From the NCBI GenBank assembly GCA_017305055.1, contig JAFKMZ010000013.1:45500-109499 (forward strand): a stretch of DNA of 64,000 bases, read 5' to 3'. Position 1 is the first letter of the stretch; the number at the start of each line of letters is the position of its first letter. Below, in pieces: positions 1-64,000 of this stretch. The notes beneath the pieces are model-generated. The model was not told where the DNA came from. It saw nothing but the letters and a program-made list of their open reading frames with translations, and did no database searches. Origin of the DNA: Lysobacterales bacterium (GTDB lineage: Bacteria > Pseudomonadota > Gammaproteobacteria > Xanthomonadales > Rhodanobacteraceae). Position numbers and translations under genes: made by a program.

Positions 1-342
1 GGCGTGGCCGCCGAGGAGGCCTGGATCGACGGCAACCAGCTGCCACGCGACCTGCCCTGCCCGGGCCACACCATCGTCGGCGGCGATGCACTGGAACCGG
101 CGATCAGCGCGGCCTCCATCATCGCCAAGGTGACCCGCGACCGGCTGATGACCGCGCTGGACGCCGCATGGCCGGGGTATGGCTTCGCACTGCACAAGGG
201 CTACGCCACCCGCCTGCACCTGGAGGCGCTCGGGCGGCTGGGCCCGTGCCCGCTGCACCGCCAGAGCTTTGCCCCGGTGCGCGCGGCACTCACCCAGCTG
301 TCGCTGTTTCCTGGCGACACGCAAGCCGCGGTCGAGGTTTGA
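1..342 (+). CDS. rnhB: Ribonuclease HII, C-terminal part (cut by window edge)
   Basis: C-terminal ~113 residues of RNase HII, which cuts the RNA strand of RNA/DNA hybrids and removes misincorporated ribonucleotides. The reading frame is open from base 1, so the N-terminus with the first catalytic acidic residues lies outside the window. Visible family blocks are [26 protein letters not shown] and a C-terminal HRQSFAPVR. It lies directly upstream of dnaE in the same orientation, the usual lpxB-rnhB-dnaE-accA order of gammaproteobacteria. Identification is firm; the start cannot be given. Confidence 0.93.
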
Positions 343-403
343 GGGTGGATTCCGGATGCCGCGCTTGTCGCCACCGGACCCGCCGGGTAGCGTGTCAGAT
401 CGC

Positions 404-3400
404 ATGACCGCCAGCTACATCCACCTGCACCTGCACAGCGAGTATTCGCTGGTCGACTCGACGATCCGCATCCCCGCCCTGGTGGAGATGGCCGCGCGCG
501 CGCGCATGCCGGCACTGGCGCTGACCGACGAATGCAACATGTTCGCCCTGGTGAAGTTCTACAAGGCATGCATGGCGGCCGGCATCAAGCCCATTGGTGG
601 CTGCGACCTGTGGGTTGCCGACGTCGACGACGTGCAGCCTTGGCGGCTTACGGTGCTGTGCCAGGATCACGCCGGCTACGCCAACCTGTCGCGCCTGGTC
701 TCGCGCGCCTGGCGTGACGGCCAGCGTGGCGGCCGGGCCCTGCTCGAACCGCAGTGGCTGGACGCCCAGGCCAGCCACGGGCTGATCGCGATGCTGGGCC
801 GGGAAAGCCGGGTGGCGCGGCTGGCCACCCAGGCCGACCCCGGCGCCGCACGGCAGGCTGCCCACGCCTGGCAACAGGTGTTCGACGACCGCCTGTACCT
901 GGAAGTCACCCGCTGCGGCCGTGAGGGCGAGGAGGACTGGCTGCGCCAGGCGCTGCCGCTGGCCGAACAGCTCGCCTTGCCGGTGGTGGCCAGCAACGAC
1001 GTGCGTTTCCTGCACCGGGACGACTTCGCGGCCCACGATGCCCGCGTGTGCATCAACCAGGGCCGCGTGCTCGCCGACCGCAAACGCCCGCGCGACTACA
1101 GCGACCAGCAGTACCTGAAGACCCCGACCGAGATGGCGGCGCTGTTCACCGACCTGCCCGAAGTGCTGGAGAACACGGTCGAGCTGGCCAAGCGCTGCAA
1201 CCTGGAACTGAGCTTCGGGCATTACTCCCTGCCCGACTTCCCGGTGCCGGCAGGGCATGACCTCGACAGCCATATCCGCGAAACGGCGAGGGAGGGACTG
1301 CGGCAGCGGCTGGCGCATGCGCCGCTGGCCGACGGCTACACCCTGCCGGACTACGAGGCAAGACTCGAGCGCGAGCTGGACGTGGTCACGCGCATGGGCT
1401 TTTCCGGCTACTTCCTGATCGTGGCGGACTTCATCAACTGGGCCAAGCACAACGACATCCCGGTCGGACCCGGCCGCGGTTCCGGCGCCGGCTCGCTGGT
1501 GGCCTGGTCGCTCAAGATCACCGATCTCGACCCGCTGCAGTTCAACCTGCTGTTCGAGCGTTTTCTCAATCCCGACCGCATCTCGATGCCGGATTTCGAC
1601 ATCGACTTCTGCATGGACCGGCGCGACGAGGTCATCGACTACGTGTCGCGCAAGTACGGCCGCGACCGCGTCAGCCAGATCATCACCTTCGGCTCGATGG
1701 CGGCCAAGGCGGTGCTGCGCGACTCCGGCCGTGTACTCGGCATGAGCTACAGCCAGGTCGACAAGCTGGCCAAGCTCATCCCGATGCGGCCGCTCGACCT
1801 GACCTTGTCCGACGCGCTCGGCACCTCGGAGAAATCCAGGCGCGAGCCCGAACGCGTGGTCCGCGAGTTTTGCGCGGCGTACGAACAGGACGAGGACGCG
1901 CGCGTGCTGATCGAGCTGGCGCTGAAGCTGGAGAACCTGACCCGCAACGTCGGCAAGCATGCCGGCGGCGTGGTCATCGCCCCGACGCCGCTGACCGATT
2001 TCTCGCCGATGTACTGCGAGCCCGGCGGCGGCGGCATGGTGACGCAGTACGACAAGAACGACGTCGAGGCCGTGGGCCTGGTGAAGTTCGACTTCCTCGG
2101 CCTGCGTACGCTGACCATCATCGACTGGGCGGTCAAGGCCATCAATGCGCGACGGGCGCGGGATCCGGCCGGTGAGCAGGAGCCGCTCGACCTGTCCAAG
2201 CTGCCGCTGGACGACCCGGAGACGTTCGGCCTGCTGCGCCGCGCGCAGACCGTGGCGGTGTTCCAGCTCGAATCCAGCGGCATGCAGCGCATGCTCAAGG
2301 ACGCCCAGCCCGACCGCTTCGAGGACATCATCGCGCTCGGTGCGCTGTACCGCCCCGGGCCGATGGACCTGATCCCCAGCTTCATCGCCCGCAAGCACGG
2401 CCGCGAGTCGGTGGATTACCCCGATCCGCGGGTCGAGCCGGTGCTGCAGGAAACCTACGGCATCATGGTGTACCAGGAACAGGTGATGCAGGTCGCGCAG
2501 ATCATCGGCGGCTACAGCCTGGGCGGTGCCGACCTGCTGCGTCGCGCCATGGGCAAGAAGGACGCGGCCAAGATGGCCAAGGAGCGGCACAAGTTCCGTG
2601 AGGGCGCCGCCGGGAACGGCCTGAGCGATGCCAAGGCCGACGCCATCTTCGACCTCATGGAGAAATTCGCCGGCTACGGCTTCAACAAATCGCATGCGGC
2701 GGCCTACGCCCTGGTCAGCTACCAGACGGCCTGGCTGAAGACCCACTACCCTGCCGAGTTCATGGCCGCGACCCTGTCCTCGGACATGGACAACACCGAC
2801 AAGGTGGTGACCTTCCTCAACGAGGCGCAGGCGCTGGGCCTCAAGGTCAAGCCGCCGGACGTCAACGCCTCGGGCTACATGTTCACCGCTGCGGACGCCG
2901 GCACCATCGACTATGGGCTCGGCGCGATCAAGGGCGTCGGCCGCGGCGCGTGCGAGGCCATCGTCGACGGCCGCGGCCAGGGAGGGCGGTATGTCGACCT
3001 GGCGGATTTCTGCCGCCGGGTCGATCCCGGCAAACTCAACCGCCGGGTCATCGAGGCCCTGGTCATGGCCGGCGCACTGGACGGCCTGGCCGCGAACCGC
3101 GCCAGCCTCATGGCCCAGCTGCCCAACGCGATGCGCGCCGCCGAGCAGGTCCTGCACGACCGCCAGGCCGGGCAAAACGACATGTTCGGCAGCGCTGCCA
3201 GCTCGGCCCTCCCGGTGCTCGGCATCGAACTGCCGACGGTGGCGCCGTGGCCGCTCGAGCAGGTGCTGCAGGGTGAGCGCAGCACGTTGGGGCATTACCT
3301 CTCCGGACATCCCACCGATCCCTGGCGCGAGGAACTCGCGCAACTCGCCACCTGCCCGCTGGGAGAAATCGCAGCACGCTACCAGCCGACGCGCCCGCGC

Positions 3401-3952
3401 AAGGAACACGACGACGGCAACCGCTTCCGCCGCGGTCCGGACACGCCGTGGAGCGTGGCCGGTATGGTGGTCGCCATGCGCAAGCGCGGCGACAGCGACG
3501 CCTTCGTGCGCATCGAGGACAGCACCGGGTCCATCGAGGTCAGTTTCTTCGGCGAGCTGTACCAGCAGACTGCGCCACTGCTCACCCGCGACGCCATGCT
3601 GGTGGTCGAAGGCGGCCTGCGCATCGACGATTTTTCCGGCGGCGGATTCCAGTTGCGCGCGCGCAGCGCCTGTTCGCTGGCGGATGCCTGCCGCAGCCGC
3701 GCGCGCCTGCTGCAGCTCCGGTTGAACCCGGTGGGCGCCGATTTTGCCGGCCGTCTGCGCAGTATCCTGTGCGGGTATCTTGGAGGCGGCGCCAGCGTCA
3801 CCCTGCGCGGCTACCGCAATGAGAGCGCACAGGCCGACCTCGAACTTGGCGAGGCCTGGCGCATCCACGCCATACCGGACCTGTTGCGTGCCATACGCGC
3901 CATGCCCGAGGTACGTGCCGCCAACCTGCAGCTGGTGCGGCAGGGCAATTGA
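404..3952 (+). CDS. dnaE: DNA polymerase III subunit alpha
   Basis: Catalytic subunit of the replicative polymerase, 1182 residues from this start (E. coli 1160). The N-terminal PHP domain starts at YIHLHLHSEYSLVDS. The palm acidic motif PDFDIDF places two catalytic aspartates at about residues 397 and 399, and the third lies in VKFDFLGL. A GPGRGSGAGS block, the finger region and a C-terminal OB fold (MVVAMRKRGDSDAFVRIED) follow in order. In-frame alternative starts exist at ATG 356, which has the better ribosome-binding site (GAGGGTGGA), and GTG 392. ATG 404 was chosen because the PHP domain begins almost at once. Downstream accA follows after 118 bp. Confidence 0.97.
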   Translation: MTASYIHLHLHSEYSLVDSTIRIPALVEMAARARMPALALTDECNMFALVKFYKACMAAGIKPIGGCDLWVADVDDVQPWRLTVLCQDHAGYANLSRLVSRAWRDGQRGGRALLEPQWLDAQASHGLIAMLGRESRVARLATQADPGAARQAAHAWQQVFDDRLYLEVTRCGREGEEDWLRQALPLAEQLALPVVASNDVRFLHRDDFAAHDARVCINQGRVLADRKRPRDYSDQQYLKTPTEMAALFTDLPEVLENTVELAKRCNLELSFGHYSLPDFPVPAGHDLDSHIRETAREGLRQRLAHAPLADGYTLPDYEARLERELDVVTRMGFSGYFLIVADFINWAKHNDIPVGPGRGSGAGSLVAWSLKITDLDPLQFNLLFERFLNPDRISMPDFDIDFCMDRRDEVIDYVSRKYGRDRVSQIITFGSMAAKAVLRDSGRVLGMSYSQVDKLAKLIPMRPLDLTLSDALGTSEKSRREPERVVREFCAAYEQDEDARVLIELALKLENLTRNVGKHAGGVVIAPTPLTDFSPMYCEPGGGGMVTQYDKNDVEAVGLVKFDFLGLRTLTIIDWAVKAINARRARDPAGEQEPLDLSKLPLDDPETFGLLRRAQTVAVFQLESSGMQRMLKDAQPDRFEDIIALGALYRPGPMDLIPSFIARKHGRESVDYPDPRVEPVLQETYGIMVYQEQVMQVAQIIGGYSLGGADLLRRAMGKKDAAKMAKERHKFREGAAGNGLSDAKADAIFDLMEKFAGYGFNKSHAAAYALVSYQTAWLKTHYPAEFMAATLSSDMDNTDKVVTFLNEAQALGLKVKPPDVNASGYMFTAADAGTIDYGLGAIKGVGRGACEAIVDGRGQGGRYVDLADFCRRVDPGKLNRRVIEALVMAGALDGLAANRASLMAQLPNAMRAAEQVLHDRQAGQNDMFGSAASSALPVLGIELPTVAPWPLEQVLQGERSTLGHYLSGHPTDPWREELAQLATCPLGEIAARYQPTRPRKEHDDGNRFRRGPDTPWSVAGMVVAMRKRGDSDAFVRIEDSTGSIEVSFFGELYQQTAPLLTRDAMLVVEGGLRIDDFSGGGFQLRARSACSLADACRSRARLLQLRLNPVGADFAGRLRSILCGYLGGGASVTLRGYRNESAQADLELGEAWRIHAIPDLLRAIRAMPEVRAANLQLVRQGN

Positions 3953-3973
3953 GCTTGGCACACCCACCCCGAC

Positions 3974-3994
3974 GGCAGGTGCCAGGCACCTGCC
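3974..3994. terminator. Inverted repeat after dnaE
   Basis: A perfect 10-nt inverted repeat (GGCAGGTGCC, A, GGCACCTGCC) begins 22 nt after the dnaE stop. In practice it would fold as an 8-bp stem with a 5-nt loop. There is no T-run, so a role as terminator or attenuator is only possible. Confidence 0.35.
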
Positions 3995-4034
3995 CAACAG
4001 GCGCCATCCAGGCCCCCGGCGCACTGCCGGACGG

Positions 4035-4040
4035 TATACT
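4035..4040 (+). promoter_or_regulatory. Possible -10 box for accA
   Basis: TATACT lies 31 bp before the accA ATG. No convincing -35 hexamer is seen at 16-18 bp spacing, so this is a weak sigma-70 candidate only. Confidence 0.3.
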
Positions 4041-4070
4041 GGGACGCTTTAAAGCAGCAAACTGCGCCGA

Positions 4071-5027
4071 ATGAATCCCAACTTCATCGATTTTGAACAA
4101 CCGATCGCCGAGCTCGAGGCCAAGATCGAGGAATTGCGGCATACCAGCGACGGGCAGGCATTCGACATCGACGACGATGTGCGCCGGCTGCGCGAAAAGC
4201 TCAAGCTGAAGACCAACGACATCTTCCGCAATCTTACCGATTGGCAGAAGACCCAGTTGTCGCGCCACCCGGCGCGGCCCTACACGCTCGACTACATCGG
4301 CGTGATGTGCGACGAGTTCCACGAACTGGCCGGGGACCGCATGTACGCGGACGACCCGGCCATCGTCGGCGGCCTGGGCCGGATCAATGGCCGGTCGGTG
4401 ATGATCATCGGCCACCAGAAGGGCCGCGACACCAAGACCAAGATCCGCCGCAACTTCGGCATGCCGCGGCCCGAAGGCTATCGCAAGGCCCTGCGCCTGA
4501 TGCAGATGGCCGCACGCTTCAAGCTGCCGGTGCTGACCCTGATCGACACACCGGGAGCCTATCCGGGAATCGGCGCCGAGGAGCGCGGACAGAGCGAAGC
4601 CATTGCCCGCAACCTGCTGGAAATGTCGCAGCTGCCGGTGCCGATCGTGTGCACGGTGATTGGCGAAGGCGGCTCCGGCGGCGCGCTGGCGATTGGCGTC
4701 GGCGACTACACCATCATGCTGCAGTACGCGACCTATTCGGTGATCACACCGGAGGGTTGTGCCTCGATCCTGTGGAAGACCGCCGACCGGGCCAAGGATG
4801 CCGCCGAGGCCCTCGGCATGACCGCGCCGCGGCTGCTCGAGCTGGGCCTGATCGACAAGGTCGTGCGCGAGCCACTGGGCGGCGCCCACCGCAACCCGCA
4901 CTCGATGGCGGTCAGGCTGAAGGCGGTATTGCTGCAGCAGCTGGACCAGCTGGAAGCGGTACCCACCGCGGAGCTGCTCGAGCGCCGTTACCAGCGCCTG
5001 CGCGGCTACGGCGCCTTCCAGGAATAG
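4071..5027 (+). CDS. accA: Acetyl-CoA carboxylase carboxyltransferase subunit alpha
   Basis: 318 residues, matching the family length. With AccD it forms the carboxyltransferase that moves the carboxyl group from biotin to acetyl-CoA, giving malonyl-CoA for fatty acid synthesis in the cytoplasm. The N-terminus [19 protein letters not shown] is typical, followed by the crotonase-like carboxyltransferase core with [40 protein letters not shown] and [16 protein letters not shown] (oxyanion glycines). Position after dnaE is conserved in gammaproteobacteria. Confidence 0.97.
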
Positions 5028-5188
5028 CCTTCGCCCGTTGCCGTTGCCCTCGTTGCGGGAGACGAACCGCAGGCAATGCCTTCACCGGACGGCCGGAACG
5101 CATCGCCCACAGACGGGGCCGCTGCCATGTGCAGGCGACCCCGAAGCTGGCGCTATCATCGACCGGCCCCACTCATTGGAATCCCGCC

Positions 5189-5935
5189 ATGCCCCAGGAC
5201 ACCGCGAAACTCGCCGTGCTCATCGACGCCGACAATGCGCGGCCGGCGATCATCGAGGGGCTGCTGGCCGAGGTGGCCAAATACGGCACGGCCCACGTCA
5301 AGCGCAGCTACGGCGACTGGACCAAGCCTGACCTCAACGGCTGGAAGGAGGTGCTGCTGCGCTATTCCATTCAGCCGATCCAGCAGTTCCGCTACACCGT
5401 GGGCAAGAACGCCACCGACTCGGCGATGATCATCGACGCGCTGGACCTGCTGTACACCGGGCGCTTCGACGGCTTCTGCATCGTCTCCAGCGACAGCGAC
5501 TTCACGCGCCTGGCCTCGCGCATCCGCGAATCCGGCCTGATGGTGTATGGCTTCGGGGAAAGGAAGACGCCTGAGCCCTTCCGCACCGCCTGTGACAAGT
5601 TCATCTACACCGAGGTGCTGGCGGCCACCGACGCGACGGCCGCCGAGGCCGAGGCCGCCCCGAAAAAGCGCACGGCCAAGGAGTTGCGCGGCGATTCGCG
5701 CCTGACCAACCTGCTGCGCGGGGCCATCGAAGCCGCCTCTGACGACACCGGCTGGGCCAGCCTGGGTGTCGTGGGCAGCATCATCAACAAGCAATCGCCG
5801 GACTTCGACTCGCGCAACTACGGCTACTCGAAGCTGAGCGGGCTGATCGACGGCATCGGCTTGTTCGACACCGAGGAACGTCACATCGGCAACGGCAAGC
5901 ACCTCTACGTGCGGAACCGCAGCGGAAAAAAATGA
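5189..5935 (+). CDS. NYN-domain / OST-HTH (LOTUS) protein
   Basis: 248 residues. The N-terminal half is a NYN (PIN-like nuclease) domain: LAVLIDADNA carries the first acidic pair, ATDSAMIIDALDLL and CIVSSDSDFTRLA the later aspartates expected in the metal site. The C-terminal 70 residues (SRLTNLLRGAIEA to the end) fit an OST-HTH/LOTUS domain, a small winged-helix RNA-binding fold. This LabA/DUF88-like architecture suggests an RNA-processing or RNA-binding role, but no substrate can be named. It overlaps tilS by 4 nt (ATGA), so the two are probably cotranscribed. A TATCAT box at 5154-5159 could serve as its -10. Confidence 0.88.
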   Translation: MPQDTAKLAVLIDADNARPAIIEGLLAEVAKYGTAHVKRSYGDWTKPDLNGWKEVLLRYSIQPIQQFRYTVGKNATDSAMIIDALDLLYTGRFDGFCIVSSDSDFTRLASRIRESGLMVYGFGERKTPEPFRTACDKFIYTEVLAATDATAAEAEAAPKKRTAKELRGDSRLTNLLRGAIEAASDDTGWASLGVVGSIINKQSPDFDSRNYGYSKLSGLIDGIGLFDTEERHIGNGKHLYVRNRSGKK

Positions 5936-7266
5936 GCGTCGACCTGCAGGCGCAGCTGCGCGCGGCATTGGCCGACGTGGCGGATGCGGCCTTGTGCGTC
6001 GCCTACAGCGGCGGCCCGGACTCCACCGCCCTGCTGCACGCCCTGGCCCAGCTCCCCGAGGCCCGTGCCCGTGGCCTGCGCGCGGTGCACGTCGACCATC
6101 GCCTGCAGGCGCAAAGCCCGGCATGGGCCGAACACTGCCGGGCGTTCTGCGCGACGCTGGACGTGCCCTTGACCGTGGTCGTGGCGCAGGTGCGGCGCGG
6201 TCGCGGCAACGGCCTGGAAGCGGCGGCGCGCGAGGCCCGCTATGCCGCCATGGCCGCCGAACTGCGCCGTGGTGAATGCCTGGTGCTGGCCCAGCATCGC
6301 GACGACCAGGCCGAAACCGTACTGCTGAAACTCCTGCGCGGCGCGGGCCCCGAAGGCCTCGGCGGCATGCGGCCACTGCGCGCGTTTGGCGCCGGAGCGC
6401 TGTGGCGGCCACTGCTCGCGTGTCCGCGTGAAGATCTGCTGGGCTATGTCGGCGCGGCGCGGCTACCGGTCATCGAGGATCCGTCCAACGCCGACACCCG
6501 GTTGGCGCGCAATTTCCTGCGCCACCGGATCATGCCGCAGCTGCTGCAGCAGTGGCCGCAGGCGGTCTGCGCGATCGTGCACAGCGCCCAATTGAATCGC
6601 GCGGCAGCCGATGCGCTGCAGGCCCGCTGGCTACCAGAGCTCGAGCGCCTGCGCGATCCGGCGAACAACAGCCTCGATACCGCGGGTTGGCTGGCACTCG
6701 ATCCGGCCCTGCGCCATCCCATGCTCGACCACTGGCTGCACGCGGCCGGCCTGCACGCGCCGACCACCGCGCAACGTCAGCAGATCGAGCGCCAATGCCA
6801 GGCCCAGGCCGGCCGGGTACCGTGCATCCGCTGGCGCGACACTGAACTGCGCATCTGGAAGGGACGGCTGTGGGCCATGTCTCCTCAGGAACCGCCACCG
6901 GCGGACTGGACGATCGCCTGGGAGGGCCAGGAGGTGATCCTGCCTGGTGGCGGCAGCTTCGCCCTGCACCCGGCAGACGCACGCCTGCCGGCACCCGTCA
7001 CCTTGCGCCTGCGCCAGGGCGGTGAACGCCTCAAGCCCATGGGCACCCCGTACACCCGCGACGTGCGCGACCTGTTCCAGCAAGGCGAGGTACCGCCCTG
7101 GCAGCGTCACGCCTGCCCGCTGGTCTATGACGGTGACGAGCTGCTGGCGGTTGCCGACCGCTGGGCCAGCGCACGTGGCGTGGCACTGTTTGCCGCAGCC
7201 GGGGCACGCCCGTCCTGGCGGCTCTGTACGGCGCCGGTCGGCCCCCATCCGGGCAGCGCCGATTGA
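5932..7266 (+). CDS. tilS: tRNA(Ile)-lysidine synthase
   Basis: 444 residues (E. coli 432). TilS uses ATP and lysine to change C34 of the CAU-anticodon tRNA-Ile to lysidine, switching its specificity to AUA codons. The N-terminal PP-loop motif AYSGGPDSTALLHAL is intact near residues 22-36, and VDHRLQ and LAQHRDDQAETVLLKLLRG follow as the other ATP/tRNA site blocks. The C-terminal substrate-binding domains are present (LRLRQGGERLKP, VRDLFQQGEVPPWQR). The start overlaps the preceding NYN gene. Confidence 0.95.
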   Translation: MSVDLQAQLRAALADVADAALCVAYSGGPDSTALLHALAQLPEARARGLRAVHVDHRLQAQSPAWAEHCRAFCATLDVPLTVVVAQVRRGRGNGLEAAAREARYAAMAAELRRGECLVLAQHRDDQAETVLLKLLRGAGPEGLGGMRPLRAFGAGALWRPLLACPREDLLGYVGAARLPVIEDPSNADTRLARNFLRHRIMPQLLQQWPQAVCAIVHSAQLNRAAADALQARWLPELERLRDPANNSLDTAGWLALDPALRHPMLDHWLHAAGLHAPTTAQRQQIERQCQAQAGRVPCIRWRDTELRIWKGRLWAMSPQEPPPADWTIAWEGQEVILPGGGSFALHPADARLPAPVTLRLRQGGERLKPMGTPYTRDVRDLFQQGEVPPWQRHACPLVYDGDELLAVADRWASARGVALFAAAGARPSWRLCTAPVGPHPGSAD

Positions 7267-7299
7267 TTCCACTCCGGCACTGCGTTAGCGTTGTCGGTC

Positions 7300-7554
7300 A
7301 TGGCCAACCTCGACAGCAACCCGCCCACCCTGCCGCCAGCGGACTTCGAGCAGGCGTTGGACGAGCTCGAACGGCTGGTGGCACAGATGGAAGGCGGAGA
7401 GCTGACGCTGGAGGAATCGCTCAGCTCGTTTGAACGTGGCATCGGCCTGTTCCGGCAATGCCAGCAATCACTGGAGCAGGCCGAACTTCGGGTGCGGCTG
7501 CTGCTCGATCCGGACGCTCCGGAAAGCGCTGAGCCATTTGAACCCCGACCCTGA
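7300..7554 (+). CDS. xseB: Exodeoxyribonuclease VII small subunit
   Basis: 84 residues, the usual size. XseB binds the XseA large subunit to make the single-strand exonuclease ExoVII. Core motif [26 protein letters not shown] is followed by the YERG-type block [15 protein letters not shown] 7300 was preferred to the in-frame TTG 7291. Its 3' end overlaps the start of ispA, the common xseB-ispA coupling. Confidence 0.94.
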
Positions 7555-8440
7555 CCTCGGCCCGGTACTGCAGGCACTGATGGTCCGCACCGAGCGTGCG
7601 CTGGAACGTAGCCTGCCGCCCAACGAAAAATCGCCCGCGGCCCTGCACCAGGCGATGCGCTACGCGGTGCTCGGCGGCGGCAAGCGCCTGCGCCCGCTGC
7701 TCGTCTACGCCACCGCCGACGCGCTGGGCCACGATGCGCCCGGCCTCGATGCGCTGGCCTGTGCGGTGGAGCTGATCCATTCCTACTCGCTGGTGCACGA
7801 CGATCTGCCGGCCATGGACAACGATGCGTTGCGCCGTGGTCGACCCACCTGCCACGTCATGTTCGGCGAGGCCATGGCCATCCTGGCCGGTGATGCGCTG
7901 CAGGCACTTGCGTTTGAGCTGCTGGCCAGGGGGGATATCGCAACCGGCACCGCGCCCGGGTTGACCCTGCGTATGCTTGACGTGCTTGGCCGCGCCTGTG
8001 GCGCGGGCGGCATGGCCGGCGGCCAGGCCCTGGACCTCGCCGCGGTGGGCCAGAAGCTGACCCTGGCCGAGCTCGAGCACATGCATGCGTGCAAGACCGG
8101 TGCGCTGATCGGTGCCGCAGTCCATCTCGGCGCCCTGGCCGGCGGTGCCGACGAAGGCGTGCGGGAGGCGCTGGCACACTACGCCCACGCACTCGGTTTG
8201 GCCTTCCAGATCCGTGACGACATCCTCGACGTGGATGGCGAATCGACGGTGCTGGGCAAGACCGCCGGCAAGGACGCCGCAGCCGACAAGCCGACGTTCC
8301 CTTCGGTCATCGGCATGCAGGCCACGGTGGCGCGGCTGGAAGAACTGACCGCCGCCGCGCTGGACGCGATCGCACCGCTGGGCGAGCATGGCGTGCTGTT
8401 GCGCGAGCTGGCGCTGTACGCCGCAAACCGCAGCCACTGA
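7538..8440 (+). CDS. ispA: Farnesyl diphosphate synthase (geranyltranstransferase)
   Basis: About 300 residues from a TTG start at 7538, which overlaps xseB by 17 nt; the first in-frame ATG in this stretch is 7580 (286 residues), which would shorten helix A. Family length (E. coli 299) favours TTG. The enzyme condenses IPP with DMAPP/GPP to farnesyl-PP. The first aspartate-rich motif is in [11 protein letters not shown] and the second in [24 protein letters not shown] and [19 protein letters not shown] are other hallmarks. dxs, which often follows ispA, is absent here. Confidence 0.95.
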
Positions 8441-8532
8441 AGGCGGAAAGCGGGGTCGGAGTGAGGATTGGCACATGGCGACCGCCGAGGCCCGATCTAA
8501 CATGCCGGCATCTGGTCGAGTGGAGTCGGCGC

Positions 8533-10431
8533 ATGAAACTGCATGCAGCGCTGCTGGGCGCGATCGCGCTTGCCCTGGGTATGTCCTGCCTCGCCCAGAC
8601 CGCCACGCCGCAGGCAGCGTCCATCGTGGCCTTGAGCGTGGGGCTGCCCAACCCGGCGCAGAAACTGCTCTACGTGCACGAAACCATTCCGGTCGCGCCG
8701 GGCCCACTGACGCTGTACTACCCGAAATGGATCCCTGGCGACCACTCGCCGGACGGCCCGGTCAACCAGCTCATGGGGCTGGAAGTCAGCGCCAATGGCA
8801 AGCGTATCGCCTGGCGGCGCGACGAGCTGGACCGCTACACGTTCCACCTGAGCGTGCCGCCGGCGGTCGACCGTATCGACATCAGCTTCCAGTTCTCGCC
8901 GACCGATCGGGTGACCCCGAATCTGCTGGACCTCACCTGGGACCAGGTCGCGCTGTACCGCGCCGGCGCGCCAACCAAGGACCAGCTGTTCCAGCCCACC
9001 CTGGACATCCCTGCCGACTGGCAGTACGCCAGCGCGCTGGACACGGCCCGGCGCAGTGGCACGCAGATCACGTTCAAGCCGGTGCCGTTCAATACCCTGG
9101 TCGATTCACCGGTGATCGCCGGCAAGTATTTCCGCCAGATCGACCTCACCCCACAAGGCTCCGCCGTGCACCGCTACCTCGACCTGGTGGGTGACGACGC
9201 GCAGGCGATCGCCATCACCGACGCGCAGCTCGCGGCCTACCATCGCCTGATCGGGCAGGCGCAGGCGCTGTTCCAGTCCCACCACTACGATGCCTACCAC
9301 CTGCTGCTGACCCTGAGCGACCACACCTCGGTCGGCGGCCTCGAGCATCACCAGTCCAGCGACGACCGCGCGCGCAGCGGCGCCAGGACCTTTGCCGACG
9401 CCGCGCATTTCATGCTCGACGCCTCGCTGCTGCCGCACGAATACACGCACTCCTGGAACGGCAAGTTCATGCGTCCGGCCGGCCTGTGGCAGCCGGATTT
9501 CGAACAGCCCGAGCGGCCGAAGATGCTGTGGTCCTACGAGGGCCTGACCGTCTACCTGGGCGACGTGCTGACCGCGCGCAGCGGGCTGTGGTCGGCCGAC
9601 ACCTGGCGCGATGTGGTCGCGTACCGTGCCGCGGCCATGGCGCACCGGACCGGCCGCGACTGGCGGCCGCTCACCGACACCACCATCGCCGTGGACTATG
9701 GCGCGCCCGAGGCCTGGGCGAACTGGCGCCGGCAAAACGACTTCTACCGCGAAGGCCAGCTGCTGTGGCTCGCGGTCGATATGCAGATCCGCAAGCTCAG
9801 CCACGACCGGCACTCCATCGACGACCTGGCACGCAGCTTCTTCGGCGTGGACGACGGCAGCTTCGTCACCCACACCTATACCTTCGACGACCTCGTCAAC
9901 GCGCTCGGCAAGGTGCAGCCCTACGACTGGGCTGGCTTCCTGCACACCTGGGTGGACGGGACCGGAGCCGCGGTGCCGCTGTTGTCCGGCATCCAGGCCA
10001 GTGGCTGGAAGCTCATCTACACCAACCAGCCTTCGGCCTACGAACGCGCGCTGGAAGACGTCGGCAATGGCGAACTGGAAGGCTCAAGCATCAACGAGAT
10101 GTTCTCGCTCGGCCTGTCCCTGACCCGGACCGGGATCATCCGGGACGTGCTGTGGCAGGGGCCGGCGTTCAAGGCCGGCCTGGCGCCACAGCTGCGGCTC
10201 ATCTCCATCGATGGCCACGCCTACAGCACGGCGGCATTGCGCGACGCCATCGTCCAGGCGCAGCACAGCAGGCAGCCCATCCAGATCAGCGCCGTGGGCG
10301 ATGGCGTCACCAGGCAGTATGCGGTGGACTACCACGGCGGACTGAAGTATCCGCATCTGGTCCGCGTGCCGGGGACGACGGATTACCTCAAGGAGGTACT
10401 GGCGCCGCGCCCCATGTCCAGTGGCTCCTGA
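8533..10431 (+). CDS. Exported M61-family metallopeptidase (glycyl aminopeptidase type)
   Basis: 632 residues from the ATG at 8533. A signal peptide with a hydrophobic stretch (LLGAIALALGMSCLAQ) sends it to the periplasm or beyond. The zinc motif HEYTH is at about residues 302-306, followed by WSYEGLTVYLGD with a glutamate near 336 as the expected third ligand. Upstream comes the M61 N-terminal beta domain (YYPKWIPGDHSPDGPV). The last ~120 residues resemble a PDZ domain (GLSLTRTGIIRDVLWQGPAFKAGL). M61 members are aminopeptidases with preference for small or acidic N-terminal residues. It converges on the serine hydrolase at 10465. It may belong functionally to the peptide-scavenging cluster, but this is inference. 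Confidence 0.88.
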   Translation: MKLHAALLGAIALALGMSCLAQTATPQAASIVALSVGLPNPAQKLLYVHETIPVAPGPLTLYYPKWIPGDHSPDGPVNQLMGLEVSANGKRIAWRRDELDRYTFHLSVPPAVDRIDISFQFSPTDRVTPNLLDLTWDQVALYRAGAPTKDQLFQPTLDIPADWQYASALDTARRSGTQITFKPVPFNTLVDSPVIAGKYFRQIDLTPQGSAVHRYLDLVGDDAQAIAITDAQLAAYHRLIGQAQALFQSHHYDAYHLLLTLSDHTSVGGLEHHQSSDDRARSGARTFADAAHFMLDASLLPHEYTHSWNGKFMRPAGLWQPDFEQPERPKMLWSYEGLTVYLGDVLTARSGLWSADTWRDVVAYRAAAMAHRTGRDWRPLTDTTIAVDYGAPEAWANWRRQNDFYREGQLLWLAVDMQIRKLSHDRHSIDDLARSFFGVDDGSFVTHTYTFDDLVNALGKVQPYDWAGFLHTWVDGTGAAVPLLSGIQASGWKLIYTNQPSAYERALEDVGNGELEGSSINEMFSLGLSLTRTGIIRDVLWQGPAFKAGLAPQLRLISIDGHAYSTAALRDAIVQAQHSRQPIQISAVGDGVTRQYAVDYHGGLKYPHLVRVPGTTDYLKEVLAPRPMSSGS

Positions 10432-10449
10432 TCCACGCCAGCAGGAGCC
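10423..10449. terminator. Inverted repeat between convergent genes
   Basis: GGCTCCTG (10423-10430) pairs with CAGGAGCC (10442-10449) across an 11-nt loop. It overlaps the stop of the M61 gene and lies 15 nt past the end of the opposing serine hydrolase, so it could terminate both. No T-run accompanies it. Confidence 0.4.
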
Positions 10450-10464
10450 TCGCCAGCACGCGGC

Positions 10465-11523
10465 TCAGGGGGTAAGGAACAGCTGGCCGATGGTCACGGC
10501 CAGCGGATACGGCCGGCCGTGGTTGCGGTTGCTGAGGATGACCACGGTCAGGTGCTGCTGCGGCCAGCGCACGATGACGTTGCGAAAGCCCATGGTTTCG
10601 CCTGAGTGCCACAGGGAACCGTCGCCGCCAATCCGCCAGCCATAGCCGTAGCTGAAATCAGGATCATCCAGCGGCTCATGCGCGCTGAAGGCCACCTGCC
10701 GGGAGGCCGCGCTGAGCAGGCGGTCGTCGTACAGCGCCGCATCCCACTTCTGCATGTCGTCGATGGAGGTATAGACGCCACCGTCACCGCGCGTGGCGCT
10801 GGTGACGCTCTGGTCGGTGCGCAGCCACTTGCCGTCGACCCGGCTGTAGCCATAGGCGCGATCGTCCACTTGCGGGCCGCGGTGATGTTCGTAGAGCAGG
10901 GTGTGCTGCATGCCCAGCGGCGCGAAGATGCGCTGGCGCATGAAATCCGCCAGGTCCATGCCCGAGGTGCGCTCGACGATCAGGCCGAGCAGCACGTAGC
11001 CGCCATTGCTGTAGCGGTGGGCGCTGCCCGGCGTGAAGTACAGGTGGTTCTGTGTGGCGATCAGGCGCAGCACGTCGGCGTCGTCGATCTGCTCCTTCGT
11101 GTCCGCCGGGATCAAATCCTCGTAGTCGACCAGGCCACCGGTATGGTCCAGCAGGTTGCCGATGGTGATCGTGGCGTCGCTGGCCGGCAGTTCCGGCAGC
11201 CACTTGCGGACGGGATCGGTGAGCTGCAGCTTGCCATCCTGCTGCAGCAACAGGACGGAGGCGGCGGTGAACTGCTTGGTCACCGAGGCCAGGCGATAGT
11301 TGGTGGCCGGGGTGGTCTTGACGTGTTCTTCCAGGTTGGCGTAGCCGTAGCCGCGGCGGATCACCGCCTTGCCGTCCTTGACCACCAGCAGCGAGGCGCC
11401 CGGCCCGTCGCCGGCGTAGCGGCCCATCAGCGCATCGATCTGTCCGGCACGCGTCTGTGCCTGCGCCGCCGCGCAGATGCCGAGCATGGCCACGACGGTC
11501 CAGGCAAGCAGCAAACGAGACAT
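10465..11523 (-). CDS. Exported S12-type serine hydrolase (beta-lactamase / DD-peptidase fold)
   Basis: 352 residues with a signal peptide ending near AAAQAQ. The nucleophile motif SVTK is at residues 80-83, YSNGGY is the second active-site motif, and WHSGET supplies the HxG-type third motif. This class C beta-lactamase-like family contains D,D-carboxypeptidases, D-aminopeptidases and esterases; the exact substrate cannot be read from sequence. It is the last gene of a minus-strand run and sits 30 bp after the VanX-like dipeptidase, which supports a role in hydrolysing D-amino-acid peptides. Confidence 0.85.
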   Translation of the reverse strand: MSRLLLAWTVVAMLGICAAAQAQTRAGQIDALMGRYAGDGPGASLLVVKDGKAVIRRGYGYANLEEHVKTTPATNYRLASVTKQFTAASVLLLQQDGKLQLTDPVRKWLPELPASDATITIGNLLDHTGGLVDYEDLIPADTKEQIDDADVLRLIATQNHLYFTPGSAHRYSNGGYVLLGLIVERTSGMDLADFMRQRIFAPLGMQHTLLYEHHRGPQVDDRAYGYSRVDGKWLRTDQSVTSATRGDGGVYTSIDDMQKWDAALYDDRLLSAASRQVAFSAHEPLDDPDFSYGYGWRIGGDGSLWHSGETMGFRNVIVRWPQQHLTVVILSNRNHGRPYPLAVTIGQLFLTP

Positions 11524-11553
11524 GGCAGGCTCCGTCAGGCGGTATGGGTGAGG

Positions 11554-12276
11554 CTATTGCACCGGCACGTTGTACAGCGCCGTGGGCTGTGGATGCATGG
11601 CCAGGGTGTAGTGCCACCATTCCATCGTGTAGTTTTCGAAGCCCCGCGCGGTCATGGCCTGGCGCAGCAGGTCCCGGTTGGCGTGCTGCGCGGCGGTCAC
11701 CAGCTTGGAATCGGTATGCGCGCGCGGGTCGAACATGTCGAAATGCGTGCCCATGTCCAATGGCTGGCAGTGCGCGTCGTGTTCGTCGCAGCGCATCAGG
11801 GTCAGGTCGGTGGTGGCGCCGCGGCTGTGGTTGGATACCGGCGCGATGTAGTCGCCCAGCAACTGGCTCTTGTCGAGGTTCGGATAGTGCCCAGCCTTGG
11901 TGCGCTGGTCGGCCAGGTCGTGACCCCAGCGCACGAACGCCGCCACCGCACGGGTCGGGCGATAGCAATCCCACAACTTCAGGCGCAGGTGCTGCTTGCG
12001 CAGGTCCTGCTCGACGCGGGCCAGCGCCTCGGCGGCCGGACGCAGCAGGAAACACTTGGCCGCACCGTAGCCGTCCACTGGCGCGCCGGTGAAGTTGTCG
12101 CTGCCGGCGTATTTCATGTCCTCGGCCATGTCGGGCACCAGCGAGCGGATGTCGACCATGCCGGCCTCGGCCATCGTGGTCGCCGGCGATATCTCGGCTG
12201 TGGTATTGCCCGGGATACCGGCGGCAACAGTGACGCTGACGGTGACCAACAACGCAATGGCAAAGACGTAGCGCAT
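11554..12276 (-). CDS. D-alanyl-D-alanine dipeptidase (VanX/DdpX-like, M15D)
   Basis: 240 residues from ATG 12276, with an N-terminal signal peptide (FAIALLVTVSVTVAAG). Zinc-site motifs of M15D peptidases are present: SNHSRGATTDLTL gives the SxHxxGxAxD-type histidine and aspartate, and EWWHYT gives the catalytic glutamate and third zinc histidine. An arginine in DCYRPTRAV matches the transition-state arginine. VanX/DdpX enzymes split D-Ala-D-Ala; DdpX lets bacteria use it as food. The exported location and neighbours (D-aminoacylase-like enzyme, Ggt) argue for nutrient use, not vancomycin resistance. Confidence 0.88.
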   Translation of the reverse strand: MRYVFAIALLVTVSVTVAAGIPGNTTAEISPATTMAEAGMVDIRSLVPDMAEDMKYAGSDNFTGAPVDGYGAAKCFLLRPAAEALARVEQDLRKQHLRLKLWDCYRPTRAVAAFVRWGHDLADQRTKAGHYPNLDKSQLLGDYIAPVSNHSRGATTDLTLMRCDEHDAHCQPLDMGTHFDMFDPRAHTDSKLVTAAQHANRDLLRQAMTARGFENYTMEWWHYTLAMHPQPTALYNVPVQ

Positions 12277-12301
12277 GACGGCGACTCCCAAGGGCCGGCA
12301 C

Positions 12302-13438
12302 CTAGTCAAGCTTGCCGTTCCCGCCAAAAATGTGTGCCAGCGCGTCCGTCAAGCCTTCGACGTCCTTGCCGGCACCGCTCACGTTCGAAGTGACGGCAAT
12401 GACCATATCCTGTTCCGGATAGATCGCCAGGCGCGTCGAACCACCGACCGAACCACCGTTATGGCTCACCACCTTGCGTCCATCCGCATCCACATCCAGC
12501 CGCCAGTCCAGACCCCGACCGGTGGGCGTGCCATCCTCAAGCTTCACGGGGGCCCACAGCATTTCGCGGGTCTTGGCCGCAAGCACACGGTCGTGCAGCA
12601 CCGCGTATCCAAACCGCACCAGATCGCTGGGCGTCGACAAGTAGCCGCCGCTGGACCATTTGTAGCTCTCGTCGACGGCAGGCGAGTTTTCCAGCTTGCC
12701 GTCCTCGGTATGGTCGTAATAGGCGACGCGATCGGAAATGATGGGCTTCACGAAGTCCGCGGTGGTATCCAGCATGCCGATGGGCGCCGTGATCCTGTCG
12801 CGCACGAACGTGTAGAACGGTTCGCCGGAGATCTTCGCGACGATCGCGCCCACCAGGTTCCACGCGTAGCTTGAATAGTGGACTTGGGTGCCTGGCTTGA
12901 AGAGCAGCGGATCCCTGTCGAAGATGACCAGGCCATCCTTCAGGCTGGCATACGGCTTGTTGCTGAGCGCCTCGTCGCGCTCGTAATGCCGGATGCCGGA
13001 AGTATGTGCCATCAGCTCACGCGTGGTGATGGGCCACTTCTTCTTGGGGAAATCCGGAATATACGTCTGCACCGGCGCATCCAGCTGGATGCGGCCTTCC
13101 TCATACAACACGCCTACCGCGACCGAAGCCAGCAGCTTGGAGACGCTGCCAATGCGGAACCGCGTCCCGGGTGAAACCGGAACACGCTGCTCGACGTTCG
13201 ACCAGCCAAACCCCTCCTTCCACACCAGCTTCCCGTCCACACCGACTGCAATGGACAATCCCGGCAGGTTTTTCTCGCGGAGCAGGGTTGCGGCAACGTT
13301 TCGCGCCTGGTCGATCGCTGCTTGTTGTGGTGCCGTGACGCTTTGTGGCGCCCGGACGATGGCCTGACTGTAGGCACTCGCGGTTGCGAATGCGAGCACC
13401 GCGGCCAACAGTCCCGCCTTCGCGAGCGCCCGTGCCAT
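12302..13438 (-). CDS. Exported S12-type serine hydrolase
   Basis: 378 residues from ATG 13438, chosen because GGAAGGA lies 9 nt upstream and the hydrophobic signal segment (AGLLAAVLAFATASAYSQ) then starts near the N-terminus. SVSK at residues 98-101 holds the nucleophile. The second motif reads YSSYAWN rather than the usual YxN, and HNGG is the third motif. It belongs to the beta-lactamase/esterase/D-aminopeptidase superfamily. It lies 25 bp upstream of the VanX-like gene and 104 bp after ggt1, all in one direction. Confidence 0.84.
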   Translation of the reverse strand: MARALAKAGLLAAVLAFATASAYSQAIVRAPQSVTAPQQAAIDQARNVAATLLREKNLPGLSIAVGVDGKLVWKEGFGWSNVEQRVPVSPGTRFRIGSVSKLLASVAVGVLYEEGRIQLDAPVQTYIPDFPKKKWPITTRELMAHTSGIRHYERDEALSNKPYASLKDGLVIFDRDPLLFKPGTQVHYSSYAWNLVGAIVAKISGEPFYTFVRDRITAPIGMLDTTADFVKPIISDRVAYYDHTEDGKLENSPAVDESYKWSSGGYLSTPSDLVRFGYAVLHDRVLAAKTREMLWAPVKLEDGTPTGRGLDWRLDVDADGRKVVSHNGGSVGGSTRLAIYPEQDMVIAVTSNVSGAGKDVEGLTDALAHIFGGNGKLD

Positions 13439-13542
13439 GCGCCAGTGTCCTTCCATCCGCGTGCCCATCCGTACCCCAGAGGCTACAGGTTGCACCATGC
13501 CGCCCCCGACTGCCACCGCAGCCCGCGACAGCAACCGCACGC

Positions 13543-15444
13543 TCAATAGCCGGCAGCCAGGCCAGCAGGACGACGCAGGTCGTCATTGGCGCTCTCGAGC
13601 AGGCCGGTCTTGGGATTGACCAGGATGGCTTCGACCGCACCGCCACGGAAGGTCTTGAACGTATACCCCATGCCTTCCAGCGTCTGCTGCGCCTCTGGCG
13701 TGAGCATGCCCTTGCCTACGTAGACCACGTCCGGATACCACTGCTGGTGCAGGCGCGGCGCGTTGACCGCCTGCTGCATGTTCATGCCGAAATCGACGAC
13801 GTTGAGGAAGCTCTCCAGCACCGAGGAGATGATGGTGGCGCTGCCCGGACTGCCGGTGAGCATGAACACCTTGCCGTCGCGCAGCACGATGGTCGGCGTC
13901 ATCGAGCTCAGCGGGCGCTTGCCCGGTTCGATCTGGTTGATCACGCCCTGCACCAGGCCGGCGCCGTTGGCGACCCCGGGCTTGGCGGTGAAATCGTCCA
14001 TCTCGTCGTTCAGGAAAAACCCGGTGTCACCGGCTATCTGCTTGTTGCCGAACAGGAAGTTGACCGTGTAGGTCACGGCGACGGCATTGCCGTCCTTGTC
14101 GACCACCGAGTAATGCGTGGTGTGGTTGCCCTCGGGCGCGCCGAGGCTGCCGCTGATCTCGGACGATGGCGTGGCCTTGTCCGGCAGAATGCCGGCGCGC
14201 AGCTTGGCTGCATGCTCGGGCGAGAGCAGCTCGTCGATCGGGTTGTGCACAAAGGCCGGATCACCCAGATAGGTGTTGCGGTCGGCAAACGCGCGGCGCT
14301 CGGCCTCGACCAGGTAGTGCACGGTGTTGACCGAACCATAACCCCACTTGGCGAAGTCATAGGGCTTGATGATCTGCAGGATCAGGCACAGCGTGGTGCC
14401 GCCGGAGCTCGGTGGCGGAGCGGAAACGATGGTATAGCCGTGGTACTCGCATTGCAGCGGCTTTTCCCATTGCACGGTGTAATCGGCAAAGTCCTTGAGC
14501 GACAGGATGCCGCCATTGGCATCGCTGGCCGCCACCACGGCCTTGGCGATGGGCCCCTTGTAGAATGCGTCGGTGCCGCCGTCGGCAATCAACTGCAGCG
14601 TGTGCCCCAACTGTTTCTGCACCAGGCGCTCGCCGACCTGCCAGGCCTTGCCGTCGTTGAGGAAGATCGCGGCTACGTTGGCATGCTCGGCAAAGGCCTT
14701 GGTGTGCGGGCCCAGGCTCTGGATGTCGCCCTGCTGGAGCACGTAGCCTTCATTGGCCAGCTTGATGGCCGGCGCCATCACCTGCTTGAGCGACATCGTG
14801 CCGTATTTCTTCAACGCCGTGTTCAAGCCCATGACCGTTCCGGGCACACCCACGCCCAGGTAGGTGTCGGTGCTGCGGTCCTTGACCACGTTGCCATCGG
14901 CATCCTGGAACATCGTCGGCGTGGCCTTCAGCGGCGCCTTCTCACGGAAATTCAGGAACAGGCTGCGGCCATCCTTCAGGCGGATGTTCATGAAGCCGCC
15001 ACCACCGATATTGCCGCAGCACGAATGCACCACGGCTTCCGCATAGCCGACCGCGACCGCTGCATCCACCGCGTTGCCGCCCTGCTTGAGGATCTCCACG
15101 CCCGCCTGCGTGGCCTCATGCTGCGCGCTCACCACCATGGCGTGTTCCGCGGTGACCGGCTTGGCCTTGGCCAGCTCCTCGCGGGTGATGGCAACGTCGT
15201 CGCCGGTCTCGTCGGGGTTGACCGCAGTCGCCGGATGCGCGGTGGCCGCTGTGGCGGGAGCCCCCGCCGAGGCCGTGCCGGCCGGGCCCGCAGCGGTCGG
15301 GGCGCCGCCACCGGAACAAGCGGCAATGCCGAGCGCGGACACCGCCACCACCAGCGCGCGTCGCACGCGCCACGGCATGCCATGCACCGGAGTCATCGCG
15401 CGGTACGATCCCGCCTGGGCCGGCGGTGCGATTTGCTTCGACAT
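13543..15444 (-). CDS. ggt: Gamma-glutamyltransferase 1, predicted lipoprotein
   Basis: 633-residue precursor from ATG 15444, which has GGAGGGG 5 nt upstream. The segment VAVSALGIAAC ends in a lipobox-like cysteine, so the protein is probably lipid-anchored. The autocatalytic nucleophile is Thr442, the first residue of TTHYSVVD, giving a small subunit of ~192 residues, as in E. coli Ggt. Substrate-site blocks are conserved: VTYTVN, LNDEMDDFTAKPG (the aspartate that holds the gamma-glutamyl amino group) and PLSSMTPT. Ggt removes or transfers gamma-glutamyl groups. Downstream on the same strand are a serine hydrolase and the VanX-like dipeptidase. A conserved 57-bp promoter element lies just upstream. 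Confidence 0.95.
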   Translation of the reverse strand: MSKQIAPPAQAGSYRAMTPVHGMPWRVRRALVVAVSALGIAACSGGGAPTAAGPAGTASAGAPATAATAHPATAVNPDETGDDVAITREELAKAKPVTAEHAMVVSAQHEATQAGVEILKQGGNAVDAAVAVGYAEAVVHSCCGNIGGGGFMNIRLKDGRSLFLNFREKAPLKATPTMFQDADGNVVKDRSTDTYLGVGVPGTVMGLNTALKKYGTMSLKQVMAPAIKLANEGYVLQQGDIQSLGPHTKAFAEHANVAAIFLNDGKAWQVGERLVQKQLGHTLQLIADGGTDAFYKGPIAKAVVAASDANGGILSLKDFADYTVQWEKPLQCEYHGYTIVSAPPPSSGGTTLCLILQIIKPYDFAKWGYGSVNTVHYLVEAERRAFADRNTYLGDPAFVHNPIDELLSPEHAAKLRAGILPDKATPSSEISGSLGAPEGNHTTHYSVVDKDGNAVAVTYTVNFLFGNKQIAGDTGFFLNDEMDDFTAKPGVANGAGLVQGVINQIEPGKRPLSSMTPTIVLRDGKVFMLTGSPGSATIISSVLESFLNVVDFGMNMQQAVNAPRLHQQWYPDVVYVGKGMLTPEAQQTLEGMGYTFKTFRGGAVEAILVNPKTGLLESANDDLRRPAGLAAGY

Positions 15445-15469
15445 GGCTACCCCTCCGTGACTATCCCTG

Positions 15470-15526
15470 GAGCATAGTCGGCAGCCGATGCGCGTCGCCA
15501 CTGAAAAGACCACCACCGGGCATAAC
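15470..15526 (-). promoter_or_regulatory. Conserved 57-bp promoter element upstream of ggt1
   Basis: Read on the minus strand: GTTATG (15526-15521), 13 nt, TTTTCA (15507-15502), 1 nt, TGG, 21 nt, TATGCT (15476-15471). The predicted start of transcription is ~20 nt before the ggt1 ATG. The same arrangement precedes both TonB receptors and ggt3. It is likely a regulator site combined with a weak sigma-70 promoter. Confidence 0.75.
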
Positions 15527-15570
15527 CGGGGGTTCTGGCACCCATGCCATTTGTCACCCCTGGTCGGACG

Positions 15571-17196
15571 CTACTTGCTACACGTCCCCGGGGTCGGTGT
15601 ATGCAACAAAAGCCTCCCGGGCGCGGCGTTCGTCAATTTCCCCCCCGCGATCACCGGCTGGCCATTGACCAGCAAATCCACCACTCCGGCTGACAGGACC
15701 CTGGGATGTACATAATCGGCCTTGGGTGCATACCGTGCCGGATCGAAAACCACGACGTCGGCGAAATAGCCCTTCCGCAGGTATCCCCGGTCCTTCAACC
15801 CCAGGATTTCCGCGGAGAGTCCTGTCGAACGGTGAATGAAGTCGATCAGGCTGATCGCCTTCTCGTCCTTCACGTACTTGACGTACTTCTCCGGGAAGGT
15901 TGCGTACTGTCGGGGATGACCATTGCTCCCGTCGGAGCTCGTGATGACCCACGGCTGCTTCATGAATTGCCGCACGTCCGCGTCATCCATGTTGAATGAC
16001 GCAACCGAAACGCCATCGGTCTCCCTGATCAACCTCACCGCAGCATCGACAGCATCAAGCCGCCACTCCGCCGCCACGTCTTTCAGCGTCTTTCCGGTCC
16101 AGGGATGCCCGGATCGTGTCAGCAGCAGGGACTCGCTGCCCCCGCGGCGGCGAAGGTTCTCGCGCATCTCGGTCTTGATCCTCTGCAGCGTGGCAGCATC
16201 GTCAAAGCGGTGCAGCATCTCCTTCCTGCCACCAGCAACCGCCCAGCGGGGAACCAGCGAAGCCTGCAGATTGGTGCCGGAAGCCAACCACGGATATTGA
16301 TCCGCGGTCACGTCCTGGCCGGATTTGCGTGCTGCATCGATGAGGGCGATGACCTTGCCTGCGTCACCGTGAACGTCCACGCCCAAAGCCTTGATATGGG
16401 AGATGTGCGCGGGCAGTCCAGCGTCATGTCCGATTTGAATGGCCTCCTTGATGGCGCCCAAAAGGCCAATCGTATAGGACGATTCATCGCGGATATGGCT
16501 GTCGTAGATGCCGCCGCGCCTTGCCGCCTCACGCGCAAGTGCAATCACCTCATCCGTCTTCGAAAAGCTCTGCGGCGCATAGAACAACCCGGTGGAAAAA
16601 CCAAATGCCCCCTCGCACATGCCCTTGGCCACCAGGCCCTCCATGCGCTTCAGCTCCTCTGCGTCCGGTGCGCGCGCATCCATGTTCAGGACCCGCTTGC
16701 GTACCGCACCAAAACCCACGTACGGCGCCAAATTGGTGCCAATGGCATGCTGTTTGAACCACGCGGCTTCGTCACCCACGTCGGGAGTCCCGCCGCCATC
16801 CCCACCAATCATCAAAGTCGACACACCCTGAAACAGCCACGGCGCATTCAAACGTTCCTTCGGATCATCGGACCGGACGTAGGTGTCCGGGTGGGTGTGG
16901 GCATCAATGAACCCCGGCGCGACAATCATGCCCCGCGCATCGATCACCGTCCGGGCGCGATAGCGCTTGGCCGCGTCCACTCCGACATACACGATGCGAT
17001 CACCGGCAATCGCGACATCGGCGGTATGCGGCGCACCGGTGCCACCGTCGAACAGGCTGCCTCCGGAGATGACTACGTCGACCGGGGAGAGCTCCGGAGC
17101 CTGCGCCAGGGCGGATCCAACGAGTCCAATTGCCGCACAGGCCAGGATAAGCCGTACGTGGCCGAGGGCAGACTTGCAAATTCGCGAACTATTCAT
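15571..17196 (-). CDS. N-acyl-D-amino-acid deacylase-like amidohydrolase, exported
   Basis: 541 residues from ATG 17196 with a signal peptide (LILACAAIGLVGSALAQ). It has the amidohydrolase barrel of the D-aminoacylase group: metal motif GFIDAHTHPD, DSHIRDESS, HISHIKALG and the late aspartate in ITSSDGS. Known members release D-amino acids from N-acyl-D-amino acids. The position of the metal-binding cysteine of characterised D-aminoacylases (in a GNCG motif) reads GGDG here, so the metal site and specificity may differ. It sits between ggt2 and ggt1 in the same orientation, in DNA that looks less GC-rich than its surroundings. Confidence 0.85.
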   Translation of the reverse strand: MNSSRICKSALGHVRLILACAAIGLVGSALAQAPELSPVDVVISGGSLFDGGTGAPHTADVAIAGDRIVYVGVDAAKRYRARTVIDARGMIVAPGFIDAHTHPDTYVRSDDPKERLNAPWLFQGVSTLMIGGDGGGTPDVGDEAAWFKQHAIGTNLAPYVGFGAVRKRVLNMDARAPDAEELKRMEGLVAKGMCEGAFGFSTGLFYAPQSFSKTDEVIALAREAARRGGIYDSHIRDESSYTIGLLGAIKEAIQIGHDAGLPAHISHIKALGVDVHGDAGKVIALIDAARKSGQDVTADQYPWLASGTNLQASLVPRWAVAGGRKEMLHRFDDAATLQRIKTEMRENLRRRGGSESLLLTRSGHPWTGKTLKDVAAEWRLDAVDAAVRLIRETDGVSVASFNMDDADVRQFMKQPWVITSSDGSNGHPRQYATFPEKYVKYVKDEKAISLIDFIHRSTGLSAEILGLKDRGYLRKGYFADVVVFDPARYAPKADYVHPRVLSAGVVDLLVNGQPVIAGGKLTNAAPGRLLLHTPTPGTCSK

Positions 17197-17289
17197 GATA
17201 CGACCCCGTGTAGACATCCCCGGCCAACAATCCCGCATGATCCGCAATGGTTGCCGGGAACCGCACACCGCGCCTGTCCGTCATTGCGA

Positions 17290-19041
17290 CTATTGCTCGA
17301 CCGCCACACCGCCCGGGCGTCGCGGATCCGGAGCCCCTTGAATGACACCGTCCTCGCCCACTGCCAGTGTCTGCGTGGCACCTATCGCCCTGCTCACCTC
17401 AATCTGGTGACCCCACTGCTTCAGGCGCGCGAGCGTGTCCGGGCTTACCTCCGGCTCGACAGCAAGGATGCCGCTGCGCAGCTGCTGATCGATTCTTGCG
17501 GTGCTGGTCGCCTCGGCGATGTTCATGCCGAAATCAACCGTGTTGACGATCATCTGCATCACCGTTCCGGGAATCGTGTTGCCACCCGGCGTCCCGGTCA
17601 CCATCCACAGGCCCTTCTTTCCGAAAACCATGGTGGGTGACATGCTCGACACCGGACGGCGGCCTGGGCCGAGCACATTGTTTATCGCTGCCGCAACACC
17701 TTTCGCGACGCTCTCCGCCTGTTGGCCAATGGAGAAGTTGCTGATGAGGTTCCCGAGCATGAACCCAGTCCCCTCGACCATGACACCGGAACCGAAATCC
17801 GAGCCCAGGGTATATGTGGTGCTGACTGCATTGCCTTCTGCATCGATCACTGAAATCTGCGTCGTTTCCTTGCTCTCGAACTGCCACGGATCGCCGGGCT
17901 CAAGGTCCTTGACGGAAATGGTCTGCGTCGGGGAAATCAGCTTCGCCCGCGTTGCAGCGAAGGACTTGGATGCAAGACCCGCCGTCGGAATCTTTGCAAA
18001 CGCGGGATCGCCCGCGTATCGCACACGATCCCGCCATGCAAGCTTGGAGGCTTCGGCTTCGTAGTGCAGCACCTCTGCCGACCTGGCCCCGTATTGGGCA
18101 AGGTCAAAGTTCTCCAATATGTTCAGCATCTCTATCACGCTGGTTCCGCCGCCGCTGACGGGCGGCATGGTAACCACGTGATATCCCCTGTATGTCCCCG
18201 CAACCGGCTCGCGCTCCTCGGCGCGATATGCGGCCAAATCGGACAAGCCGATGAGGCCTCCATGCGCCTTCATGCCACGTGCCAGGCGCTTGGCCACCTC
18301 TCCTTTATAGAACGCATCCGCTCCATGATCCCGAATCTGCCGCAACGACCACGCCAGGTCGGACTGGACAAGCAGGTCACCAGCTTTCCAATCCCGACCA
18401 TCTGCCCGCTCGAATACCCGGGGTGCCTCAGAGCTTTCCACGAACCTGTGGTGCGCCTTCGCCCAATTGAGCGAGAGTGCCTGGCCCACGGTCACGCGAA
18501 TCCCATCTCCCGCAAGCTTGGCTGCCGGCTCAACAAGCTTGTTCCATGGCAGATGGCCAAACCTCCTGTGCGCCAGCCACAGCCCCGCTACGGTGCCCGG
18601 GACGCCTGAGGCCATATAGCCTGCCTCCTGCTTGCCATTCAGCTTTCCATCGCCACCCACATAATCCGCCAATTTGGTGGCGGACGGCGCCATGGAGCGA
18701 TAGTCGAACGCAACAACGCGGTCGTCCTTCTTCATGTAGACCAGCATGAACCCGCCACCACCGATGTTCCCTGCACGGGGAAGCGCCACGGCAAGGGCAA
18801 ATGCGGTGGCCACCGCGGCATCCACCGCGTTGCCCCCATCGCGAAGAATCTGGCCGCCAACGCGACACGCCACTTCCATCTGGCAATCGACCATCCCATG
18901 CCCTGGCATCGCCTCCACCGGAATGTGGATCGTGCCCTGATAGAGGTACTGACTGCTCTGGGCACAGGCCATTGACCAGGCAACCGAGATCGATGACAGC
19001 ACCATCACCTTCATCACGGCTTTCAGGGACTTCACAATCAT
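17290..19041 (-). CDS. Gamma-glutamyltransferase-fold acylase (Ggt paralogue 2, divergent active site)
   Basis: 583-residue precursor from ATG 19041 with a signal peptide (VMVLSSISVAWSMACAQ). The Ntn-hydrolase nucleophile is Thr393 at TTQISVID, giving a ~191-residue small subunit, and PVSSMSPT is kept. The substrate pocket is not: the asparagine after TTYT is replaced (TTYTLG), and the LNNQMDDF block of E. coli Ggt reads LGNLISNF, so the glutamine and the amino-group-binding aspartate (433 in E. coli) are lost. An aspartate-to-asparagine change at that site is associated with glutaryl/cephalosporin acylase activity in this family. An acylase acting on substrates without a free alpha-amino group is therefore as likely as a true Ggt. 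Confidence 0.85.
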   Translation of the reverse strand: MIVKSLKAVMKVMVLSSISVAWSMACAQSSQYLYQGTIHIPVEAMPGHGMVDCQMEVACRVGGQILRDGGNAVDAAVATAFALAVALPRAGNIGGGGFMLVYMKKDDRVVAFDYRSMAPSATKLADYVGGDGKLNGKQEAGYMASGVPGTVAGLWLAHRRFGHLPWNKLVEPAAKLAGDGIRVTVGQALSLNWAKAHHRFVESSEAPRVFERADGRDWKAGDLLVQSDLAWSLRQIRDHGADAFYKGEVAKRLARGMKAHGGLIGLSDLAAYRAEEREPVAGTYRGYHVVTMPPVSGGGTSVIEMLNILENFDLAQYGARSAEVLHYEAEASKLAWRDRVRYAGDPAFAKIPTAGLASKSFAATRAKLISPTQTISVKDLEPGDPWQFESKETTQISVIDAEGNAVSTTYTLGSDFGSGVMVEGTGFMLGNLISNFSIGQQAESVAKGVAAAINNVLGPGRRPVSSMSPTMVFGKKGLWMVTGTPGGNTIPGTVMQMIVNTVDFGMNIAEATSTARIDQQLRSGILAVEPEVSPDTLARLKQWGHQIEVSRAIGATQTLAVGEDGVIQGAPDPRRPGGVAVEQ

Positions 19042-19214
19042 GGCAATGCCACCTCGGCTTCTGGCAAGGTATCGGGTTTCGATCAATGCGCTCCACGGTG
19101 CCTTGGCCACTGGCCAGCCACACCAAGGAACAGTCAACGGACTATCGTCGACTCGTCGTCATGCGCCCCCACTCCATTTCACAGCGGCGAACCGCTCACT
19201 TGCGAATACAGATC

Positions 19215-22040
19215 CTAGAAGTTGAACCTCAGGCCGACACTGACGTAGCGACCTATCACGTTGTAGATATCCGGGTTGAAACCACCGCTGGACGTGGCGA
19301 TGACCAGCGGCGCCCTGTTGAACACGTTGTTCACCCGGGCGAATGCCTGCAGATGCGAATCGGCAAAGGAATACGAGCCGTACAGGTCAAAATACCAAGT
19401 ACTGGGTACATAGTTGTTGTCAATATCCACACCTTGCACCCAATCCGTGCGCAGCACGCCATGGCCAATAAACCGGGCCTCGGCACCAAGCCCAAGCGGT
19501 CCCTGTGAATAGTCCGCGTTCAGGTTCCCACGCCATTTCACGGAGTCGCCACCCATCTCACCCGCATAGTTGTGGGTGGTGAAAGGCGTGGTGAGCCGGT
19601 CCTGCGTTTGGTTGGTCGCCAGCAGACTCACGCGCAGCGATGCATCGGGAGCTGGAAGATCAACCCTGTAGGCGAGATTGATGTCCAGGCCATGGACCAC
19701 CTCTTCGGCGATGTTCACCGGGCTGTTCCTGAGCCCGATGACCGCACCAGAGGGACCTCTATCCACATTCCCGCAAATCTGGGCGTCACCCGCGAAGCAC
19801 CGATCCACCGTCTGTTGGCTTGAAATCGTGGTGATGGCGTCCGAGATCTTTATGCGGTAGAAGTCCAGTGCCCCACTGAATCCCGGAAGCCACGCAGGCG
19901 TCAGGACGAAGCCAAGGGTAGTGGTCTTGCCGATTTCGGGCTGCAGCGTTCGGTTCCCTACTGTCGTCCGCTCCAGATTCGTCGTCACCCCGCCATTGAA
20001 CGGATCCCGCACTGTTTGCCGCTGTGTGACCCCCGTCTGGAACAGTTCGCTGAGATTCGGTGCCCGGATATCCCTGGATTGCATCACCCGCACCAGCAAT
20101 GGATCGATCGGCCGCCAGGTCATCCCGAGCTTCCAGGCAAGCTGCCGCCCGGAATATTTGTAGTCTGCGCTGCGCACCGCGGCATTCACCGACAGTTTGT
20201 CATCAGCGAGCAGCGGCGCCAGGGTTTCGGCAAATGTCTCGGTCACGCTGTCAGAGCCGGTCATTGGCAAGAAATTGCCGAACAGCCAATCGTGCTCCTG
20301 GCTCATGGCATCGGTCTGGCTGTGGCCAATCGTGCTGGTCCGATGATCCATGCCGAACGCCAGATCCACCGGACCCGCCCAGGTCTCGAACGGCTGCCCG
20401 TCAATCGACACCGACGCAATTTTCTGCGTGAACTCCCGGCGCGCCCACGCCAGACCCAGGACATACTTCTTCGCCGCGTCGGTAACATTGCCACGGCCAA
20501 ACATATCGATAGGCACGCACCCATCTGCGGGATTGGAAAGCGTCGAACGGCAAACCACACGGCCACTGGCTGGATCCACCACCGCATCCATCGCACCATC
20601 AATGCGAACCCTATTGAGGACGTTATCAAGGTTTGTAGCGACCTTGGTCCTGCCGTAATCGTACGACGCATGCAGGTTCCAGAAACTTCCCAGACTGCCG
20701 TCGAGTCCAAGCAGCACGCGATTCAGGTTTCGATTGAGATCCTCCGTGGCAGGGGTCTCGAACACCACGCCATAGCTGACCTTGGACAGGCCGTTGGCGT
20801 TCATTGCCGCGCGCACACTGGGATCCAGATACGCATTATCCGGTTTGACGGACAGGGTTCCGTCTACGTAATTGTATGAAGCCGCCGTGCTGCTCTTGCT
20901 CTCGGCATGCATCAGTGATGCGAATACGTTGAAGTTGTCGGTCAAGTCGTAGGATGCGCGGGTATAGACATAATTCCTTCGGGTGCTGCTCTTGAGCGCC
21001 ATGGCCGCGTAATGACCAAACATCTCCCCGCCCGACTGTACAGAGCCAGTCCGATCAATGGTGCCAAACTGAAATGCGCGGGGGGATCCATCTGCATTGA
21101 ATGTCGTCCCATAGAGTGGTCCCTTCTGCGTGATGATGCCGTCCAGGCTCTCACTGATGCGATTCAAGTGCGGAACAATGATCTGCTTGGGCTCACCATT
21201 CGTGGCGGTCCAATTGGGATTTGCCATATAGCCCCATTCCCGGTACCAGGGGCGATCCGTCAGCTGGCCTACGCCATCATTCTTTGCATATTGCGCATCG
21301 ACTACAAAATGACCACGACCACCAGCGAACGATGTGCCCAACGTGATGCCATAGTTCCCCTGCAAGTCATCGCCATAGGTCGATTCCCCACCCTGGGCAA
21401 AGCCCTTGATTCCCTCAAACTTCGTATTCAGACGGAAGTTGACGACACCAGCAACAGCATCGGAGCCATAGACGGCTGACGCTCCCCCCGTGATGATGTC
21501 CACACCGTCGATGAGCCCTTGGGGAAGAGTGTCGATGTCCACCACGCCTGATACATCCGACGCGACCACCCGGTGTCCATTCAGGAGTACCAGGGTGCGG
21601 ACACTGCCCAGGTTCCTCAAATCAAGAATGTTTATTCCGTTGTTTCCCGCACTGATCGTATTCTTGCCCGCGGTCGCCGACATGCTGCCGACGACTGACG
21701 GCAATTTGTCAATATAGTCGCTGATGTTGTTTGGGGCCTGTATTTTCAGCTGCTCCGGGTTTATCGTCATGATCGGACTGGGCGACAGAAAGTCCTGACT
21801 GATGACCCGTGAACCAGTCACCACGACGCCACGGAGGTTTTTCGCTGCGCCCTTTTGGGATTGCTCAGCATCGGAAGCGGGTACAGTGGACTGATTATTC
21901 TTGGATCCGGTGATATCTGACCGACCCTGCTCGCCGGGAGTGCCCGGCAGTGAATCACGGCTTGCAGCAGATCCAGCGACAAGCGCCAAGGCTATACCAA
22001 CAACCAAAGCGTTCAGTCGATTGGGGCGCAACATTTTCAT
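19215..22040 (-). CDS. TonB-dependent outer-membrane receptor 1
   Basis: 941 residues from ATG 22040 (GAGGGGA ~8 nt upstream), with a signal peptide (VVGIALALVAGSAAS). The TonB-box/plug region begins at LRGVVVTGSRV, and the plug holds LVLLNGHRV and the block GGASAVYGSDAVAGVVNFRL. A beta-barrel follows to the terminal phenylalanine in LRFNF, the usual outer-membrane insertion signal. It leads the minus-strand run with ggt2 and the D-aminoacylase-like gene, so its cargo is probably a peptide or gamma-glutamyl compound; this is inference from position. The gene looks lower in GC than the neighbouring housekeeping genes. Confidence 0.92.
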   Translation of the reverse strand: MKMLRPNRLNALVVGIALALVAGSAASRDSLPGTPGEQGRSDITGSKNNQSTVPASDAEQSQKGAAKNLRGVVVTGSRVISQDFLSPSPIMTINPEQLKIQAPNNISDYIDKLPSVVGSMSATAGKNTISAGNNGINILDLRNLGSVRTLVLLNGHRVVASDVSGVVDIDTLPQGLIDGVDIITGGASAVYGSDAVAGVVNFRLNTKFEGIKGFAQGGESTYGDDLQGNYGITLGTSFAGGRGHFVVDAQYAKNDGVGQLTDRPWYREWGYMANPNWTATNGEPKQIIVPHLNRISESLDGIITQKGPLYGTTFNADGSPRAFQFGTIDRTGSVQSGGEMFGHYAAMALKSSTRRNYVYTRASYDLTDNFNVFASLMHAESKSSTAASYNYVDGTLSVKPDNAYLDPSVRAAMNANGLSKVSYGVVFETPATEDLNRNLNRVLLGLDGSLGSFWNLHASYDYGRTKVATNLDNVLNRVRIDGAMDAVVDPASGRVVCRSTLSNPADGCVPIDMFGRGNVTDAAKKYVLGLAWARREFTQKIASVSIDGQPFETWAGPVDLAFGMDHRTSTIGHSQTDAMSQEHDWLFGNFLPMTGSDSVTETFAETLAPLLADDKLSVNAAVRSADYKYSGRQLAWKLGMTWRPIDPLLVRVMQSRDIRAPNLSELFQTGVTQRQTVRDPFNGGVTTNLERTTVGNRTLQPEIGKTTTLGFVLTPAWLPGFSGALDFYRIKISDAITTISSQQTVDRCFAGDAQICGNVDRGPSGAVIGLRNSPVNIAEEVVHGLDINLAYRVDLPAPDASLRVSLLATNQTQDRLTTPFTTHNYAGEMGGDSVKWRGNLNADYSQGPLGLGAEARFIGHGVLRTDWVQGVDIDNNYVPSTWYFDLYGSYSFADSHLQAFARVNNVFNRAPLVIATSSGGFNPDIYNVIGRYVSVGLRFNF

Positions 22041-22853
22041 GGACAGAATCCCCTCGTAATTTGGCAATAACGGTTAGTGGTACGCGCTATTCATCGGCAC
22101 ACCTAGTCGGCATCTGCGTTCTGCATTCCGCATCGGCACGGTCGTAGATCCGACGCACGCCAAGCTGATTCCCTGGTCCACTACGGACGCTAACATTCAC
22201 AGCTCACTGCAACCAATGAAAAGGCGATCAGGTCACATAACCTAGCCTTATGGCGGCAGCAGGCGCGGCCTCCGATGGGTTTGTCGGAGCGTGCATGCCA
22301 CCTGGGTTGTGGCGGTCCACATGTGGGGTTGGCCGCGTGCACGCACCGAGCCGCACGCAGTCGGACATGCGCGCGTTCGTGGGTGTGCGAACCGGCAGAC
22401 AGTGGCATCCATGTGCGGCGACCGACCTGCCGACGTGATCAGAGGGTCGTGGCCCGGTGCGTGGGCGCGACGCCACCATGGCGGGTTCCGGGAGTGGATC
22501 CATGTCGCGCTGCGAAGTACCTGGCCATGCAAGTGCGCGGTCAACCCAACTCCAGCATGGAGCGTGTCACCCCTCATGGACGATTCCGCCCGCATCCCTC
22601 TTCCCGGGCTCGCCCCGCCAGAGGCAACTCCCGCGTCCTGCGGCAACGCCCAGCCCACGCGAGCGTCGGGGACCGCCAGCTTGTGCACCCTACTTCTCGT
22701 AGAATCGAAGCGGGCACGCCTTCACCAGTGGCACTGACGGGCGGTTTCAATACTGGAGCCGAAGGACATGAGAGCCGTGCGCGGCGCCGGCCATACGCTC
22801 CGCCCCGTACCACTTCCAGCTCACTGGATTGACCACAGCAACCGGGAGATGCC
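22041..22853. other. Long intergenic region between TonB receptor 1 and the LysR gene
   Basis: 813 bp without a gene I can support. The left side holds the TonB-receptor-1 promoter element (22185-22241). The rest, 22250-22840, contains only open frames with no recognisable family features and no clear hairpin. GGGAGATGCC just before 22854 serves as the LysR ribosome-binding site. Confidence 0.6.
22185..22241 (-). promoter_or_regulatory. Conserved promoter element upstream of TonB receptor 1
   Basis: Read on the minus strand: GTTATG (22241-22236), 13 nt, TTTTCA (22222-22217), 1 nt, TGG, then TAGCGT (22192-22187) as the -10-like box, one base nearer than in the other copies. The left half also matches the ggt3 copy outside the core: GTTATGTSACCTG in both. 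This leaves a leader of ~140 nt. Confidence 0.7.
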
Positions 22854-23756
22854 ATGCGCCTGCGCCAGATCGAGCTTTTCCACGCGGTGCTGACCACCGG
22901 CAGCCTTACCGGCGCCGCAGAGCTACTGAACATCTCTCAACCGGCAGCCAGCAAGGCTCTGCAGCATGCGGAGCAGCAGCTGGGCTTCGCCTTGTTCAGC
23001 CGCGTACGCGGACGCCTGCAGCCGACCCCGGAGGCACTGCTGCTGCGCCACCGCGTGGAAAACATCGCGCAGGAGCTGCACGACCTGCAGCGCCTGACGG
23101 CAAACATCGCCCGCCCGGGCAGTTCGCCGTTGCGCGTGACCTGCACACCCACCGTGGCGCAGACCATGCTGCCGGACGCGATCATGCTGCTGCGCAAGGC
23201 CTTTCCGGATGCCACCGCCGAACTGTCCACACAGCACTCGGCCGTCATGTACGAGTCCATTCTGCTGCACGAGGTCGACATCGGCTTCACGATGCAGGAT
23301 TTCGGCCATTCGGCAGTCCGGCGCGAGCCTCTGTGCAACGGACAAGTCATGGTCATCGCGCCGCCGGGTTGGTGGTCGGATGGCGAGCTGGCCGAACCGC
23401 TGCCGCTCAGCGCACTCGCCGGACAACCGATGATCGGCATCGCCATCCACGATGCCTTCGGCGGCATGCTGCACAGCCAGCTCGCCCATGTGGCGCCCGC
23501 CCCGCAGACGGCAGTGTGGGTGCAGACCTACCAGCTCGCCTACGCCCTGGTCGCCCGTGGCCAGGGGCTCGCCCTGGTCGATCCGTTTACCGCATCGTGC
23601 GACCAGCGCCAAACCGTGCAAACGCGCCCGCTCAAGCTGGAGCTGGATATCATGCTTTATGCGGTCTTCCGCCTGGACAGTCCACTGAATCCGGTGCAGC
23701 AGCGCTTTCTCGACATCATGCGCGAGCTTGCCACGCGGATGCTTGGCCGGGCTTGA
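22854..23756 (+). CDS. LysR-type transcriptional regulator
   Basis: 300 residues. The N-terminal winged helix-turn-helix spans residues ~1-60 (RQIELFHAVLTTGSLTGAAE, then ISQPAASKALQHAEQQLG). The rest is a periplasmic-binding-protein-like effector domain. It lies between the two arms of the peptide/D-glutamate cluster, divergent from the TonB-receptor-1 run and just upstream of TonB receptor 2. It is the only transcription regulator in the cluster, so it is the best candidate for controlling the shared promoter elements. In the D-glutamate pathway described in a marine Pseudoalteromonas, dgcN and dgcA are activated by a regulator called DgcR; whether this protein is its counterpart is not shown. 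Confidence 0.93.
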   Translation: MRLRQIELFHAVLTTGSLTGAAELLNISQPAASKALQHAEQQLGFALFSRVRGRLQPTPEALLLRHRVENIAQELHDLQRLTANIARPGSSPLRVTCTPTVAQTMLPDAIMLLRKAFPDATAELSTQHSAVMYESILLHEVDIGFTMQDFGHSAVRREPLCNGQVMVIAPPGWWSDGELAEPLPLSALAGQPMIGIAIHDAFGGMLHSQLAHVAPAPQTAVWVQTYQLAYALVARGQGLALVDPFTASCDQRQTVQTRPLKLELDIMLYAVFRLDSPLNPVQQRFLDIMRELATRMLGRA

Positions 23757-24082
23757 CCGCCCATGATGCCTCCATAACCGGCGGCTATGCGGTGCGCAAG
23801 TATTTTCATTGGTGGTTTCGGGTGGCCGCTGACTATCCTCGGCAACGTAAGACTTAAGGGAAAGTGGACGCTGCGCAGAATCCCCCACATTCATGCGCAT
23901 GGAACGGACGCACGGCAAAGCCGACCACCGTGCCGCATTCAATCGCCCCGCGGCGTGATCACGAGCGTCACTGGTTCCGTCGCAACAACCTTCAGATGTT
24001 CGTCATTGCTTAGGTGACATGGCGCTGCTGCACACCAGTCTGTGACAGCCAGCATCCGGCAACCCAAACGGGGAAGAACCAC
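23757..24082 (+). other. Leader region between the LysR gene and TonB receptor 2
   Basis: 326 bp without a gene. It holds the conserved promoter element at 23784-23840, leaving a predicted untranslated leader of about 240 nt before the receptor ATG. GGGGAAGAACC precedes the ATG at 24083 as the ribosome-binding site. No riboswitch-like fold was recognised. Confidence 0.6.
23784..23840 (+). promoter_or_regulatory. Conserved promoter element upstream of TonB receptor 2
   Basis: GCTATG (23784-23789), 13 nt, TTTTCA (23803-23808), 1 nt, TGG, 21 nt, TATCCT (23834-23839) within TGACTATCCTC. The last 11 bases are identical to the ggt3 copy, at identical spacing from TTTTCA. Confidence 0.75.
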
Positions 24083-26545
24083 ATGAGCACGTACGGCAGT
24101 CAGTTCGCGAAGTTCGTTCCAACGTTGTTGGCCAGCGCGGTGCTGGCGGCGCTCAGCCTGCCTGCGGCGGCGCAGGATGCCACCTCGGCAGCCGCCACCC
24201 GGGCGACCGAGCTCAAGACCGTCATCGTCACCGGCACGCGTGCGGGCAACCGTACCGAAACCAGCTCGCTGACGCCGATCGACGTGATCCCGGCGCAGGT
24301 ATTGAAGGACACCGGCACGATCGACCTGACCCAGGCACTCGCCCGCGCCATCCCGTCATTGAATTTCCCCTTCGCTCCCGCGTCGGACACCTTCGCCTTC
24401 CAGCGTCCATTTGAGTTGCGCGGCCTCTCCCCGGACCAGGTCCTGATCCTGGTCAATGGCAAGCGCTGGCATTCCGGCGCGCTGCTGCTCAGCCTGGGCC
24501 AGGTCGGACAGGGTTCCCAGGGTGTGGACCTCAACACGATTCCACTGGCCGCCATCGACCACGTCGAAGTGCTGCGCGACGGCGCATCCGCGCAATACGG
24601 TTCCGATGCATTGGCCGGCGTGGTCAATATCATCCTCAAGAAGGGCGCCAAGGGTGGTGACATACAGGCCACCCATGGCGAGTACTCGGCTGGTGACGGC
24701 CCGCAATGGCAGGCCTCGTCGGACTTTGGCCTCCCACTCGGCGGCGACAAGGGCTGGATCCGCTTCGCCCTGGACAAGAGCAACCAGAGCCCGACCAACC
24801 GCGCCGGCGTCGATCGCCGTCCTGGCCTGACGCAACTCGGGCCGATGTTCAAGTACGGCGTGGTCTCGTTCAAGAACCAGAACCTGTTCATGAACTCCGA
24901 ATACGACTTCACGCCCAACGTGCAGTTCTACGCCTTCGGCCACTTTGGCCAGCGCGTCGGCGAGCCACGCGGCTTCTTCCGCTATGGCAGCAACACACCG
25001 TATCCAAACAATGCCCTGATCGGGCTGGTCTACCCGGACGGCTTCCTGCCCAAGGAGCATGGCGACTCGCTGGACCGCTCGCTGGTGCTCGGCCTGCGCG
25101 GCGACATCAACGGCTGGCATTGGGACGTGAGCGCAAACTACGGCAGCAACCGGGTCTACTACAGCACGCTCAACACCACCAACTATGCGCTACTGCATGA
25201 TTTCGGCAGCAGCCCGACCGCGTTCCACGATGGCACCCTGACCGCTGCGCAACAGACCTTCGACATCGACATTTCCAAGGACGTGGCCGTCGGCTGGCTG
25301 CAGAATCCGGTGACCGTGTCGTTCGGCACGCAGTACCTGAGACAGAGCTACGAGGTGGAAGCGGGCGAGCTCGGCTCCTACTACGTAGGCACCTCGGGCG
25401 TCTCCGGCGGCGCCCAGGGCTTTGCCGGCTGGGGTCCGCAGGATGCGATCTCTGTATCCCGGCATGACGTGGCCGAGTACGTGCAGCTGGAAACCAACCT
25501 CACCGACAAGCTGAGCACCTCGCTGGCCGCACGGCACGAGGATTATTCGGATTTCGGCACCACCACCTCGGCCGCCTTGTCGGCCCGCTTCGATTTCACC
25601 GACTCGTTCGCCTTGCGAGGCAGCGCCTCGACCGGGTTCCGCGCACCGGGCCTCGGGCAGCAGCATTACGAGGAAAGCACCTCGGCATTCCAGGGCCCGG
25701 GCAACTCGCTGGGCCTGCCGCCCGGCATCTACCTGCGCGGCCTGGTGCCGGTGAACAACCCCATCGCCGTACTGCTTGGCAGCCAGCCACTGAAGGCGGA
25801 AAAGTCCCGCAACTACACGTTCGGCATGGTGTGGAACCCATCCAACGCCTTCACCTTGACCGTCGACGCCTATCAGATCACGGTCAGGGACCGCATCGCC
25901 CTGTCGAGCTCGCTGTCGACAGCGACTCCGGCGGTCAAGAATTACCTTGCCGCCAACGGCTTCCCGAACGTGCCCTACAGTGGCATCGCGTACTTCACCA
26001 ACGCCGGCAACGTGCGCAGCCAGGGTATCGACTGGGTGTCCACCTACCGCACCGATTTCAGCAACGGCAGTTCGCTGATGTCGACCCTGTCGGCGACCTA
26101 CAACAAGAACAAGGTCACCGGCGTGCGCCCGAATCCGCCCGTGCTGGACAACCTTGGTGTGCTGTTCGTACGCCTCAACCGCTCGGCCATCAAGGGCCTG
26201 CTCGCCGACAGCTCGCCACGCAGCAAGGTGATCTGGACCGAGACCTACAACGTCGGCGCATGGAGCTTCACCGGTACCGCGACACGCTTCGGGCGCATCA
26301 CGTCGTACGGCTCGACCAGCTACCTGAACGACATCATCTATCCGCACAAGTGGCTGATCGACCTTGCCGCCAGCTACAACCTGGACAACTGGACCTTCAC
26401 GCTGGGTGGGGACAACGTGCTCAACACCTACCCGAAGAAGACCCCCCAGGATTCCGACAACAACGGCGTGTTCCCCTACTCGTCCAGCTCACCGTTCGGG
26501 TTCCAGGGCGCCTTCGTCTACGGCAAGGTCGCGTACCGCTGGTAA
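24083..26545 (+). CDS. TonB-dependent outer-membrane receptor 2
   Basis: 820 residues from ATG 24083, with a signal peptide (LLASAVLAALSLPAAAQDA). The TonB-box-like start of the plug is LKTVIVTGTRAGNR; the plug carries VLILVNGKRWH and VLRDGASAQYGSDALAGVVN. The barrel runs to the C-terminal aromatic residue in GKVAYRW. It is not closely similar to receptor 1 outside the plug motifs, so the two probably carry different ligands. It is followed by a strong hairpin and then ggt3, which has its own copy of the promoter element. Confidence 0.93.
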   Translation: MSTYGSQFAKFVPTLLASAVLAALSLPAAAQDATSAAATRATELKTVIVTGTRAGNRTETSSLTPIDVIPAQVLKDTGTIDLTQALARAIPSLNFPFAPASDTFAFQRPFELRGLSPDQVLILVNGKRWHSGALLLSLGQVGQGSQGVDLNTIPLAAIDHVEVLRDGASAQYGSDALAGVVNIILKKGAKGGDIQATHGEYSAGDGPQWQASSDFGLPLGGDKGWIRFALDKSNQSPTNRAGVDRRPGLTQLGPMFKYGVVSFKNQNLFMNSEYDFTPNVQFYAFGHFGQRVGEPRGFFRYGSNTPYPNNALIGLVYPDGFLPKEHGDSLDRSLVLGLRGDINGWHWDVSANYGSNRVYYSTLNTTNYALLHDFGSSPTAFHDGTLTAAQQTFDIDISKDVAVGWLQNPVTVSFGTQYLRQSYEVEAGELGSYYVGTSGVSGGAQGFAGWGPQDAISVSRHDVAEYVQLETNLTDKLSTSLAARHEDYSDFGTTTSAALSARFDFTDSFALRGSASTGFRAPGLGQQHYEESTSAFQGPGNSLGLPPGIYLRGLVPVNNPIAVLLGSQPLKAEKSRNYTFGMVWNPSNAFTLTVDAYQITVRDRIALSSSLSTATPAVKNYLAANGFPNVPYSGIAYFTNAGNVRSQGIDWVSTYRTDFSNGSSLMSTLSATYNKNKVTGVRPNPPVLDNLGVLFVRLNRSAIKGLLADSSPRSKVIWTETYNVGAWSFTGTATRFGRITSYGSTSYLNDIIYPHKWLIDLAASYNLDNWTFTLGGDNVLNTYPKKTPQDSDNNGVFPYSSSSPFGFQGAFVYGKVAYRW

Positions 26546-26564
26546 ACCTCGGCGCCTGAAGCAA

Positions 26565-26604
26565 CCGCCGCCCAGCCACCGCGACCGCGGGGGCTGGGCG
26601 GCGG
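26565..26604 (+). terminator. Strong hairpin after TonB receptor 2
   Basis: A perfect 13-bp stem (26565-26577 with 26592-26604, CCGCCGCCCAGCC and its complement) begins 20 nt past the receptor stop. The 14-nt loop contains a further CCGC/GCGG pairing. There is no U-tract, so it could be a Rho-linked or mRNA-stabilising hairpin. Confidence 0.55.
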
Positions 26605-26725
26605 GCAAGCAGTCAGTACAGCCAGGCGTCAACATCGTGTGCCGGCGCAGGCCGTGCCCAGGCTGTGCCCGCGGGTGAGGCACACGCCGCCGGGTCCAGC
26701 GATCCGCGCCACCCCACAACCTGCA

Positions 26726-26782
26726 GTTATGTCACCTGCCCATCTTTTCACTGGCCGATTGTGCATCACGGTGACTATCCTC
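26726..26782 (+). promoter_or_regulatory. Conserved promoter element upstream of ggt3
   Basis: GTTATG (26726-26731), 13 nt, TTTTCA (26745-26750), 1 nt, TGG, 21 nt, TATCCT (26776-26781) within TGACTATCCTC. The ggt3 ATG lies 28 nt beyond the -10-like box, so this is probably the promoter of ggt3 and the genes after it. Confidence 0.75.
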
Positions 26783-26809
26783 AAACCAGCCACGGAGTCC
26801 TTGGGTCCC

Positions 26810-28567
26810 ATGCTGAAATTCCGCGAACCACCCGCGCAAGAACCCCTTTCCGGTCGACGTTTTGCCCGCTTCCACCGTTGGCCTGCGATAGTCGCCTTCC
26901 TGCTGGTGGCCGGCGCCGGCTTCGACACGCAGGCGCAGTCGGGCGTATTGACGGCCACGCAGCCGACCGCCGCCATCGCCAGTGCCAATGCGCTGGCCAC
27001 CAACGCGGGCTTCGAAGTCCTGAACAAGGGTGGCAACGCGGTGGACGCAGCGGTCGCGGTGGCCACCACGCTCTCGGTGGTGCAACCCGAGGCCTCCGGC
27101 ATGGGCGGCGGCTTCCTGGCCCTGATCCATGACGCGGCCACCGGCAAGGACACCTTCATCGACGCCCGCGAGATGGCGCCGGCCGCAGTCAACAGCGCCG
27201 ACTACGCGAACGCGGATGGCAGTCCAAACCGCGACCACTCGGTCAATGGGCCGCTCGCGGCCGGCATCCCCGGCTACCCGGCCGGCCTGGCCTACATGGT
27301 GGAAAAATACGGCAAGCTGCCGCTCTCGGTGTCCGTGGCTCCGGCCATACGCATCGCCGAGAACGGCTTCCACCCGACCGAGTCGCTGGTGCGTTCGATC
27401 CAGCAGGTCGGCGACGTGCTGCGGCGCTACCCGGCGTCCAAGGCCAAGTTCTTTCCCGGCGGCAAGGCACCGCAGACCACCGACTTGTTCCGCGACAAAG
27501 CCCAGGCCAGGACCTTGAAGGCGTTTGCCGCCAAAGGTGCCAAGGGCTTCTATGCCGGGCCGGTCGCCGAGGAAATGGTGGCCGCGGTGAAGGCTGCCGG
27601 CGGCACCTGGACCATGGCCGACCTCGCCGCCTACGAGGCCAGGGAGCGCACGCCGATCGAGCTCAACTACGCCGGCTACAAGGTGATCACCGCACCGCCC
27701 GTGTCATCTGGTGGTGTAGCCATCGCGGAGATGCTCAACATCCTGGCCGGCATCGACCTCAAGGACATGGGCGAGGTGCAGCGCATGCACTATGTCATCG
27801 AGGCCATGCGCCGCGCCTTCCGCGACCACAACGAATACCTGGGCGACCCGGACTTCGTGAAGATGCCGTTGGACATGCTGCTGTCGCCGTACTACGCCGA
27901 CGGCCTGCGCCAGAGCATCCTGCCCGACCGTGCCACCAAGTCGTCGTGGTTGCCGGCTGCGCATGCAAAGGAGCCCGGCATGCATACCATGCACTTCTCG
28001 ATCATCGACCAGCACGGCAACATGGTGTCGATGACCTGCACGGTCAATACCACGCTCGGTTCGAAGTTCGTGGCCGGCAAGAGCGGCATCCTGCTCAACG
28101 ACGAGATGGATGACTTTGCCCTGGTCGCCGGCAAGCCCAATGCCTTCGGCCTGATCGGCGGCTCGGCCAACGCGCCGGTGGCGCACAAGCGCATGCTGTC
28201 CTCGATGTCGCCAAGCCTGGTCATCGGCAAGGACCGTCTGCTGGTCATCGGCTCCCCCGGCGGTTCCACCATCATCACCCAGGTGCTGGAAGGCATCCTC
28301 GGCTTCGTCGATGGCAAGAGCGCCAGCGAGATCACGGCACAGAAGCGCTACCACCACCAGTACCTGCCCGATCGCGTGGACCTCGAGCGCAACGCCTTTT
28401 CCGCTGACGTCATCGACGGGCTCAGGGCCATGGGTTACGAGATCAACGACCAACGCTCGTGGGGCAACATGAACGTGGTGACGTGGGACACCACCACCGG
28501 CGTCAAGGCCGCGGCAAGCGATCCACGCAACCCCGCGGGCCTGGGCAAAGTGGAAACCATCCACTGA
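26810..28567 (+). CDS. ggt: Gamma-glutamyltransferase 3
   Basis: 585-residue precursor from ATG 26810, with a basic stretch and a hydrophobic export segment (AIVAFLLVAGAGFDTQAQ). The nucleophile is Thr393 in TMHFSIID, giving a small subunit of ~193 residues. Conserved pocket motifs are MTCTVN, LLNDEMDDFA and MLSSMSPS, so the gamma-glutamyl amino-binding aspartate is kept. The family block GGNAVDAAVAVATTLSVVQP is near the N-terminus. It heads a tight + strand run with the ester-hydrolase-like gene, dgcN, dgcA and gltS, which suggests that it feeds glutamate into that pathway. Confidence 0.94.
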   Translation: MLKFREPPAQEPLSGRRFARFHRWPAIVAFLLVAGAGFDTQAQSGVLTATQPTAAIASANALATNAGFEVLNKGGNAVDAAVAVATTLSVVQPEASGMGGGFLALIHDAATGKDTFIDAREMAPAAVNSADYANADGSPNRDHSVNGPLAAGIPGYPAGLAYMVEKYGKLPLSVSVAPAIRIAENGFHPTESLVRSIQQVGDVLRRYPASKAKFFPGGKAPQTTDLFRDKAQARTLKAFAAKGAKGFYAGPVAEEMVAAVKAAGGTWTMADLAAYEARERTPIELNYAGYKVITAPPVSSGGVAIAEMLNILAGIDLKDMGEVQRMHYVIEAMRRAFRDHNEYLGDPDFVKMPLDMLLSPYYADGLRQSILPDRATKSSWLPAAHAKEPGMHTMHFSIIDQHGNMVSMTCTVNTTLGSKFVAGKSGILLNDEMDDFALVAGKPNAFGLIGGSANAPVAHKRMLSSMSPSLVIGKDRLLVIGSPGGSTIITQVLEGILGFVDGKSASEITAQKRYHHQYLPDRVDLERNAFSADVIDGLRAMGYEINDQRSWGNMNVVTWDTTTGVKAAASDPRNPAGLGKVETIH

Positions 28568-28604
28568 ACGTGCCAGACCGACGCGTCACAGGGGGCGCCA
28601 GAAC

Positions 28605-30533
28605 ATGATTCGTCGAATACTCCTTGTGGTCTGCGTGGCAGTGCTGTCGACCGGCGCATGCATGGCGCAGGTGACTCCGGATACACCGGACATTCCCGCC
28701 CACTTCGCCTTCCCTGCATCCATGTTCGACTACACCGTGCGCGACGTGATGGTGCCGATGCGCGACGGCGTCAAGCTGCACACCGTCATCGTCGAGCACA
28801 AGGACACCCACAACGCACCGATCGTGCTGACACGCACGCCGTACAACGCCTCACGCCTGGCGGCCGGCCGGCGTGCCCGCAGCATGCGCGACACCTTGCC
28901 GGTCGGCGATGATGTGTTCGTCGACGCCGGCTATATCCGCATCTACCAGGACGTGCGTGGCAAGTACGGCTCGGAAGGCGACTACTTCATGGCCGCGCCG
29001 CTGGTCGGCACGGTCAATGCCAGCAAGGTCGACGATTCCACCGATGCCTGGGACACCATCGAGTGGCTGGTGCACAACCTGCCCGAGTCCAATGGCCGCG
29101 TGGGCATGATCGGCGCGTCCTACGACGGCTTCACCGTGGCCATGGCCCTGATCCACCCGCACCCGGCACTGAAGGTGGCGGCCCCGGAGAATCCGCAGAT
29201 CGATGGCTGGATGGGCGACGACTGGTTCAACAACGGCGCCTTCCGCAATGTCAACCTGAACTACTACACGCAGCAGACCACGACCAAGGGCCTCGGTCCC
29301 TCGGTGCCGAACCCAGGCGAGGACACCTACGCCACCATGCTGCAGGCCGGCTCCTCGGGCGATTACGCCCGGGCGGCGGGCATGGAGCAGTTGCCGTTCT
29401 GGCAGAAGCTCACCACCCACCCAACCTACGACGCCTTCTGGAGCAAGCAGGCGGTGGACCGGATTCTTGCCGGGCAACCCCTGAAGGTGGCCACCATGTG
29501 GGTCGCGGGGCTGTGGGACTACGTCGACATGTATGGCGCCGTCCATGCGTACGCCGCCACCGAGCCCAAGGACCACGCCAACGACATGAACTACCTGGTG
29601 CTCGGCCCGTGGCGCCACGGCCAGGAAAATGTGGACGGTTCGTCGCTGGGCGTGTTCAAGTGGGCTGGCGATACGGCGCTGCAGTTCCGGCGCGACATGC
29701 TGCTGCCGTTCTTTGCGCGCTACCTGGTCGACGGGGCGCCGAAGCCGAAACTGTCGCCAGTGACCGTCTACGACACCGGCGCCAACCACTGGGATCACCT
29801 GGATCACTGGCCACTGGCCTGCGATGACGGGTGCAAAACGAAATCCACGGCAATGTACCTGCGTGCCGGAAAGCAACTCGCCTTCGACGCACCAACCCCC
29901 AGCGAAGAAAAATTCGATACCTACATTTCCGACCCGGCGGCTCCGGTACCGTATCGGCCGAGGCCTGATGGCACACCATCGCCAGAGGGGGCGTACTGGG
30001 CCCTGGCCGACCAGCGCTTCGTGGACAACCGTCCCGACGTCATCAGCTACACCAGCCAGCCACTCACGCAGCCCTTGCAAGTGTCAGGCGCGCCGGTGGT
30101 AAAGCTCTACGCCTCGACCACCGGCACGGACAGCGACTGGGTGGTCAAGATCATCGACGTCTTCCCGCCGGAAGACCGCCTGGCACCGGCCATGGGCGGA
30201 TACGAACTCCCGCTGTCGATGCAGATTTTCCGCGGCCGCTACCGCAGCAGCTTCAGCCGGCCGCAGAAAATCACGTCGGGTCAGCCACTGCTGTACACGT
30301 GGACCCTGCCGAACATCAATCACCAGTTCCAGCCCGGACACCGGATCATGGTGCAGATCCAATCCAGCTGGTTCCCGTTCTACGACCGCAACCCGCAGTC
30401 CTACGTGGAGAACATCTTCTTTGCCAAACCTGGCGACTACCAGGCCGCGCAACAAAGCATCTGGCATACCCCAGGGCAACCAAGCTCGATCAGCATGCCA
30501 ATCACCTCACCGGCCCCGCCACGTCTGGACTGA
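28605..30533 (+). CDS. Alpha-amino-acid ester hydrolase-like (CocE/NonD family)
   Basis: 642 residues with an N-terminal export signal. The alpha/beta-hydrolase triad is visible: Ser172 in GASYDGF, Asp305 in GLWDYVD and His338 in GPWRHGQ. The block HPHPALKVAAPENPQIDGW and the following MGDDWF closely resemble the Xanthomonas alpha-amino-acid ester hydrolases, which prefer D-configured alpha-amino acyl esters and amides. In those enzymes an acidic cluster binds the substrate amino group; here the middle residue is valine (Val307) while Asp308 and the aspartates of MGDDW remain. A C-terminal jelly-roll domain follows. It lies 37 bp after ggt3 and 28 bp before dgcN. A cocaine-esterase or X-Pro peptidase label is the generic alternative. 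Confidence 0.85.
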   Translation: MIRRILLVVCVAVLSTGACMAQVTPDTPDIPAHFAFPASMFDYTVRDVMVPMRDGVKLHTVIVEHKDTHNAPIVLTRTPYNASRLAAGRRARSMRDTLPVGDDVFVDAGYIRIYQDVRGKYGSEGDYFMAAPLVGTVNASKVDDSTDAWDTIEWLVHNLPESNGRVGMIGASYDGFTVAMALIHPHPALKVAAPENPQIDGWMGDDWFNNGAFRNVNLNYYTQQTTTKGLGPSVPNPGEDTYATMLQAGSSGDYARAAGMEQLPFWQKLTTHPTYDAFWSKQAVDRILAGQPLKVATMWVAGLWDYVDMYGAVHAYAATEPKDHANDMNYLVLGPWRHGQENVDGSSLGVFKWAGDTALQFRRDMLLPFFARYLVDGAPKPKLSPVTVYDTGANHWDHLDHWPLACDDGCKTKSTAMYLRAGKQLAFDAPTPSEEKFDTYISDPAAPVPYRPRPDGTPSPEGAYWALADQRFVDNRPDVISYTSQPLTQPLQVSGAPVVKLYASTTGTDSDWVVKIIDVFPPEDRLAPAMGGYELPLSMQIFRGRYRSSFSRPQKITSGQPLLYTWTLPNINHQFQPGHRIMVQIQSSWFPFYDRNPQSYVENIFFAKPGDYQAAQQSIWHTPGQPSSISMPITSPAPPRLD

Positions 30534-30561
30534 TGAGCACAACACCCGGAGACGAGAGTTT

Positions 30562-31605
30562 ATGTTGAACCACAGCAGTGCGCCGCAGACCGCACATTGG
30601 GGGCCACCCTATCTGCTGTACCTGGGGCAGGCGTCAGATGAGCTGGCCATCAAGACGGCCAGGGGCCTGGCATATTGGCGGCCCGAATGGTGCATCGGCC
30701 AGCTGCAGCGCCCGGGCTGCAAGGCCACGCTGGGCCTGCGCGAGCTCAACGTGGTGGAGGCCAAGGCCGCGGGCGCCAACACCATGGTCGTGGGCATGGC
30801 CAATGCCGGCGGGGTGATGGATCCGCAGACCATAACGGATGTCATCGCCGCGCTGGATGCCGGCCTGCATGTCGCTGCAGGCCTGCACAACAAGTTGCGC
30901 GAGAACCCGGAGATCGTCGCGGCGGCACAGCGCAACGGCCGCGAGCTGTTCGATGCGCGCGACCCCCAGCCCGGCATCCCGGTGGGTACCGGGCGCCGCC
31001 GCGCTGGCAAACGCCTGCTGACCGTGGGCACGGACTGCTCGACGGGCAAGATGTACACCACGCTGGCTCTCGAGCGCGAGATGCGCCAACGTGGCCTCAA
31101 GGCGGATTTCCGCGGCACAGGGCAGACTGGCATCCTGGTCGCCAACTGTGGCGTGCCGATCGACTCGGTGGTGGCGGATTTCATTTCTGGCGCGGCCGAA
31201 TGGATCTCGCCGGCGCGCTTCGATGGTGGCTGGGACCTGATCGAGGGCCAAGGCTCGTTGTTCCATCCATCGTACGCCGGGGTATCGTTGGGACTGCTGC
31301 ACGGCGCGCAGCCGGACGCGCTGGTGTTGACCCACGAACCCGGGCGGCCGCACATGCGCGGCCTGCCCGACCACCCCATTCCTGGCCTGCGCGAGTGCCT
31401 GGATGCCAACCTGAAGGCGGCGCGCCTGACCAACCCCGGAGTACGGGCGGTGGGCGTGAGTTTGAATACCTCCGGCATGTCCGCCGACGAAGCCCGGGCG
31501 CTTTGCGCCAAGGTCGCCGCCGAGCTGGAGCTGCCGTGCGCGGACCCGGTCACCATGGGCGTCGAATCGATCGTGGACCACCTGCTCGCATGCTTCGCGA
31601 ACTGA
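30562..31605 (+). CDS. dgcN: D-glutamate N-acetyltransferase DgcN (DUF1611)
   Basis: 347 residues, no export signal, so cytoplasmic. It is a DUF1611 protein with a nucleotide-binding-like loop GTDCSTGK (residues 156-163) and the conserved blocks RGTGQTGILVANCGVPIDSV and LIEGQGSLFHPSYAGVSLGL. DUF1611 proteins named DgcN convert D-glutamate to N-acetyl-D-glutamate in the pathway described in marine Proteobacteria. The assignment is strengthened because the next gene, overlapping by 16 nt, is the epimerase-like DgcA. What is inferred is that this xanthomonad-type protein has the same substrate. Confidence 0.85.
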   Translation: MLNHSSAPQTAHWGPPYLLYLGQASDELAIKTARGLAYWRPEWCIGQLQRPGCKATLGLRELNVVEAKAAGANTMVVGMANAGGVMDPQTITDVIAALDAGLHVAAGLHNKLRENPEIVAAAQRNGRELFDARDPQPGIPVGTGRRRAGKRLLTVGTDCSTGKMYTTLALEREMRQRGLKADFRGTGQTGILVANCGVPIDSVVADFISGAAEWISPARFDGGWDLIEGQGSLFHPSYAGVSLGLLHGAQPDALVLTHEPGRPHMRGLPDHPIPGLRECLDANLKAARLTNPGVRAVGVSLNTSGMSADEARALCAKVAAELELPCADPVTMGVESIVDHLLACFAN

Positions 31606-32576
31606 GCATACGGCACGACCAATTCCCCCTGGTCGCGCCGTTTCGCATCTCCCGGGGTACCCGGCTCGCTGCCGACGTGGTGACCGTGGAGCTGCGTCAG
31701 GGCCAGCATCTCGGCCGGGGCGAGTCCGTGCCGTATGCACGCTATGGTGAATCCGTAGCCTCGGTGATCGAGGAGATGGAGACCTTCCGCGGGCTGCTGG
31801 TTGCAGGCATGGGACGGGACGAGCTGCAGGTCCGGCTGCCGCCGGGGGCGGCGCGCAATGCCCTGGACGCCGCGCTGTGGGACCTGGAGTGGCAGCAGAC
31901 CTCCGTACCGGTCTGGGCGCAGTTGGCCCGAGGTCCCCACGAGGCCGTGGTCAGCGCCCTGACCATCAGCATCGACACGCCAGAGCGCATGGGCGAGGCG
32001 GCCGCCCGCCTGGCCGACGCCGGCCTGATCAAGGTGAAGCTGGACGCCAGCGATGCCGCCGCGCGTCTCGAGGCAGTGCGCCGGGCCGCGCCGCGGGCAC
32101 GACTCATGGTCGACGCCAACGAGAGCTGGAACATCGGCCTGCTGCGCGGGCTGCAGGCCACGCTGGAGCACTGTGGCGTGGAGCTGATCGAGCAGCCTTT
32201 GCCAGCCGACGCTGACGACGATCTGCTGGGCTATTCCGGGTCGATTCCACTCTGTGCGGACGAAGCCTGCCACGTCAGCACCGACCTGGCCCGCCTGCGT
32301 GGGCGCTACCAGGCAGTCAACATCAAGCTGGACAAGACCGGCGGCCTCACCGAGGCGTGGCGCCTGCTGCAGGCGGCGCGCGCGGACGGCTTCCGCATCA
32401 TGGTCGGCTGCATGGTGGGGTCGTCGCTGGGCATCGCCCCGGCCCTGGAAATCGCCCGTGAGGCGGAGTTCATCGATCTGGACGGCCCACTGTGGCTGCA
32501 GCACGACTATCCGGGCGGCCTGGTCTTGCAGGACGGCTGGCTGCAGCCGCCCGCGCCGGGCTTCTGGGGCGCATGA
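31590..32576 (+). CDS. dgcA: N-acetyl-D-glutamate racemase DgcA (enolase superfamily)
   Basis: 328 residues from ATG 31590, overlapping dgcN. It has the complete enolase-superfamily (dipeptide-epimerase type) active site: KVK with Lys148/Lys150, metal ligands Asp175 (VDANESW), Glu201 (IEQPLP) and Asp224 (ADEAC), and the opposite-face Lys246 (NIKLDKTGG). On sequence alone it could be an L-Ala-D/L-Glu epimerase, which acts on the murein dipeptide. The overlap with dgcN favours N-acetyl-D-Glu to N-acetyl-L-Glu racemisation. Both readings serve D-glutamate recovery. Confidence 0.85.
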   Translation: MLRELSIRHDQFPLVAPFRISRGTRLAADVVTVELRQGQHLGRGESVPYARYGESVASVIEEMETFRGLLVAGMGRDELQVRLPPGAARNALDAALWDLEWQQTSVPVWAQLARGPHEAVVSALTISIDTPERMGEAAARLADAGLIKVKLDASDAAARLEAVRRAAPRARLMVDANESWNIGLLRGLQATLEHCGVELIEQPLPADADDDLLGYSGSIPLCADEACHVSTDLARLRGRYQAVNIKLDKTGGLTEAWRLLQAARADGFRIMVGCMVGSSLGIAPALEIAREAEFIDLDGPLWLQHDYPGGLVLQDGWLQPPAPGFWGA

Positions 32577-32608
32577 TGCGTCCGGCCAAACTCCCTGCCA
32601 GCACAGCA

Positions 32609-32650
32609 GCTCCTTGCAGGAGCCCGCCTGCAGCAGTGGACGCGGCAAAG
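32609..32650. repeat. REP-like palindrome between dgcA and gltS
   Basis: GCTCCTTGCAGGAGC forms a 6-bp stem with a TGC loop and runs into AGCCCGCCTGCAGC. This resembles the GGAGCCCGC-type repetitive extragenic palindromes common in pseudomonads and xanthomonads. Only this one copy is seen in the window. Confidence 0.35.
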
Positions 32651-32700
32651 CCGGGTCAATTGCTGCCACGCCGGCTCCCGGCTTCAAACAGGGCCAGGCG

Positions 32701-33930
32701 ATGCTGAGCTTCGACGCGGTGCAGACCGTGGCCTGCGGCGGGCTGTTCCTCCTCGCGGGCTATGCGATCCGCCGCCACGTGCCGGTGCTGGCGCGCTTCA
32801 GCATCCCGGCGCCGGTGATCGGCGGCCTGCTGGTGGCCCTGGCGATGCTCGCGTTCCACCACTGGGACGTGACGCCGGTGCATTTCGACACCACGCTCGA
32901 GCAGCCGCTGATGATCGCGTTCTTCACCAGCATCGGCTTCAACGCCAGTGCTTCGCTGCTCAAGGTCGGTGGGCGCCAGATCCTGCTGTTCCTGGCCTTG
33001 GCCACCTTCATCGGCGTGGTGCAGAACCTGGCCGGCATCGGCCTGGCCAGGATGTTCGGGCTGCCGTCGCTGTTTGGCGTCATCACCGGCTCGGTGACCC
33101 TGATGGGCGGCCCCGCCACCGGCATGGCGTTCGCCCCGCTGTTCGCCGAGGCCGGCGTGCACGGCGCCGCCAGCGTGGCGCTGGCCAATGCCATGGCCGG
33201 CATCGTGCTGGGCTCGGTCATCGGCGCGCCCGTGGCGACGATGTTGATCGAGCGGCTCAAGTTGCGGCCAGCGGGCGGCCAAACGGGCAACCTGGCCGTC
33301 GCCGCCGATCTGCCCGTCACCACGATGGAAGCGACCGCCGTGCCGGTCACACCAAGCAGCAACGACGAGCAGGTCTATGCCGCGCTGCGAAGTTTCGTCT
33401 TCGTGCTGATTGCCATGGCGGTCGGCGCCTGGATCAGTGGTTGGATGAGCGGCGCCGGCATCACCCTGCCGAGCTACATCGGCGCCATGCTCATCGGCGC
33501 GCTGATCCGCAACCTCGACGATCGCTACCGCGTGTTTGGCCTGTCTGCGCGCAGCATCGACACCATCGGCAACATCAGCCTGTCGCTGTTCCTGGTCATC
33601 GCACTGATGAACCTGCACCTGTGGGACCTGAGCGGCCTGGCGCTGCCGCTCCTGGTCACGCTTGCCGTGCAGACCGTCATCGTGGTGGCGTTCTGCTGCT
33701 GGCCGCTGGTGCAGCTCATGGGCCGCGACTACGACGCCGCGGTGATGGCCAGCGGCTTCATCGGCTTCATGCTGGGCACCACGGCAAACGCCGTGGCCGT
33801 GATGAGTTCGCTGACCGAGCGCTTCGGCCCGGCCCCGCGCGCGTTCCTGGTCGCGCCCATCGTCGGCGCCTTCCTGATGGACTTCACCAACGCACTGATC
33901 ATCACCGGCTTCATCAACTTCCTCACATGA
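32701..33930 (+). CDS. gltS: Sodium/glutamate symporter
   Basis: 409 residues and strongly hydrophobic, with about ten or more membrane segments in two halves separated by a polar loop (around residues 190-225). Family features include SIPAPVIGGLLVAL, SIGFNASASLL and the re-entrant block GSVTLMGGPATGMAFAPLF, with the mirrored block GFIGFMLGTTANAVAVM in the second half. GltS takes up L- and D-glutamate with sodium. It follows dgcA by 124 bp in the same direction, which fits import of glutamate released in the periplasm by the Ggts. Confidence 0.95.
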   Translation: MLSFDAVQTVACGGLFLLAGYAIRRHVPVLARFSIPAPVIGGLLVALAMLAFHHWDVTPVHFDTTLEQPLMIAFFTSIGFNASASLLKVGGRQILLFLALATFIGVVQNLAGIGLARMFGLPSLFGVITGSVTLMGGPATGMAFAPLFAEAGVHGAASVALANAMAGIVLGSVIGAPVATMLIERLKLRPAGGQTGNLAVAADLPVTTMEATAVPVTPSSNDEQVYAALRSFVFVLIAMAVGAWISGWMSGAGITLPSYIGAMLIGALIRNLDDRYRVFGLSARSIDTIGNISLSLFLVIALMNLHLWDLSGLALPLLVTLAVQTVIVVAFCCWPLVQLMGRDYDAAVMASGFIGFMLGTTANAVAVMSSLTERFGPAPRAFLVAPIVGAFLMDFTNALIITGFINFLT

Positions 33931-33986
33931 GTCGTCCGGAACCGGCGCGGCTACACTCCCGGTGGTCTTTTCCATGAGTAGTAGCC

Positions 33987-34532
33987 GTGCACGACGACGA
34001 CCGCCGCGACCAGACTGAAAGCCCCGACCTGGAGGCGGCCCCCAGCCGCAGCCAGCAACGGCGCGAAGCGCTCGCCATCCTGACGCTGGCTGGACAGCTG
34101 GTGGCCTTGCCGGCGTCGCGGCTGGGTAGGCTTGAGTTGGCGCAGGAAGTGCGCGACGAGATCGACAGTTACCAGCAGATGCACGCGCACGGCGCGCGCA
34201 AGCGTCAGCTGGCCTTCATCGCCAAGAAGCTGCGCCAGCGCGACGATGATGAGCTTGCATCCGTGCGCGCGGCACTGGGCGCGAATCGCGACCGGCAGCG
34301 CCAGGAGATCGCCGCCATGCACCGCCTGGAGGCGCTGCGCGAGCAACTGCTTGCCGGTGACGAGGATGTCCTGTCCGCCTTCATCGCGGCGCACCCGGAA
34401 GTGGACCGTCAGCACCTGCGCTCGCTGCTGCGCCGGGCCCGCAGCGAACGGGAGCAGGCCAAGCCACCACGCGCCTACCGCGAAATCTTCCACCTGCTGC
34501 AGGCGCTCGATGCCACCGACGGCGGCTCCTGA
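33987..34532 (+). CDS. darP: Ribosome biogenesis factor DarP (YjgA, DUF615)
   Basis: 181 residues from a GTG start (E. coli 183). It is a highly charged helical protein, with SRSQQRREALAILTLAGQLV near the N-terminus, ARKRQLAFIAKKLR in the middle and YREIFHLLQAL at the end, all typical of the family. DarP binds late 50S precursors and helps peptidyl-transferase-centre maturation. It lies 56 bp after gltS and is functionally unrelated to the D-glutamate genes. Confidence 0.92.
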   Translation: MHDDDRRDQTESPDLEAAPSRSQQRREALAILTLAGQLVALPASRLGRLELAQEVRDEIDSYQQMHAHGARKRQLAFIAKKLRQRDDDELASVRAALGANRDRQRQEIAAMHRLEALREQLLAGDEDVLSAFIAAHPEVDRQHLRSLLRRARSEREQAKPPRAYREIFHLLQALDATDGGS

Positions 34533-34597
34533 CCACCAACGCCCCCCTGGTCCACGGAACGGCCGTCAGTGGCAGGTCAAGACACAGGAGACATGCG

Positions 34598-35983
34598 ATG
34601 AATATCCGACAGACATGCATTGCGGTGATGCTTGCCGTGACCGCGGTTGGAATCCACGCCAGTGAGGCCAAGCTTGAGCTGCCCGCCCTGCGGGCCATTG
34701 TGACGGACCCGCTCCACAGCGTCGCACCCGGATGCGCTGTCGGCGTGTTCGACGACGGTACGGATTTGATTACCGCGGCCGGGATGGCCGATATGGCGGG
34801 CGAACGCCCCATCGATGGCGACACGCTGTTCTATGCCGCGTCGGTGTCCAAGCAGTTTACTGCGCTGGCCATAGCCCAATTGGTGGTGGGCGGTCGCCTG
34901 CGCCTGGATGACGACGTCCGCAAATATATTCCGCAGCTGCCCAGGTACGAGGTGCCCGTCACCATTGCCATGTTGCTCCATCACACTTCCGGGATTCGCG
35001 ATTGGATTGGACTCATGCAACTCGCTGGGCGTGACGCGGCCGCACGCGATGGCGCGCAGGTGGCGCTGCAATTGGTCCTCGAACAGAAATCCACAAATTT
35101 CAGGCCCGGGACCCAATTTCTGTATTCCAACGGAGGCTATCTCCTGTTGGCTGAAGTGGTGGCGCGCGCAAGCGGTTTGCCATTCCATGAGTACGAAAGA
35201 AAATACGTGCTCGATCCCATGGGCATGCGGGACAGCTATTTCCTGCACGGCGCCGATCCACAATCGGATACCGCCGCACACGGTTATGTTCCGAAAGATG
35301 GCGGGTTCGTTGTGCGTGATACCTATCCGCGGTTCGGCGGCTCCGGAGGGTTGATGACAAGCATGAACGACCTCGCCCGCTATTACCGGGATATCAGTGT
35401 CGGACACAAGGTGTGGACGCCCGAAGTTTCCACGGTCATGCTCACCCCGGGGACGTTCACCAATGGTGTTGCGGTGGAATACGAGCCAGGTGGCGCCATG
35501 GGTTATGCATCGGGGCTGACAGTCGGCCAGCGACGTGGGCAGTTCACGGTGCAACATGACGGGGCAGCCGATGGTTTCCGGAATGAGTTTGGCTGGTTTC
35601 CGCGGGCCCGACTCGGTGTCGGGCTGTTGTGCAATCGGGGCGACTGGAACCCGTTGGACAAGTTTGACGCGGTGGTGCAGCAAGTCCGGCCTGGATTTCT
35701 GGCGGGATCAACGCCGGAAGATCTGCGCGGCGTCTACCATTCGGATGAACTTGCCGCGGATTACATCATTGTGCCTGAGGGTGATGCGCTGCGGCTCACG
35801 ATCGTTTCGACGTCAGGTGTTCCAGCCAAGACGATGCTCATGCACAAGGCCACGGGCGCAGATCATGGAGGCGGCTATGCAGGTTCAGGCATGTACCTGA
35901 CGCCCGACGCGGACGGCAGGGACATCGTCGTCGGGACCGGGCGGGCGCGCGGGATACGCCTGGTGAGAACGCCGGCAAATTAG
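34598..35983 (+). CDS. Exported S12-type serine hydrolase with C-terminal domain
   Basis: 461 residues with a signal peptide (CIAVMLAVTAVGIHASEA) and AGGAGACA upstream of the ATG. SVSK is at residues 82-85, YSNGGYLLL is the second motif and HDG the third. About 110 C-terminal residues beyond the catalytic domain probably form a small beta domain, as in D-aminopeptidase-type members. The codons look less GC-rich than those of flanking darP and yhdP, a hint of separate origin shared with the D-aminoacylase/TonB-receptor-1 stretch. It may be a further cluster enzyme separated by darP; the substrate is unknown. Confidence 0.84.
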   Translation: MNIRQTCIAVMLAVTAVGIHASEAKLELPALRAIVTDPLHSVAPGCAVGVFDDGTDLITAAGMADMAGERPIDGDTLFYAASVSKQFTALAIAQLVVGGRLRLDDDVRKYIPQLPRYEVPVTIAMLLHHTSGIRDWIGLMQLAGRDAAARDGAQVALQLVLEQKSTNFRPGTQFLYSNGGYLLLAEVVARASGLPFHEYERKYVLDPMGMRDSYFLHGADPQSDTAAHGYVPKDGGFVVRDTYPRFGGSGGLMTSMNDLARYYRDISVGHKVWTPEVSTVMLTPGTFTNGVAVEYEPGGAMGYASGLTVGQRRGQFTVQHDGAADGFRNEFGWFPRARLGVGLLCNRGDWNPLDKFDAVVQQVRPGFLAGSTPEDLRGVYHSDELAADYIIVPEGDALRLTIVSTSGVPAKTMLMHKATGADHGGGYAGSGMYLTPDADGRDIVVGTGRARGIRLVRTPAN

Positions 35984-36055
35984 AGATCGCCGCAGGATGG
36001 TTCGCATCTGAAGAGGCGATCTGCCTCCCACCGGGCCCGGCAGCATTCCAGTTCA

Positions 36056-36146
36056 CCGGGCGTGGGGGTGGACCTGCACAAGCGTCGATTCACCACCGGG
36101 CTGACCATCGAGCGGGTCGACACCGGGGGCCGGTTGCTGACCCGTG
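36056..36146 (+). pseudogene. Possible IS110-family transposase N-terminal remnant
   Basis: Starting at GTG 36062, about 28 residues read VGVDLHKRRFTT and onward. This resembles the N-terminus of IS110-type DEDD transposases, whose first catalytic aspartate lies in a GVDLHK-like motif. The similarity ends where the opposing yhdP gene begins. No inverted repeats or further transposase sequence are seen, so chance similarity is possible. Confidence 0.28.
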
Positions 36147-39100
36147 TCAGCGCACGCTGCCACTTGACGCCGGAACGCTGCTGCTGGGCACCGGCACGCC
36201 ATGGGCTGCGGTCGGAACGCTGCCAGCCGGTGCCGGCAAGCTGCTGGCTGGTGCAGCCGGCAACACGGAACCACCGGACGCCGCCGGCGGTGCGGAGCCA
36301 TCGCGGATGGCCAGCGGCGGCTGCGCGGAGGCACCGCGATCGACCAGGGTGAAGACGGGCTTGTCCCAGCTGCCGGTGACGCGATAGTGGGCGCTGGCCG
36401 CCTTGTTCAAGCCGTGGCCCAACAGGCCCTGCACGGCCAAGCCTGCCGCCGCGCCCACCGGGCCGCCCACCACGGCGCCAACCAGGGGCAGGCTGTTGCC
36501 GACGTGCGGCACCACGTGGACGTCCTGATCGTAATCGCGATTGCGCAAGCCAGTGCGGCCGGTGACGGTGATGTTGGCCGATGGCCCGCTGATGGCCAGG
36601 TCATTGGTGCTGGCGTTGCCATCGGCAAGCCGGAACTGCCCGCTGATGGAGTCGAAGGCCAGGCCCTTGCCAAACACATCGCCGAAATCCAGGGTCAGGC
36701 GGCGCGGCAATTCGGCGAGCGACACCAGGCCCAGCAGGCGCCCCACGCCCGGCGAGGCCGCCTCGGGGATGCGGCCATCCTCGACCTTGATGCGCAAGGT
36801 CCCGTCCATGTTGGCCAGGGCAATATTGGACGGCGAGCCGGGCCAGCGCGCATCCAGCTCGTCGTGGGTACGCCCGCCGTGGATCAGGCCGTTGAAGCCG
36901 AGCGCACCCAACATCGCCCCGAGGTCATTGGCGGAAAAATTGATGTTCATCTGCGTGTGGCTGTCGTGGGCATCGCCGTTCCAGTCGCCGCTGGCGCTGA
37001 TCTGCGCATTGCCGGACAAGGTGCGCAGTTGCTCGATATGCATGCCGTTGGCGGTGGGCCAGCTCTCCAGCCTGGCATCGCCCAACTTGGCCACGCCCAG
37101 GCGCAGGTCCTGCACCCACAAGTGCATGGGCGGCAACGCCTTGGGGTCGACGCCGGTGTCGGCGGGATTCGGTTCGGGCCCGGGTGGCGGCTTCGCCGCA
37201 GCGGGCGGCGCCGGCGCCGTCCCCGCGGCGTCGCCAGCTGTGGTGTCGGGGGTGGCATCGACCGGCCAGTACAAGCGCTGCACACGCGCGGTCACACCCT
37301 TTTGCTGCAACTGGGTGGTCGGGATGGAAATGGTGCCGGCCATGGAGGGGCCGTCCACCTGCACCTCCAACGCCGCACCGGGACTCGTGGCGTCGATGCG
37401 CATCGAACCCAGGGAGCGGTTGAACCAGAGCGCGTGGTCCGTGCTGACCTGAACCTCGCTCACGGCCAGGCCGCCACTGCCCTCGCTGCTGGCCGTCTGC
37501 TGCACCCACCCGGTGACATCCAGCCGCTGCGCATGGCCGCGAATCTGCAAACCCGTTGGTGGCAGATGCTGCGGCATCTCGGTGCCGAAGGCGATCACGC
37601 CGGCAACCGGCGGGGCATCACCGGCCAGGCGGAAGCGGCCGCGCGCGACCTGGCCCAGGGCCACCCGCAGGTCGGCACCGTCGACAGGCACGCCGACAAC
37701 CACATGCAAAGGCATGGCGGCAGGCGCCTCCTTTTGCAGCGGCGCCGGGTAATTCAAGGCCACGCCACGCAAGTCCGAATCAATGGTCAGTTGCTGCCGG
37801 GCCGGCGCAGCTCCGGCTGCCGGCACGGCCGAGAACGCCACGCGGAAATCGCCGCTGCCGGTGGAACCCTGGCCGATCCAGGCCAGGCTGGGATAGTCGC
37901 GCACCAGGTCGGCGAGGCTGTAGTCGCCGCGCATCTGCACCCATACCGAGGTGTCGGGGTGGCTGTGGACTTCACCGATGGCCAGGGCCAGGGTCGAGGC
38001 GCGGCCGTGGAATCCAGCCTGCAGGCGGTCCGCCTCGATGCCCTGCAGATCGAAATGCAGCGGCCCCCCGAGCTGCTCGAGTTCGAGGTTCCAGTCCGGC
38101 GCGCGCACATCCGCGTCGCTCAGTTCCACCGCGCCGCTGAGTCGGGGCGCATCATCGGTGTGCAGGGGCAGTTCCAGGTGCATGGCAAACGTGCCCGTGC
38201 CACCCAGGCTCAACTTGTCCAGCGTGTCGCGCTGTCCGCTGCCGATCGGACTCTCGCGCACGAAGCGCATCAGGTCGTCGCCGCTGCCGCCGCCGCGGAT
38301 GCTGAGCTCGAGCGGCGCGTTGGCAAAATCCGCGATGTCGGCCGCCGCCAAGGTGGCGTGCACGCCCAGGGTCTGGGCCGTGCTGGCCACGGCCCGGAAG
38401 CCGCTGCCGACGAAGTCGGCCACCGCCTCGGCGCGTTCCGCACGCGGCCAACCGGGGGCATAGTCCAGGGTCAGGTCGTGAATGGGCACATGGGCCTCGA
38501 AACGGCCTTCGTGATGGGTGAACGGCCAGTCCGCCAGGTTTCCGCGCAGGACCACCTTGGCCCCCTCGACCCGGCCCGCCACCAGGGCCCGGTCCAGCCA
38601 CGCCATGGTCGCCGGCGGCATCGAGCTGGGCCAGAACAGCTTGGCCGCCGGCACCTTGGCCTGGTCCACCGTGGCGAACAGATCGGCCGACGGCGCCCCT
38701 CCAGCCTGCGGGAAGGCAAGCTGCCCACGCAGCTGGGCGGCATAGTCCTCAGCCGAGACGTCCAGCGCATCCACCCCGAGCACCCAGCCGGCGTCGTCTT
38801 GCCACAGCGCCAGGCTGCCATCGAGTCTCGACAGCTCCAGGGGCTGGCGGAACAGATCCGGCAGGCTGACCGTGACGGCTTGCGCGGGCAGGCGGAGGCT
38901 CAGCGCCTCGGCATCGCCCACCAGGTGGCCAGCGAGCCGGTCCACCCCAGGCAGCTTGCCGGCGGGATCGATGCCCACGCCGGAGAACTCGAGGTCCAGC
39001 GCCTGCAATCCATGGGCTCGACTCCAGCCCAGGTCGAGCCTGTTGGCCAGCGCACGCGGTTGTCCGTGGCCGAGCCACTGCACCAAGCCTGGAGCAAGTC

Positions 39101-40151
39101 CGGGCTTCAACGCCAGCAGGGACAGCCACGGTGCCAATTGCCAGTCGCGGGCCGCGATACCGACCGCCAACTGCGGCGTACCTGGGTCACGCACCAGCGC
39201 CGCGGCCGTACTCCCGTCGCTTCCGGCCCAGCTCAAGCGATAGCCGTCGCCGACACGCCGCAGGCCCGCCAGGCCGCGCAGCGGGCCGGCCTGTACGTGT
39301 TGTGCCGCGGCGCTGGAGACCACAAGGCCCGCAAGATCCAGCTGTACCAAGGCATCAGCCAACTGGCCCTGGCGCCAGCGCAACCAGGCACCCACCCGCC
39401 CGCGGCCATCATCCAGACGGTAACCACCGATCTCGACACCGGACAACATGTGGCGCAGGTCGCTCGCATCCAGGCCGACCCACAGCCTCCCCGTACCCCT
39501 GCCTTGCTGGAAATCCCCGGCCACCCGCAGCGAGCCGGCGCTGTGCTGGCGCTGCACGATACCGGCCAGGCGCACACGCCCCCGCGCCGTCCGGTTGACC
39601 CGCAAGTGCGGTGCCGACAGATCGAAGCGCTGCCCCAAACGCTGGTCGTCGACCGCCAGCTGCAGGTTGTCCAGCCACAGGTCTGCGGACAAGTGTCCCA
39701 GGTCGAGCGCCGGGCCGCCGAGTTCCACGCCAGCCCCCATCACCTGCCACTTGCCGTCCCTGGTACGGGTGGCCGTGGCGCGCAACCCGCGCACATGCAC
39801 GTTGAACAGATGCCGCCCAGGTACCACCCAGGCGCTGAAGTCGAGCCGCAGGTCCACTTCGGGAATGTGCAGACCGCCTGCAACCCTGCCAGCCGGCGCC
39901 CCCACACGCACCCCCTGCAGGGCCAGCAGCGGACCGGAGGCAGTCCATTGTCCGCGCATGGAATCAAAGCTGGTGGGCCGGTGCAGGCGCGTGCTGAGCT
40001 GCCCGGCCACCCACTCCGGATGCCCGGCCACCAGCGGCAGCAGCAGCTGCGCCAGGCCGACCACGACCGCCAGGACGATCACGAGGATGCCGGCAACCCA
40101 GGCCGAGGCCCGCGCGCAGCTACGCAAGCCGTGCTTCCAGCGTGTGTTCAC
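36147..40151 (-). CDS. yhdP: YhdP/AsmA-like envelope lipid-transport protein
   Basis: 1334 residues. An N-terminal transmembrane anchor (GILVIVLAVVVGLAQLLLPL) is followed by a very long beta-rich region of the DUF3971/AsmA-like type and a conserved C-terminal block (GRTGLRNRDYDQDVHVVPH, then LPLVGAVVGGPVGAA). YhdP and its AsmA-like relatives bridge the periplasm and move phospholipids to the outer membrane. The last ~60 residues are rich in Ala, Pro and Ser, probably disordered. It lies 21 bp after rng, the common rng-yhdP pairing, though maf upstream and tldD downstream are missing here. Confidence 0.92.
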   Translation of the reverse strand: MNTRWKHGLRSCARASAWVAGILVIVLAVVVGLAQLLLPLVAGHPEWVAGQLSTRLHRPTSFDSMRGQWTASGPLLALQGVRVGAPAGRVAGGLHIPEVDLRLDFSAWVVPGRHLFNVHVRGLRATATRTRDGKWQVMGAGVELGGPALDLGHLSADLWLDNLQLAVDDQRLGQRFDLSAPHLRVNRTARGRVRLAGIVQRQHSAGSLRVAGDFQQGRGTGRLWVGLDASDLRHMLSGVEIGGYRLDDGRGRVGAWLRWRQGQLADALVQLDLAGLVVSSAAAQHVQAGPLRGLAGLRRVGDGYRLSWAGSDGSTAAALVRDPGTPQLAVGIAARDWQLAPWLSLLALKPGLAPGLVQWLGHGQPRALANRLDLGWSRAHGLQALDLEFSGVGIDPAGKLPGVDRLAGHLVGDAEALSLRLPAQAVTVSLPDLFRQPLELSRLDGSLALWQDDAGWVLGVDALDVSAEDYAAQLRGQLAFPQAGGAPSADLFATVDQAKVPAAKLFWPSSMPPATMAWLDRALVAGRVEGAKVVLRGNLADWPFTHHEGRFEAHVPIHDLTLDYAPGWPRAERAEAVADFVGSGFRAVASTAQTLGVHATLAAADIADFANAPLELSIRGGGSGDDLMRFVRESPIGSGQRDTLDKLSLGGTGTFAMHLELPLHTDDAPRLSGAVELSDADVRAPDWNLELEQLGGPLHFDLQGIEADRLQAGFHGRASTLALAIGEVHSHPDTSVWVQMRGDYSLADLVRDYPSLAWIGQGSTGSGDFRVAFSAVPAAGAAPARQQLTIDSDLRGVALNYPAPLQKEAPAAMPLHVVVGVPVDGADLRVALGQVARGRFRLAGDAPPVAGVIAFGTEMPQHLPPTGLQIRGHAQRLDVTGWVQQTASSEGSGGLAVSEVQVSTDHALWFNRSLGSMRIDATSPGAALEVQVDGPSMAGTISIPTTQLQQKGVTARVQRLYWPVDATPDTTAGDAAGTAPAPPAAAKPPPGPEPNPADTGVDPKALPPMHLWVQDLRLGVAKLGDARLESWPTANGMHIEQLRTLSGNAQISASGDWNGDAHDSHTQMNINFSANDLGAMLGALGFNGLIHGGRTHDELDARWPGSPSNIALANMDGTLRIKVEDGRIPEAASPGVGRLLGLVSLAELPRRLTLDFGDVFGKGLAFDSISGQFRLADGNASTNDLAISGPSANITVTGRTGLRNRDYDQDVHVVPHVGNSLPLVGAVVGGPVGAAAGLAVQGLLGHGLNKAASAHYRVTGSWDKPVFTLVDRGASAQPPLAIRDGSAPPAASGGSVLPAAPASSLPAPAGSVPTAAHGVPVPSSSVPASSGSVR

Positions 40152-40172
40152 GCCAGCCGATCTGCGCCGAAG

Positions 40173-41660
40173 TTACAGCAACACCACATCAAACTGTTCC
40201 TGCGAATATTGCGCCTCCGCCTGGAAGCGGATGCTCTTGGAAATGGATTCCTCCAGTTCGGCAACCGCTACGGATTCTTCCTCCTGGATGCGGTCGACCA
40301 CCTGCGGGCTGGCCATCACCAGCAATTGTTCCGCATTGAACTGGCGCACGGCACGCGTAATCTCGCGAAAGATCTCGTAGGTCACCGTCTCGGCACTCTT
40401 CAACATGCCGCGTCCCTCGCATACCGGACAGGGTTCGCACAACTGCCGCCAGAGACTTTCGGTGGTGCGCTTGCGCGTCATCTCCACCAGCCCCAGGGCC
40501 GAGATCGGGAACACCGTGGTGCGCGCATGGTCGCGGGCCAGGCCCTTGTTCAACATGCGCAATACCTGGCGCTTGTGCTCCTCATCGAACATGTCGATGA
40601 AGTCGATGATGATGATGCCACCCAGGTTGCGCAGGCGCAGCTGCCGCGACGCCACCTGCGCGGCCTCGAGGTTGGTGCGGTAGACCGTCTCCTCCAGGTT
40701 GCGCGAGCCGAGGTAGGCACCGGTATTGACATCGATCGTGGTCATCGCCTCGGTCTGGTCGATGACCAGGTAGCCGCCGGATTTCAACGGCACTTCCTTC
40801 TTCAGCGCACGCTGGATCTCGTCCTCCACGCCATACAGGTCGAAGATCGGGCGTTCGCCGTCATAGTGCTCGATGCGGCTGTCGAGTTGCGGCATGAACT
40901 TGTGCACGAACTTGACTACGCTGGCATGGGTTTCCAACGAGTCCACGCGCACCTTCTCTATGTCGGCATTGAGCATGTCGCGCAGGCTGCGCAGCGGCAG
41001 CGGCAATTCCTCGTACACGCGGTCGCCCACCTTGGCCTTGGCGATGTTTTCCTGCAGCACACGCCAGACCCGGCCCAGATAGGCCACGTCGAAGGCCAGC
41101 GACTCCGTACTCTGCCCCTCGGCATTGGTGCGCACGATGTAGCCGAGCCGCGTCTGCCCGGCAGCGGCGTCACCAAGCAGCGACAGCAGGGTTTCGCGCA
41201 GGCGCTGGCGCTCGGCCTCGTCCTCGATGCGCGCCGAAACACCCAGGGTCTGGGCATGTGGCAGCAGCACGAGATAGCGCGACGGAATCGACAGGTTGGC
41301 CGACAACCGCGCACCCTTGGTGCCGAGCGGATCCTTGGCCACCTGGACGACGATCTCCTGGCCTTCGTGCACCAGTTCGCTGATCGAGGGCACGTGCGCA
41401 TCCTCGGGCGATTCGACACCCTCGACCGGCGCGGGGCGCAGGATGTCGGACACGTGCAGGAACGCTGCGCGTTCCAGCCCGATCTCCACGAAGGCGGCCT
41501 GCATCCCGGGCATCACGCGTTGCACGCGCCCCTTGTAGACATTGCCCACGTAGCCACGCTTCGAGGCGCGCTCGACATGCACCTCCTGCAGCATGCCGTT
41601 CTCGACCACGCCCACCCGCGTCTCGCGCGGCGTCACATTGATCAGGATCTCCTCGCTCAC
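40173..41660 (-). CDS. rng: Ribonuclease G
   Basis: 495 residues from GTG 41660 (E. coli 489); GTG is chosen because the protein then begins SEEILINVTPRETRV like its relatives. Order: an S1 RNA-binding domain (GNVYKGRVQRVMPGMQAAFV), the RNase-H-like and DNase-I-like catalytic region with the metal aspartates in IIIDFIDMFDEEH, and a zinc-link-type CPVCEGRG. RNase G matures the 5' end of 16S rRNA and degrades some mRNAs. It is divergent from the Dph6-type ATPase gene, with 198 bp between them. Confidence 0.95.
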   Translation of the reverse strand: MSEEILINVTPRETRVGVVENGMLQEVHVERASKRGYVGNVYKGRVQRVMPGMQAAFVEIGLERAAFLHVSDILRPAPVEGVESPEDAHVPSISELVHEGQEIVVQVAKDPLGTKGARLSANLSIPSRYLVLLPHAQTLGVSARIEDEAERQRLRETLLSLLGDAAAGQTRLGYIVRTNAEGQSTESLAFDVAYLGRVWRVLQENIAKAKVGDRVYEELPLPLRSLRDMLNADIEKVRVDSLETHASVVKFVHKFMPQLDSRIEHYDGERPIFDLYGVEDEIQRALKKEVPLKSGGYLVIDQTEAMTTIDVNTGAYLGSRNLEETVYRTNLEAAQVASRQLRLRNLGGIIIIDFIDMFDEEHKRQVLRMLNKGLARDHARTTVFPISALGLVEMTRKRTTESLWRQLCEPCPVCEGRGMLKSAETVTYEIFREITRAVRQFNAEQLLVMASPQVVDRIQEEESVAVAELEESISKSIRFQAEAQYSQEQFDVVLL

Positions 41661-41858
41661 TGCACTGCGCTCACTGCTGCACTCTCCAATCACCGCCCGG
41701 CTCGGCCAGCCCTGGGCGGGCCGCCACCGCCGGCCCCAGTCATAGACCGAACGTCCGGTGCATGGTTCGAACCACGCGCCTGTCCATCGTGCGCCAACAG
41801 CGGCGACCACCTGCCCGCCTCTCCGCACGCAGGCCGCTTGGAGCGTTACAGTACAGGC

Positions 41859-42548
41859 ATGGAGCGCACTCCGATACTTCTGGCCTGGAGCGGGGGCAAG
41901 GACTGCCTGCTGGCCTTGCAGCGCCTGCGTGCCGATCCGCGCTGGCAGGTGGTCGCCCTGTTCACCACGCTGAACCGCAGCTACGGGCGGGTGGCCATGC
42001 ACGGCATCCAGCGGGACGTACTGCTGGCCCAGGCCGATGCGCTGGGCCTGCCCGTGATGGAGGTGCCCATCGACTGGCCGGGCAGCAACGAGGCGTACGA
42101 ACAGGCCCAGGCGGCGGCACTGGCCGAGGCGCGCATGCGCTGGCCGGGCATCCGGCACTGTGCCTTCGGCGACCTGTTCCTGCAGGACGTGCGCGATTAC
42201 CGCGTGCGCCAGCTGGGGCGGGAAAACTGGCGCGCCGTCTTTCCGCTGTGGGGTGAGGATACGGCACGCCTCGCCCGGCGTTTCGTCAGCGAGGGACATC
42301 GCGCCGTGCTGTGCTGCGTGGACACCCAGCGACTCGATCCGGCGTTTTGCGGGCGTGTGTTCGACCGCGTGCTGCTCGATCAGCTCCCGCCGGGCACGGA
42401 TCCGTGCGGGGAAGGCGGCGAGTTCCATACGCTGAGTTATGGTGGGCCGTTGTTCCGCGTCGACCTGTCGCTGCGCCGCGGCGAGTCAGTGTTGCGCGAC
42501 AGACGCTTCCAGTTCACCGACTTCCTGCTGAACACGCCGCCGGGCTGA
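41859..42548 (+). CDS. Dph6-type adenine-nucleotide alpha-hydrolase (ATP_bind_4)
   Basis: 229 residues. The PP-loop LAWSGGKDCLLAL is at residues 8-20, and GEGGEFHTL near the C-terminus is the other family signature. Relatives in eukaryotes and archaea amidate diphthine; bacteria lack diphthamide, so the bacterial substrate is unknown. A TACAGT box (41847-41852) ends 6 nt before the ATG, and there is no good Shine-Dalgarno, which would fit a leaderless mRNA. Confidence 0.88.
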   Translation: MERTPILLAWSGGKDCLLALQRLRADPRWQVVALFTTLNRSYGRVAMHGIQRDVLLAQADALGLPVMEVPIDWPGSNEAYEQAQAAALAEARMRWPGIRHCAFGDLFLQDVRDYRVRQLGRENWRAVFPLWGEDTARLARRFVSEGHRAVLCCVDTQRLDPAFCGRVFDRVLLDQLPPGTDPCGEGGEFHTLSYGGPLFRVDLSLRRGESVLRDRRFQFTDFLLNTPPG

Positions 42549-42583
42549 ACGCTGGGGCCCCGACCACCGCGACGGCCGTGGGA

Positions 42584-43873
42584 TCAATCGATCGGCGTGT
42601 GCCGGTACTTGCCCACCTGCTCCGGGCGCACGATGGAGGCCTTGTTGCCCCAGGCCTGGCGGATATAGCTGACCACCAGGGCGACGTCGCTGTCGTCCAG
42701 CTGCTGGGCATACGGCGGCATCGAATACGGCCGTGGATTGCCCGCCGTGACCGGCGGGAAACCGCCCAGCAACACGGTGCGCATGGCATTGATCCCGGTC
42801 GGCTCGGTCACCGCCGAGTTGCCGTCGAGCGGCGGATAGACACCGGCCACGCCGCGTCCGTCGCCGCCATGGCAATCGGCGCAGTGCTGGCGATACACCT
42901 TTTCCCCGGCGGCGGTGATGCGCTTGACGTCGAACGCCGAGCGCGGCGCCGGCCGCGGCTGGCGTGGTGGCAGGCTGGCCAGGTAGGTGGCGATGGCGTC
43001 CAGGTCCGCATCGCCCAGGTGCTGGGTACTGTCGGCCACCACGTCGGCCATGGGCCCGAACGCCGCGCCCTTGGTCGCGTGTCCCGTCTTCAGCAGATCC
43101 ACCACATCCCTGGCAGTCCACCCCTGCAGGCCACCGTTCGCCTGCATGCTCAAGTCCGGCGCATACCAGTCCTGGCGCGGTATTTCGCCGCCCGACAGCC
43201 AGGCGCCGGTGGTGGCACCCAAGGCATTGCGCGGCGCATGGCACTCATTGCAATGGCCCAGGCCCTGCACCAGGTAGGCACCGCGATTCCAGGCGGCAGA
43301 CTGGCCGGCATCGGGCTGGAATCCACCCGGCCGGAAATACCGTGCGCGCCACACCGCGAGCGTCGACCGCAGGTTGTAGGGAAAACTCAGCTTCGCGGCA
43401 TCGGTTTCACGCCGCACCGCGGGCAGCGAGCGCAGGTAGGCATAGATCGCCCGTGCGTCCTCGGGCGTGACCTTCGTGTAGGAGGTGAAGGGGAAGGCCG
43501 GATACAACCACTGGCCGTCCTTCCGCTGCCCATAGTGCAAGGCGCGCCAGAAGTCGGCAAACGACCAGCGTCCAATACCGGTCTCCGGGTCCGGCGTCAG
43601 GTTCGGCCCTGGAATGTTGCCAAACGGGGTCGGCACGGAGCGGCCACCCGCATACGGCAGACCGCCGCGGACACTGTGGCAGCCGGCGCAATCGCCGGCC
43701 GCGGCGAGGTACGCGCCGCGCGCGACCAGCGCCGGATCAGCCAGGGCCTCGCTCGTCAGGGCGCCCACCTCCGGTGTCACCACGTGGCCCACACGCTGCC
43801 CGGCCATCCAGAGCCATCCGCCAAGCACGGCCAGCACGACAACCACCACCGGAATCACCACCCAGCGTTTCAT
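42584..43873 (-). CDS. Membrane-anchored three-haem cytochrome c
   Basis: 429 residues with an N-terminal membrane segment (VVIPVVVVVLAVLGGWLWM), three CxxCH haem sites (CAGCH, CNECH, CADCH) and downstream methionines as likely sixth ligands. This is the layout of cytochrome subunits of alcohol, gluconate or aldehyde dehydrogenases, which pass electrons from a periplasmic dehydrogenase to ubiquinone or oxidase. No dehydrogenase gene adjoins it in the window. Its start overlaps the preceding cytochrome gene by 4 nt, so the two are cotranscribed. Confidence 0.9.
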   Translation of the reverse strand: MKRWVVIPVVVVVLAVLGGWLWMAGQRVGHVVTPEVGALTSEALADPALVARGAYLAAAGDCAGCHSVRGGLPYAGGRSVPTPFGNIPGPNLTPDPETGIGRWSFADFWRALHYGQRKDGQWLYPAFPFTSYTKVTPEDARAIYAYLRSLPAVRRETDAAKLSFPYNLRSTLAVWRARYFRPGGFQPDAGQSAAWNRGAYLVQGLGHCNECHAPRNALGATTGAWLSGGEIPRQDWYAPDLSMQANGGLQGWTARDVVDLLKTGHATKGAAFGPMADVVADSTQHLGDADLDAIATYLASLPPRQPRPAPRSAFDVKRITAAGEKVYRQHCADCHGGDGRGVAGVYPPLDGNSAVTEPTGINAMRTVLLGGFPPVTAGNPRPYSMPPYAQQLDDSDVALVVSYIRQAWGNKASIVRPEQVGKYRHTPID

Positions 43874-44616
43874 GCGCCTGCTCCAGGTACCTCAAGCACG
43901 CCGCACGACAGTGGCGGCTTGACGGTGCCAGGCGGCTGCGGCCGCACATGCGCCGGCAGCGTCCGGCTGGCCAGCCATGCCGCCACGGCGGTGATGTCCG
44001 ACTCCTGCAATCGCCCGGCGACCACGGCCATGCAGTCGGGCTTGCGCATGGCGCGGGTGTGCGTGCGCCAGGCACCCAGCTGCGAGCTGATGTAGTCATA
44101 GGGCAGGCCCACCAGACCCGGTATTGCGGGCTCCACCCCGGTCAATTCGACCCCGTGACAGCTGGCGCAGGCTGGCACTTTGCGTTGCGGGTCACCGTCG
44201 CGCGCCAACTGCTCGCCGCGCTGCAGGACCGCAGCCGTCACCGGCGGCACCGGCGAGCGCGCATACGGCACCTGCTGGGCGGAAAAGTAATCGGCAATCT
44301 CGTGCATGTAGGCCGGGCTGAGGTTGCGCACGGTGTACTCCATGGGCGGGTACTTGCGCAGGCCATCCTGGAAGTTCTGGATCTGCCGCGCCAGATAGCC
44401 CGCGGGCTTGCCGGCCAGGCGCGGAAAGTACTTGCTGCCGGGCGTACCTTCACCATGCACGCCGTGGCACGTGGTGCAGGCCGCGATGCGCTGCTGCAAG
44501 GTGTCGGGCACCTGCGGGGCGGCCGCATCCTGGCCAAACGCACCGGGCGCCATCGCAGCCACCAGGAACGCAGCCGCCAACGGCTTCCATGCTTCACATC
44601 GCCTTGGGCTTTTCAT
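43870..44616 (-). CDS. Two-haem cytochrome c (c4-like)
   Basis: 248 residues with a signal peptide (AAAFLVAAMAPGAFGQ) and two CxxCH sites (CTTCH, CASCH) in two similar halves, the cytochrome c4 layout. It would sit in the periplasm and shuttle electrons, here probably together with the three-haem cytochrome that directly follows. It is divergent from the amidase gene, with 96 bp between the starts. Confidence 0.9.
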   Translation of the reverse strand: MKSPRRCEAWKPLAAAFLVAAMAPGAFGQDAAAPQVPDTLQQRIAACTTCHGVHGEGTPGSKYFPRLAGKPAGYLARQIQNFQDGLRKYPPMEYTVRNLSPAYMHEIADYFSAQQVPYARSPVPPVTAAVLQRGEQLARDGDPQRKVPACASCHGVELTGVEPAIPGLVGLPYDYISSQLGAWRTHTRAMRKPDCMAVVAGRLQESDITAVAAWLASRTLPAHVRPQPPGTVKPPLSCGVLEVPGAGA

Positions 44617-44712
44617 CCGCGCATTATAGGCTGCACGTGGCAGGCGACGGCCGCTACCATGTGCCGCACCCTGCCGTCACGGCCCTTCTGCCAATCCAGC
44701 GTGGAGGTCGAT

Positions 44713-46290
44713 GTGAACTTTCCCGGCACCTGCTTCGGCGCGGTCATCTGCATGCTGCTCGCCGCCGGCACCCATGCGGCTCCGACCGAACCGCCTTCGA
44801 CCCTGCCCTATGCCTCGATCGGTGAGCTGCAGTCGCGCCTGCATTCGGGCGTACTCACCAGCCATCAGCTGACCCAGCAGCTGCTCGGGCGCATCGACCG
44901 GCTGGATCGGCATGGCCCCGCGCTGCATGCCGTCATCGAGACCAACCCCGAGGCCCTGGCCCTGGCGGACGTACTGGACGCGGAACGCACCAAGCAGCCT
45001 GCCCCGGGGCTGCTGTATGGCATCCCCGTGCTGCTGAAGGACAACATCGACACCGGTGACCGCATGCTGACCACGGCCGGCTCGCTGGCGCTGACCAGCG
45101 CGCCGGCAGCGCGCGATGCCGGCGTGGTGGCGCGCCTGCGCAAGGCCGGCGCGCTGATCCTGGGCAAGACCAACCTCAGCGAATGGGCAAACTACCGCTC
45201 CAGCCATTCCAGCAGCGGCTGGAGCGGCCGCGGCGGACAAACCCACAACCCCTACGTGCTCGACCGCAATCCTTGCGGCTCGAGCTCGGGCTCGGCAGTA
45301 GCGGTTTCTGCCGGCCTCAGCCCGGTGGCCGTCGGCACGGAGACGGACGGCTCGGTCATCTGTCCGTCGGCAATGAACGGGATCGTCGGAATCAAGCCGA
45401 CACTCGGCCTGGTCAGTCGCAGCGGCATCGTGCCCATCAGCCACAACCAGGATACGGCCGGCCCCATGGCGCGCAACGTGACCGATGCCGCCATCCTGCT
45501 GACGGCGATGGCCGGCAGTGATCCGCGCGACCCGGCCAGCGCGGATGCGGACGCGCACGCCACCGACTACACCCGCTACCTCGACCCCGACGGCCTGCGT
45601 GGCAAGCGCATCGGCGTGGTGCGCGAACTTGGCGGCAAGGAGCCGAACGCCGACCGCGTCCTCGCCGCCGCGATCGCCACGATGGAGGCACAGGGCGCGA
45701 TCATCGTCGACCCGGTCGTGCTGCCGCACCTGCACGAGCTCGGTACGCCGGAAAACACCGTGTTGGCGTACGACTTCAAGCACGACATCAACGCCTATCT
45801 CGCCACGCGCCAGGGCCTGGCCGTGCATACGCTGGCCGACCTGATCGCGTTCAACAACACGCACGCGGCCGAGGAAATGCCCTGGTTCGGACAGGAAACG
45901 TTCCTGCACGCCGAGGCTCGGGGTCCGCTCAGCGACAAGGCGTACATCGACGCCCTGGACAAGGCGAAACGGCTGTCCGGGCCCGAAGGCATCGACGCGG
46001 CGCTCAAGGCGCACCACCTCGATGCATTGCTGGCGCCGGGACCGGGACCGGCACCGGTGACCGACCCGGTCCTGGGCGAGCACGTGGTGGGTGGCGCCTC
46101 ACGGCCGGCGGCAGTGGCCGGTTACCCGTCGATCACCGTACCCGCGGGATTCGCCCACGGCCTGCCCATCGGCATCGTGCTGTTTGCCGGCAAATGGAGC
46201 GAGCCGAAGCTCATCTCCATCGCCTACGCCTTCGAGCAGCACAGCCATGCCCGCCGGCCACCTGGGTTCGCCGCTACGATCCGCGAGTGA
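44713..46290 (+). CDS. Exported amidase-signature hydrolase
   Basis: 525 residues from GTG 44713 (GGAGG 5 nt upstream; GTG 44701 is the alternative). A signal peptide (FGAVICMLLAAGTHAA) predicts periplasmic location. The amidase-signature triad is present: the lysine in LLKDNIDTGD, the cis-serine in CGSSSGSA and the nucleophile in GTETDGSVICPSA. Such exported amidases hydrolyse amide bonds of amino-acid or peptide amides, and the substrate is not known. Its end overlaps the end of the opposing DAHP synthase gene by 17 nt. Confidence 0.9.
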   Translation: MNFPGTCFGAVICMLLAAGTHAAPTEPPSTLPYASIGELQSRLHSGVLTSHQLTQQLLGRIDRLDRHGPALHAVIETNPEALALADVLDAERTKQPAPGLLYGIPVLLKDNIDTGDRMLTTAGSLALTSAPAARDAGVVARLRKAGALILGKTNLSEWANYRSSHSSSGWSGRGGQTHNPYVLDRNPCGSSSGSAVAVSAGLSPVAVGTETDGSVICPSAMNGIVGIKPTLGLVSRSGIVPISHNQDTAGPMARNVTDAAILLTAMAGSDPRDPASADADAHATDYTRYLDPDGLRGKRIGVVRELGGKEPNADRVLAAAIATMEAQGAIIVDPVVLPHLHELGTPENTVLAYDFKHDINAYLATRQGLAVHTLADLIAFNNTHAAEEMPWFGQETFLHAEARGPLSDKAYIDALDKAKRLSGPEGIDAALKAHHLDALLAPGPGPAPVTDPVLGEHVVGGASRPAAVAGYPSITVPAGFAHGLPIGIVLFAGKWSEPKLISIAYAFEQHSHARRPPGFAATIRE

Positions 46291-47674
46291 GCCCGTGCGG
46301 CATGGCGCCCGCCTTGCCCCGGGACTTGCGCACGATCAGCATGGCCAGCTCCAGCGACTGCTCATAGTTGAGCCGCGGATCGACCATGGACTTGTAGGCG
46401 CGGTCGAGGTCGGATTCCGACAGGTCGCGCGCACCGCCCATGCATTCGGTCACGTCCTCGCCCGTGAGCTCCAGGTGCACGCCGCCCAGGCGGGTGCCCT
46501 CGGCCGCATGGATGTCCAGAGCCTGGTCGAGTTCGGCGCGGATGTTGTCGAAGCGGCGCGTCTTGCGCCCGCTCGATGTGCTCTCGGTATTGCCGTGCAT
46601 CGGATCGGCCACCCACAGCACGCGCCGCCCCTCGCGCTTGACCGCCGCCAGCAGCGGCGGCAGCGCGGTACCAATCCGCGCGTGGCCCATGCGATGGATG
46701 AGGGTCAGCCGCCCGGGTTCATCCTCGGCGTTCAGTACGTCGATGAGCGGCAGCAGCGCCTGTGGCGTCACCGACGGGCCAATCTTCACCGCGATGGGAT
46801 TGCGGATGCCGCGGAAATACTCGACGTGTGCGCCATCCAACGCCGCGGTGCGCATGCCGATCCAGGGGAAATGCGTGGACAGGTTGAACCAGCCCGGGTG
46901 GCGCGGGATCTGGCGCGTCAGGGCCTGCTCGTAGTCCAGCAGCAAGGCCTCGTGCGAGGTGAAGAAATCCGCCTTGTTGAAACCACCGATCGGGCCGGCC
47001 AGCATCTCCATGAAACGCAGGGAATCGCCGATGGCGCGCACCATCTGCCGATATTCGGCCGCGAGCGGCGAGCGCTCGACCCAGGCCAGATTCCAGTATT
47101 CCGGATGCCGCAGGTCGGCAAAGCCGTCGTCGACCAGGGCGCGCACGAAGTTCATCGTCAGCGCCGAATGCGCGTGCGCCTGCAACATGCGTTGCGGATC
47201 GGCACGTCGCGCCGCGGCGGTGAATTCAGGCCCATTGACCAGGTCGCCGCGGAAACTCGGCAGGCTGACCCCGTCGCGTGTTTCCGTGTCCGAGGAACGC
47301 GGCTTGGCGTACTGGCCGGCAAAGCGGCCGACACGGATGATGGGCTTCTGCAGCCCATGCACCAGCACCAGGCTCATCTGCAGCAACACCTTGAGGCGGT
47401 TGGAGATGACCGGGCTCTGGCAATCGGCAAAGCTTTCCGCGCATTCGCCGCCCTGCAGCAGGAACCGCTGCCCGACCTGGGCCTCGGCCAGCATCTGCTT
47501 CAGGCCAAGCACTTCCCAGGAGGTGACCAGCGGCGGCAGCTGCGCGAGCGCGCGACAGGCCGCGGCCAGCTCGTCCGCGTTCTCGTAGTGCGGCTGCTGC
47601 AACGCGGTACGCCGGTGCCACGAGTCCGGCATCCAGGTATCGGAGGTCATTGACGCCAATGATGGCTGGTTCAT
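46274..47674 (-). CDS. 3-deoxy-7-phosphoheptulonate synthase, class II
   Basis: 466 residues from ATG 47674. This plant-type (class II) DAHP synthase joins phosphoenolpyruvate and erythrose-4-phosphate in the first step of the shikimate pathway. Motifs include LQGGECAESF (metal cysteine), VGRFAGQYAKPRSS for phosphate binding, VWIADPMHGN-like VLWVADPMHGNT, and HLELTGEDVTECMGG with metal glutamate. Class II enzymes are typical of xanthomonads. It lies 31 bp after dsbB in the same direction. Confidence 0.94.
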   Translation of the reverse strand: MNQPSLASMTSDTWMPDSWHRRTALQQPHYENADELAAACRALAQLPPLVTSWEVLGLKQMLAEAQVGQRFLLQGGECAESFADCQSPVISNRLKVLLQMSLVLVHGLQKPIIRVGRFAGQYAKPRSSDTETRDGVSLPSFRGDLVNGPEFTAAARRADPQRMLQAHAHSALTMNFVRALVDDGFADLRHPEYWNLAWVERSPLAAEYRQMVRAIGDSLRFMEMLAGPIGGFNKADFFTSHEALLLDYEQALTRQIPRHPGWFNLSTHFPWIGMRTAALDGAHVEYFRGIRNPIAVKIGPSVTPQALLPLIDVLNAEDEPGRLTLIHRMGHARIGTALPPLLAAVKREGRRVLWVADPMHGNTESTSSGRKTRRFDNIRAELDQALDIHAAEGTRLGGVHLELTGEDVTECMGGARDLSESDLDRAYKSMVDPRLNYEQSLELAMLIVRKSRGKAGAMPHGLTRGS

Positions 47675-47705
47675 GCGGGACGCCTCGGAAACACCACGGT
47701 CTTGC

Positions 47706-48206
47706 TCATGCACGGGACCGCCGCAAGCTCACGACGACGGCGAGTGCCGCCAGGGCAATGAACCAGATCAGGGTCCACGCCGGCATTGGCAAGCCGAGAA
47801 TGGGCTCTACCGTGGCACATTCGCCGGAACCGGTAAACACCTTGTGCAACATGGTCGCGAGCGGGAACGCGTCGAACAGGTAGCCGATCCCTGGGCCGCA
47901 CGAGGGCACCAGATCGGGAGGCAGCGACTGCAGCCACAAATGACGGCCTGCGGTGGCGATACCACCAAGTGCCCCGAGCACAACCAGGCCCGTATACACC
48001 CAGCGCCCCGATCCCACCGGCGCATGGATCCCGCCGATCAGGAAGAACAAGGCCATGAACAGGAAGGCAATGCGTTGCAACACACACAGCGGGCACGGCG
48101 ACATGCCGAGCACATATTGCGCGTACAGGGCAAAGGCCAGCAAGCCGATGCAGGCGACGAAACCGAGCAGGAAGCCGGTTCGATAGGACCAGGACCTTGG
48201 ATTCAT
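47706..48206 (-). CDS. dsbB: Disulfide bond formation protein B
   Basis: 166 residues with four predicted membrane helices. DsbB reoxidises DsbA and passes electrons to quinone. The first cysteine pair is in MSPCPLCVLQR and the second pair in VPSCGPG and GSGECATV, as in E. coli DsbB. ATG 48206 puts the first helix next to the N-terminus. A reasonable sigma-70 promoter precedes it. Confidence 0.94.
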   Translation of the reverse strand: MNPRSWSYRTGFLLGFVACIGLLAFALYAQYVLGMSPCPLCVLQRIAFLFMALFFLIGGIHAPVGSGRWVYTGLVVLGALGGIATAGRHLWLQSLPPDLVPSCGPGIGYLFDAFPLATMLHKVFTGSGECATVEPILGLPMPAWTLIWFIALAALAVVVSLRRSRA

Positions 48207-48232
48207 GGAAGTGCCGCAGCGCGAAAGTGCCA

Positions 48233-48262
48233 ACTGTAACGGCTCGCCGCCCCAGGTGTCAG
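48233..48262 (-). promoter_or_regulatory. Predicted sigma-70 promoter of dsbB
   Basis: On the minus strand: CTGACA (48262-48257), 18-bp spacer, TACAGT (48238-48233), about 26 nt before the dsbB start codon. Five of six -35 and four of six -10 bases match consensus. Confidence 0.5.
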
Positions 48263-48362
48263 GCGAGCAGACAACAGGCCGCAGGCGGACAGTGCCCGAC
48301 CCTGCACGAAGCCCGCCGCAAACGACCGTCTCGATTGCGGGGCGGGGCGCGCCGGCGGGTGG

Positions 48363-48746
48363 TTATTCGCTGGCAGCCTGCGCGTCCTGCGGACGTCCCA
48401 CCAACTCGACATAGGCCATGGGCGCGTTGTCGCCGACGCGGTAACCGCACTTCAGGATACGCAGGTAGCCACCGGCACGCTCGCGATAGCGGGGACCAAG
48501 CTCCATGAACAGCTTGCCCACCGCTTCCTTGTCGCGCGTACGCGAAAACGCCAGGCGGCGGTTGGCCACGCCATCGGTCTTGGCCAGGGTGATCAGGGGC
48601 TCGGCCACCCGGCGCAGCTCCTTGGCCTTGGGCAAGGTGGTACGGATCAGCTCGTGCTTGAACAGCGAGGACGCCATGTTGCGGAACATGGCCTGCCGAT
48701 GGGCACTGGTGAGATTGAGCTTGCGTCCGGATTTTTGGTGGCGCAT
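48363..48746 (-). CDS. rplQ: 50S ribosomal protein L17
   Basis: 127 residues, with the family start [20 protein letters not shown] and core [19 protein letters not shown]. It is the last gene of the alpha operon, 35 bp after rpoA, as in most bacteria. No clear terminator hairpin is seen in the 156 bp before dsbB. Confidence 0.97.
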
Positions 48747-48781
48747 GGTCTTGATTCCAATTGATTCTGCTGCGGTACTGC

Positions 48782-49780
48782 TCAGCCCAGCTGCATGCCG
48801 TTGGCGACACCCGGCGGCGGCCAGTTCTCGAGCTTCATGCCGAGGGCCAGCCCGCGGCCACCAAGGACGTCCTTGATTTCCGTCAGTGATTTCTTGCCGA
48901 GGTTCGGAGTCTTGAGCAACTCCACCTCGGTCTTCTGCACCAGGTCGCCGATGTAGTAGATACTCTCGGCCTTCAGGCAGTTGGCCGAACGCACGGTGAG
49001 TTCCAGGTCGTCGATCGGGCGCAACAGCAACGGATCGAACCCGCTCTGCTCGGCCTCGGTGGCATCCGCCTCGCGTCGGGAGAAATCACCGAACACGGTC
49101 AGCTGGTCGTTGATGATCTCGGCCGCCTTGCGCACGGCATCTTCGGCGCCGATCGTACCGTTGGTCTCGATGTCCAGTACCAGCTTGTCGAGGTTGGTGC
49201 GCTGCTCGACGCGGGCCGCGTCCACCTCGTACGCCACTCGCAACACTGGCGCAAACGAGGCGTCCAGCTGCAGGCGCCCGATCGGCCGCGCCTCATCCTC
49301 CGGGTGCACGCGCGCGCTGGCCGGCTGGTAGCCGACGCCGCGCCGCACCTTCAGGCGCATGTTGAGCGTGATGTCCTTGGTCAGGTGGCAGATCACATGC
49401 TCGGGGTTGATGATTTCCACCGAATGGTCGAGGACGATGTCCCCGGCCGTGACCACGCCCTTGCCCTTGCGCGACAGGGTCAGCGTTACCTCATCGCCCG
49501 TATGCTGGCGAATGGCAACACCCTTGAGGTTGAGCAGGACGTCGATGACGTCCTCCTGCAGCCCTTCCAGGGTGGTGTATTCGTGCAGCACGCCGTCGAT
49601 CTCGACCTCGACGATCGCGCTGCCGGGAATCGAGGACAGCAGCACGCGCCGCAACGCGTTGCCCAGCGTGTGGCCAAACCCGCGCTCCAGCGGCTCGACC
49701 ACGATCTTGGCGTGGTTGGCCCCGAGCTGCTCGACGTTGAGGCCACGTGGCCGCAACACACTTGTAGATGAAACTGCCAT
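48782..49780 (-). CDS. rpoA: RNA polymerase subunit alpha
   Basis: 332 residues (E. coli 329). The N-terminal dimerisation domain carries [19 protein letters not shown], which starts polymerase assembly. The C-terminal domain, with [21 protein letters not shown] and [10 protein letters not shown], contacts UP elements and activators. It sits between rpsD and rplQ, the standard alpha-operon place. Confidence 0.98.
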
Positions 49781-49795
49781 GCAGAGCTCCCGTAA

Positions 49796-50422
49796 TTACT
49801 TCGAGTACAGCTCGACGATCAATGCCTCATTGATGTCGGACGGCAAGTCAGCACGATCTGGCATCGACTTGAACGTACCCTCAAACTTCTTGGTGTCGAC
49901 CTCGACCCACATCGGACGCAGGTCCATGGTGTCGAAAATGGTTGCCGCCTCCTGCACCCGCAGCTGCGCCCGCGCGCGCTCGGTGAGGGATACGGCATCG
50001 CCGGGCCGGATCTGGTAGGAGGGAATGTCCACCTTCCTGCCGTTCACCAGCACGGCCTTGTGCGACACGAGTTGCCGCGCCTGCGCGCGCGTGACCGCAA
50101 AGCCCATGCGGTAGACGACGTTGTCCAGGCGGCTCTCCAGAAGGCGCAGCAGGTTTTCACCGGTATTGCCCTTGAGCGTGGTGGCCTTGGTGTAGTAATT
50201 GCCGAACTGCCGCTCCAGCACACCGTAGATGCGTTTGACCTTCTGCTTCTCACGCAGCTGCACGGCATAGTCGGACATGCGCATGCGCTTGTTCACACCA
50301 TGCTGGCCCGGCTTGTTCTCCAGCTTGCACTTCGAATCCAACGCGCGCGCCGGGCTCTTCAGACTGAGGTCCGCGCCCTCGCGCCGGGCGAGTTTGCAAG
50401 TGGCTCCACGATAACGTGCCAT
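49796..50422 (-). CDS. rpsD: 30S ribosomal protein S4
   Basis: 208 residues. It is a primary 16S rRNA-binding protein and in many bacteria the translational repressor of the alpha operon. It begins [15 protein letters not shown] and has an S4 RNA-binding domain ([23 protein letters not shown]). The rpsK-rpsD spacer upstream is 142 bp and holds two copies of a structured repeat. Confidence 0.98.
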
Positions 50423-50448
50423 GGTTGATCTCGTTTTTTTGAAAAGTC

Positions 50449-50493
50449 CGCCATGGATGGCGGGTTTTGACTCTCGCGATCAGGGATGATCGC
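50449..50493. repeat. Paired-hairpin intergenic repeat, copy A
   Basis: Two adjacent hairpins joined by a T-rich linker: CGCCA-TGGA-TGGCG (50449-50462), then GCGATC-N6-GATCGC (50476-50493). It lies in the rpsK-rpsD spacer, 58 bp from copy B. Confidence 0.8.
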
Positions 50494-50506
50494 ATTTATT
50501 AATTTC

Positions 50507-50552
50507 CGCCAAGGATGGCGGGTTTTTGATCCACGCGATCACGGACGATCGC
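50507..50552. repeat. Paired-hairpin intergenic repeat, copy B
   Basis: CGCCA-AGGA-TGGCG (50507-50520), linker GGTTTTTGATCCAC, then GCGATC-N6-GATCGC (50535-50552). Same architecture as copies A and C. Confidence 0.8.
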
Positions 50553-50564
50553 AAAAGCCGACAA

Positions 50565-50951
50565 TTACACCCGCCGCTTCTTGGGCGGACGGCAGCCGTT
50601 GTGCGGAATCGGGGTGACGTCGATGATGTTGAGCACCTTCAGCCCCAGCGCATTCAGCGAGCGCACCGCCGACTCACGTCCCGGGCCAGGACCCTTGATC
50701 CGCACTTCCACCGTCTTGATGCCGTAGTCGCCCGCGGCACGCCCGGCCTTTTCGGCCGCCACCTGCGCCGCGAACGGCGTGGACTTGCGCGACCCACGGA
50801 AACCAGCACCGCCGGCCGTCGCCCAGGACAAGGCATTGCCCTGCCGGTCGGTGATGGTGACGATGGTGTTGTTGAAGGACGCCTGCACATGGGCCACCGC
50901 ATCGGTGACCACGCGCTTGACCTTCTTCTTGGTTTTTACCGGCTTAGCCAT
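50565..50951 (-). CDS. rpsK: 30S ribosomal protein S11
   Basis: 128 residues. S11 forms part of the platform near the mRNA exit. Typical blocks are [34 protein letters not shown] and the C-terminal [14 protein letters not shown]. It lies between rpsM and rpsD and is flanked on both sides by spacers that carry structured repeats. Confidence 0.98.
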
Positions 50952-50977
50952 AATTCTGGGAGCTCTTGGGAATCAGT

Positions 50978-51025
50978 GCGGCCACGGATGGCCGCTTTTT
51001 GATCTACGCGATCAGGGACGATCGC
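50978..51025. repeat. Paired-hairpin intergenic repeat, copy C
   Basis: GCGGCCA-CGGA-TGGCCGC (50978-50995), followed on the + strand by TTTTT, then GCGATC-N6-GATCGC (51008-51025). It lies in the rpsM-rpsK spacer. The stem bases differ from copies A and B but pairing is kept, which suggests that the fold matters. Confidence 0.8.
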
Positions 51026-51042
51026 ATTAATTCAACAACCAA

Positions 51043-51399
51043 TTACTTTTTGATGGCGCGGCGGGGGCCCTTGCGGGTCCGCGCATTGGTGCGCGTGCGC
51101 TGGCCCCGCACCGGCAGGCCACGACGATGACGCAGGCCACGATAGCAACCCAGATCCATCAGACGCTTGACTGCCATGCCGACCTCGCGGCGCAGGTCAC
51201 CCTCCACCGTATACTTGCCGATCTCGCGGCGCAGCTTCTCGACTTCGCCCTCGCTCAGCGCCTTGATCTGGGTTTCCGGGGCCACGCCAGCATCGGCGCA
51301 GACCTTCCTGGCATGGCTGCGGCCAATGCCGTAAATGCTCTGCAGGCCGACCCACACTTGTTTCTGGACCGGCAAATTGACACCTGCGATGCGCGCCAT
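51043..51399 (-). CDS. rpsM: 30S ribosomal protein S13
   Basis: 118 residues. S13 contacts the P-site tRNA and forms the head bridge to the 50S subunit. It starts [18 protein letters not shown] and ends with the basic tail [16 protein letters not shown]. It follows secY by 124 bp with no rpmJ between them. Confidence 0.98.
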
Positions 51400-51425
51400 G
51401 TTGTAGTTCTCCGAATGCCTAGCTC

Positions 51426-51469
51426 GCGCGGTAAACGCGCAAGTGTAACGTGAATCCCTGTGACAGGGA
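51426..51469. other. Two small hairpins in the secY-rpsM spacer
   Basis: GCGCG-GTAAA-CGCGC (51426-51440) and the near-palindrome TCCCTGT-G-ACAGGGA (51455-51469). They occupy the place where many bacteria carry rpmJ. They may separate the spc and alpha transcription units; no promoter was recognised. Confidence 0.45.
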
Positions 51470-51523
51470 AGTAGCGCGGCCCGGAAACCCCGGCCCGCCC
51501 ACGGTCAATGGCCGGCAGCCTGC

Positions 51524-52846
51524 TCAGCTGCGGCGCAGATTGGCCTTTTTCAACAAGCTCTCGTACTGGTGGCTTACCAGGTGCGCCTGGATCTGCGCGG
51601 TGAAGTCCATCACCACGACCACCACGATCAACAGCGAGGTGCCACCGAAATAGAACGGCACATGCCAATAGCCCTGCATGAACGACGGGATGGCGCACAC
51701 CGCCACCAGGTAAAGCGCACCCACCAAGGTCAGCCGTGTCATCACCGCGTCGACATACGCCGCGGTCGCCTTGCCCGGGCGAATCCCGGGGATCAGCGCA
51801 CCGGACCGCTTCAGGTTGTCCGCCGTCTCATCGGCGTTGAACACGATCGCGGTGTAGAAGAAGGCAAAGCCGAACACCAGGGCCGCGGAAATCATCTCGT
51901 AGAACGGCTGTCCCGGAGTCAATTGCTGGGTGACTTCCTGCATCCACCGCGACGGGCTGCCGGTGCTGAACCAAGTCACCGCCGTTGCCGGGAACATCAG
52001 CAGGCTGGAGGCGAAAATTGGCGGGATGACGCCGGACATGTTGATCTTCAGCGGCAGGCTGGAGGTCTGGTTCATGTAGGCTTTCTGCCCACCCGAACGC
52101 CTGGCGTAGTTGACTGTGATGCGCCGCTGCGCACGCTCGACGAAGACCACGAACGCGGTCACCGCCAGCGCCGCGCCAAACACCATCAGCAGCTTGAGCA
52201 GGGACAGCTCACCGTTGTTGGCCATGCCGAGGGTCTGTACCACGGCACCGGGCAGGCCAGCGATGATGCCGGCGAAGATCAGCAGCGAGATGCCGTTGCC
52301 GACCCCGCGCTCCGTCATCTGCTCGCCAATCCAGGTCAGGAGCATGGTGCCCGCTGTCAGACCGATGACCGCGGACAGGATGAAACCCGGTCCCGGAGCA
52401 TAGACCACCGGCGCGCCACCGGCCGCCACCTGGCCCTGCAGCGCGGCTGCAATCCCAAACGACTGCACCAGGGCCAGGCCGACCGTGGCATAGCGCGTAT
52501 ACATGGTCATCTTGCGCTTGCCGGCTTCGCCTTCCTTGCGCAGGGCCATCAGGCTCGGCACCACGGCGCCCATCATCTGGAACACGATGGATGCCGAAAT
52601 GTACGGAATCACGCCCAGCGCAAATACCGAGAAGCGCTCCAGCGCACCGCCCGAGAACATGTTGAACATGTCCATCAGGCCGTTGCCGTTGACCAGGTTG
52701 CTCATCGCCTCGGGATTCACTCCCGGTACCGGGATGAACGAACCCAGGCGGAACACGACCAGCGACAGGACCACGAAGACAAGGCGTTGACGCAGCTCCG
52801 TCAACTTGCCCAGCTTGCCCAGCGTATTGTCCTTGCCTGCAGCCAC
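51524..52846 (-). CDS. secY: Protein translocase subunit SecY
   Basis: 440 residues with ten predicted membrane helices. It forms the protein-conducting channel with SecE and SecG. Signatures include FRLGSFIPVPGVNPEAM near the N-terminus, GGALERFSVFALGVIPYISASI and INYARRSGGQ-like VNYARRSGGQKAYM in the cytoplasmic loop that binds SecA and ribosomes. It is the last gene of the spc operon, directly after rplO. Confidence 0.98.
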   Translation of the reverse strand: MAAGKDNTLGKLGKLTELRQRLVFVVLSLVVFRLGSFIPVPGVNPEAMSNLVNGNGLMDMFNMFSGGALERFSVFALGVIPYISASIVFQMMGAVVPSLMALRKEGEAGKRKMTMYTRYATVGLALVQSFGIAAALQGQVAAGGAPVVYAPGPGFILSAVIGLTAGTMLLTWIGEQMTERGVGNGISLLIFAGIIAGLPGAVVQTLGMANNGELSLLKLLMVFGAALAVTAFVVFVERAQRRITVNYARRSGGQKAYMNQTSSLPLKINMSGVIPPIFASSLLMFPATAVTWFSTGSPSRWMQEVTQQLTPGQPFYEMISAALVFGFAFFYTAIVFNADETADNLKRSGALIPGIRPGKATAAYVDAVMTRLTLVGALYLVAVCAIPSFMQGYWHVPFYFGGTSLLIVVVVVMDFTAQIQAHLVSHQYESLLKKANLRRS

Positions 52847-52851
52847 CGTGC

Positions 52852-53283
52852 CTACTCCACGCTTCCGCCGGCGGCTTCGACCGCCGCCTTGGCACCGGCC
52901 GTGGCCAGCAGGCCCGACAGTTTCACCGCGCGGCCAATCGCACCTTGCAGCACCACCTTCACCTTGCGCGCCCGCGCATCCACCAGGCCGGCCGCACGCA
53001 GCACGTCCAGGGTGATCACCTCGTCCTTGAGGCCGGCCAGCTGGTACAGGAACACTTCCTGGCTCTGCGCCTTGAGCTTGGAACGGAAGCCGACCTTCGG
53101 CAGGCGCCGGTTGAGCGGCATCTGGCCGCCTTCGAAGCCGAACTTGTGGGTGCCACCGGCACGCGCGTGCTGACCCTTGTGGCCCCGGCCGGCGGTCTTG
53201 CCCAGCCCCGAGCCCACGCCGCGGGCGACGCGCTTGCGCTTCTGGTTCGCGCCAGCGTTTGGTTGGATGTCATTCAATCGCAT
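52852..53283 (-). CDS. rplO: 50S ribosomal protein L15
   Basis: 143 residues, with the Gly/Lys/Arg-rich N-terminal arm ([21 protein letters not shown]) that threads through 23S rRNA and a globular C-terminal part. It lies between rpmD and secY with 5-bp gaps, consistent with a single transcript. Confidence 0.98.
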
Positions 53284-53288
53284 GATGG

Positions 53289-53489
53289 TTATTCCTCGAC
53301 CCGTACGAGGTAGTACACCGTGTTGATCAAGCCCCGCACCTGGGGGCTGTCGACCAGCTCACGTACGTCGTTCACCTTGCCCAGGCCCAGCGCCTTGACG
53401 CTCAGGCGATGGCGCGCCTGCGTGCCGCGCAGGCCCTTGACCAGCCGCACGCGTATGATGGGCCTTGCTGCCGTTGCTGCCTTAGCCAT
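53289..53489 (-). CDS. rpmD: 50S ribosomal protein L30
   Basis: 66 residues. The family core [17 protein letters not shown] is followed by [20 protein letters not shown]. Its start overlaps the end of rpsE by 8 nt, so translation is probably coupled. Confidence 0.96.
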
Positions 53490-53991
53490 TGCCCATCACC
53501 TCTTCCACCGTCTTGCCACGCTTGGCCGCAATCTTCGTGGGCGAGGCAACCGCCTGCAAACCCTTGATCGTGGCCCGCACCAGGTTGATCGGGTTGCGCG
53601 AGCCGACCGCCTTGGCCAGAACGTCCTTGACCCCAACCACTTCCAGCACCGCGCGCATCGCGCCGCCGGCAATCACGCCGGTACCTTCGGATGCCGGCTG
53701 CATGTAGACATGCGCCGCGCCGTGGTTGGCCTTGACCGCATACCACAGCGTGCCATTGTTCAGCTGCACATCGACCAGCTGGCGGCGCGCACGTTCCATG
53801 GCCTTGGAAATGGCCACCGGTACTTCGCGTGCCTTGCCATACCCCAAACCGACCTTGCCGGCGCCATCACCCACCACGGTCAACGCGGTGAAGCTCATCT
53901 GGCGACCACCCTTGACGGTCTTGGCCACCCGATTGACGGCAATCAGCTTTTCCAGCATGCCATCCGAATTTTCGCGATCACTAGAAGCCAT
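53482..53991 (-). CDS. rpsE: 30S ribosomal protein S5
   Basis: 169 residues. S5 takes part in mRNA unwinding and decoding accuracy. The double-stranded-RNA-binding motif is in [20 protein letters not shown] and the C-terminal fold includes [19 protein letters not shown]. The spacer from rplR is unusually long (128 bp) for this operon and carries a hairpin. Confidence 0.98.
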
Positions 53992-54083
53992 GTGCTTTAT
54001 CCATATGCCGGAACGAACCGGGGCGTTTGCCTGCGGCCAAGCCGCTCGAAGTTGTATGCCACGTCATGCAAGATCACCATACG

Positions 54084-54104
54084 CGGCGGCGAACCGGGCC
54101 GCCG
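54084..54104. other. Hairpin in the rplR-rpsE spacer
   Basis: CGGCGGC (54084-54090) pairs with GCCGCCG (54098-54104) across a 7-nt loop, near the end of rplR in an unusually long 128-bp spacer. It could stabilise or attenuate the mRNA. No further gene is seen in the spacer. Confidence 0.4.
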
Positions 54105-54119
54105 ACCACCTGTGCCGGC

Positions 54120-54473
54120 TCAGAACTGCAGGCCGGCCTCGCGCGCGGCATCGGCCAGCGCCTTGACCCGGCCGTGGTAACGGTAGCCGGAACGGTCGAA
54201 CGCCACCGCTGTCACTCCGGCCGCCAGCGCGCGCTCCGCCACCGTCCTGCCCACCGCAGCCGCAGCCGCGATGTTGCGTGTACCGCTGATCCCTTCGGCC
54301 ACGGACTTCTGCAGGGTCGAGGCGGCAGCCAGCACACGGGCGCCCGAGGCATCGAAGACCTGCGCATAAATGTGTTGCCCACTGCGATGCACGGACAACC
54401 GCGGTACCGCCAGCTGACGGATGCGGGAGCGCGTAGCCTTGGCACGGCGCAGTCGGGATTCGTTCTTGTTCAT
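54120..54473 (-). CDS. rplR: 50S ribosomal protein L18
   Basis: 117 residues. L18 binds 5S rRNA with L5. Typical blocks are [19 protein letters not shown] and [19 protein letters not shown] at the C-terminus. It follows rplF after a 103-bp spacer that contains a degenerate copy of the structured repeat. Confidence 0.98.
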
Positions 54474-54535
54474 CTGTCTGTTCCTGAGAAGCGGATCGAC
54501 CTGGATAAGCGAATTGCCCCTGCTCTCTCGTAAAG

Positions 54536-54576
54536 TCCGGCCATGGATGACCGGTCTCCCGCGCAGGGACCACGCA
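54536..54576. repeat. Degenerate paired-hairpin repeat, copy D
   Basis: CCGG-CCATGGATGA-CCGG (54537-54554) followed by GCG-N9-CGC. It shares CCATGGATG and CAGGGA with copies A to C but has weaker pairing. It lies in the rplF-rplR spacer. Confidence 0.45.
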
Positions 54577-55104
54577 TCATGCCTTCTTGGCTTCCTTCAA
54601 CGTGATTTTCTCGTCTGCGTAACGTACACCCTTGCCCTTGTACGGCTCGGGCGGACGCAATCCACGAATCTTTGCCGCCACCTGGCCAACCGCCTGCTTG
54701 TCGGCGCCCTTGACCAGGATCTCAGTCTGCGACGGGGTCTCGATACTGATGCCCGCCGGCGCATCGAAGGTCACCGGATGCGAGAAGCCGAGGTTCAGCG
54801 CGAGCGCCTTGCCCTGCATGGAAGCGCGATAGCCGACGCCAACCAGCACCAGCTTGCGCTCGTAGCCGGCAGAAACACCATGCACCATATTCGCCAGCAA
54901 GGCCCGCGCGGTACCGCCAAAGCGGTCGTCCGCGCCTTCGGTCAGATGCACGTGGGCCACACCGTCCCCGGTGGACACGGTCACCCCCGGCAAATGGTGC
55001 ACCGAAAGCGAGCCCTTGGCGCCCTTCACCGCAATGCCGTCGGCATCGACGTTGAGGGTGACGCCCTTGGGCAGCGGAATGGGTTGTTTTGCGACACGGG
55101 ACAT
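54577..55104 (-). CDS. rplF: 50S ribosomal protein L6
   Basis: 175 residues from ATG 55104, the start that gives the normal [15 protein letters not shown] beginning. L6 lies at the base of the stalk near the sarcin-ricin loop. The C-terminal signature [19 protein letters not shown] is intact. Confidence 0.98.
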
Positions 55105-55114
55105 CGAAGGCTCC

Positions 55115-55510
55115 TTACGCCACTTGGCCGATGACTTCGCCGCCCAGGCCACGGGCCCTGGCCTGCGCGTCAGTCAGCAAGCCGGCAGAGGTCGAGATGA
55201 TGGAAATCCCCAGCCCACCCAGCACCTTGGGCAGCTCGTTCTTGCCTCGATACACGCGCAGCCCCGAGCGGCTGACACGCGAGATCTTCTCGATCGCCGG
55301 CTGCCCGTCGAAGTACTTGAGCTTGATCTCGAGTACCGGCTTGCCATCCACCGCCGCCGCCTGGGCGTCAAGGATGTAGCCCTCGTTCTTGAGGAGGTTG
55401 GCGATCGCCACCTTCAGCTTCGACGACGGCATGCGCACGCTCGGCTTGCCCATGGCTTGGGCGTTGCGCACGCGCGTAAACAGGTCGGCGATGGGATCAG
55501 TCATGCTCAT
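55115..55510 (-). CDS. rpsH: 30S ribosomal protein S8
   Basis: 131 residues from ATG 55510 ([18 protein letters not shown], as in E. coli). S8 binds central-domain 16S rRNA and, in E. coli, represses the spc operon through the rplE leader. The C-terminal block [18 protein letters not shown] is typical. The spacer to rpsN is 154 bp and holds two hairpins. Confidence 0.97.
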
Positions 55511-55570
55511 GAGGAATCCTTCAGAGTGCACCGATATCCAGTAGAACCGGAAATCATTCGAATTGTGGGC

Positions 55571-55655
55571 CTGCCTCAGGCTTGTCGTGAGGCAGACCGT
55601 CTATTGTATCAGTAAAGCCAGGAACTCATCACCGGCGCTCGCTACGCTGCGCCGG
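55571..55655. other. Two hairpins in the rpsN-rpsH spacer
   Basis: CTGCCTCA/TGAGGCAG (55571-55578 with 55588-55595) and CCGGCGC/GCGCCGG (55632-55638 with 55649-55655). The spacer contains no gene. The second hairpin core (GCTACGC) recalls the one next to tuf. Confidence 0.45.
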
Positions 55656-55664
55656 CGGCGACCG

Positions 55665-55970
55665 TCACCAACTGGCCTTGCGCAACCCCGGCACATCGCC
55701 GCGCATGGTCGCCTCGCGCAGCTTGTTGCGACCAAGGCCGAACTTCGCGTATACCGCGCGCGGCCGGCCGGTCAGGGCACAACGGGTCGATAGGCGGACC
55801 GGGCTGGCGTCGCGCGGCAGCTTCTGCAGGGCATCCTGCGCGGCCAGCTTTTCCTCGTAGGAAGCGCCAGGGCTGAGGACGGTCGCCTTCAGGGCGGCAC
55901 GCTTGGCAGCGTACTTCTGGATCATCTTGGCCCGCTTGAGGTCGCGGTTCACCATGGATTTCTTTGCCAT
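55665..55970 (-). CDS. rpsN: 30S ribosomal protein S14
   Basis: 101 residues, the long form without zinc cysteines (C-minus type), as in E. coli. It starts [15 protein letters not shown] and has the signature [24 protein letters not shown]. It lies 3 bp after rplE. Confidence 0.97.
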
Positions 55971-55973
55971 AAC

Positions 55974-56519
55974 CTAGTTCCTAAACGGGAAGCTGAAGGC
56001 CGCCAGCAGGGCCTTGGCCTCCTCGTCGGTCTTTGCCGTAGTGGAGATCGAAATGTTCATGCCGCGCACCGCGTCGACCTGGTCGAAATTGATCTCCGGG
56101 AAGATGATCTGCTCCGTGACGCCGAAGTTGAAATTGCCGCGGCCGTCAAACGAACGCCCCGACACGCCGCGGAAATCCCGCACCCGTGGCAGGGAAATGT
56201 TGATCAGGCGATCCAGGAACTCGAACATCTGCGCACGACGCAGGGTAACCTTGCAGCCAATGGGCCAACCCTCGCGAATCTTGAACGAGGCCACCGACAG
56301 CCGTGCCTTGGTCGTAACCGGCTTTTGCCCGGACAACTTGGCCATGTCGGCAACTGCGTTTTCCAGCACCTTTTTGTTCGCCGCAGCCTCGCCCACACCC
56401 ATGTTGAGCGTGATCTTGGTGATGCGCGGCACCTGCATCACGTTGGCGTAGCCAAACTGCTTGGTGAGCTTGGCCACAACTTCATTTTTGTAGTAAGCCT
56501 GAAGGCGCGTCATCGTCAT
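55974..56519 (-). CDS. rplE: 50S ribosomal protein L5
   Basis: 181 residues. L5 binds 5S rRNA and contacts P-site tRNA. Typical blocks are [16 protein letters not shown]-like [16 protein letters not shown] and [20 protein letters not shown]. It is encoded 5 bp after rplX. Confidence 0.98.
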
Positions 56520-56524
56520 GGTCC

Positions 56525-56839
56525 TTACGCGTCCACGACCTCGCCATTCGAACGGAACACGCGGACCTTGCGCCCATCCTCAAGCGCTTTGGTGCCGACG
56601 CGTTCACCCTTGTTCGTGGCGGGGTTGAACAGTAGTACGTTGGAGAGATGGATCGACGCTTCGCGCTCGACGATCCCGCCTGCCTGGTTTGCCTGGGGAT
56701 TCGGCTTGGTATGGCGCTTGACCAGGTTCACGTTGGAAACGACCACGCGGTCGCCGTCAACCCGCAGCACGTCGCCGCGCTGACCCTTGTTCTTGCCGGC
56801 GATCACGACGACGTGGTCACCTTTGCGGATACGATTCAT
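56525..56839 (-). CDS. rplX: 50S ribosomal protein L24
   Basis: 104 residues with the KOW motif [20 protein letters not shown] at the N-terminus. L24 is an early assembly protein near the polypeptide exit tunnel. It lies between rplN and rplE. Confidence 0.98.
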
Positions 56840-56855
56840 GTCTGCTTGACCCCGC

Positions 56856-57224
56856 TCAAAGTACTTCGGGCGCGAGCGACACGATCTTCATGAACCGTTC
56901 GCTGCGCAGCTCGCGCGTCACCGGTCCGAAGATGCGCGTGCCGACCGGCTCGAGCTTGTTGTTGAGGAGCACCGCCGCGTTGTCGTCGAATCGGATCAAC
57001 GAACCATCGGGGCGACGCACGCCCTGGGCGGTGCGCACCACGACGGCGTTGTAGACCTCGCCCTTCTTGACCTTGCCACGCGGGATCGCGTCCTTGATCG
57101 CCACCTTGATGACGTCGCCGATGCGCGCATAACGACGCTTGGAACCGCCAAGGACCTTGATGCACATGAGCTGCTTGGCACCGCTGTTGTCAGCGGCCGA
57201 AAGCGTGCTTTGAGTCTGGATCAT
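56856..57224 (-). CDS. rplN: 50S ribosomal protein L14
   Basis: 122 residues, beginning [19 protein letters not shown] and ending [12 protein letters not shown]14 forms intersubunit bridges and binds the silencing factor RsfS. It is the first gene of the spc group, 15 bp after rpsQ with no obvious break. Confidence 0.98.
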
Positions 57225-57239
57225 GGTTGCATCTCCGCC

Positions 57240-57527
57240 TTAGCCGTTGGCACGCGTAATGACTTCGACCACGCGATGATGCTTGGTCTTGGACAGCGGA
57301 CGGCATTCCGCGATGCGCACGAAATCACCCTCGGCCGCGCCAAGATCGTTCTGCGCGTGCAGCTTGGTCGAGCGCCGGATCGTTTTGCCCAGCAACCGGT
57401 GCTGCACCTGGCGTTCCACCAGCACGGTGACCGTCTTGTCCATCTTGCTGCTGGTGACGCGACCCTCGAGGGTGCGCGCCTTCTTGGCGACCGTCTCGGC
57501 CGCAACTTCTGCTTTGTCTGCGCTCAT
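57240..57527 (-). CDS. rpsQ: 30S ribosomal protein S17
   Basis: 95 residues, about ten longer than E. coli S17 because of an N-terminal Ala/Lys-rich extension before [18 protein letters not shown]. The C-terminal part holds [20 protein letters not shown]. It is encoded 12 bp after rpmC. Confidence 0.97.
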
Positions 57528-57539
57528 GTCCGCCGTCCT

Positions 57540-57734
57540 CTACTTCTTGCCGCCGAGCACGAACTTCGTGCGCGCGATGTCACGCCGCACCCGGCGCAGT
57601 TGATGCGGCTGGCTGAGCTGACCCGAACCCTTCTGCATGCGCAGGTTGAACTGCTCCTTGCGCAGGTCCAGCAAATGCTGCTGCAGCTCACCCACCGATT
57701 GCTCCTTGATCGGGCTCTCGACTTTCTTGGCCAT
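57540..57734 (-). CDS. rpmC: 50S ribosomal protein L29
   Basis: 64 residues, helical hairpin type, with [20 protein letters not shown] and the C-terminal [14 protein letters not shown] 57734 overlaps the rplP stop (TGATG), so translation is coupled; a GTG one codon earlier is the alternative start. Confidence 0.97.
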
Positions 57735-58147
57735 CACATCACCGCCCTGGTCACAAACTGGGTCTGTACGGAAAGTTTGGCCGAGGCCAGGCGGAAGGCT
57801 TCACGCGCGGTGGCCTCGGGCACGCCCTCGATTTCATACAACATGCGCCCGGGTTGCACATTCGCGACCCAGAACTCGACGCTGCCCTTGCCCGCGCCCA
57901 TACGCACCTCGATCGGCTTCTTGGATACGGGCTTGTCCGGAAACACCCTGATCCACAACCGGCCGCCGCGCTTCACAAAGCGGGTGATGCAGCGGCGCGC
58001 CGCCTCGATCTGGCGCGCGGTGAGGGCACCATGCTGGGTGGACTTCAGTCCGAACTCGCCAAAGCTGACCAGATTGGAGCACTGCGCCAGGCCGTCATTG
58101 CGACCTTTGAACTGCTTGCGGTACTTCGTGCGTTTTGGCTGCAACAT
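57734..58147 (-). CDS. rplP: 50S ribosomal protein L16
   Basis: 137 residues, starting [20 protein letters not shown]16 lies next to the A-site tRNA elbow. Signature blocks [17 protein letters not shown] and [17 protein letters not shown] are intact. Confidence 0.98.
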
Positions 58148-58158
58148 CGCAACTCTCC

Positions 58159-58911
58159 TTACTTCGCAACCCGGTCGCGACGGCCTTCACCGTCGCGCCG
58201 GCCGTCACCGCGGCGGCCTTCACCGGCGTCGCGCCGGGGCTGCGCGGATGGCTCGTCCTTCGACTCGTGGGCAGCGGCTGCCAGGTCGAACACCTCGCCC
58301 TTGTTGATCCACACCTTGACGCCGATGATGCCGTAGGTGGTACGCGCCTCGGCCAGGCCGAAGTCAATGTCGGCACGCAAGGTATGCAACGGCACCCGAC
58401 CCTCACGGCTCCATTCGGAGCGGGCAATCTCGGCCCCATTGAGGCGACCGGACACATTCAGCTTGATGCCCAGCGCGCCCAGACGCATGGCATTGCCCAC
58501 CGCGCGCTTCATGGCGCGGCGGAACATGATGCGCCGCTCGAGCTGCTGTGCGATGGACTCGGCGACCAGTTGGGCGTCGAGCTCGGGCTTGCGCACCTCG
58601 CTGACATTGATGTGCGTGGGCACGCCCATCATGTCGCTGACTTCCTTGCGCAGCTTCTCGATGTCCTCACCCTTCTTGCCGATCACCACGCCCGGACGGG
58701 CGGTGAAGATCGTCACACGCGCGGTCTTGGCCGGGCGCTCGATCAGGATCTTGGAAATGCCGGCCTGCGCCAGCTTCTCCTTGAGCATCTGGCGCACCTT
58801 GATGTCCGCCACCAGGTACTCGGCGTATTCGCGCTTGTTCGCATACCACTTCGAGTTCCAGTCCTTGGCAATGCCCAGGCGGATACCGGTGGGATGAACT
58901 TTATGACCCAT
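58159..58911 (-). CDS. rpsC: 30S ribosomal protein S3
   Basis: 250 residues (E. coli 233). The KH RNA-binding domain includes [20 protein letters not shown], and the C-terminal S3 domain includes [20 protein letters not shown]. The extra length is a basic, Gly/Arg/Asp-rich tail of repeated GRRDG-like units, likely flexible. S3 forms part of the mRNA entry helicase site with S4 and S5. Confidence 0.97.
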
Positions 58912-58926
58912 CGTCTATGTCCCCGG

Positions 58927-59262
58927 TCAGTTGCCAACAACCACGGTGATGTGGCTGGTGCGCTTGGAAATGCGCGAACCGCGGCCTTTGGCGCGGGCAT
59001 ACATGCGTTTCAAGATCGGACCCTCGTCCACAAAGATGCGCGAGACCACCAGTTCATCGACGTCGGCGCCAAGGTTGTTCTCGGCGTTGGCCACCGCCGA
59101 CAACAACACCTTGCGCACCATCAAGGCGGCTTTCTTGTTCGTGTAATTCAGGACGTCGCTGGCCTTGCCCACCGGCAAACCGCGAACCAGGTCGGCCACC
59201 AGGCGCGCCTTCTGCGCCGAAATGCGGGCGCTGCGCAAAATCGCCTTCGCTTCAGTGCTCAT
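58927..59262 (-). CDS. rplV: 50S ribosomal protein L22
   Basis: 111 residues from ATG 59262, which overlaps the rpsS stop. L22 lines the exit tunnel with a long beta-hairpin ([20 protein letters not shown]). The start [19 protein letters not shown] is typical. Confidence 0.98.
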
Positions 59263-59534
59263 CACTTGCCCTTCCTGTCGCCGACGTGACCCTTGAACGT
59301 GCGCGTCACCGCAAACTCACCAAGCTTGTGCCCGACCATGTTCTCGTTGATCAGCACCGGCACGTGCTGGCGGCCGTTGTGGATGGCGATGGTCAAGCCC
59401 ACCATTTCCGGCACGATCATCGAACGGCGCGACCAGGTCTTGATCGGGCGCTTGTTGTGGGCGGAGACCGCGGTCTCGACCTTCTTGGCCAGATGGAGGT
59501 CGACGAACGGGCCTTTCTTGAGAGAACGCGGCAT
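59262..59534 (-). CDS. rpsS: 30S ribosomal protein S19
   Basis: 90 residues: [19 protein letters not shown] at the start and [20 protein letters not shown] at the end. S19 lies in the 30S head beside S13. It is coupled to rplV by overlap. Confidence 0.98.
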
Positions 59535-59546
59535 GACGGCTTCCTG

Positions 59547-60371
59547 TTACTTGCTACGACGACGCACGATGAACTGCTGCGTCCGCTTGTTGTTGCGGGT
59601 GATGTAGCCCTTGGTCGGCGTACCCCATGGGCTCACGGGATGCCGACCGCCCGAGGTCTTGCCCTCGCCGCCGCCATGCGGGTGGTCCACCGGGTTCATG
59701 ACCACGCCACGCACCGTCGGGCGGATGCCCATCCAGCGCTTTACGCCGGCCTTGCCGAGCTTCTTCAGGCTGTGCTCGCCGTTGCCGACCTCGCCGATCG
59801 TGGCACGGCAATCCACCGACACGCGCCGCAACTCGCCCGAACGCAGGCGCAGGGTGGCATAACCGGATTCGCGCGCCACCAGCTGCACCGAGGCGCCGGC
59901 GCTGCGCGCAATCTGCGCGCCCTTGCCCGGGCGCAGCTCAATGCAATGCACGACGCTGCCCATGGGAATGCTGCGCAGCTGCAGGCAGTTGCCGGCCTTG
60001 ATCGGCGCGTCGCGCCCGGACATCAGCCGGTCGCCGGCCTGCACGCCCTTGGGGGCGATGATGTAGCGCCGTTCGCCGTCGACGTAGCACAACAAGGCGA
60101 GGTGCGCAGTGCGGTTCGGGTCGTACTCGATACGCTCGACACGCGCCGCGATGCCTTCCTTGTCACGCTTGAAATCCACGATGCGGTAATGCTGCTTGTG
60201 GCCGCCACCGCGATGCCGCACGGTAATCCGCCCGTGGTGGTTGCGTCCGCCGGTGCGCGACTGGGCCTCGGTCAGCGCCGCCACCGGCGCGCCCTTGTAC
60301 AGCTCCTCGCTGCGCACGCTCACCGAATCGCGGCGACCAGGCGAAGTGGGCTTATGGGTAATCAGTGCCAT
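59547..60371 (-). CDS. rplB: 50S ribosomal protein L2
   Basis: 274 residues. L2 is needed for subunit joining and peptidyl transfer. The conserved C-terminal block is [17 protein letters not shown], with the histidine region intact; [19 protein letters not shown] is near the N-terminus. Confidence 0.98.
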
Positions 60372-60388
60372 CTCATGGAACTCCTGGC

Positions 60389-60682
60389 TCAGGCCTTGGC
60401 GGACACGTCAATGGCCTGCCCTTCGGCAAGCCGCACGTAGGCCTTGCGCCGCCCCTGGCGGCTGCCCACGCGCGAGCGGAACGACTTGACCTTGCCTTTG
60501 GTATTGACGAGATTCACCCGCTCGACGTTCACCTCGAACAGGCTTTCCACCGCCGCACTCACATCGGCCTTGGTCACCCCGGGGGCAACCACGAAAACAT
60601 ACTGGTTGTGTTCGGCCAGACGCGCCGACTTCTCGGAAATATGCGGCGCACGCAGGACGTTGAGAATCCGCTCGTTGCTCAT
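60389..60682 (-). CDS. rplW: 50S ribosomal protein L23
   Basis: 97 residues from ATG 60682, overlapping rplD by 4 nt. L23 sits at the tunnel exit and is the docking site for trigger factor and SRP. Family blocks: [20 protein letters not shown] and [20 protein letters not shown]. Confidence 0.97.
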
Positions 60683-61293
60683 GCCAACCACTCCTCGACC
60701 TTCTTCACGGCATCGACCGTCATCACTACGTGATCCGAGCCGACCAGACTGACTGGATTCAGGCCCGCGACATCCGAAACCATCAGGTACGGAATATTGC
60801 GCGCGGACAGATACACCGCCTCGTCCGCATCCGAAGACACCAGCAGCACACGGCCGGAAAGGCCCCAGGCCTTCAGCTTGGCCACCATGGACGCCGTCTT
60901 GGGCGCCTCGACGGCCAGGCTGGGCACAACCTTCAGGCGGTCCTGGCGCACCAGCTCGGAGAAGATGGAGCGGATCGCCCCCCGGTAGGCCTTGCGATTG
61001 ACCTTCTGCTCATAGCTGCGTGGCTTGGCTGCAAACGTCACGCCGCCGCCGATGAAAATAGGCGCCCGATAGTCGCCATGGCGCGCGCCGCCGCCCTTCT
61101 GCTTCTTGAATTTCTTGGTGGTGCCGGACATTTCGCCGCGGGACAGCTGCGCCTGTGTCCCGGCACGGCCGGTCGCCCGATAAGCCACCACCACCTGGTG
61201 TACCAGGGCCGGCTTGTACACGCCGCCAAACACCGCGTCCGACACGTTCAAGGCCGACTCGGCCGACGGCGAACCAATGACGTTCAGTTCCAT
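60679..61293 (-). CDS. rplD: 50S ribosomal protein L4
   Basis: 204 residues from ATG 61293. L4 has a globular domain and a loop ([22 protein letters not shown]) that reaches the exit tunnel. In E. coli L4 also represses the S10 operon by attenuation; no equivalent leader structure could be confirmed here. Confidence 0.97.
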
Positions 61294-61303
61294 GACCGGC
61301 TCC

Positions 61304-61945
61304 TCAACCCTTGGTCGTCGCATAAATGGTGACGTCGCCGCCGGTGGCACCCGGCACGGCACCTTTCACCGCAATCAGGTGGCGCTCGACATCCACCTTG
61401 ACCACCTCGAGCCCCTGCGATGAACGTTGCACGGCACCCATTTGGCCGGACATCTTCTTGCCGGGAAACACGCGTCCCGGCGTCTGGCGCTGCCCGATGG
61501 AACCCGGCGCACGATGCGACAACGAGTTGCCGTGCGTGGCATCGCCCATCTTGAAGTGCCAGCGCTTGATCGTGCCCTGGAAGCCCTTGCCCTTCGACAC
61601 TCCGGCCACGTCGACGATCTGGCCGACGCTGAACACGTCATCGGCCTTGATCTCGGCACCCACGGCGTACTTGCCGAGATCCTCGGCGGAGACGCGGAAC
61701 TCCCACAGCCCACGGCCTGGCTCGACCTTCGCCTTCGCGTAATGGCCCTTGAGCGGTTGGGTCAGGAGGTTCGCGCGCCGGGATCCGGCGGTCACCTGCA
61801 CCGCGTTGTAGCCGTCACTGGCTTCAGTCTTCAGCTGGGTCACCCGGTTCGGGGTGGCCTCGATCAGCGTCACTGGGATCGAGCGTCCATCTTCGGTGAA
61901 GACACGGCTCATGCCACATTTGCGACCAACCAATCCGATACTCAT
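61304..61945 (-). CDS. rplC: 50S ribosomal protein L3
   Basis: 213 residues from ATG 61945 ([20 protein letters not shown]). L3 reaches the peptidyl-transferase centre and begins 50S assembly. The loop [20 protein letters not shown], with the glutamine methylated by PrmB in relatives, is intact. Confidence 0.97.
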
Positions 61946-61965
61946 CTTCGTATCCTGTCTGCCAC

Positions 61966-62283
61966 TCAAGCGAGCTTGATCTTGACGTCAACGCCCGCGG
62001 CGAGATCGAGTTTCATGAGCGCGTCCACGGTCTTGTTGTCGTTCGGATCGATGGTGATGTCGAGCACGCGCTTGTGGGTGCGTGTCTCGTACTGGTCACG
62101 CGCATCCTTGTCCACGTGCGGGGAAGTCAGGATCGTGTAGCGCTCGATCTTGGTCGGCAGCGGAATGGGACCGAGCACGGTAGCGCCAGTGCGCTTGGCC
62201 GTCTCGACGATTTCACTCGCCGACCGGTCGATCAGCCGATGATCGTATGCCTTCAGCCGGATCCGGATCTTCTGGTTCGCCAT
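61966..62283 (-). CDS. rpsJ: 30S ribosomal protein S10
   Basis: 105 residues from ATG 62283, giving the normal [20 protein letters not shown] start. S10 lies in the 30S head and, as NusE, works in transcription antitermination with NusB. It opens the S10 operon, 536 bp downstream of tuf. Confidence 0.98.
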
Positions 62284-62819
62284 TACCGTGTCCTGTTGTG
62301 TAAAGAACGCTGACCTGAAAACGCAGCGGCTTCTCGCCGCCCTGCACCACCCACACCACAATTCCGTCCAATCGCACCCGTATCGCAACGTGATGCAAAC
62401 CAAAAGGTCCAAACAGGCACGGTACGAGCCCATCGGGACCAGGATTGCGAATCACGCAGTGCCAAGTGGCTGTGAGCTCAAGCCCACAACGACATCACAC
62501 CGGGATGGCCTGCCTTGGCCTGCGAACTCGAAGTGCGTCCGGCACCTCATTTCGCGGTATTCCCACTTCCAGACATGCAACATCAGGTCAAGGGAGCTGG
62601 CTAGTGTAGCGTCAAGCTTCGAATTAGGGAAGCCCCAACAGCGAAATCAATCCAGCCGATTCCATCTCCCAGGCTGCCGCCCGACTCTGCTGGGCTACCA
62701 GCGCATACGTGGACGAAGCCCCGAATGCCGCCCCTGACGTTCCCGGCGTTGACCGGCGCGGCACAACCGTGTCCGGTCCAACGGCGGGAGCTATTGCGGC
62801 GCTACGCGCCGCAATAACC
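62284..62819 (-). other. Long spacer between tuf and rpsJ
   Basis: 536 bp with no gene I can support. It holds the post-tuf hairpin at 62793-62815 and a TACACT box (minus strand, 62608-62603) that could be a -10 for the S10 operon, although no good -35 goes with it. AGGACACGGTA precedes the rpsJ ATG. Confidence 0.5.
62793..62815 (-). terminator. Hairpin just downstream of tuf
   Basis: A perfect 10-bp stem ATTGCGGCGC/GCGCCGCAAT around a TAC loop, starting 4 nt after the tuf stop. There is no T-run on the minus strand, so it is a terminator or 3'-stabilising hairpin candidate. Confidence 0.5.
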
Positions 62820-63999
62820 TTACTTGACGACCTTGGCCACCACACCGGCGCCGACCGTGCGGCCGCCTTCGCGGATCGCGAAACGCAGGCCCTCGTCCAT
62901 CGCGATCGGGTGGATCAGGCTCACCGCCATCTTCACGTTGTCTCCAGGCATCACCATCTCCACCCCGTACCGCTCCGGTCACGTCCGTCGTGCGAAAGTA
63001 GAACTGCGGCCGATAGCCCTTGAAGAACGGCGTGTGACGACCACCCTCGTCCTTCGACAACACATACACCTCCGCCTCGAAGTCCGTATGCGGATGGATC
63101 GAACCCGGCTTGGCCAGCACCTGACCACGCTCCACGTCGTCCCGCTTCAGACCCCGCAACAGCAGGCCCGCGTTGTCGCCCGCCTGACCCTGGTCCAGCA
63201 GCTTGCGGAACATCTCCACGCCCGTCACCGTCGTCTTCTGCGTCTCGCGGATGCCCACCACCTCGACTTCGTCGCCCACCTTGATCACACCGCGCTCGAT
63301 GCGACCCGTCACCACCGTGCCACGACCCGAAATCGAGAACACATCCTCCACCGGCATCAGGAACGGCTTGTCGATCGCACGCACCGGCTCGGGGATGTAG
63401 CTGTCCAGCACATCCACCAGCTGCTTGATCGAGGGCACCCCAATCTCGCTCTCATCGCCTTCCAGCGCCTTCAGCGCCGACCCCACCACGATCGGCGTGT
63501 CGTCGCCCGGAAACTCGTACTTGCTCAGCAGCTCGCGGACTTCCATCTCCACCAGCTCCAGCAACTCCTTGTCGTCCACCATGTCCGCCTTGTTCAGGTA
63601 CACCACGATGTACGGCACGCCCACCTGCCGGCTCAGCAGAATGTGCTCGCGCGTCTGCGGCATCGGACCATCCGCCGCCGACACCACCAGGATCGCTCCG
63701 TCCATCTGCGCCGCACCCGTGATCATGTTCTTCACGTAGTCAGCGTGCCCCGGACAGTCCACATGCGCGTAGTGCCGCGTCGGCGACTCGTATTCCACGT
63801 GCGAGGTCGAGATCGTGATCCCGCGCGCCTTCTCTTCCGGCGCCATGTCGATCTGGTCGTACGCCTTGAACTCGCCACCGTACCGGTCCGCACCCAGCTT
63901 CGTCAGTGCCGCCGTCAGCGTCGTCTTGCCGTGATCCACGTGGCCGATCGTCCCCACGTTGATGTGCGGCTTCGTGCGTTCGTATTTGCCCTTTGCCAT
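62820..63999 (-). pseudogene. tuf: Elongation factor Tu with an apparent 11-nt deletion
   Basis: The gene starts at ATG 63999 and runs as a normal EF-Tu through [29 protein letters not shown] and the domain 2/3 blocks up to TTDVTGAV. At ~62967-62970 the frame shifts; the remaining 48 residues of EF-Tu domain 3 ([10 protein letters not shown] to VVAKVVK) are intact in another frame and end with TAA at 62820. The span is 1180 nt, 11 nt short of the 1191 expected for 396 codons plus stop. The expected V-E-L-P-D/E-G bridge is missing. EF-Tu is essential and often encoded twice, so this is either one broken copy or a sequencing/assembly fault. The upstream promoter lies outside the window. Confidence 0.9.
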
Positions 64000-64000
64000 G

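Follow-up and report, generated by a model that had tools for sequence, protein, structure and literature searches.

The DgcN-DgcA pathway of D-glutamate is known from marine Proteobacteria and haloarchaea. In Bacillus, the YkfABCD-type operon is a murein peptide operon, and TonB-linked polysaccharide utilisation loci combine an outer-membrane receptor, periplasmic trimming, inner-membrane import and a dedicated regulator. In the available excerpts, the DgcN-DgcA pathway is mentioned in PMC12363236 and PMC10845958, the latter presenting peptidoglycan as an important source of degradation-resistant D-amino acids, and both enzyme activities appear, by EC number, in PMC11747546. The combination of dgcN-dgcA with Ggts and TonB receptors is not described in the titles or abstract openings of the open-access matches listed.

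Such a combination is found between positions 10465 and 33930 of the window, the whole stretch of 64,000 nucleotides that was analysed. Gene families, conserved linkage, co-occurrence with a LysR-type regulator and a shared promoter element were read directly from the sequence, and the locus probably forms the central part of a regulon under LysR control that scavenges peptidoglycan stem peptides, in what is probably a member of the Rhodanobacteraceae. If so, a regulon that combines outer-membrane import, trimming and D-Glu conversion, and has a defined element, would make the fate of peptidoglycan material genetically testable in Rhodanobacteraceae.

Genes of the two arms

Profile matches and ORF positions place the genes named by the original prediction where it had put them, in two arms. 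Their family assignments are supported, with DgcN, DgcA and GltS above curated NCBIfam cut-offs and the three Ggts scoring 552, 488.1 and 425.6 on TIGR00066, as compared with a cut-off of 357.85.

The reverse strand carries S12 hydrolase a, AmpH / D-aminopeptidase-like (10465..11523, PF00144, unit 2), a putative M15 D-Ala-D-Ala dipeptidase (11554..12276, ORF from 12327, PF01427), S12 hydrolase b (12302..13456, ORF from 13546, PF00144) and Ggt1 (13543..15444, ORF from 15516, PF01019), which is first in unit 2 and, having a lipobox, is a predicted lipoprotein; signal peptides are predicted for the other three. The dipeptidase had been called VanX-like: membership in the Pfam M15 family stands, but the VanX equivalog NF033115 is missed (183 bits, cut-off 320). 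Orthologues of S12 hydrolase a (66-76%) are present in several dgcN neighbourhoods, and those of the M15 enzyme (72-78%) lie behind dgcN-dgcA in four genomes. On the same strand follow a D-aminoacylase-type amidohydrolase, predicted to be exported (15571..17196, ORF to 17268, PF07969), the non-canonical Ggt2 (17290..19041, ORF to 19137) and TonB-dependent receptor 1 (TonB1; 19215..22040, ORF to 22067, PF00593 and PF07715), first in unit 1. The amidohydrolase reaches 198.6 on its best NCBIfam model, whose cut-off is 340, matches D-aminoacylase (1rjp) and N-acyl-D-Glu deacylase (3gip) in PDB, and has an orthologue within the Luteimonas dgcN-dgcA-gltS group; it may free D-Glu from N-acyl-D-Glu or L-Ala-D-Glu.

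The forward strand opens with the LysR-type regulator (22854..23756), matched by many LysR models (best E 9.5e-41), none above its own cut-off. TonB-dependent receptor 2 (TonB2; 24083..26545, ORF from 24014, PF00593 and PF07715) has orthologues at 61-80%; its PDB matches, siderophore, colicin I and vitamin B12 receptors covering nearly always the plug only, indicated no substrate. Ggt3 (26810..28567, ORF from 26639) is followed by a CocE/NonD (S15) hydrolase with a predicted signal peptide (28605..30533, PF02129, TIGR00976), the "AEH-like" esterase of the prediction, which is assigned to the locus by its operon position, since none of the 43 family neighbourhoods holds a relative. The D-glutamate N-acetyltransferase DgcN (30562..31605; NF041892, 516.4 vs 480; nearest PDB entry 7xrj), DgcA (31590..32576; NF042940, 433.0 vs 400), either an N-acetyl-D-Glu racemase or an L-Ala-D/L-Glu epimerase, and the sodium/glutamate symporter GltS (32701..33930; TIGR00210, 323 vs 310.75) complete this arm. 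One more S12 hydrolase lies further on, at 34598-35983.

Nearly all trimming enzymes had been described as carrying export signals, and DgcN and DgcA as having none. An N-terminal hydrophobic stretch, as judged by a hydropathy heuristic on chosen starts and not by SignalP, is indeed found in all hydrolases and absent from both DgcN and DgcA.

Promoter element and conserved linkage

Four matches to a promoter element that contains a T-N11-A palindrome of LysR type occur in the whole genome, all within the locus, each preceding one predicted transcription unit. With approximate ends, they lie on the reverse strand before Ggt1 (15470..15538, with AGAACCnnnGGTTAT, CTTTTCAGTGG and TATGCT) and before TonB1 (22180..22253, with an exact GTTATGn12CTTTTCATTGG, the first palindrome half altered to ATAAGG and no clear TATGCT box), and on the forward strand before TonB2 (23772..23841) and before Ggt3 (26714..26783). 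Because the shared element precedes each of the four units, both arms look like one regulon, which bears out, in silico, the joint control expected for them.

The pattern was derived from the LysR-dgcN intergenic regions of other genomes; the genome under study contributed no sequence to it, nor did G009, G074, G126 and G146, LysR and dgcN not being divergent in these genomes. All 29 genomes with the LysR orthologue contain the element (103 sites; 2 for a reversed-pattern control), as compared with 2 of 29 selected genomes lacking the regulator (2 sites; 3 for the control). The palindrome is centred at -65 in 80 and at -64 in 5 of 116 distinct elements, the remaining 31 having no matching box; LysR-type operators are usually found at about -65. 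The regulator would be a candidate to bind the element and control the four units. Only the longer element was above chance, and the short operator pattern, taken alone, was discarded as a signal: its 5 matches in the window, compared to a mean of 1.61, are not significant (4 of 100 shuffles reach 5), and the genome contains 7, the same number as for the reversed pattern. An operator-only match on contig C91 was dropped, no relative of the locus gene set being nearby.

The LysR orthologue occurs in 29 of 147 family genomes, exactly those 29 that carry this type of DgcN, a class of 68-76% identity to which two genomes (G076, G101) were assigned by their scores (427-430 bits); it occurs in 0 of the other 118. 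In the loci examined, outer-membrane barrel genes follow 48 of 122 elements, 33 of them Oar-like and 15 related to TonB1 or TonB2, in a tally that counts some sites twice (L119/G118, L121/G134, L152/G142). These observations bear on the possibility that the enzymes serve the recycling or modification of the cell's own wall and not the scavenging of foreign fragments. S12, M15 and D-amino-acid enzymes do occur in recycling too, but this explanation is very improbable, considering that two of the four elements have a TonB receptor as the next gene, that barrel genes follow so many of the elements in the loci examined, that the hydrolases have predicted export signals and that most family genomes lack the regulator.

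DgcN was found at 48 places, 43 of which were examined as neighbourhoods, leaving aside the window itself, G076, G101, G095 and G096; the neighbourhoods of the last two were added later. One set of loci consists of the best 80 of 93. In several lineages, dgcN-dgcA is likewise found coupled with TonB receptors and Ggts, which bears out the conserved linkage expected by the prediction. In four genomes (G024, G042, G083, G118), genes from the two arms stand together in a single cluster, dgcN-dgcA-Ggt1-lysA-S12-M15-S12a; 9 of 10 Luteimonas/Pseudoxanthomonas loci contain dgcN-dgcA-amidohydrolase-gltS, and 9 contain Ggt2. The remaining 26 family neighbourhoods with DgcN of this type have neither a Ggt2 nor an amidohydrolase orthologue close to dgcN, apart from a 38% amidohydrolase in G005. 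Within the 29 genomes carrying DgcN and LysR, 22 of 70 Ggt genes (two fragment rows being left out) lie no more than 20 kb from dgcN, where 0.76 are expected, with a P value that serves as a guide only, because the genomes are related. Ggt3 is a DgcN-linked duplicate: sequences of at least 72% identity are found in 10 of 147 genomes, all of which carry this DgcN.

Ggt donor pockets, substrate and putative route

The nucleophile T391 is present in all three Ggts. Ggt1 and Ggt3 keep the canonical donor-pocket residues N411 and D433, whereas Ggt2 has G411, L430 and N433, along with conserved R114, S462 and S463. G411 and N433 are kept in 12 of 12 Ggt2 relatives scored, the residue table leaving out L153, L159 and L141|8441 (28-35% identity), a truncated piece from L122 and the unaligned own_C23. 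A Ggt elsewhere in the same genome (contig C48) is likewise without N411 and D433. Because donor-pocket residues are lost, Ggt2 could act on a substrate whose N-terminus is blocked, for instance L-Ala-gamma-D-Glu-DAP.

Peptidoglycan stem peptides and poly-gamma-glutamate had both been offered as substrates; the former are favoured by the data and the latter is disfavoured. The presence of three Ggts and gltS would suit a locus feeding on poly-gamma-glutamate or free gamma-glutamyl peptides, and Bacillus Ggts degrade that polymer, according to the part of PMC8062742 available; the same part ties the lid loop of these enzymes to poor use of it. Poly-gamma-glutamate-hydrolysing Ggts are expected to be free of the loop. 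Ggt1, Ggt2 and Ggt3 all have it, with 29-30 residues between positions 433 and 462, as compared with 29 in E. coli, and the polymer is therefore disfavoured. DAP-, D-Ala- and muramidase-related functions in the regulon and in relatives also argue against it. Near dgcN or under the element, relatives carry lysA (DAP decarboxylase, 465 vs 297.9), DadA (685.6 vs 383), GH20, glucokinase and NamZ, and D-Ala-D-Ala dipeptidase and D-amino-acid enzymes are also among their added functions. On lid loops and peptidoglycan markers together, poly-gamma-glutamate was rejected as the main substrate, and a locus fed by it or by free gamma-glutamyl peptides is improbable. DAP decarboxylase, NamZ, DadA and endopeptidase are absent from the genes scanned in the locus; lysA lies on another contig, and NamZ was not found in the genome.

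For scavenging of stem peptides, the substrate, the direction of flow and the specificity of every hydrolase being putative, the route would run as follows. Muropeptides or stem peptides would enter through the two TonB receptors, and D-Ala and D-Ala-D-Ala would be trimmed in the periplasm by the S12 and M15 enzymes. The canonical Ggts would cleave gamma-glutamyl bonds where the amino group is free, while Ggt2 may cleave gamma-D-Glu-DAP with L-Ala still blocking D-Glu; the resulting L-Ala-D-Glu would possibly be split by the D-aminoacylase-type enzyme. Glutamate would then be imported by GltS, and D-Glu converted by DgcN-DgcA into N-acetyl-L-Glu. Transport of D-Glu by GltS is presumptive: at positions 163 and 355, taken from the accessible part of published work, and at 371, mapped here by offset, no D-Glu-permissive change was seen, the protein being like wild-type E. 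coli there. For the final step, which yields L-Glu, ArgE was looked for and not found among the three classified of 16 M20 matches.

The DgcA reaction is also open to another reading, with the same locus and substrate, according to which DgcA would in practice be an L-Ala-D/L-Glu epimerase (AEE) acting on imported dipeptide, and DgcN-DgcA would not be the main route. The E. coli AEE (1jpd) falls among DgcA-type sequences, as sister (support 0.956) to a 31-member clade that holds the DgcA of the window, and a residue test failed to separate the two enzymes, the pocket motifs DLDGP, RG.R/K and PY.RYGE being common to both. Moreover, this DgcN occurs without DgcA in 8 of 20 genomes checked, which raises the question of its role there; all eight have another enolase-type epimerase (about 165 bits), located near lysA in 6 and near M15 in 4 of the six examined. 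Against this, DgcA passes the DgcA equivalog and misses the AEE model NF011708 (PRK15129; 310.8, cut-off 343), its start overlaps the dgcN stop, dgcN-dgcA pairing spans Pelagibacteraceae to Caulobacter, and the next gene encodes GltS and not a peptide carrier. This reading of the locus is unlikely, with racemisation of N-acetyl-D-Glu as a putative function of DgcA.

A broader proposal can be made only tentatively, and we consider it rather doubtful. Within the Ggt fold, Ggt2 might stand for a new class of specificity, acting in the periplasm as a gamma-D-glutamyl-DAP amidohydrolase on N-blocked donors such as L-Ala-gamma-D-Glu-meso-DAP. The D-aminoacylase-type enzyme would be its partner, as an exported L-Ala-D-Glu dipeptidase, and the two would take the place of the NlpC/P60-epimerase route within a LysR-controlled peptidoglycan utilisation regulon; DgcN, given the eight DgcA-less genomes, might have a role of its own as well.

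Comparison with known systems

As in the described DgcN-DgcA pathway, both enzymes pass curated models and are encoded by adjacent, overlapping genes; unlike it, TonB receptors, Ggts and peptidases join them here under a shared promoter element. In 11 Pelagibacteraceae loci, only the dgcN-dgcA pair was present among the relatives of window proteins searched.

Murein peptide catabolism is the likely function that the locus has in common with the YkfABCD-type operon and with a second murein-type locus of the family (L200-L208). Most of these second loci hold relatives of the M15 enzyme and of S12 hydrolase a, but a dipeptide epimerase replaces DgcN-DgcA and the Ggts, accompanied by NlpC/P60 and M19 in the one scanned (L202); the promoter element was not found at the second locus of G126.

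For Ggt2, the closest parallel is an engineered Bacillus subtilis Ggt, D445N (E. coli position 433), whose activity is reduced by 90% and whose cephalosporin acylase activity is raised 55-fold, as given in the available part of PMC8062742. Ggt2 naturally has Asn at that position, in its case together with G411 and L430, and in its group the change made in an engineered Ggt occurs naturally.

Polysaccharide utilisation loci differ in that the present locus encodes peptide enzymes under LysR control, with no glycan enzyme among its scanned genes; the logic of receptor, trimming, import and regulator is the same in both.

Gene content and predicted transcription units

ORF calls and profile searches confirmed the gene list of the original prediction: S12a, M15, S12b, Ggt1, amidohydrolase, Ggt2 and TonB1 on the minus arm, and LysR, TonB2, Ggt3, CocE, DgcN, DgcA and GltS on the plus arm. 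Curated cut-offs were exceeded in the profile searches by DgcN (516.4 vs 480), DgcA (433 vs 400) and GltS (323 vs 310.75); the M15 protein resembles VanX at the Pfam level only, and the LysR protein matched many LysR models, but passed none of the curated LysR cut-offs. Export signals were predicted by a heuristic method. ORF coordinates and chosen starts suggest, in addition to LysR, four transcription units: TonB1-Ggt2-amidohydrolase, Ggt1-S12b-M15-S12a, TonB2 alone and Ggt3-CocE-dgcN-dgcA-gltS.

Immediately beyond the range originally described, an additional S12 hydrolase, predicted to be exported, is found at window positions 34598-35983 (+). An open frame of 2115 residues (36201-42548, +) carries a diphthamide synthase-like domain close to its C-terminus and no other match in the Pfam scan; it is perhaps a GC-rich shadow frame fused onto a genuine gene.

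A promoter element shared by genes of the locus

A promoter element containing a LysR-type T-N11-A palindrome was recognised by eye in 23 intergenic regions that separate LysR from a divergently oriented dgcN (two pairs are duplicates), and is common to all of them. Its core is GTTATG-N12-CTTTTCATTGG. In the 3.5 Mb genome holding the window, which, like G009, G074, G126 and G146, gave no input to the pattern, the core has four matches at up to 2 mismatches, every one inside the locus: upstream of Ggt1 (15498-15526, -), TonB1 (22213-22241, -), TonB2 (23784-23812, +) and Ggt3 (26726-26754, +). All 29 genomes with the LysR contain the core (103 sites; 2 for the reversed control), the dgcN site being present by construction in most of them, vs 2 of 29 genomes without it, selected by us (2 sites; 3 for the control). 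Within the window only, CTTTTCATTGG at up to 1 mismatch gave 4 matches against 0.55 expected, a number reached by none of 100 shuffles; the short operator pattern by itself was without significance.

When a TATGCT-like box was set as the -10, the palindrome centre fell at -65 in 80 and at -64 in 5 of 116 distinct elements, a matching box being absent in 31. In the TonB1 copy the first palindrome half is altered and the box is not clear. The first frame 3' of the element was tallied for 122 sites in the fetched loci, some counted twice, and the proportions are biased because loci were taken mostly around dgcN or the sites: DgcN (38), an Oar-like outer-membrane barrel (33), TonB2 (12), Ggt1 (11), Ggt3 (8), amidohydrolase-3 (5), relatives of the amidohydrolase (3) and of TonB1 (3), S12, SDF symporter and transaminase (1 each), and other or none (6).

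The Oar-like barrel gene is paired with a TPR-sulfotransferase gene (neighbour clusters 6 and 8) close to dgcN in loci L120 and L121, on contigs G117:C38 and G083:C1, and in others, often behind the same element.

Co-occurrence and gene order in relatives

DgcN was found in 36 of 147 family genomes, in 27 of them above cut-off, and the measured matches form two classes: one is 68-76% identical to the window protein, the other no more than 53%. Neighbourhoods of up to 20 kb on either side were taken for 43 of 48 places; 26 contain first-class (higher-identity) DgcN, each with a window-type LysR within about 6.5 kb. A separate search detected LysR in 29 of the 147 genomes, the identical set to those with first-class DgcN (G142, G096 and the 27 above cut-off). 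Ggt3 with at least 72% identity occurs in 10 of the 147, each among these 29; a Ggt3-like gene that is more distantly related is widespread. Within the 29, 22 of 70 Ggt genes lie within 20 kb of dgcN, vs 0.76 expected, spread over 20 genomes.

The order LysR-TonB2-Ggt3-dgcN-dgcA-gltS is also seen in G009, G126, G146 and locus L118. In four of six g24 genomes (G024, G042, G083, G118) dgcA is followed by Ggt1, lysA, S12, M15 and S12a, as in G096, where M15 was not found. Counted against conserved linkage are Ggt2 orthologues (0 of 26 first-class neighbourhoods), amidohydrolase orthologues (0 of 26, bar one 38% match in G005) and CocE relatives (0 of all 43 family neighbourhoods).

Among the best 80 of 93 named loci, dgcN-dgcA-amidohydrolase-gltS was found in 9 of 10 from Luteimonas/Pseudoxanthomonas (DgcA is not in view at L151), together with Ggt2 (9/10), S12 (7/10), M15 (5/10) and a TonB receptor relative (10/10, some merely 22-25% identical). 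Three of five Caulobacter-named loci combine dgcN-dgcA with TonB, amidohydrolase and Ggt2, all six sphingomonad loci hold dgcN-dgcA-amidohydrolase, and 11 Pelagibacteraceae loci have the dgcN-dgcA pair alone among the searched proteins.

Enzyme pockets and the candidate substrate

N411 and D433, the residues that bind the amino group of the Ggt donor, are retained in Ggt1 and Ggt3. In Ggt2 they are replaced by G411 and N433, and each of the 12 relatives scored (49-58% identity) shows this same pair; T391 and S462 are retained, and position 463 is Ser or Thr. The loss is not unique to Ggt2, because another Ggt of the same genome (contig C48, 55111-56631), located close to a TonB2 relative (36% identity), has the non-canonical pocket D411 + N433. 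R114 is retained wherever aligned (10 of 13 Ggt2-type sequences, including that of the window). The review PMC8062742 describes Arg114 as a donor carboxylate contact; it also states that replacing Asp by Asn in the B. subtilis enzyme lowers activity by 90% and raises cephalosporin acylase activity 55-fold. The substrate put forward for Ggt2 is putative.

In the DgcA tree, the E. coli L-Ala-D/L-Glu epimerase adjoins the clade holding the window protein (support 0.956). With the DgcA model, 9 of 20 genomes examined were above cut-off, and no DgcA was found in eight (G005, G022, G064, G082, G095, G117, G124, G134), which hold first-class DgcN and its LysR (gltS comes next in 6 of 8), and only a distant enolase-type epimerase (about 165 bits) instead. 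GltS positions 163, 355 and 371 are as in wild-type E. coli; according to PMC12502697, D-Glu auxotrophs can be fed through GltS that carries substitutions at sites of this kind.

The same genome has another pair resembling DgcN-DgcA (49% and 39% identity) on contig C74, 113537-115548 (L096), with TonB receptors, an amidohydrolase, lysA and sigma factor-FecR genes, also paired, nearby. In its DgcA-like pocket GSTM and GVSYHAD replace RG.R and PY.RYGE, and the pair possibly serves a different D-amino acid.

Peptidoglycan is indicated as the substrate because of genes adjoining dgcN or led by the element in relatives. These include lysA (above its cut-off in L119 and L120), DadA (above its cut-off), D-amino-acid transaminase (one of two above a cut-off), a BhcC-type aldolase, an S58 peptidase, GH20 and glucokinase; in G118 an element-led cluster contains an Oar-like barrel, one further frame, S12 and NamZ. 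NamZ was not found in the window's own genome, whose lysA is on contig C74. Two lysA-type matches occur in each of 13 genomes examined: the stronger (about 460-480 bits) belongs to the dgcN cluster in nine; the weaker, in a frame 875-1182 residues long that is read as a putative bifunctional aspartokinase-decarboxylase, is above cut-off in 12 and below it in the own genome.

A second murein-type locus is represented by L202 (G126:C1:1262001-1282000) and the similar L200, L201 and L203-L208; genes assigned in L202, partly through similarity alone and partly through Pfam, are SDF symporter, dipeptide epimerase, NlpC/P60, DUF819, Oar-like barrel, lysA, M19, S12, M15 and S12a.

All together, the locus is conserved, and the in silico evidence indicates joint control of its genes. 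The original reading as a two-armed D-glutamate/gamma-glutamyl scavenging locus was largely right; it is sharpened to a probable LysR regulon whose proposed substrate is the stem peptides of peptidoglycan. So far as the literature was searched, the gene combination is new, and its enzymatic core is already known.
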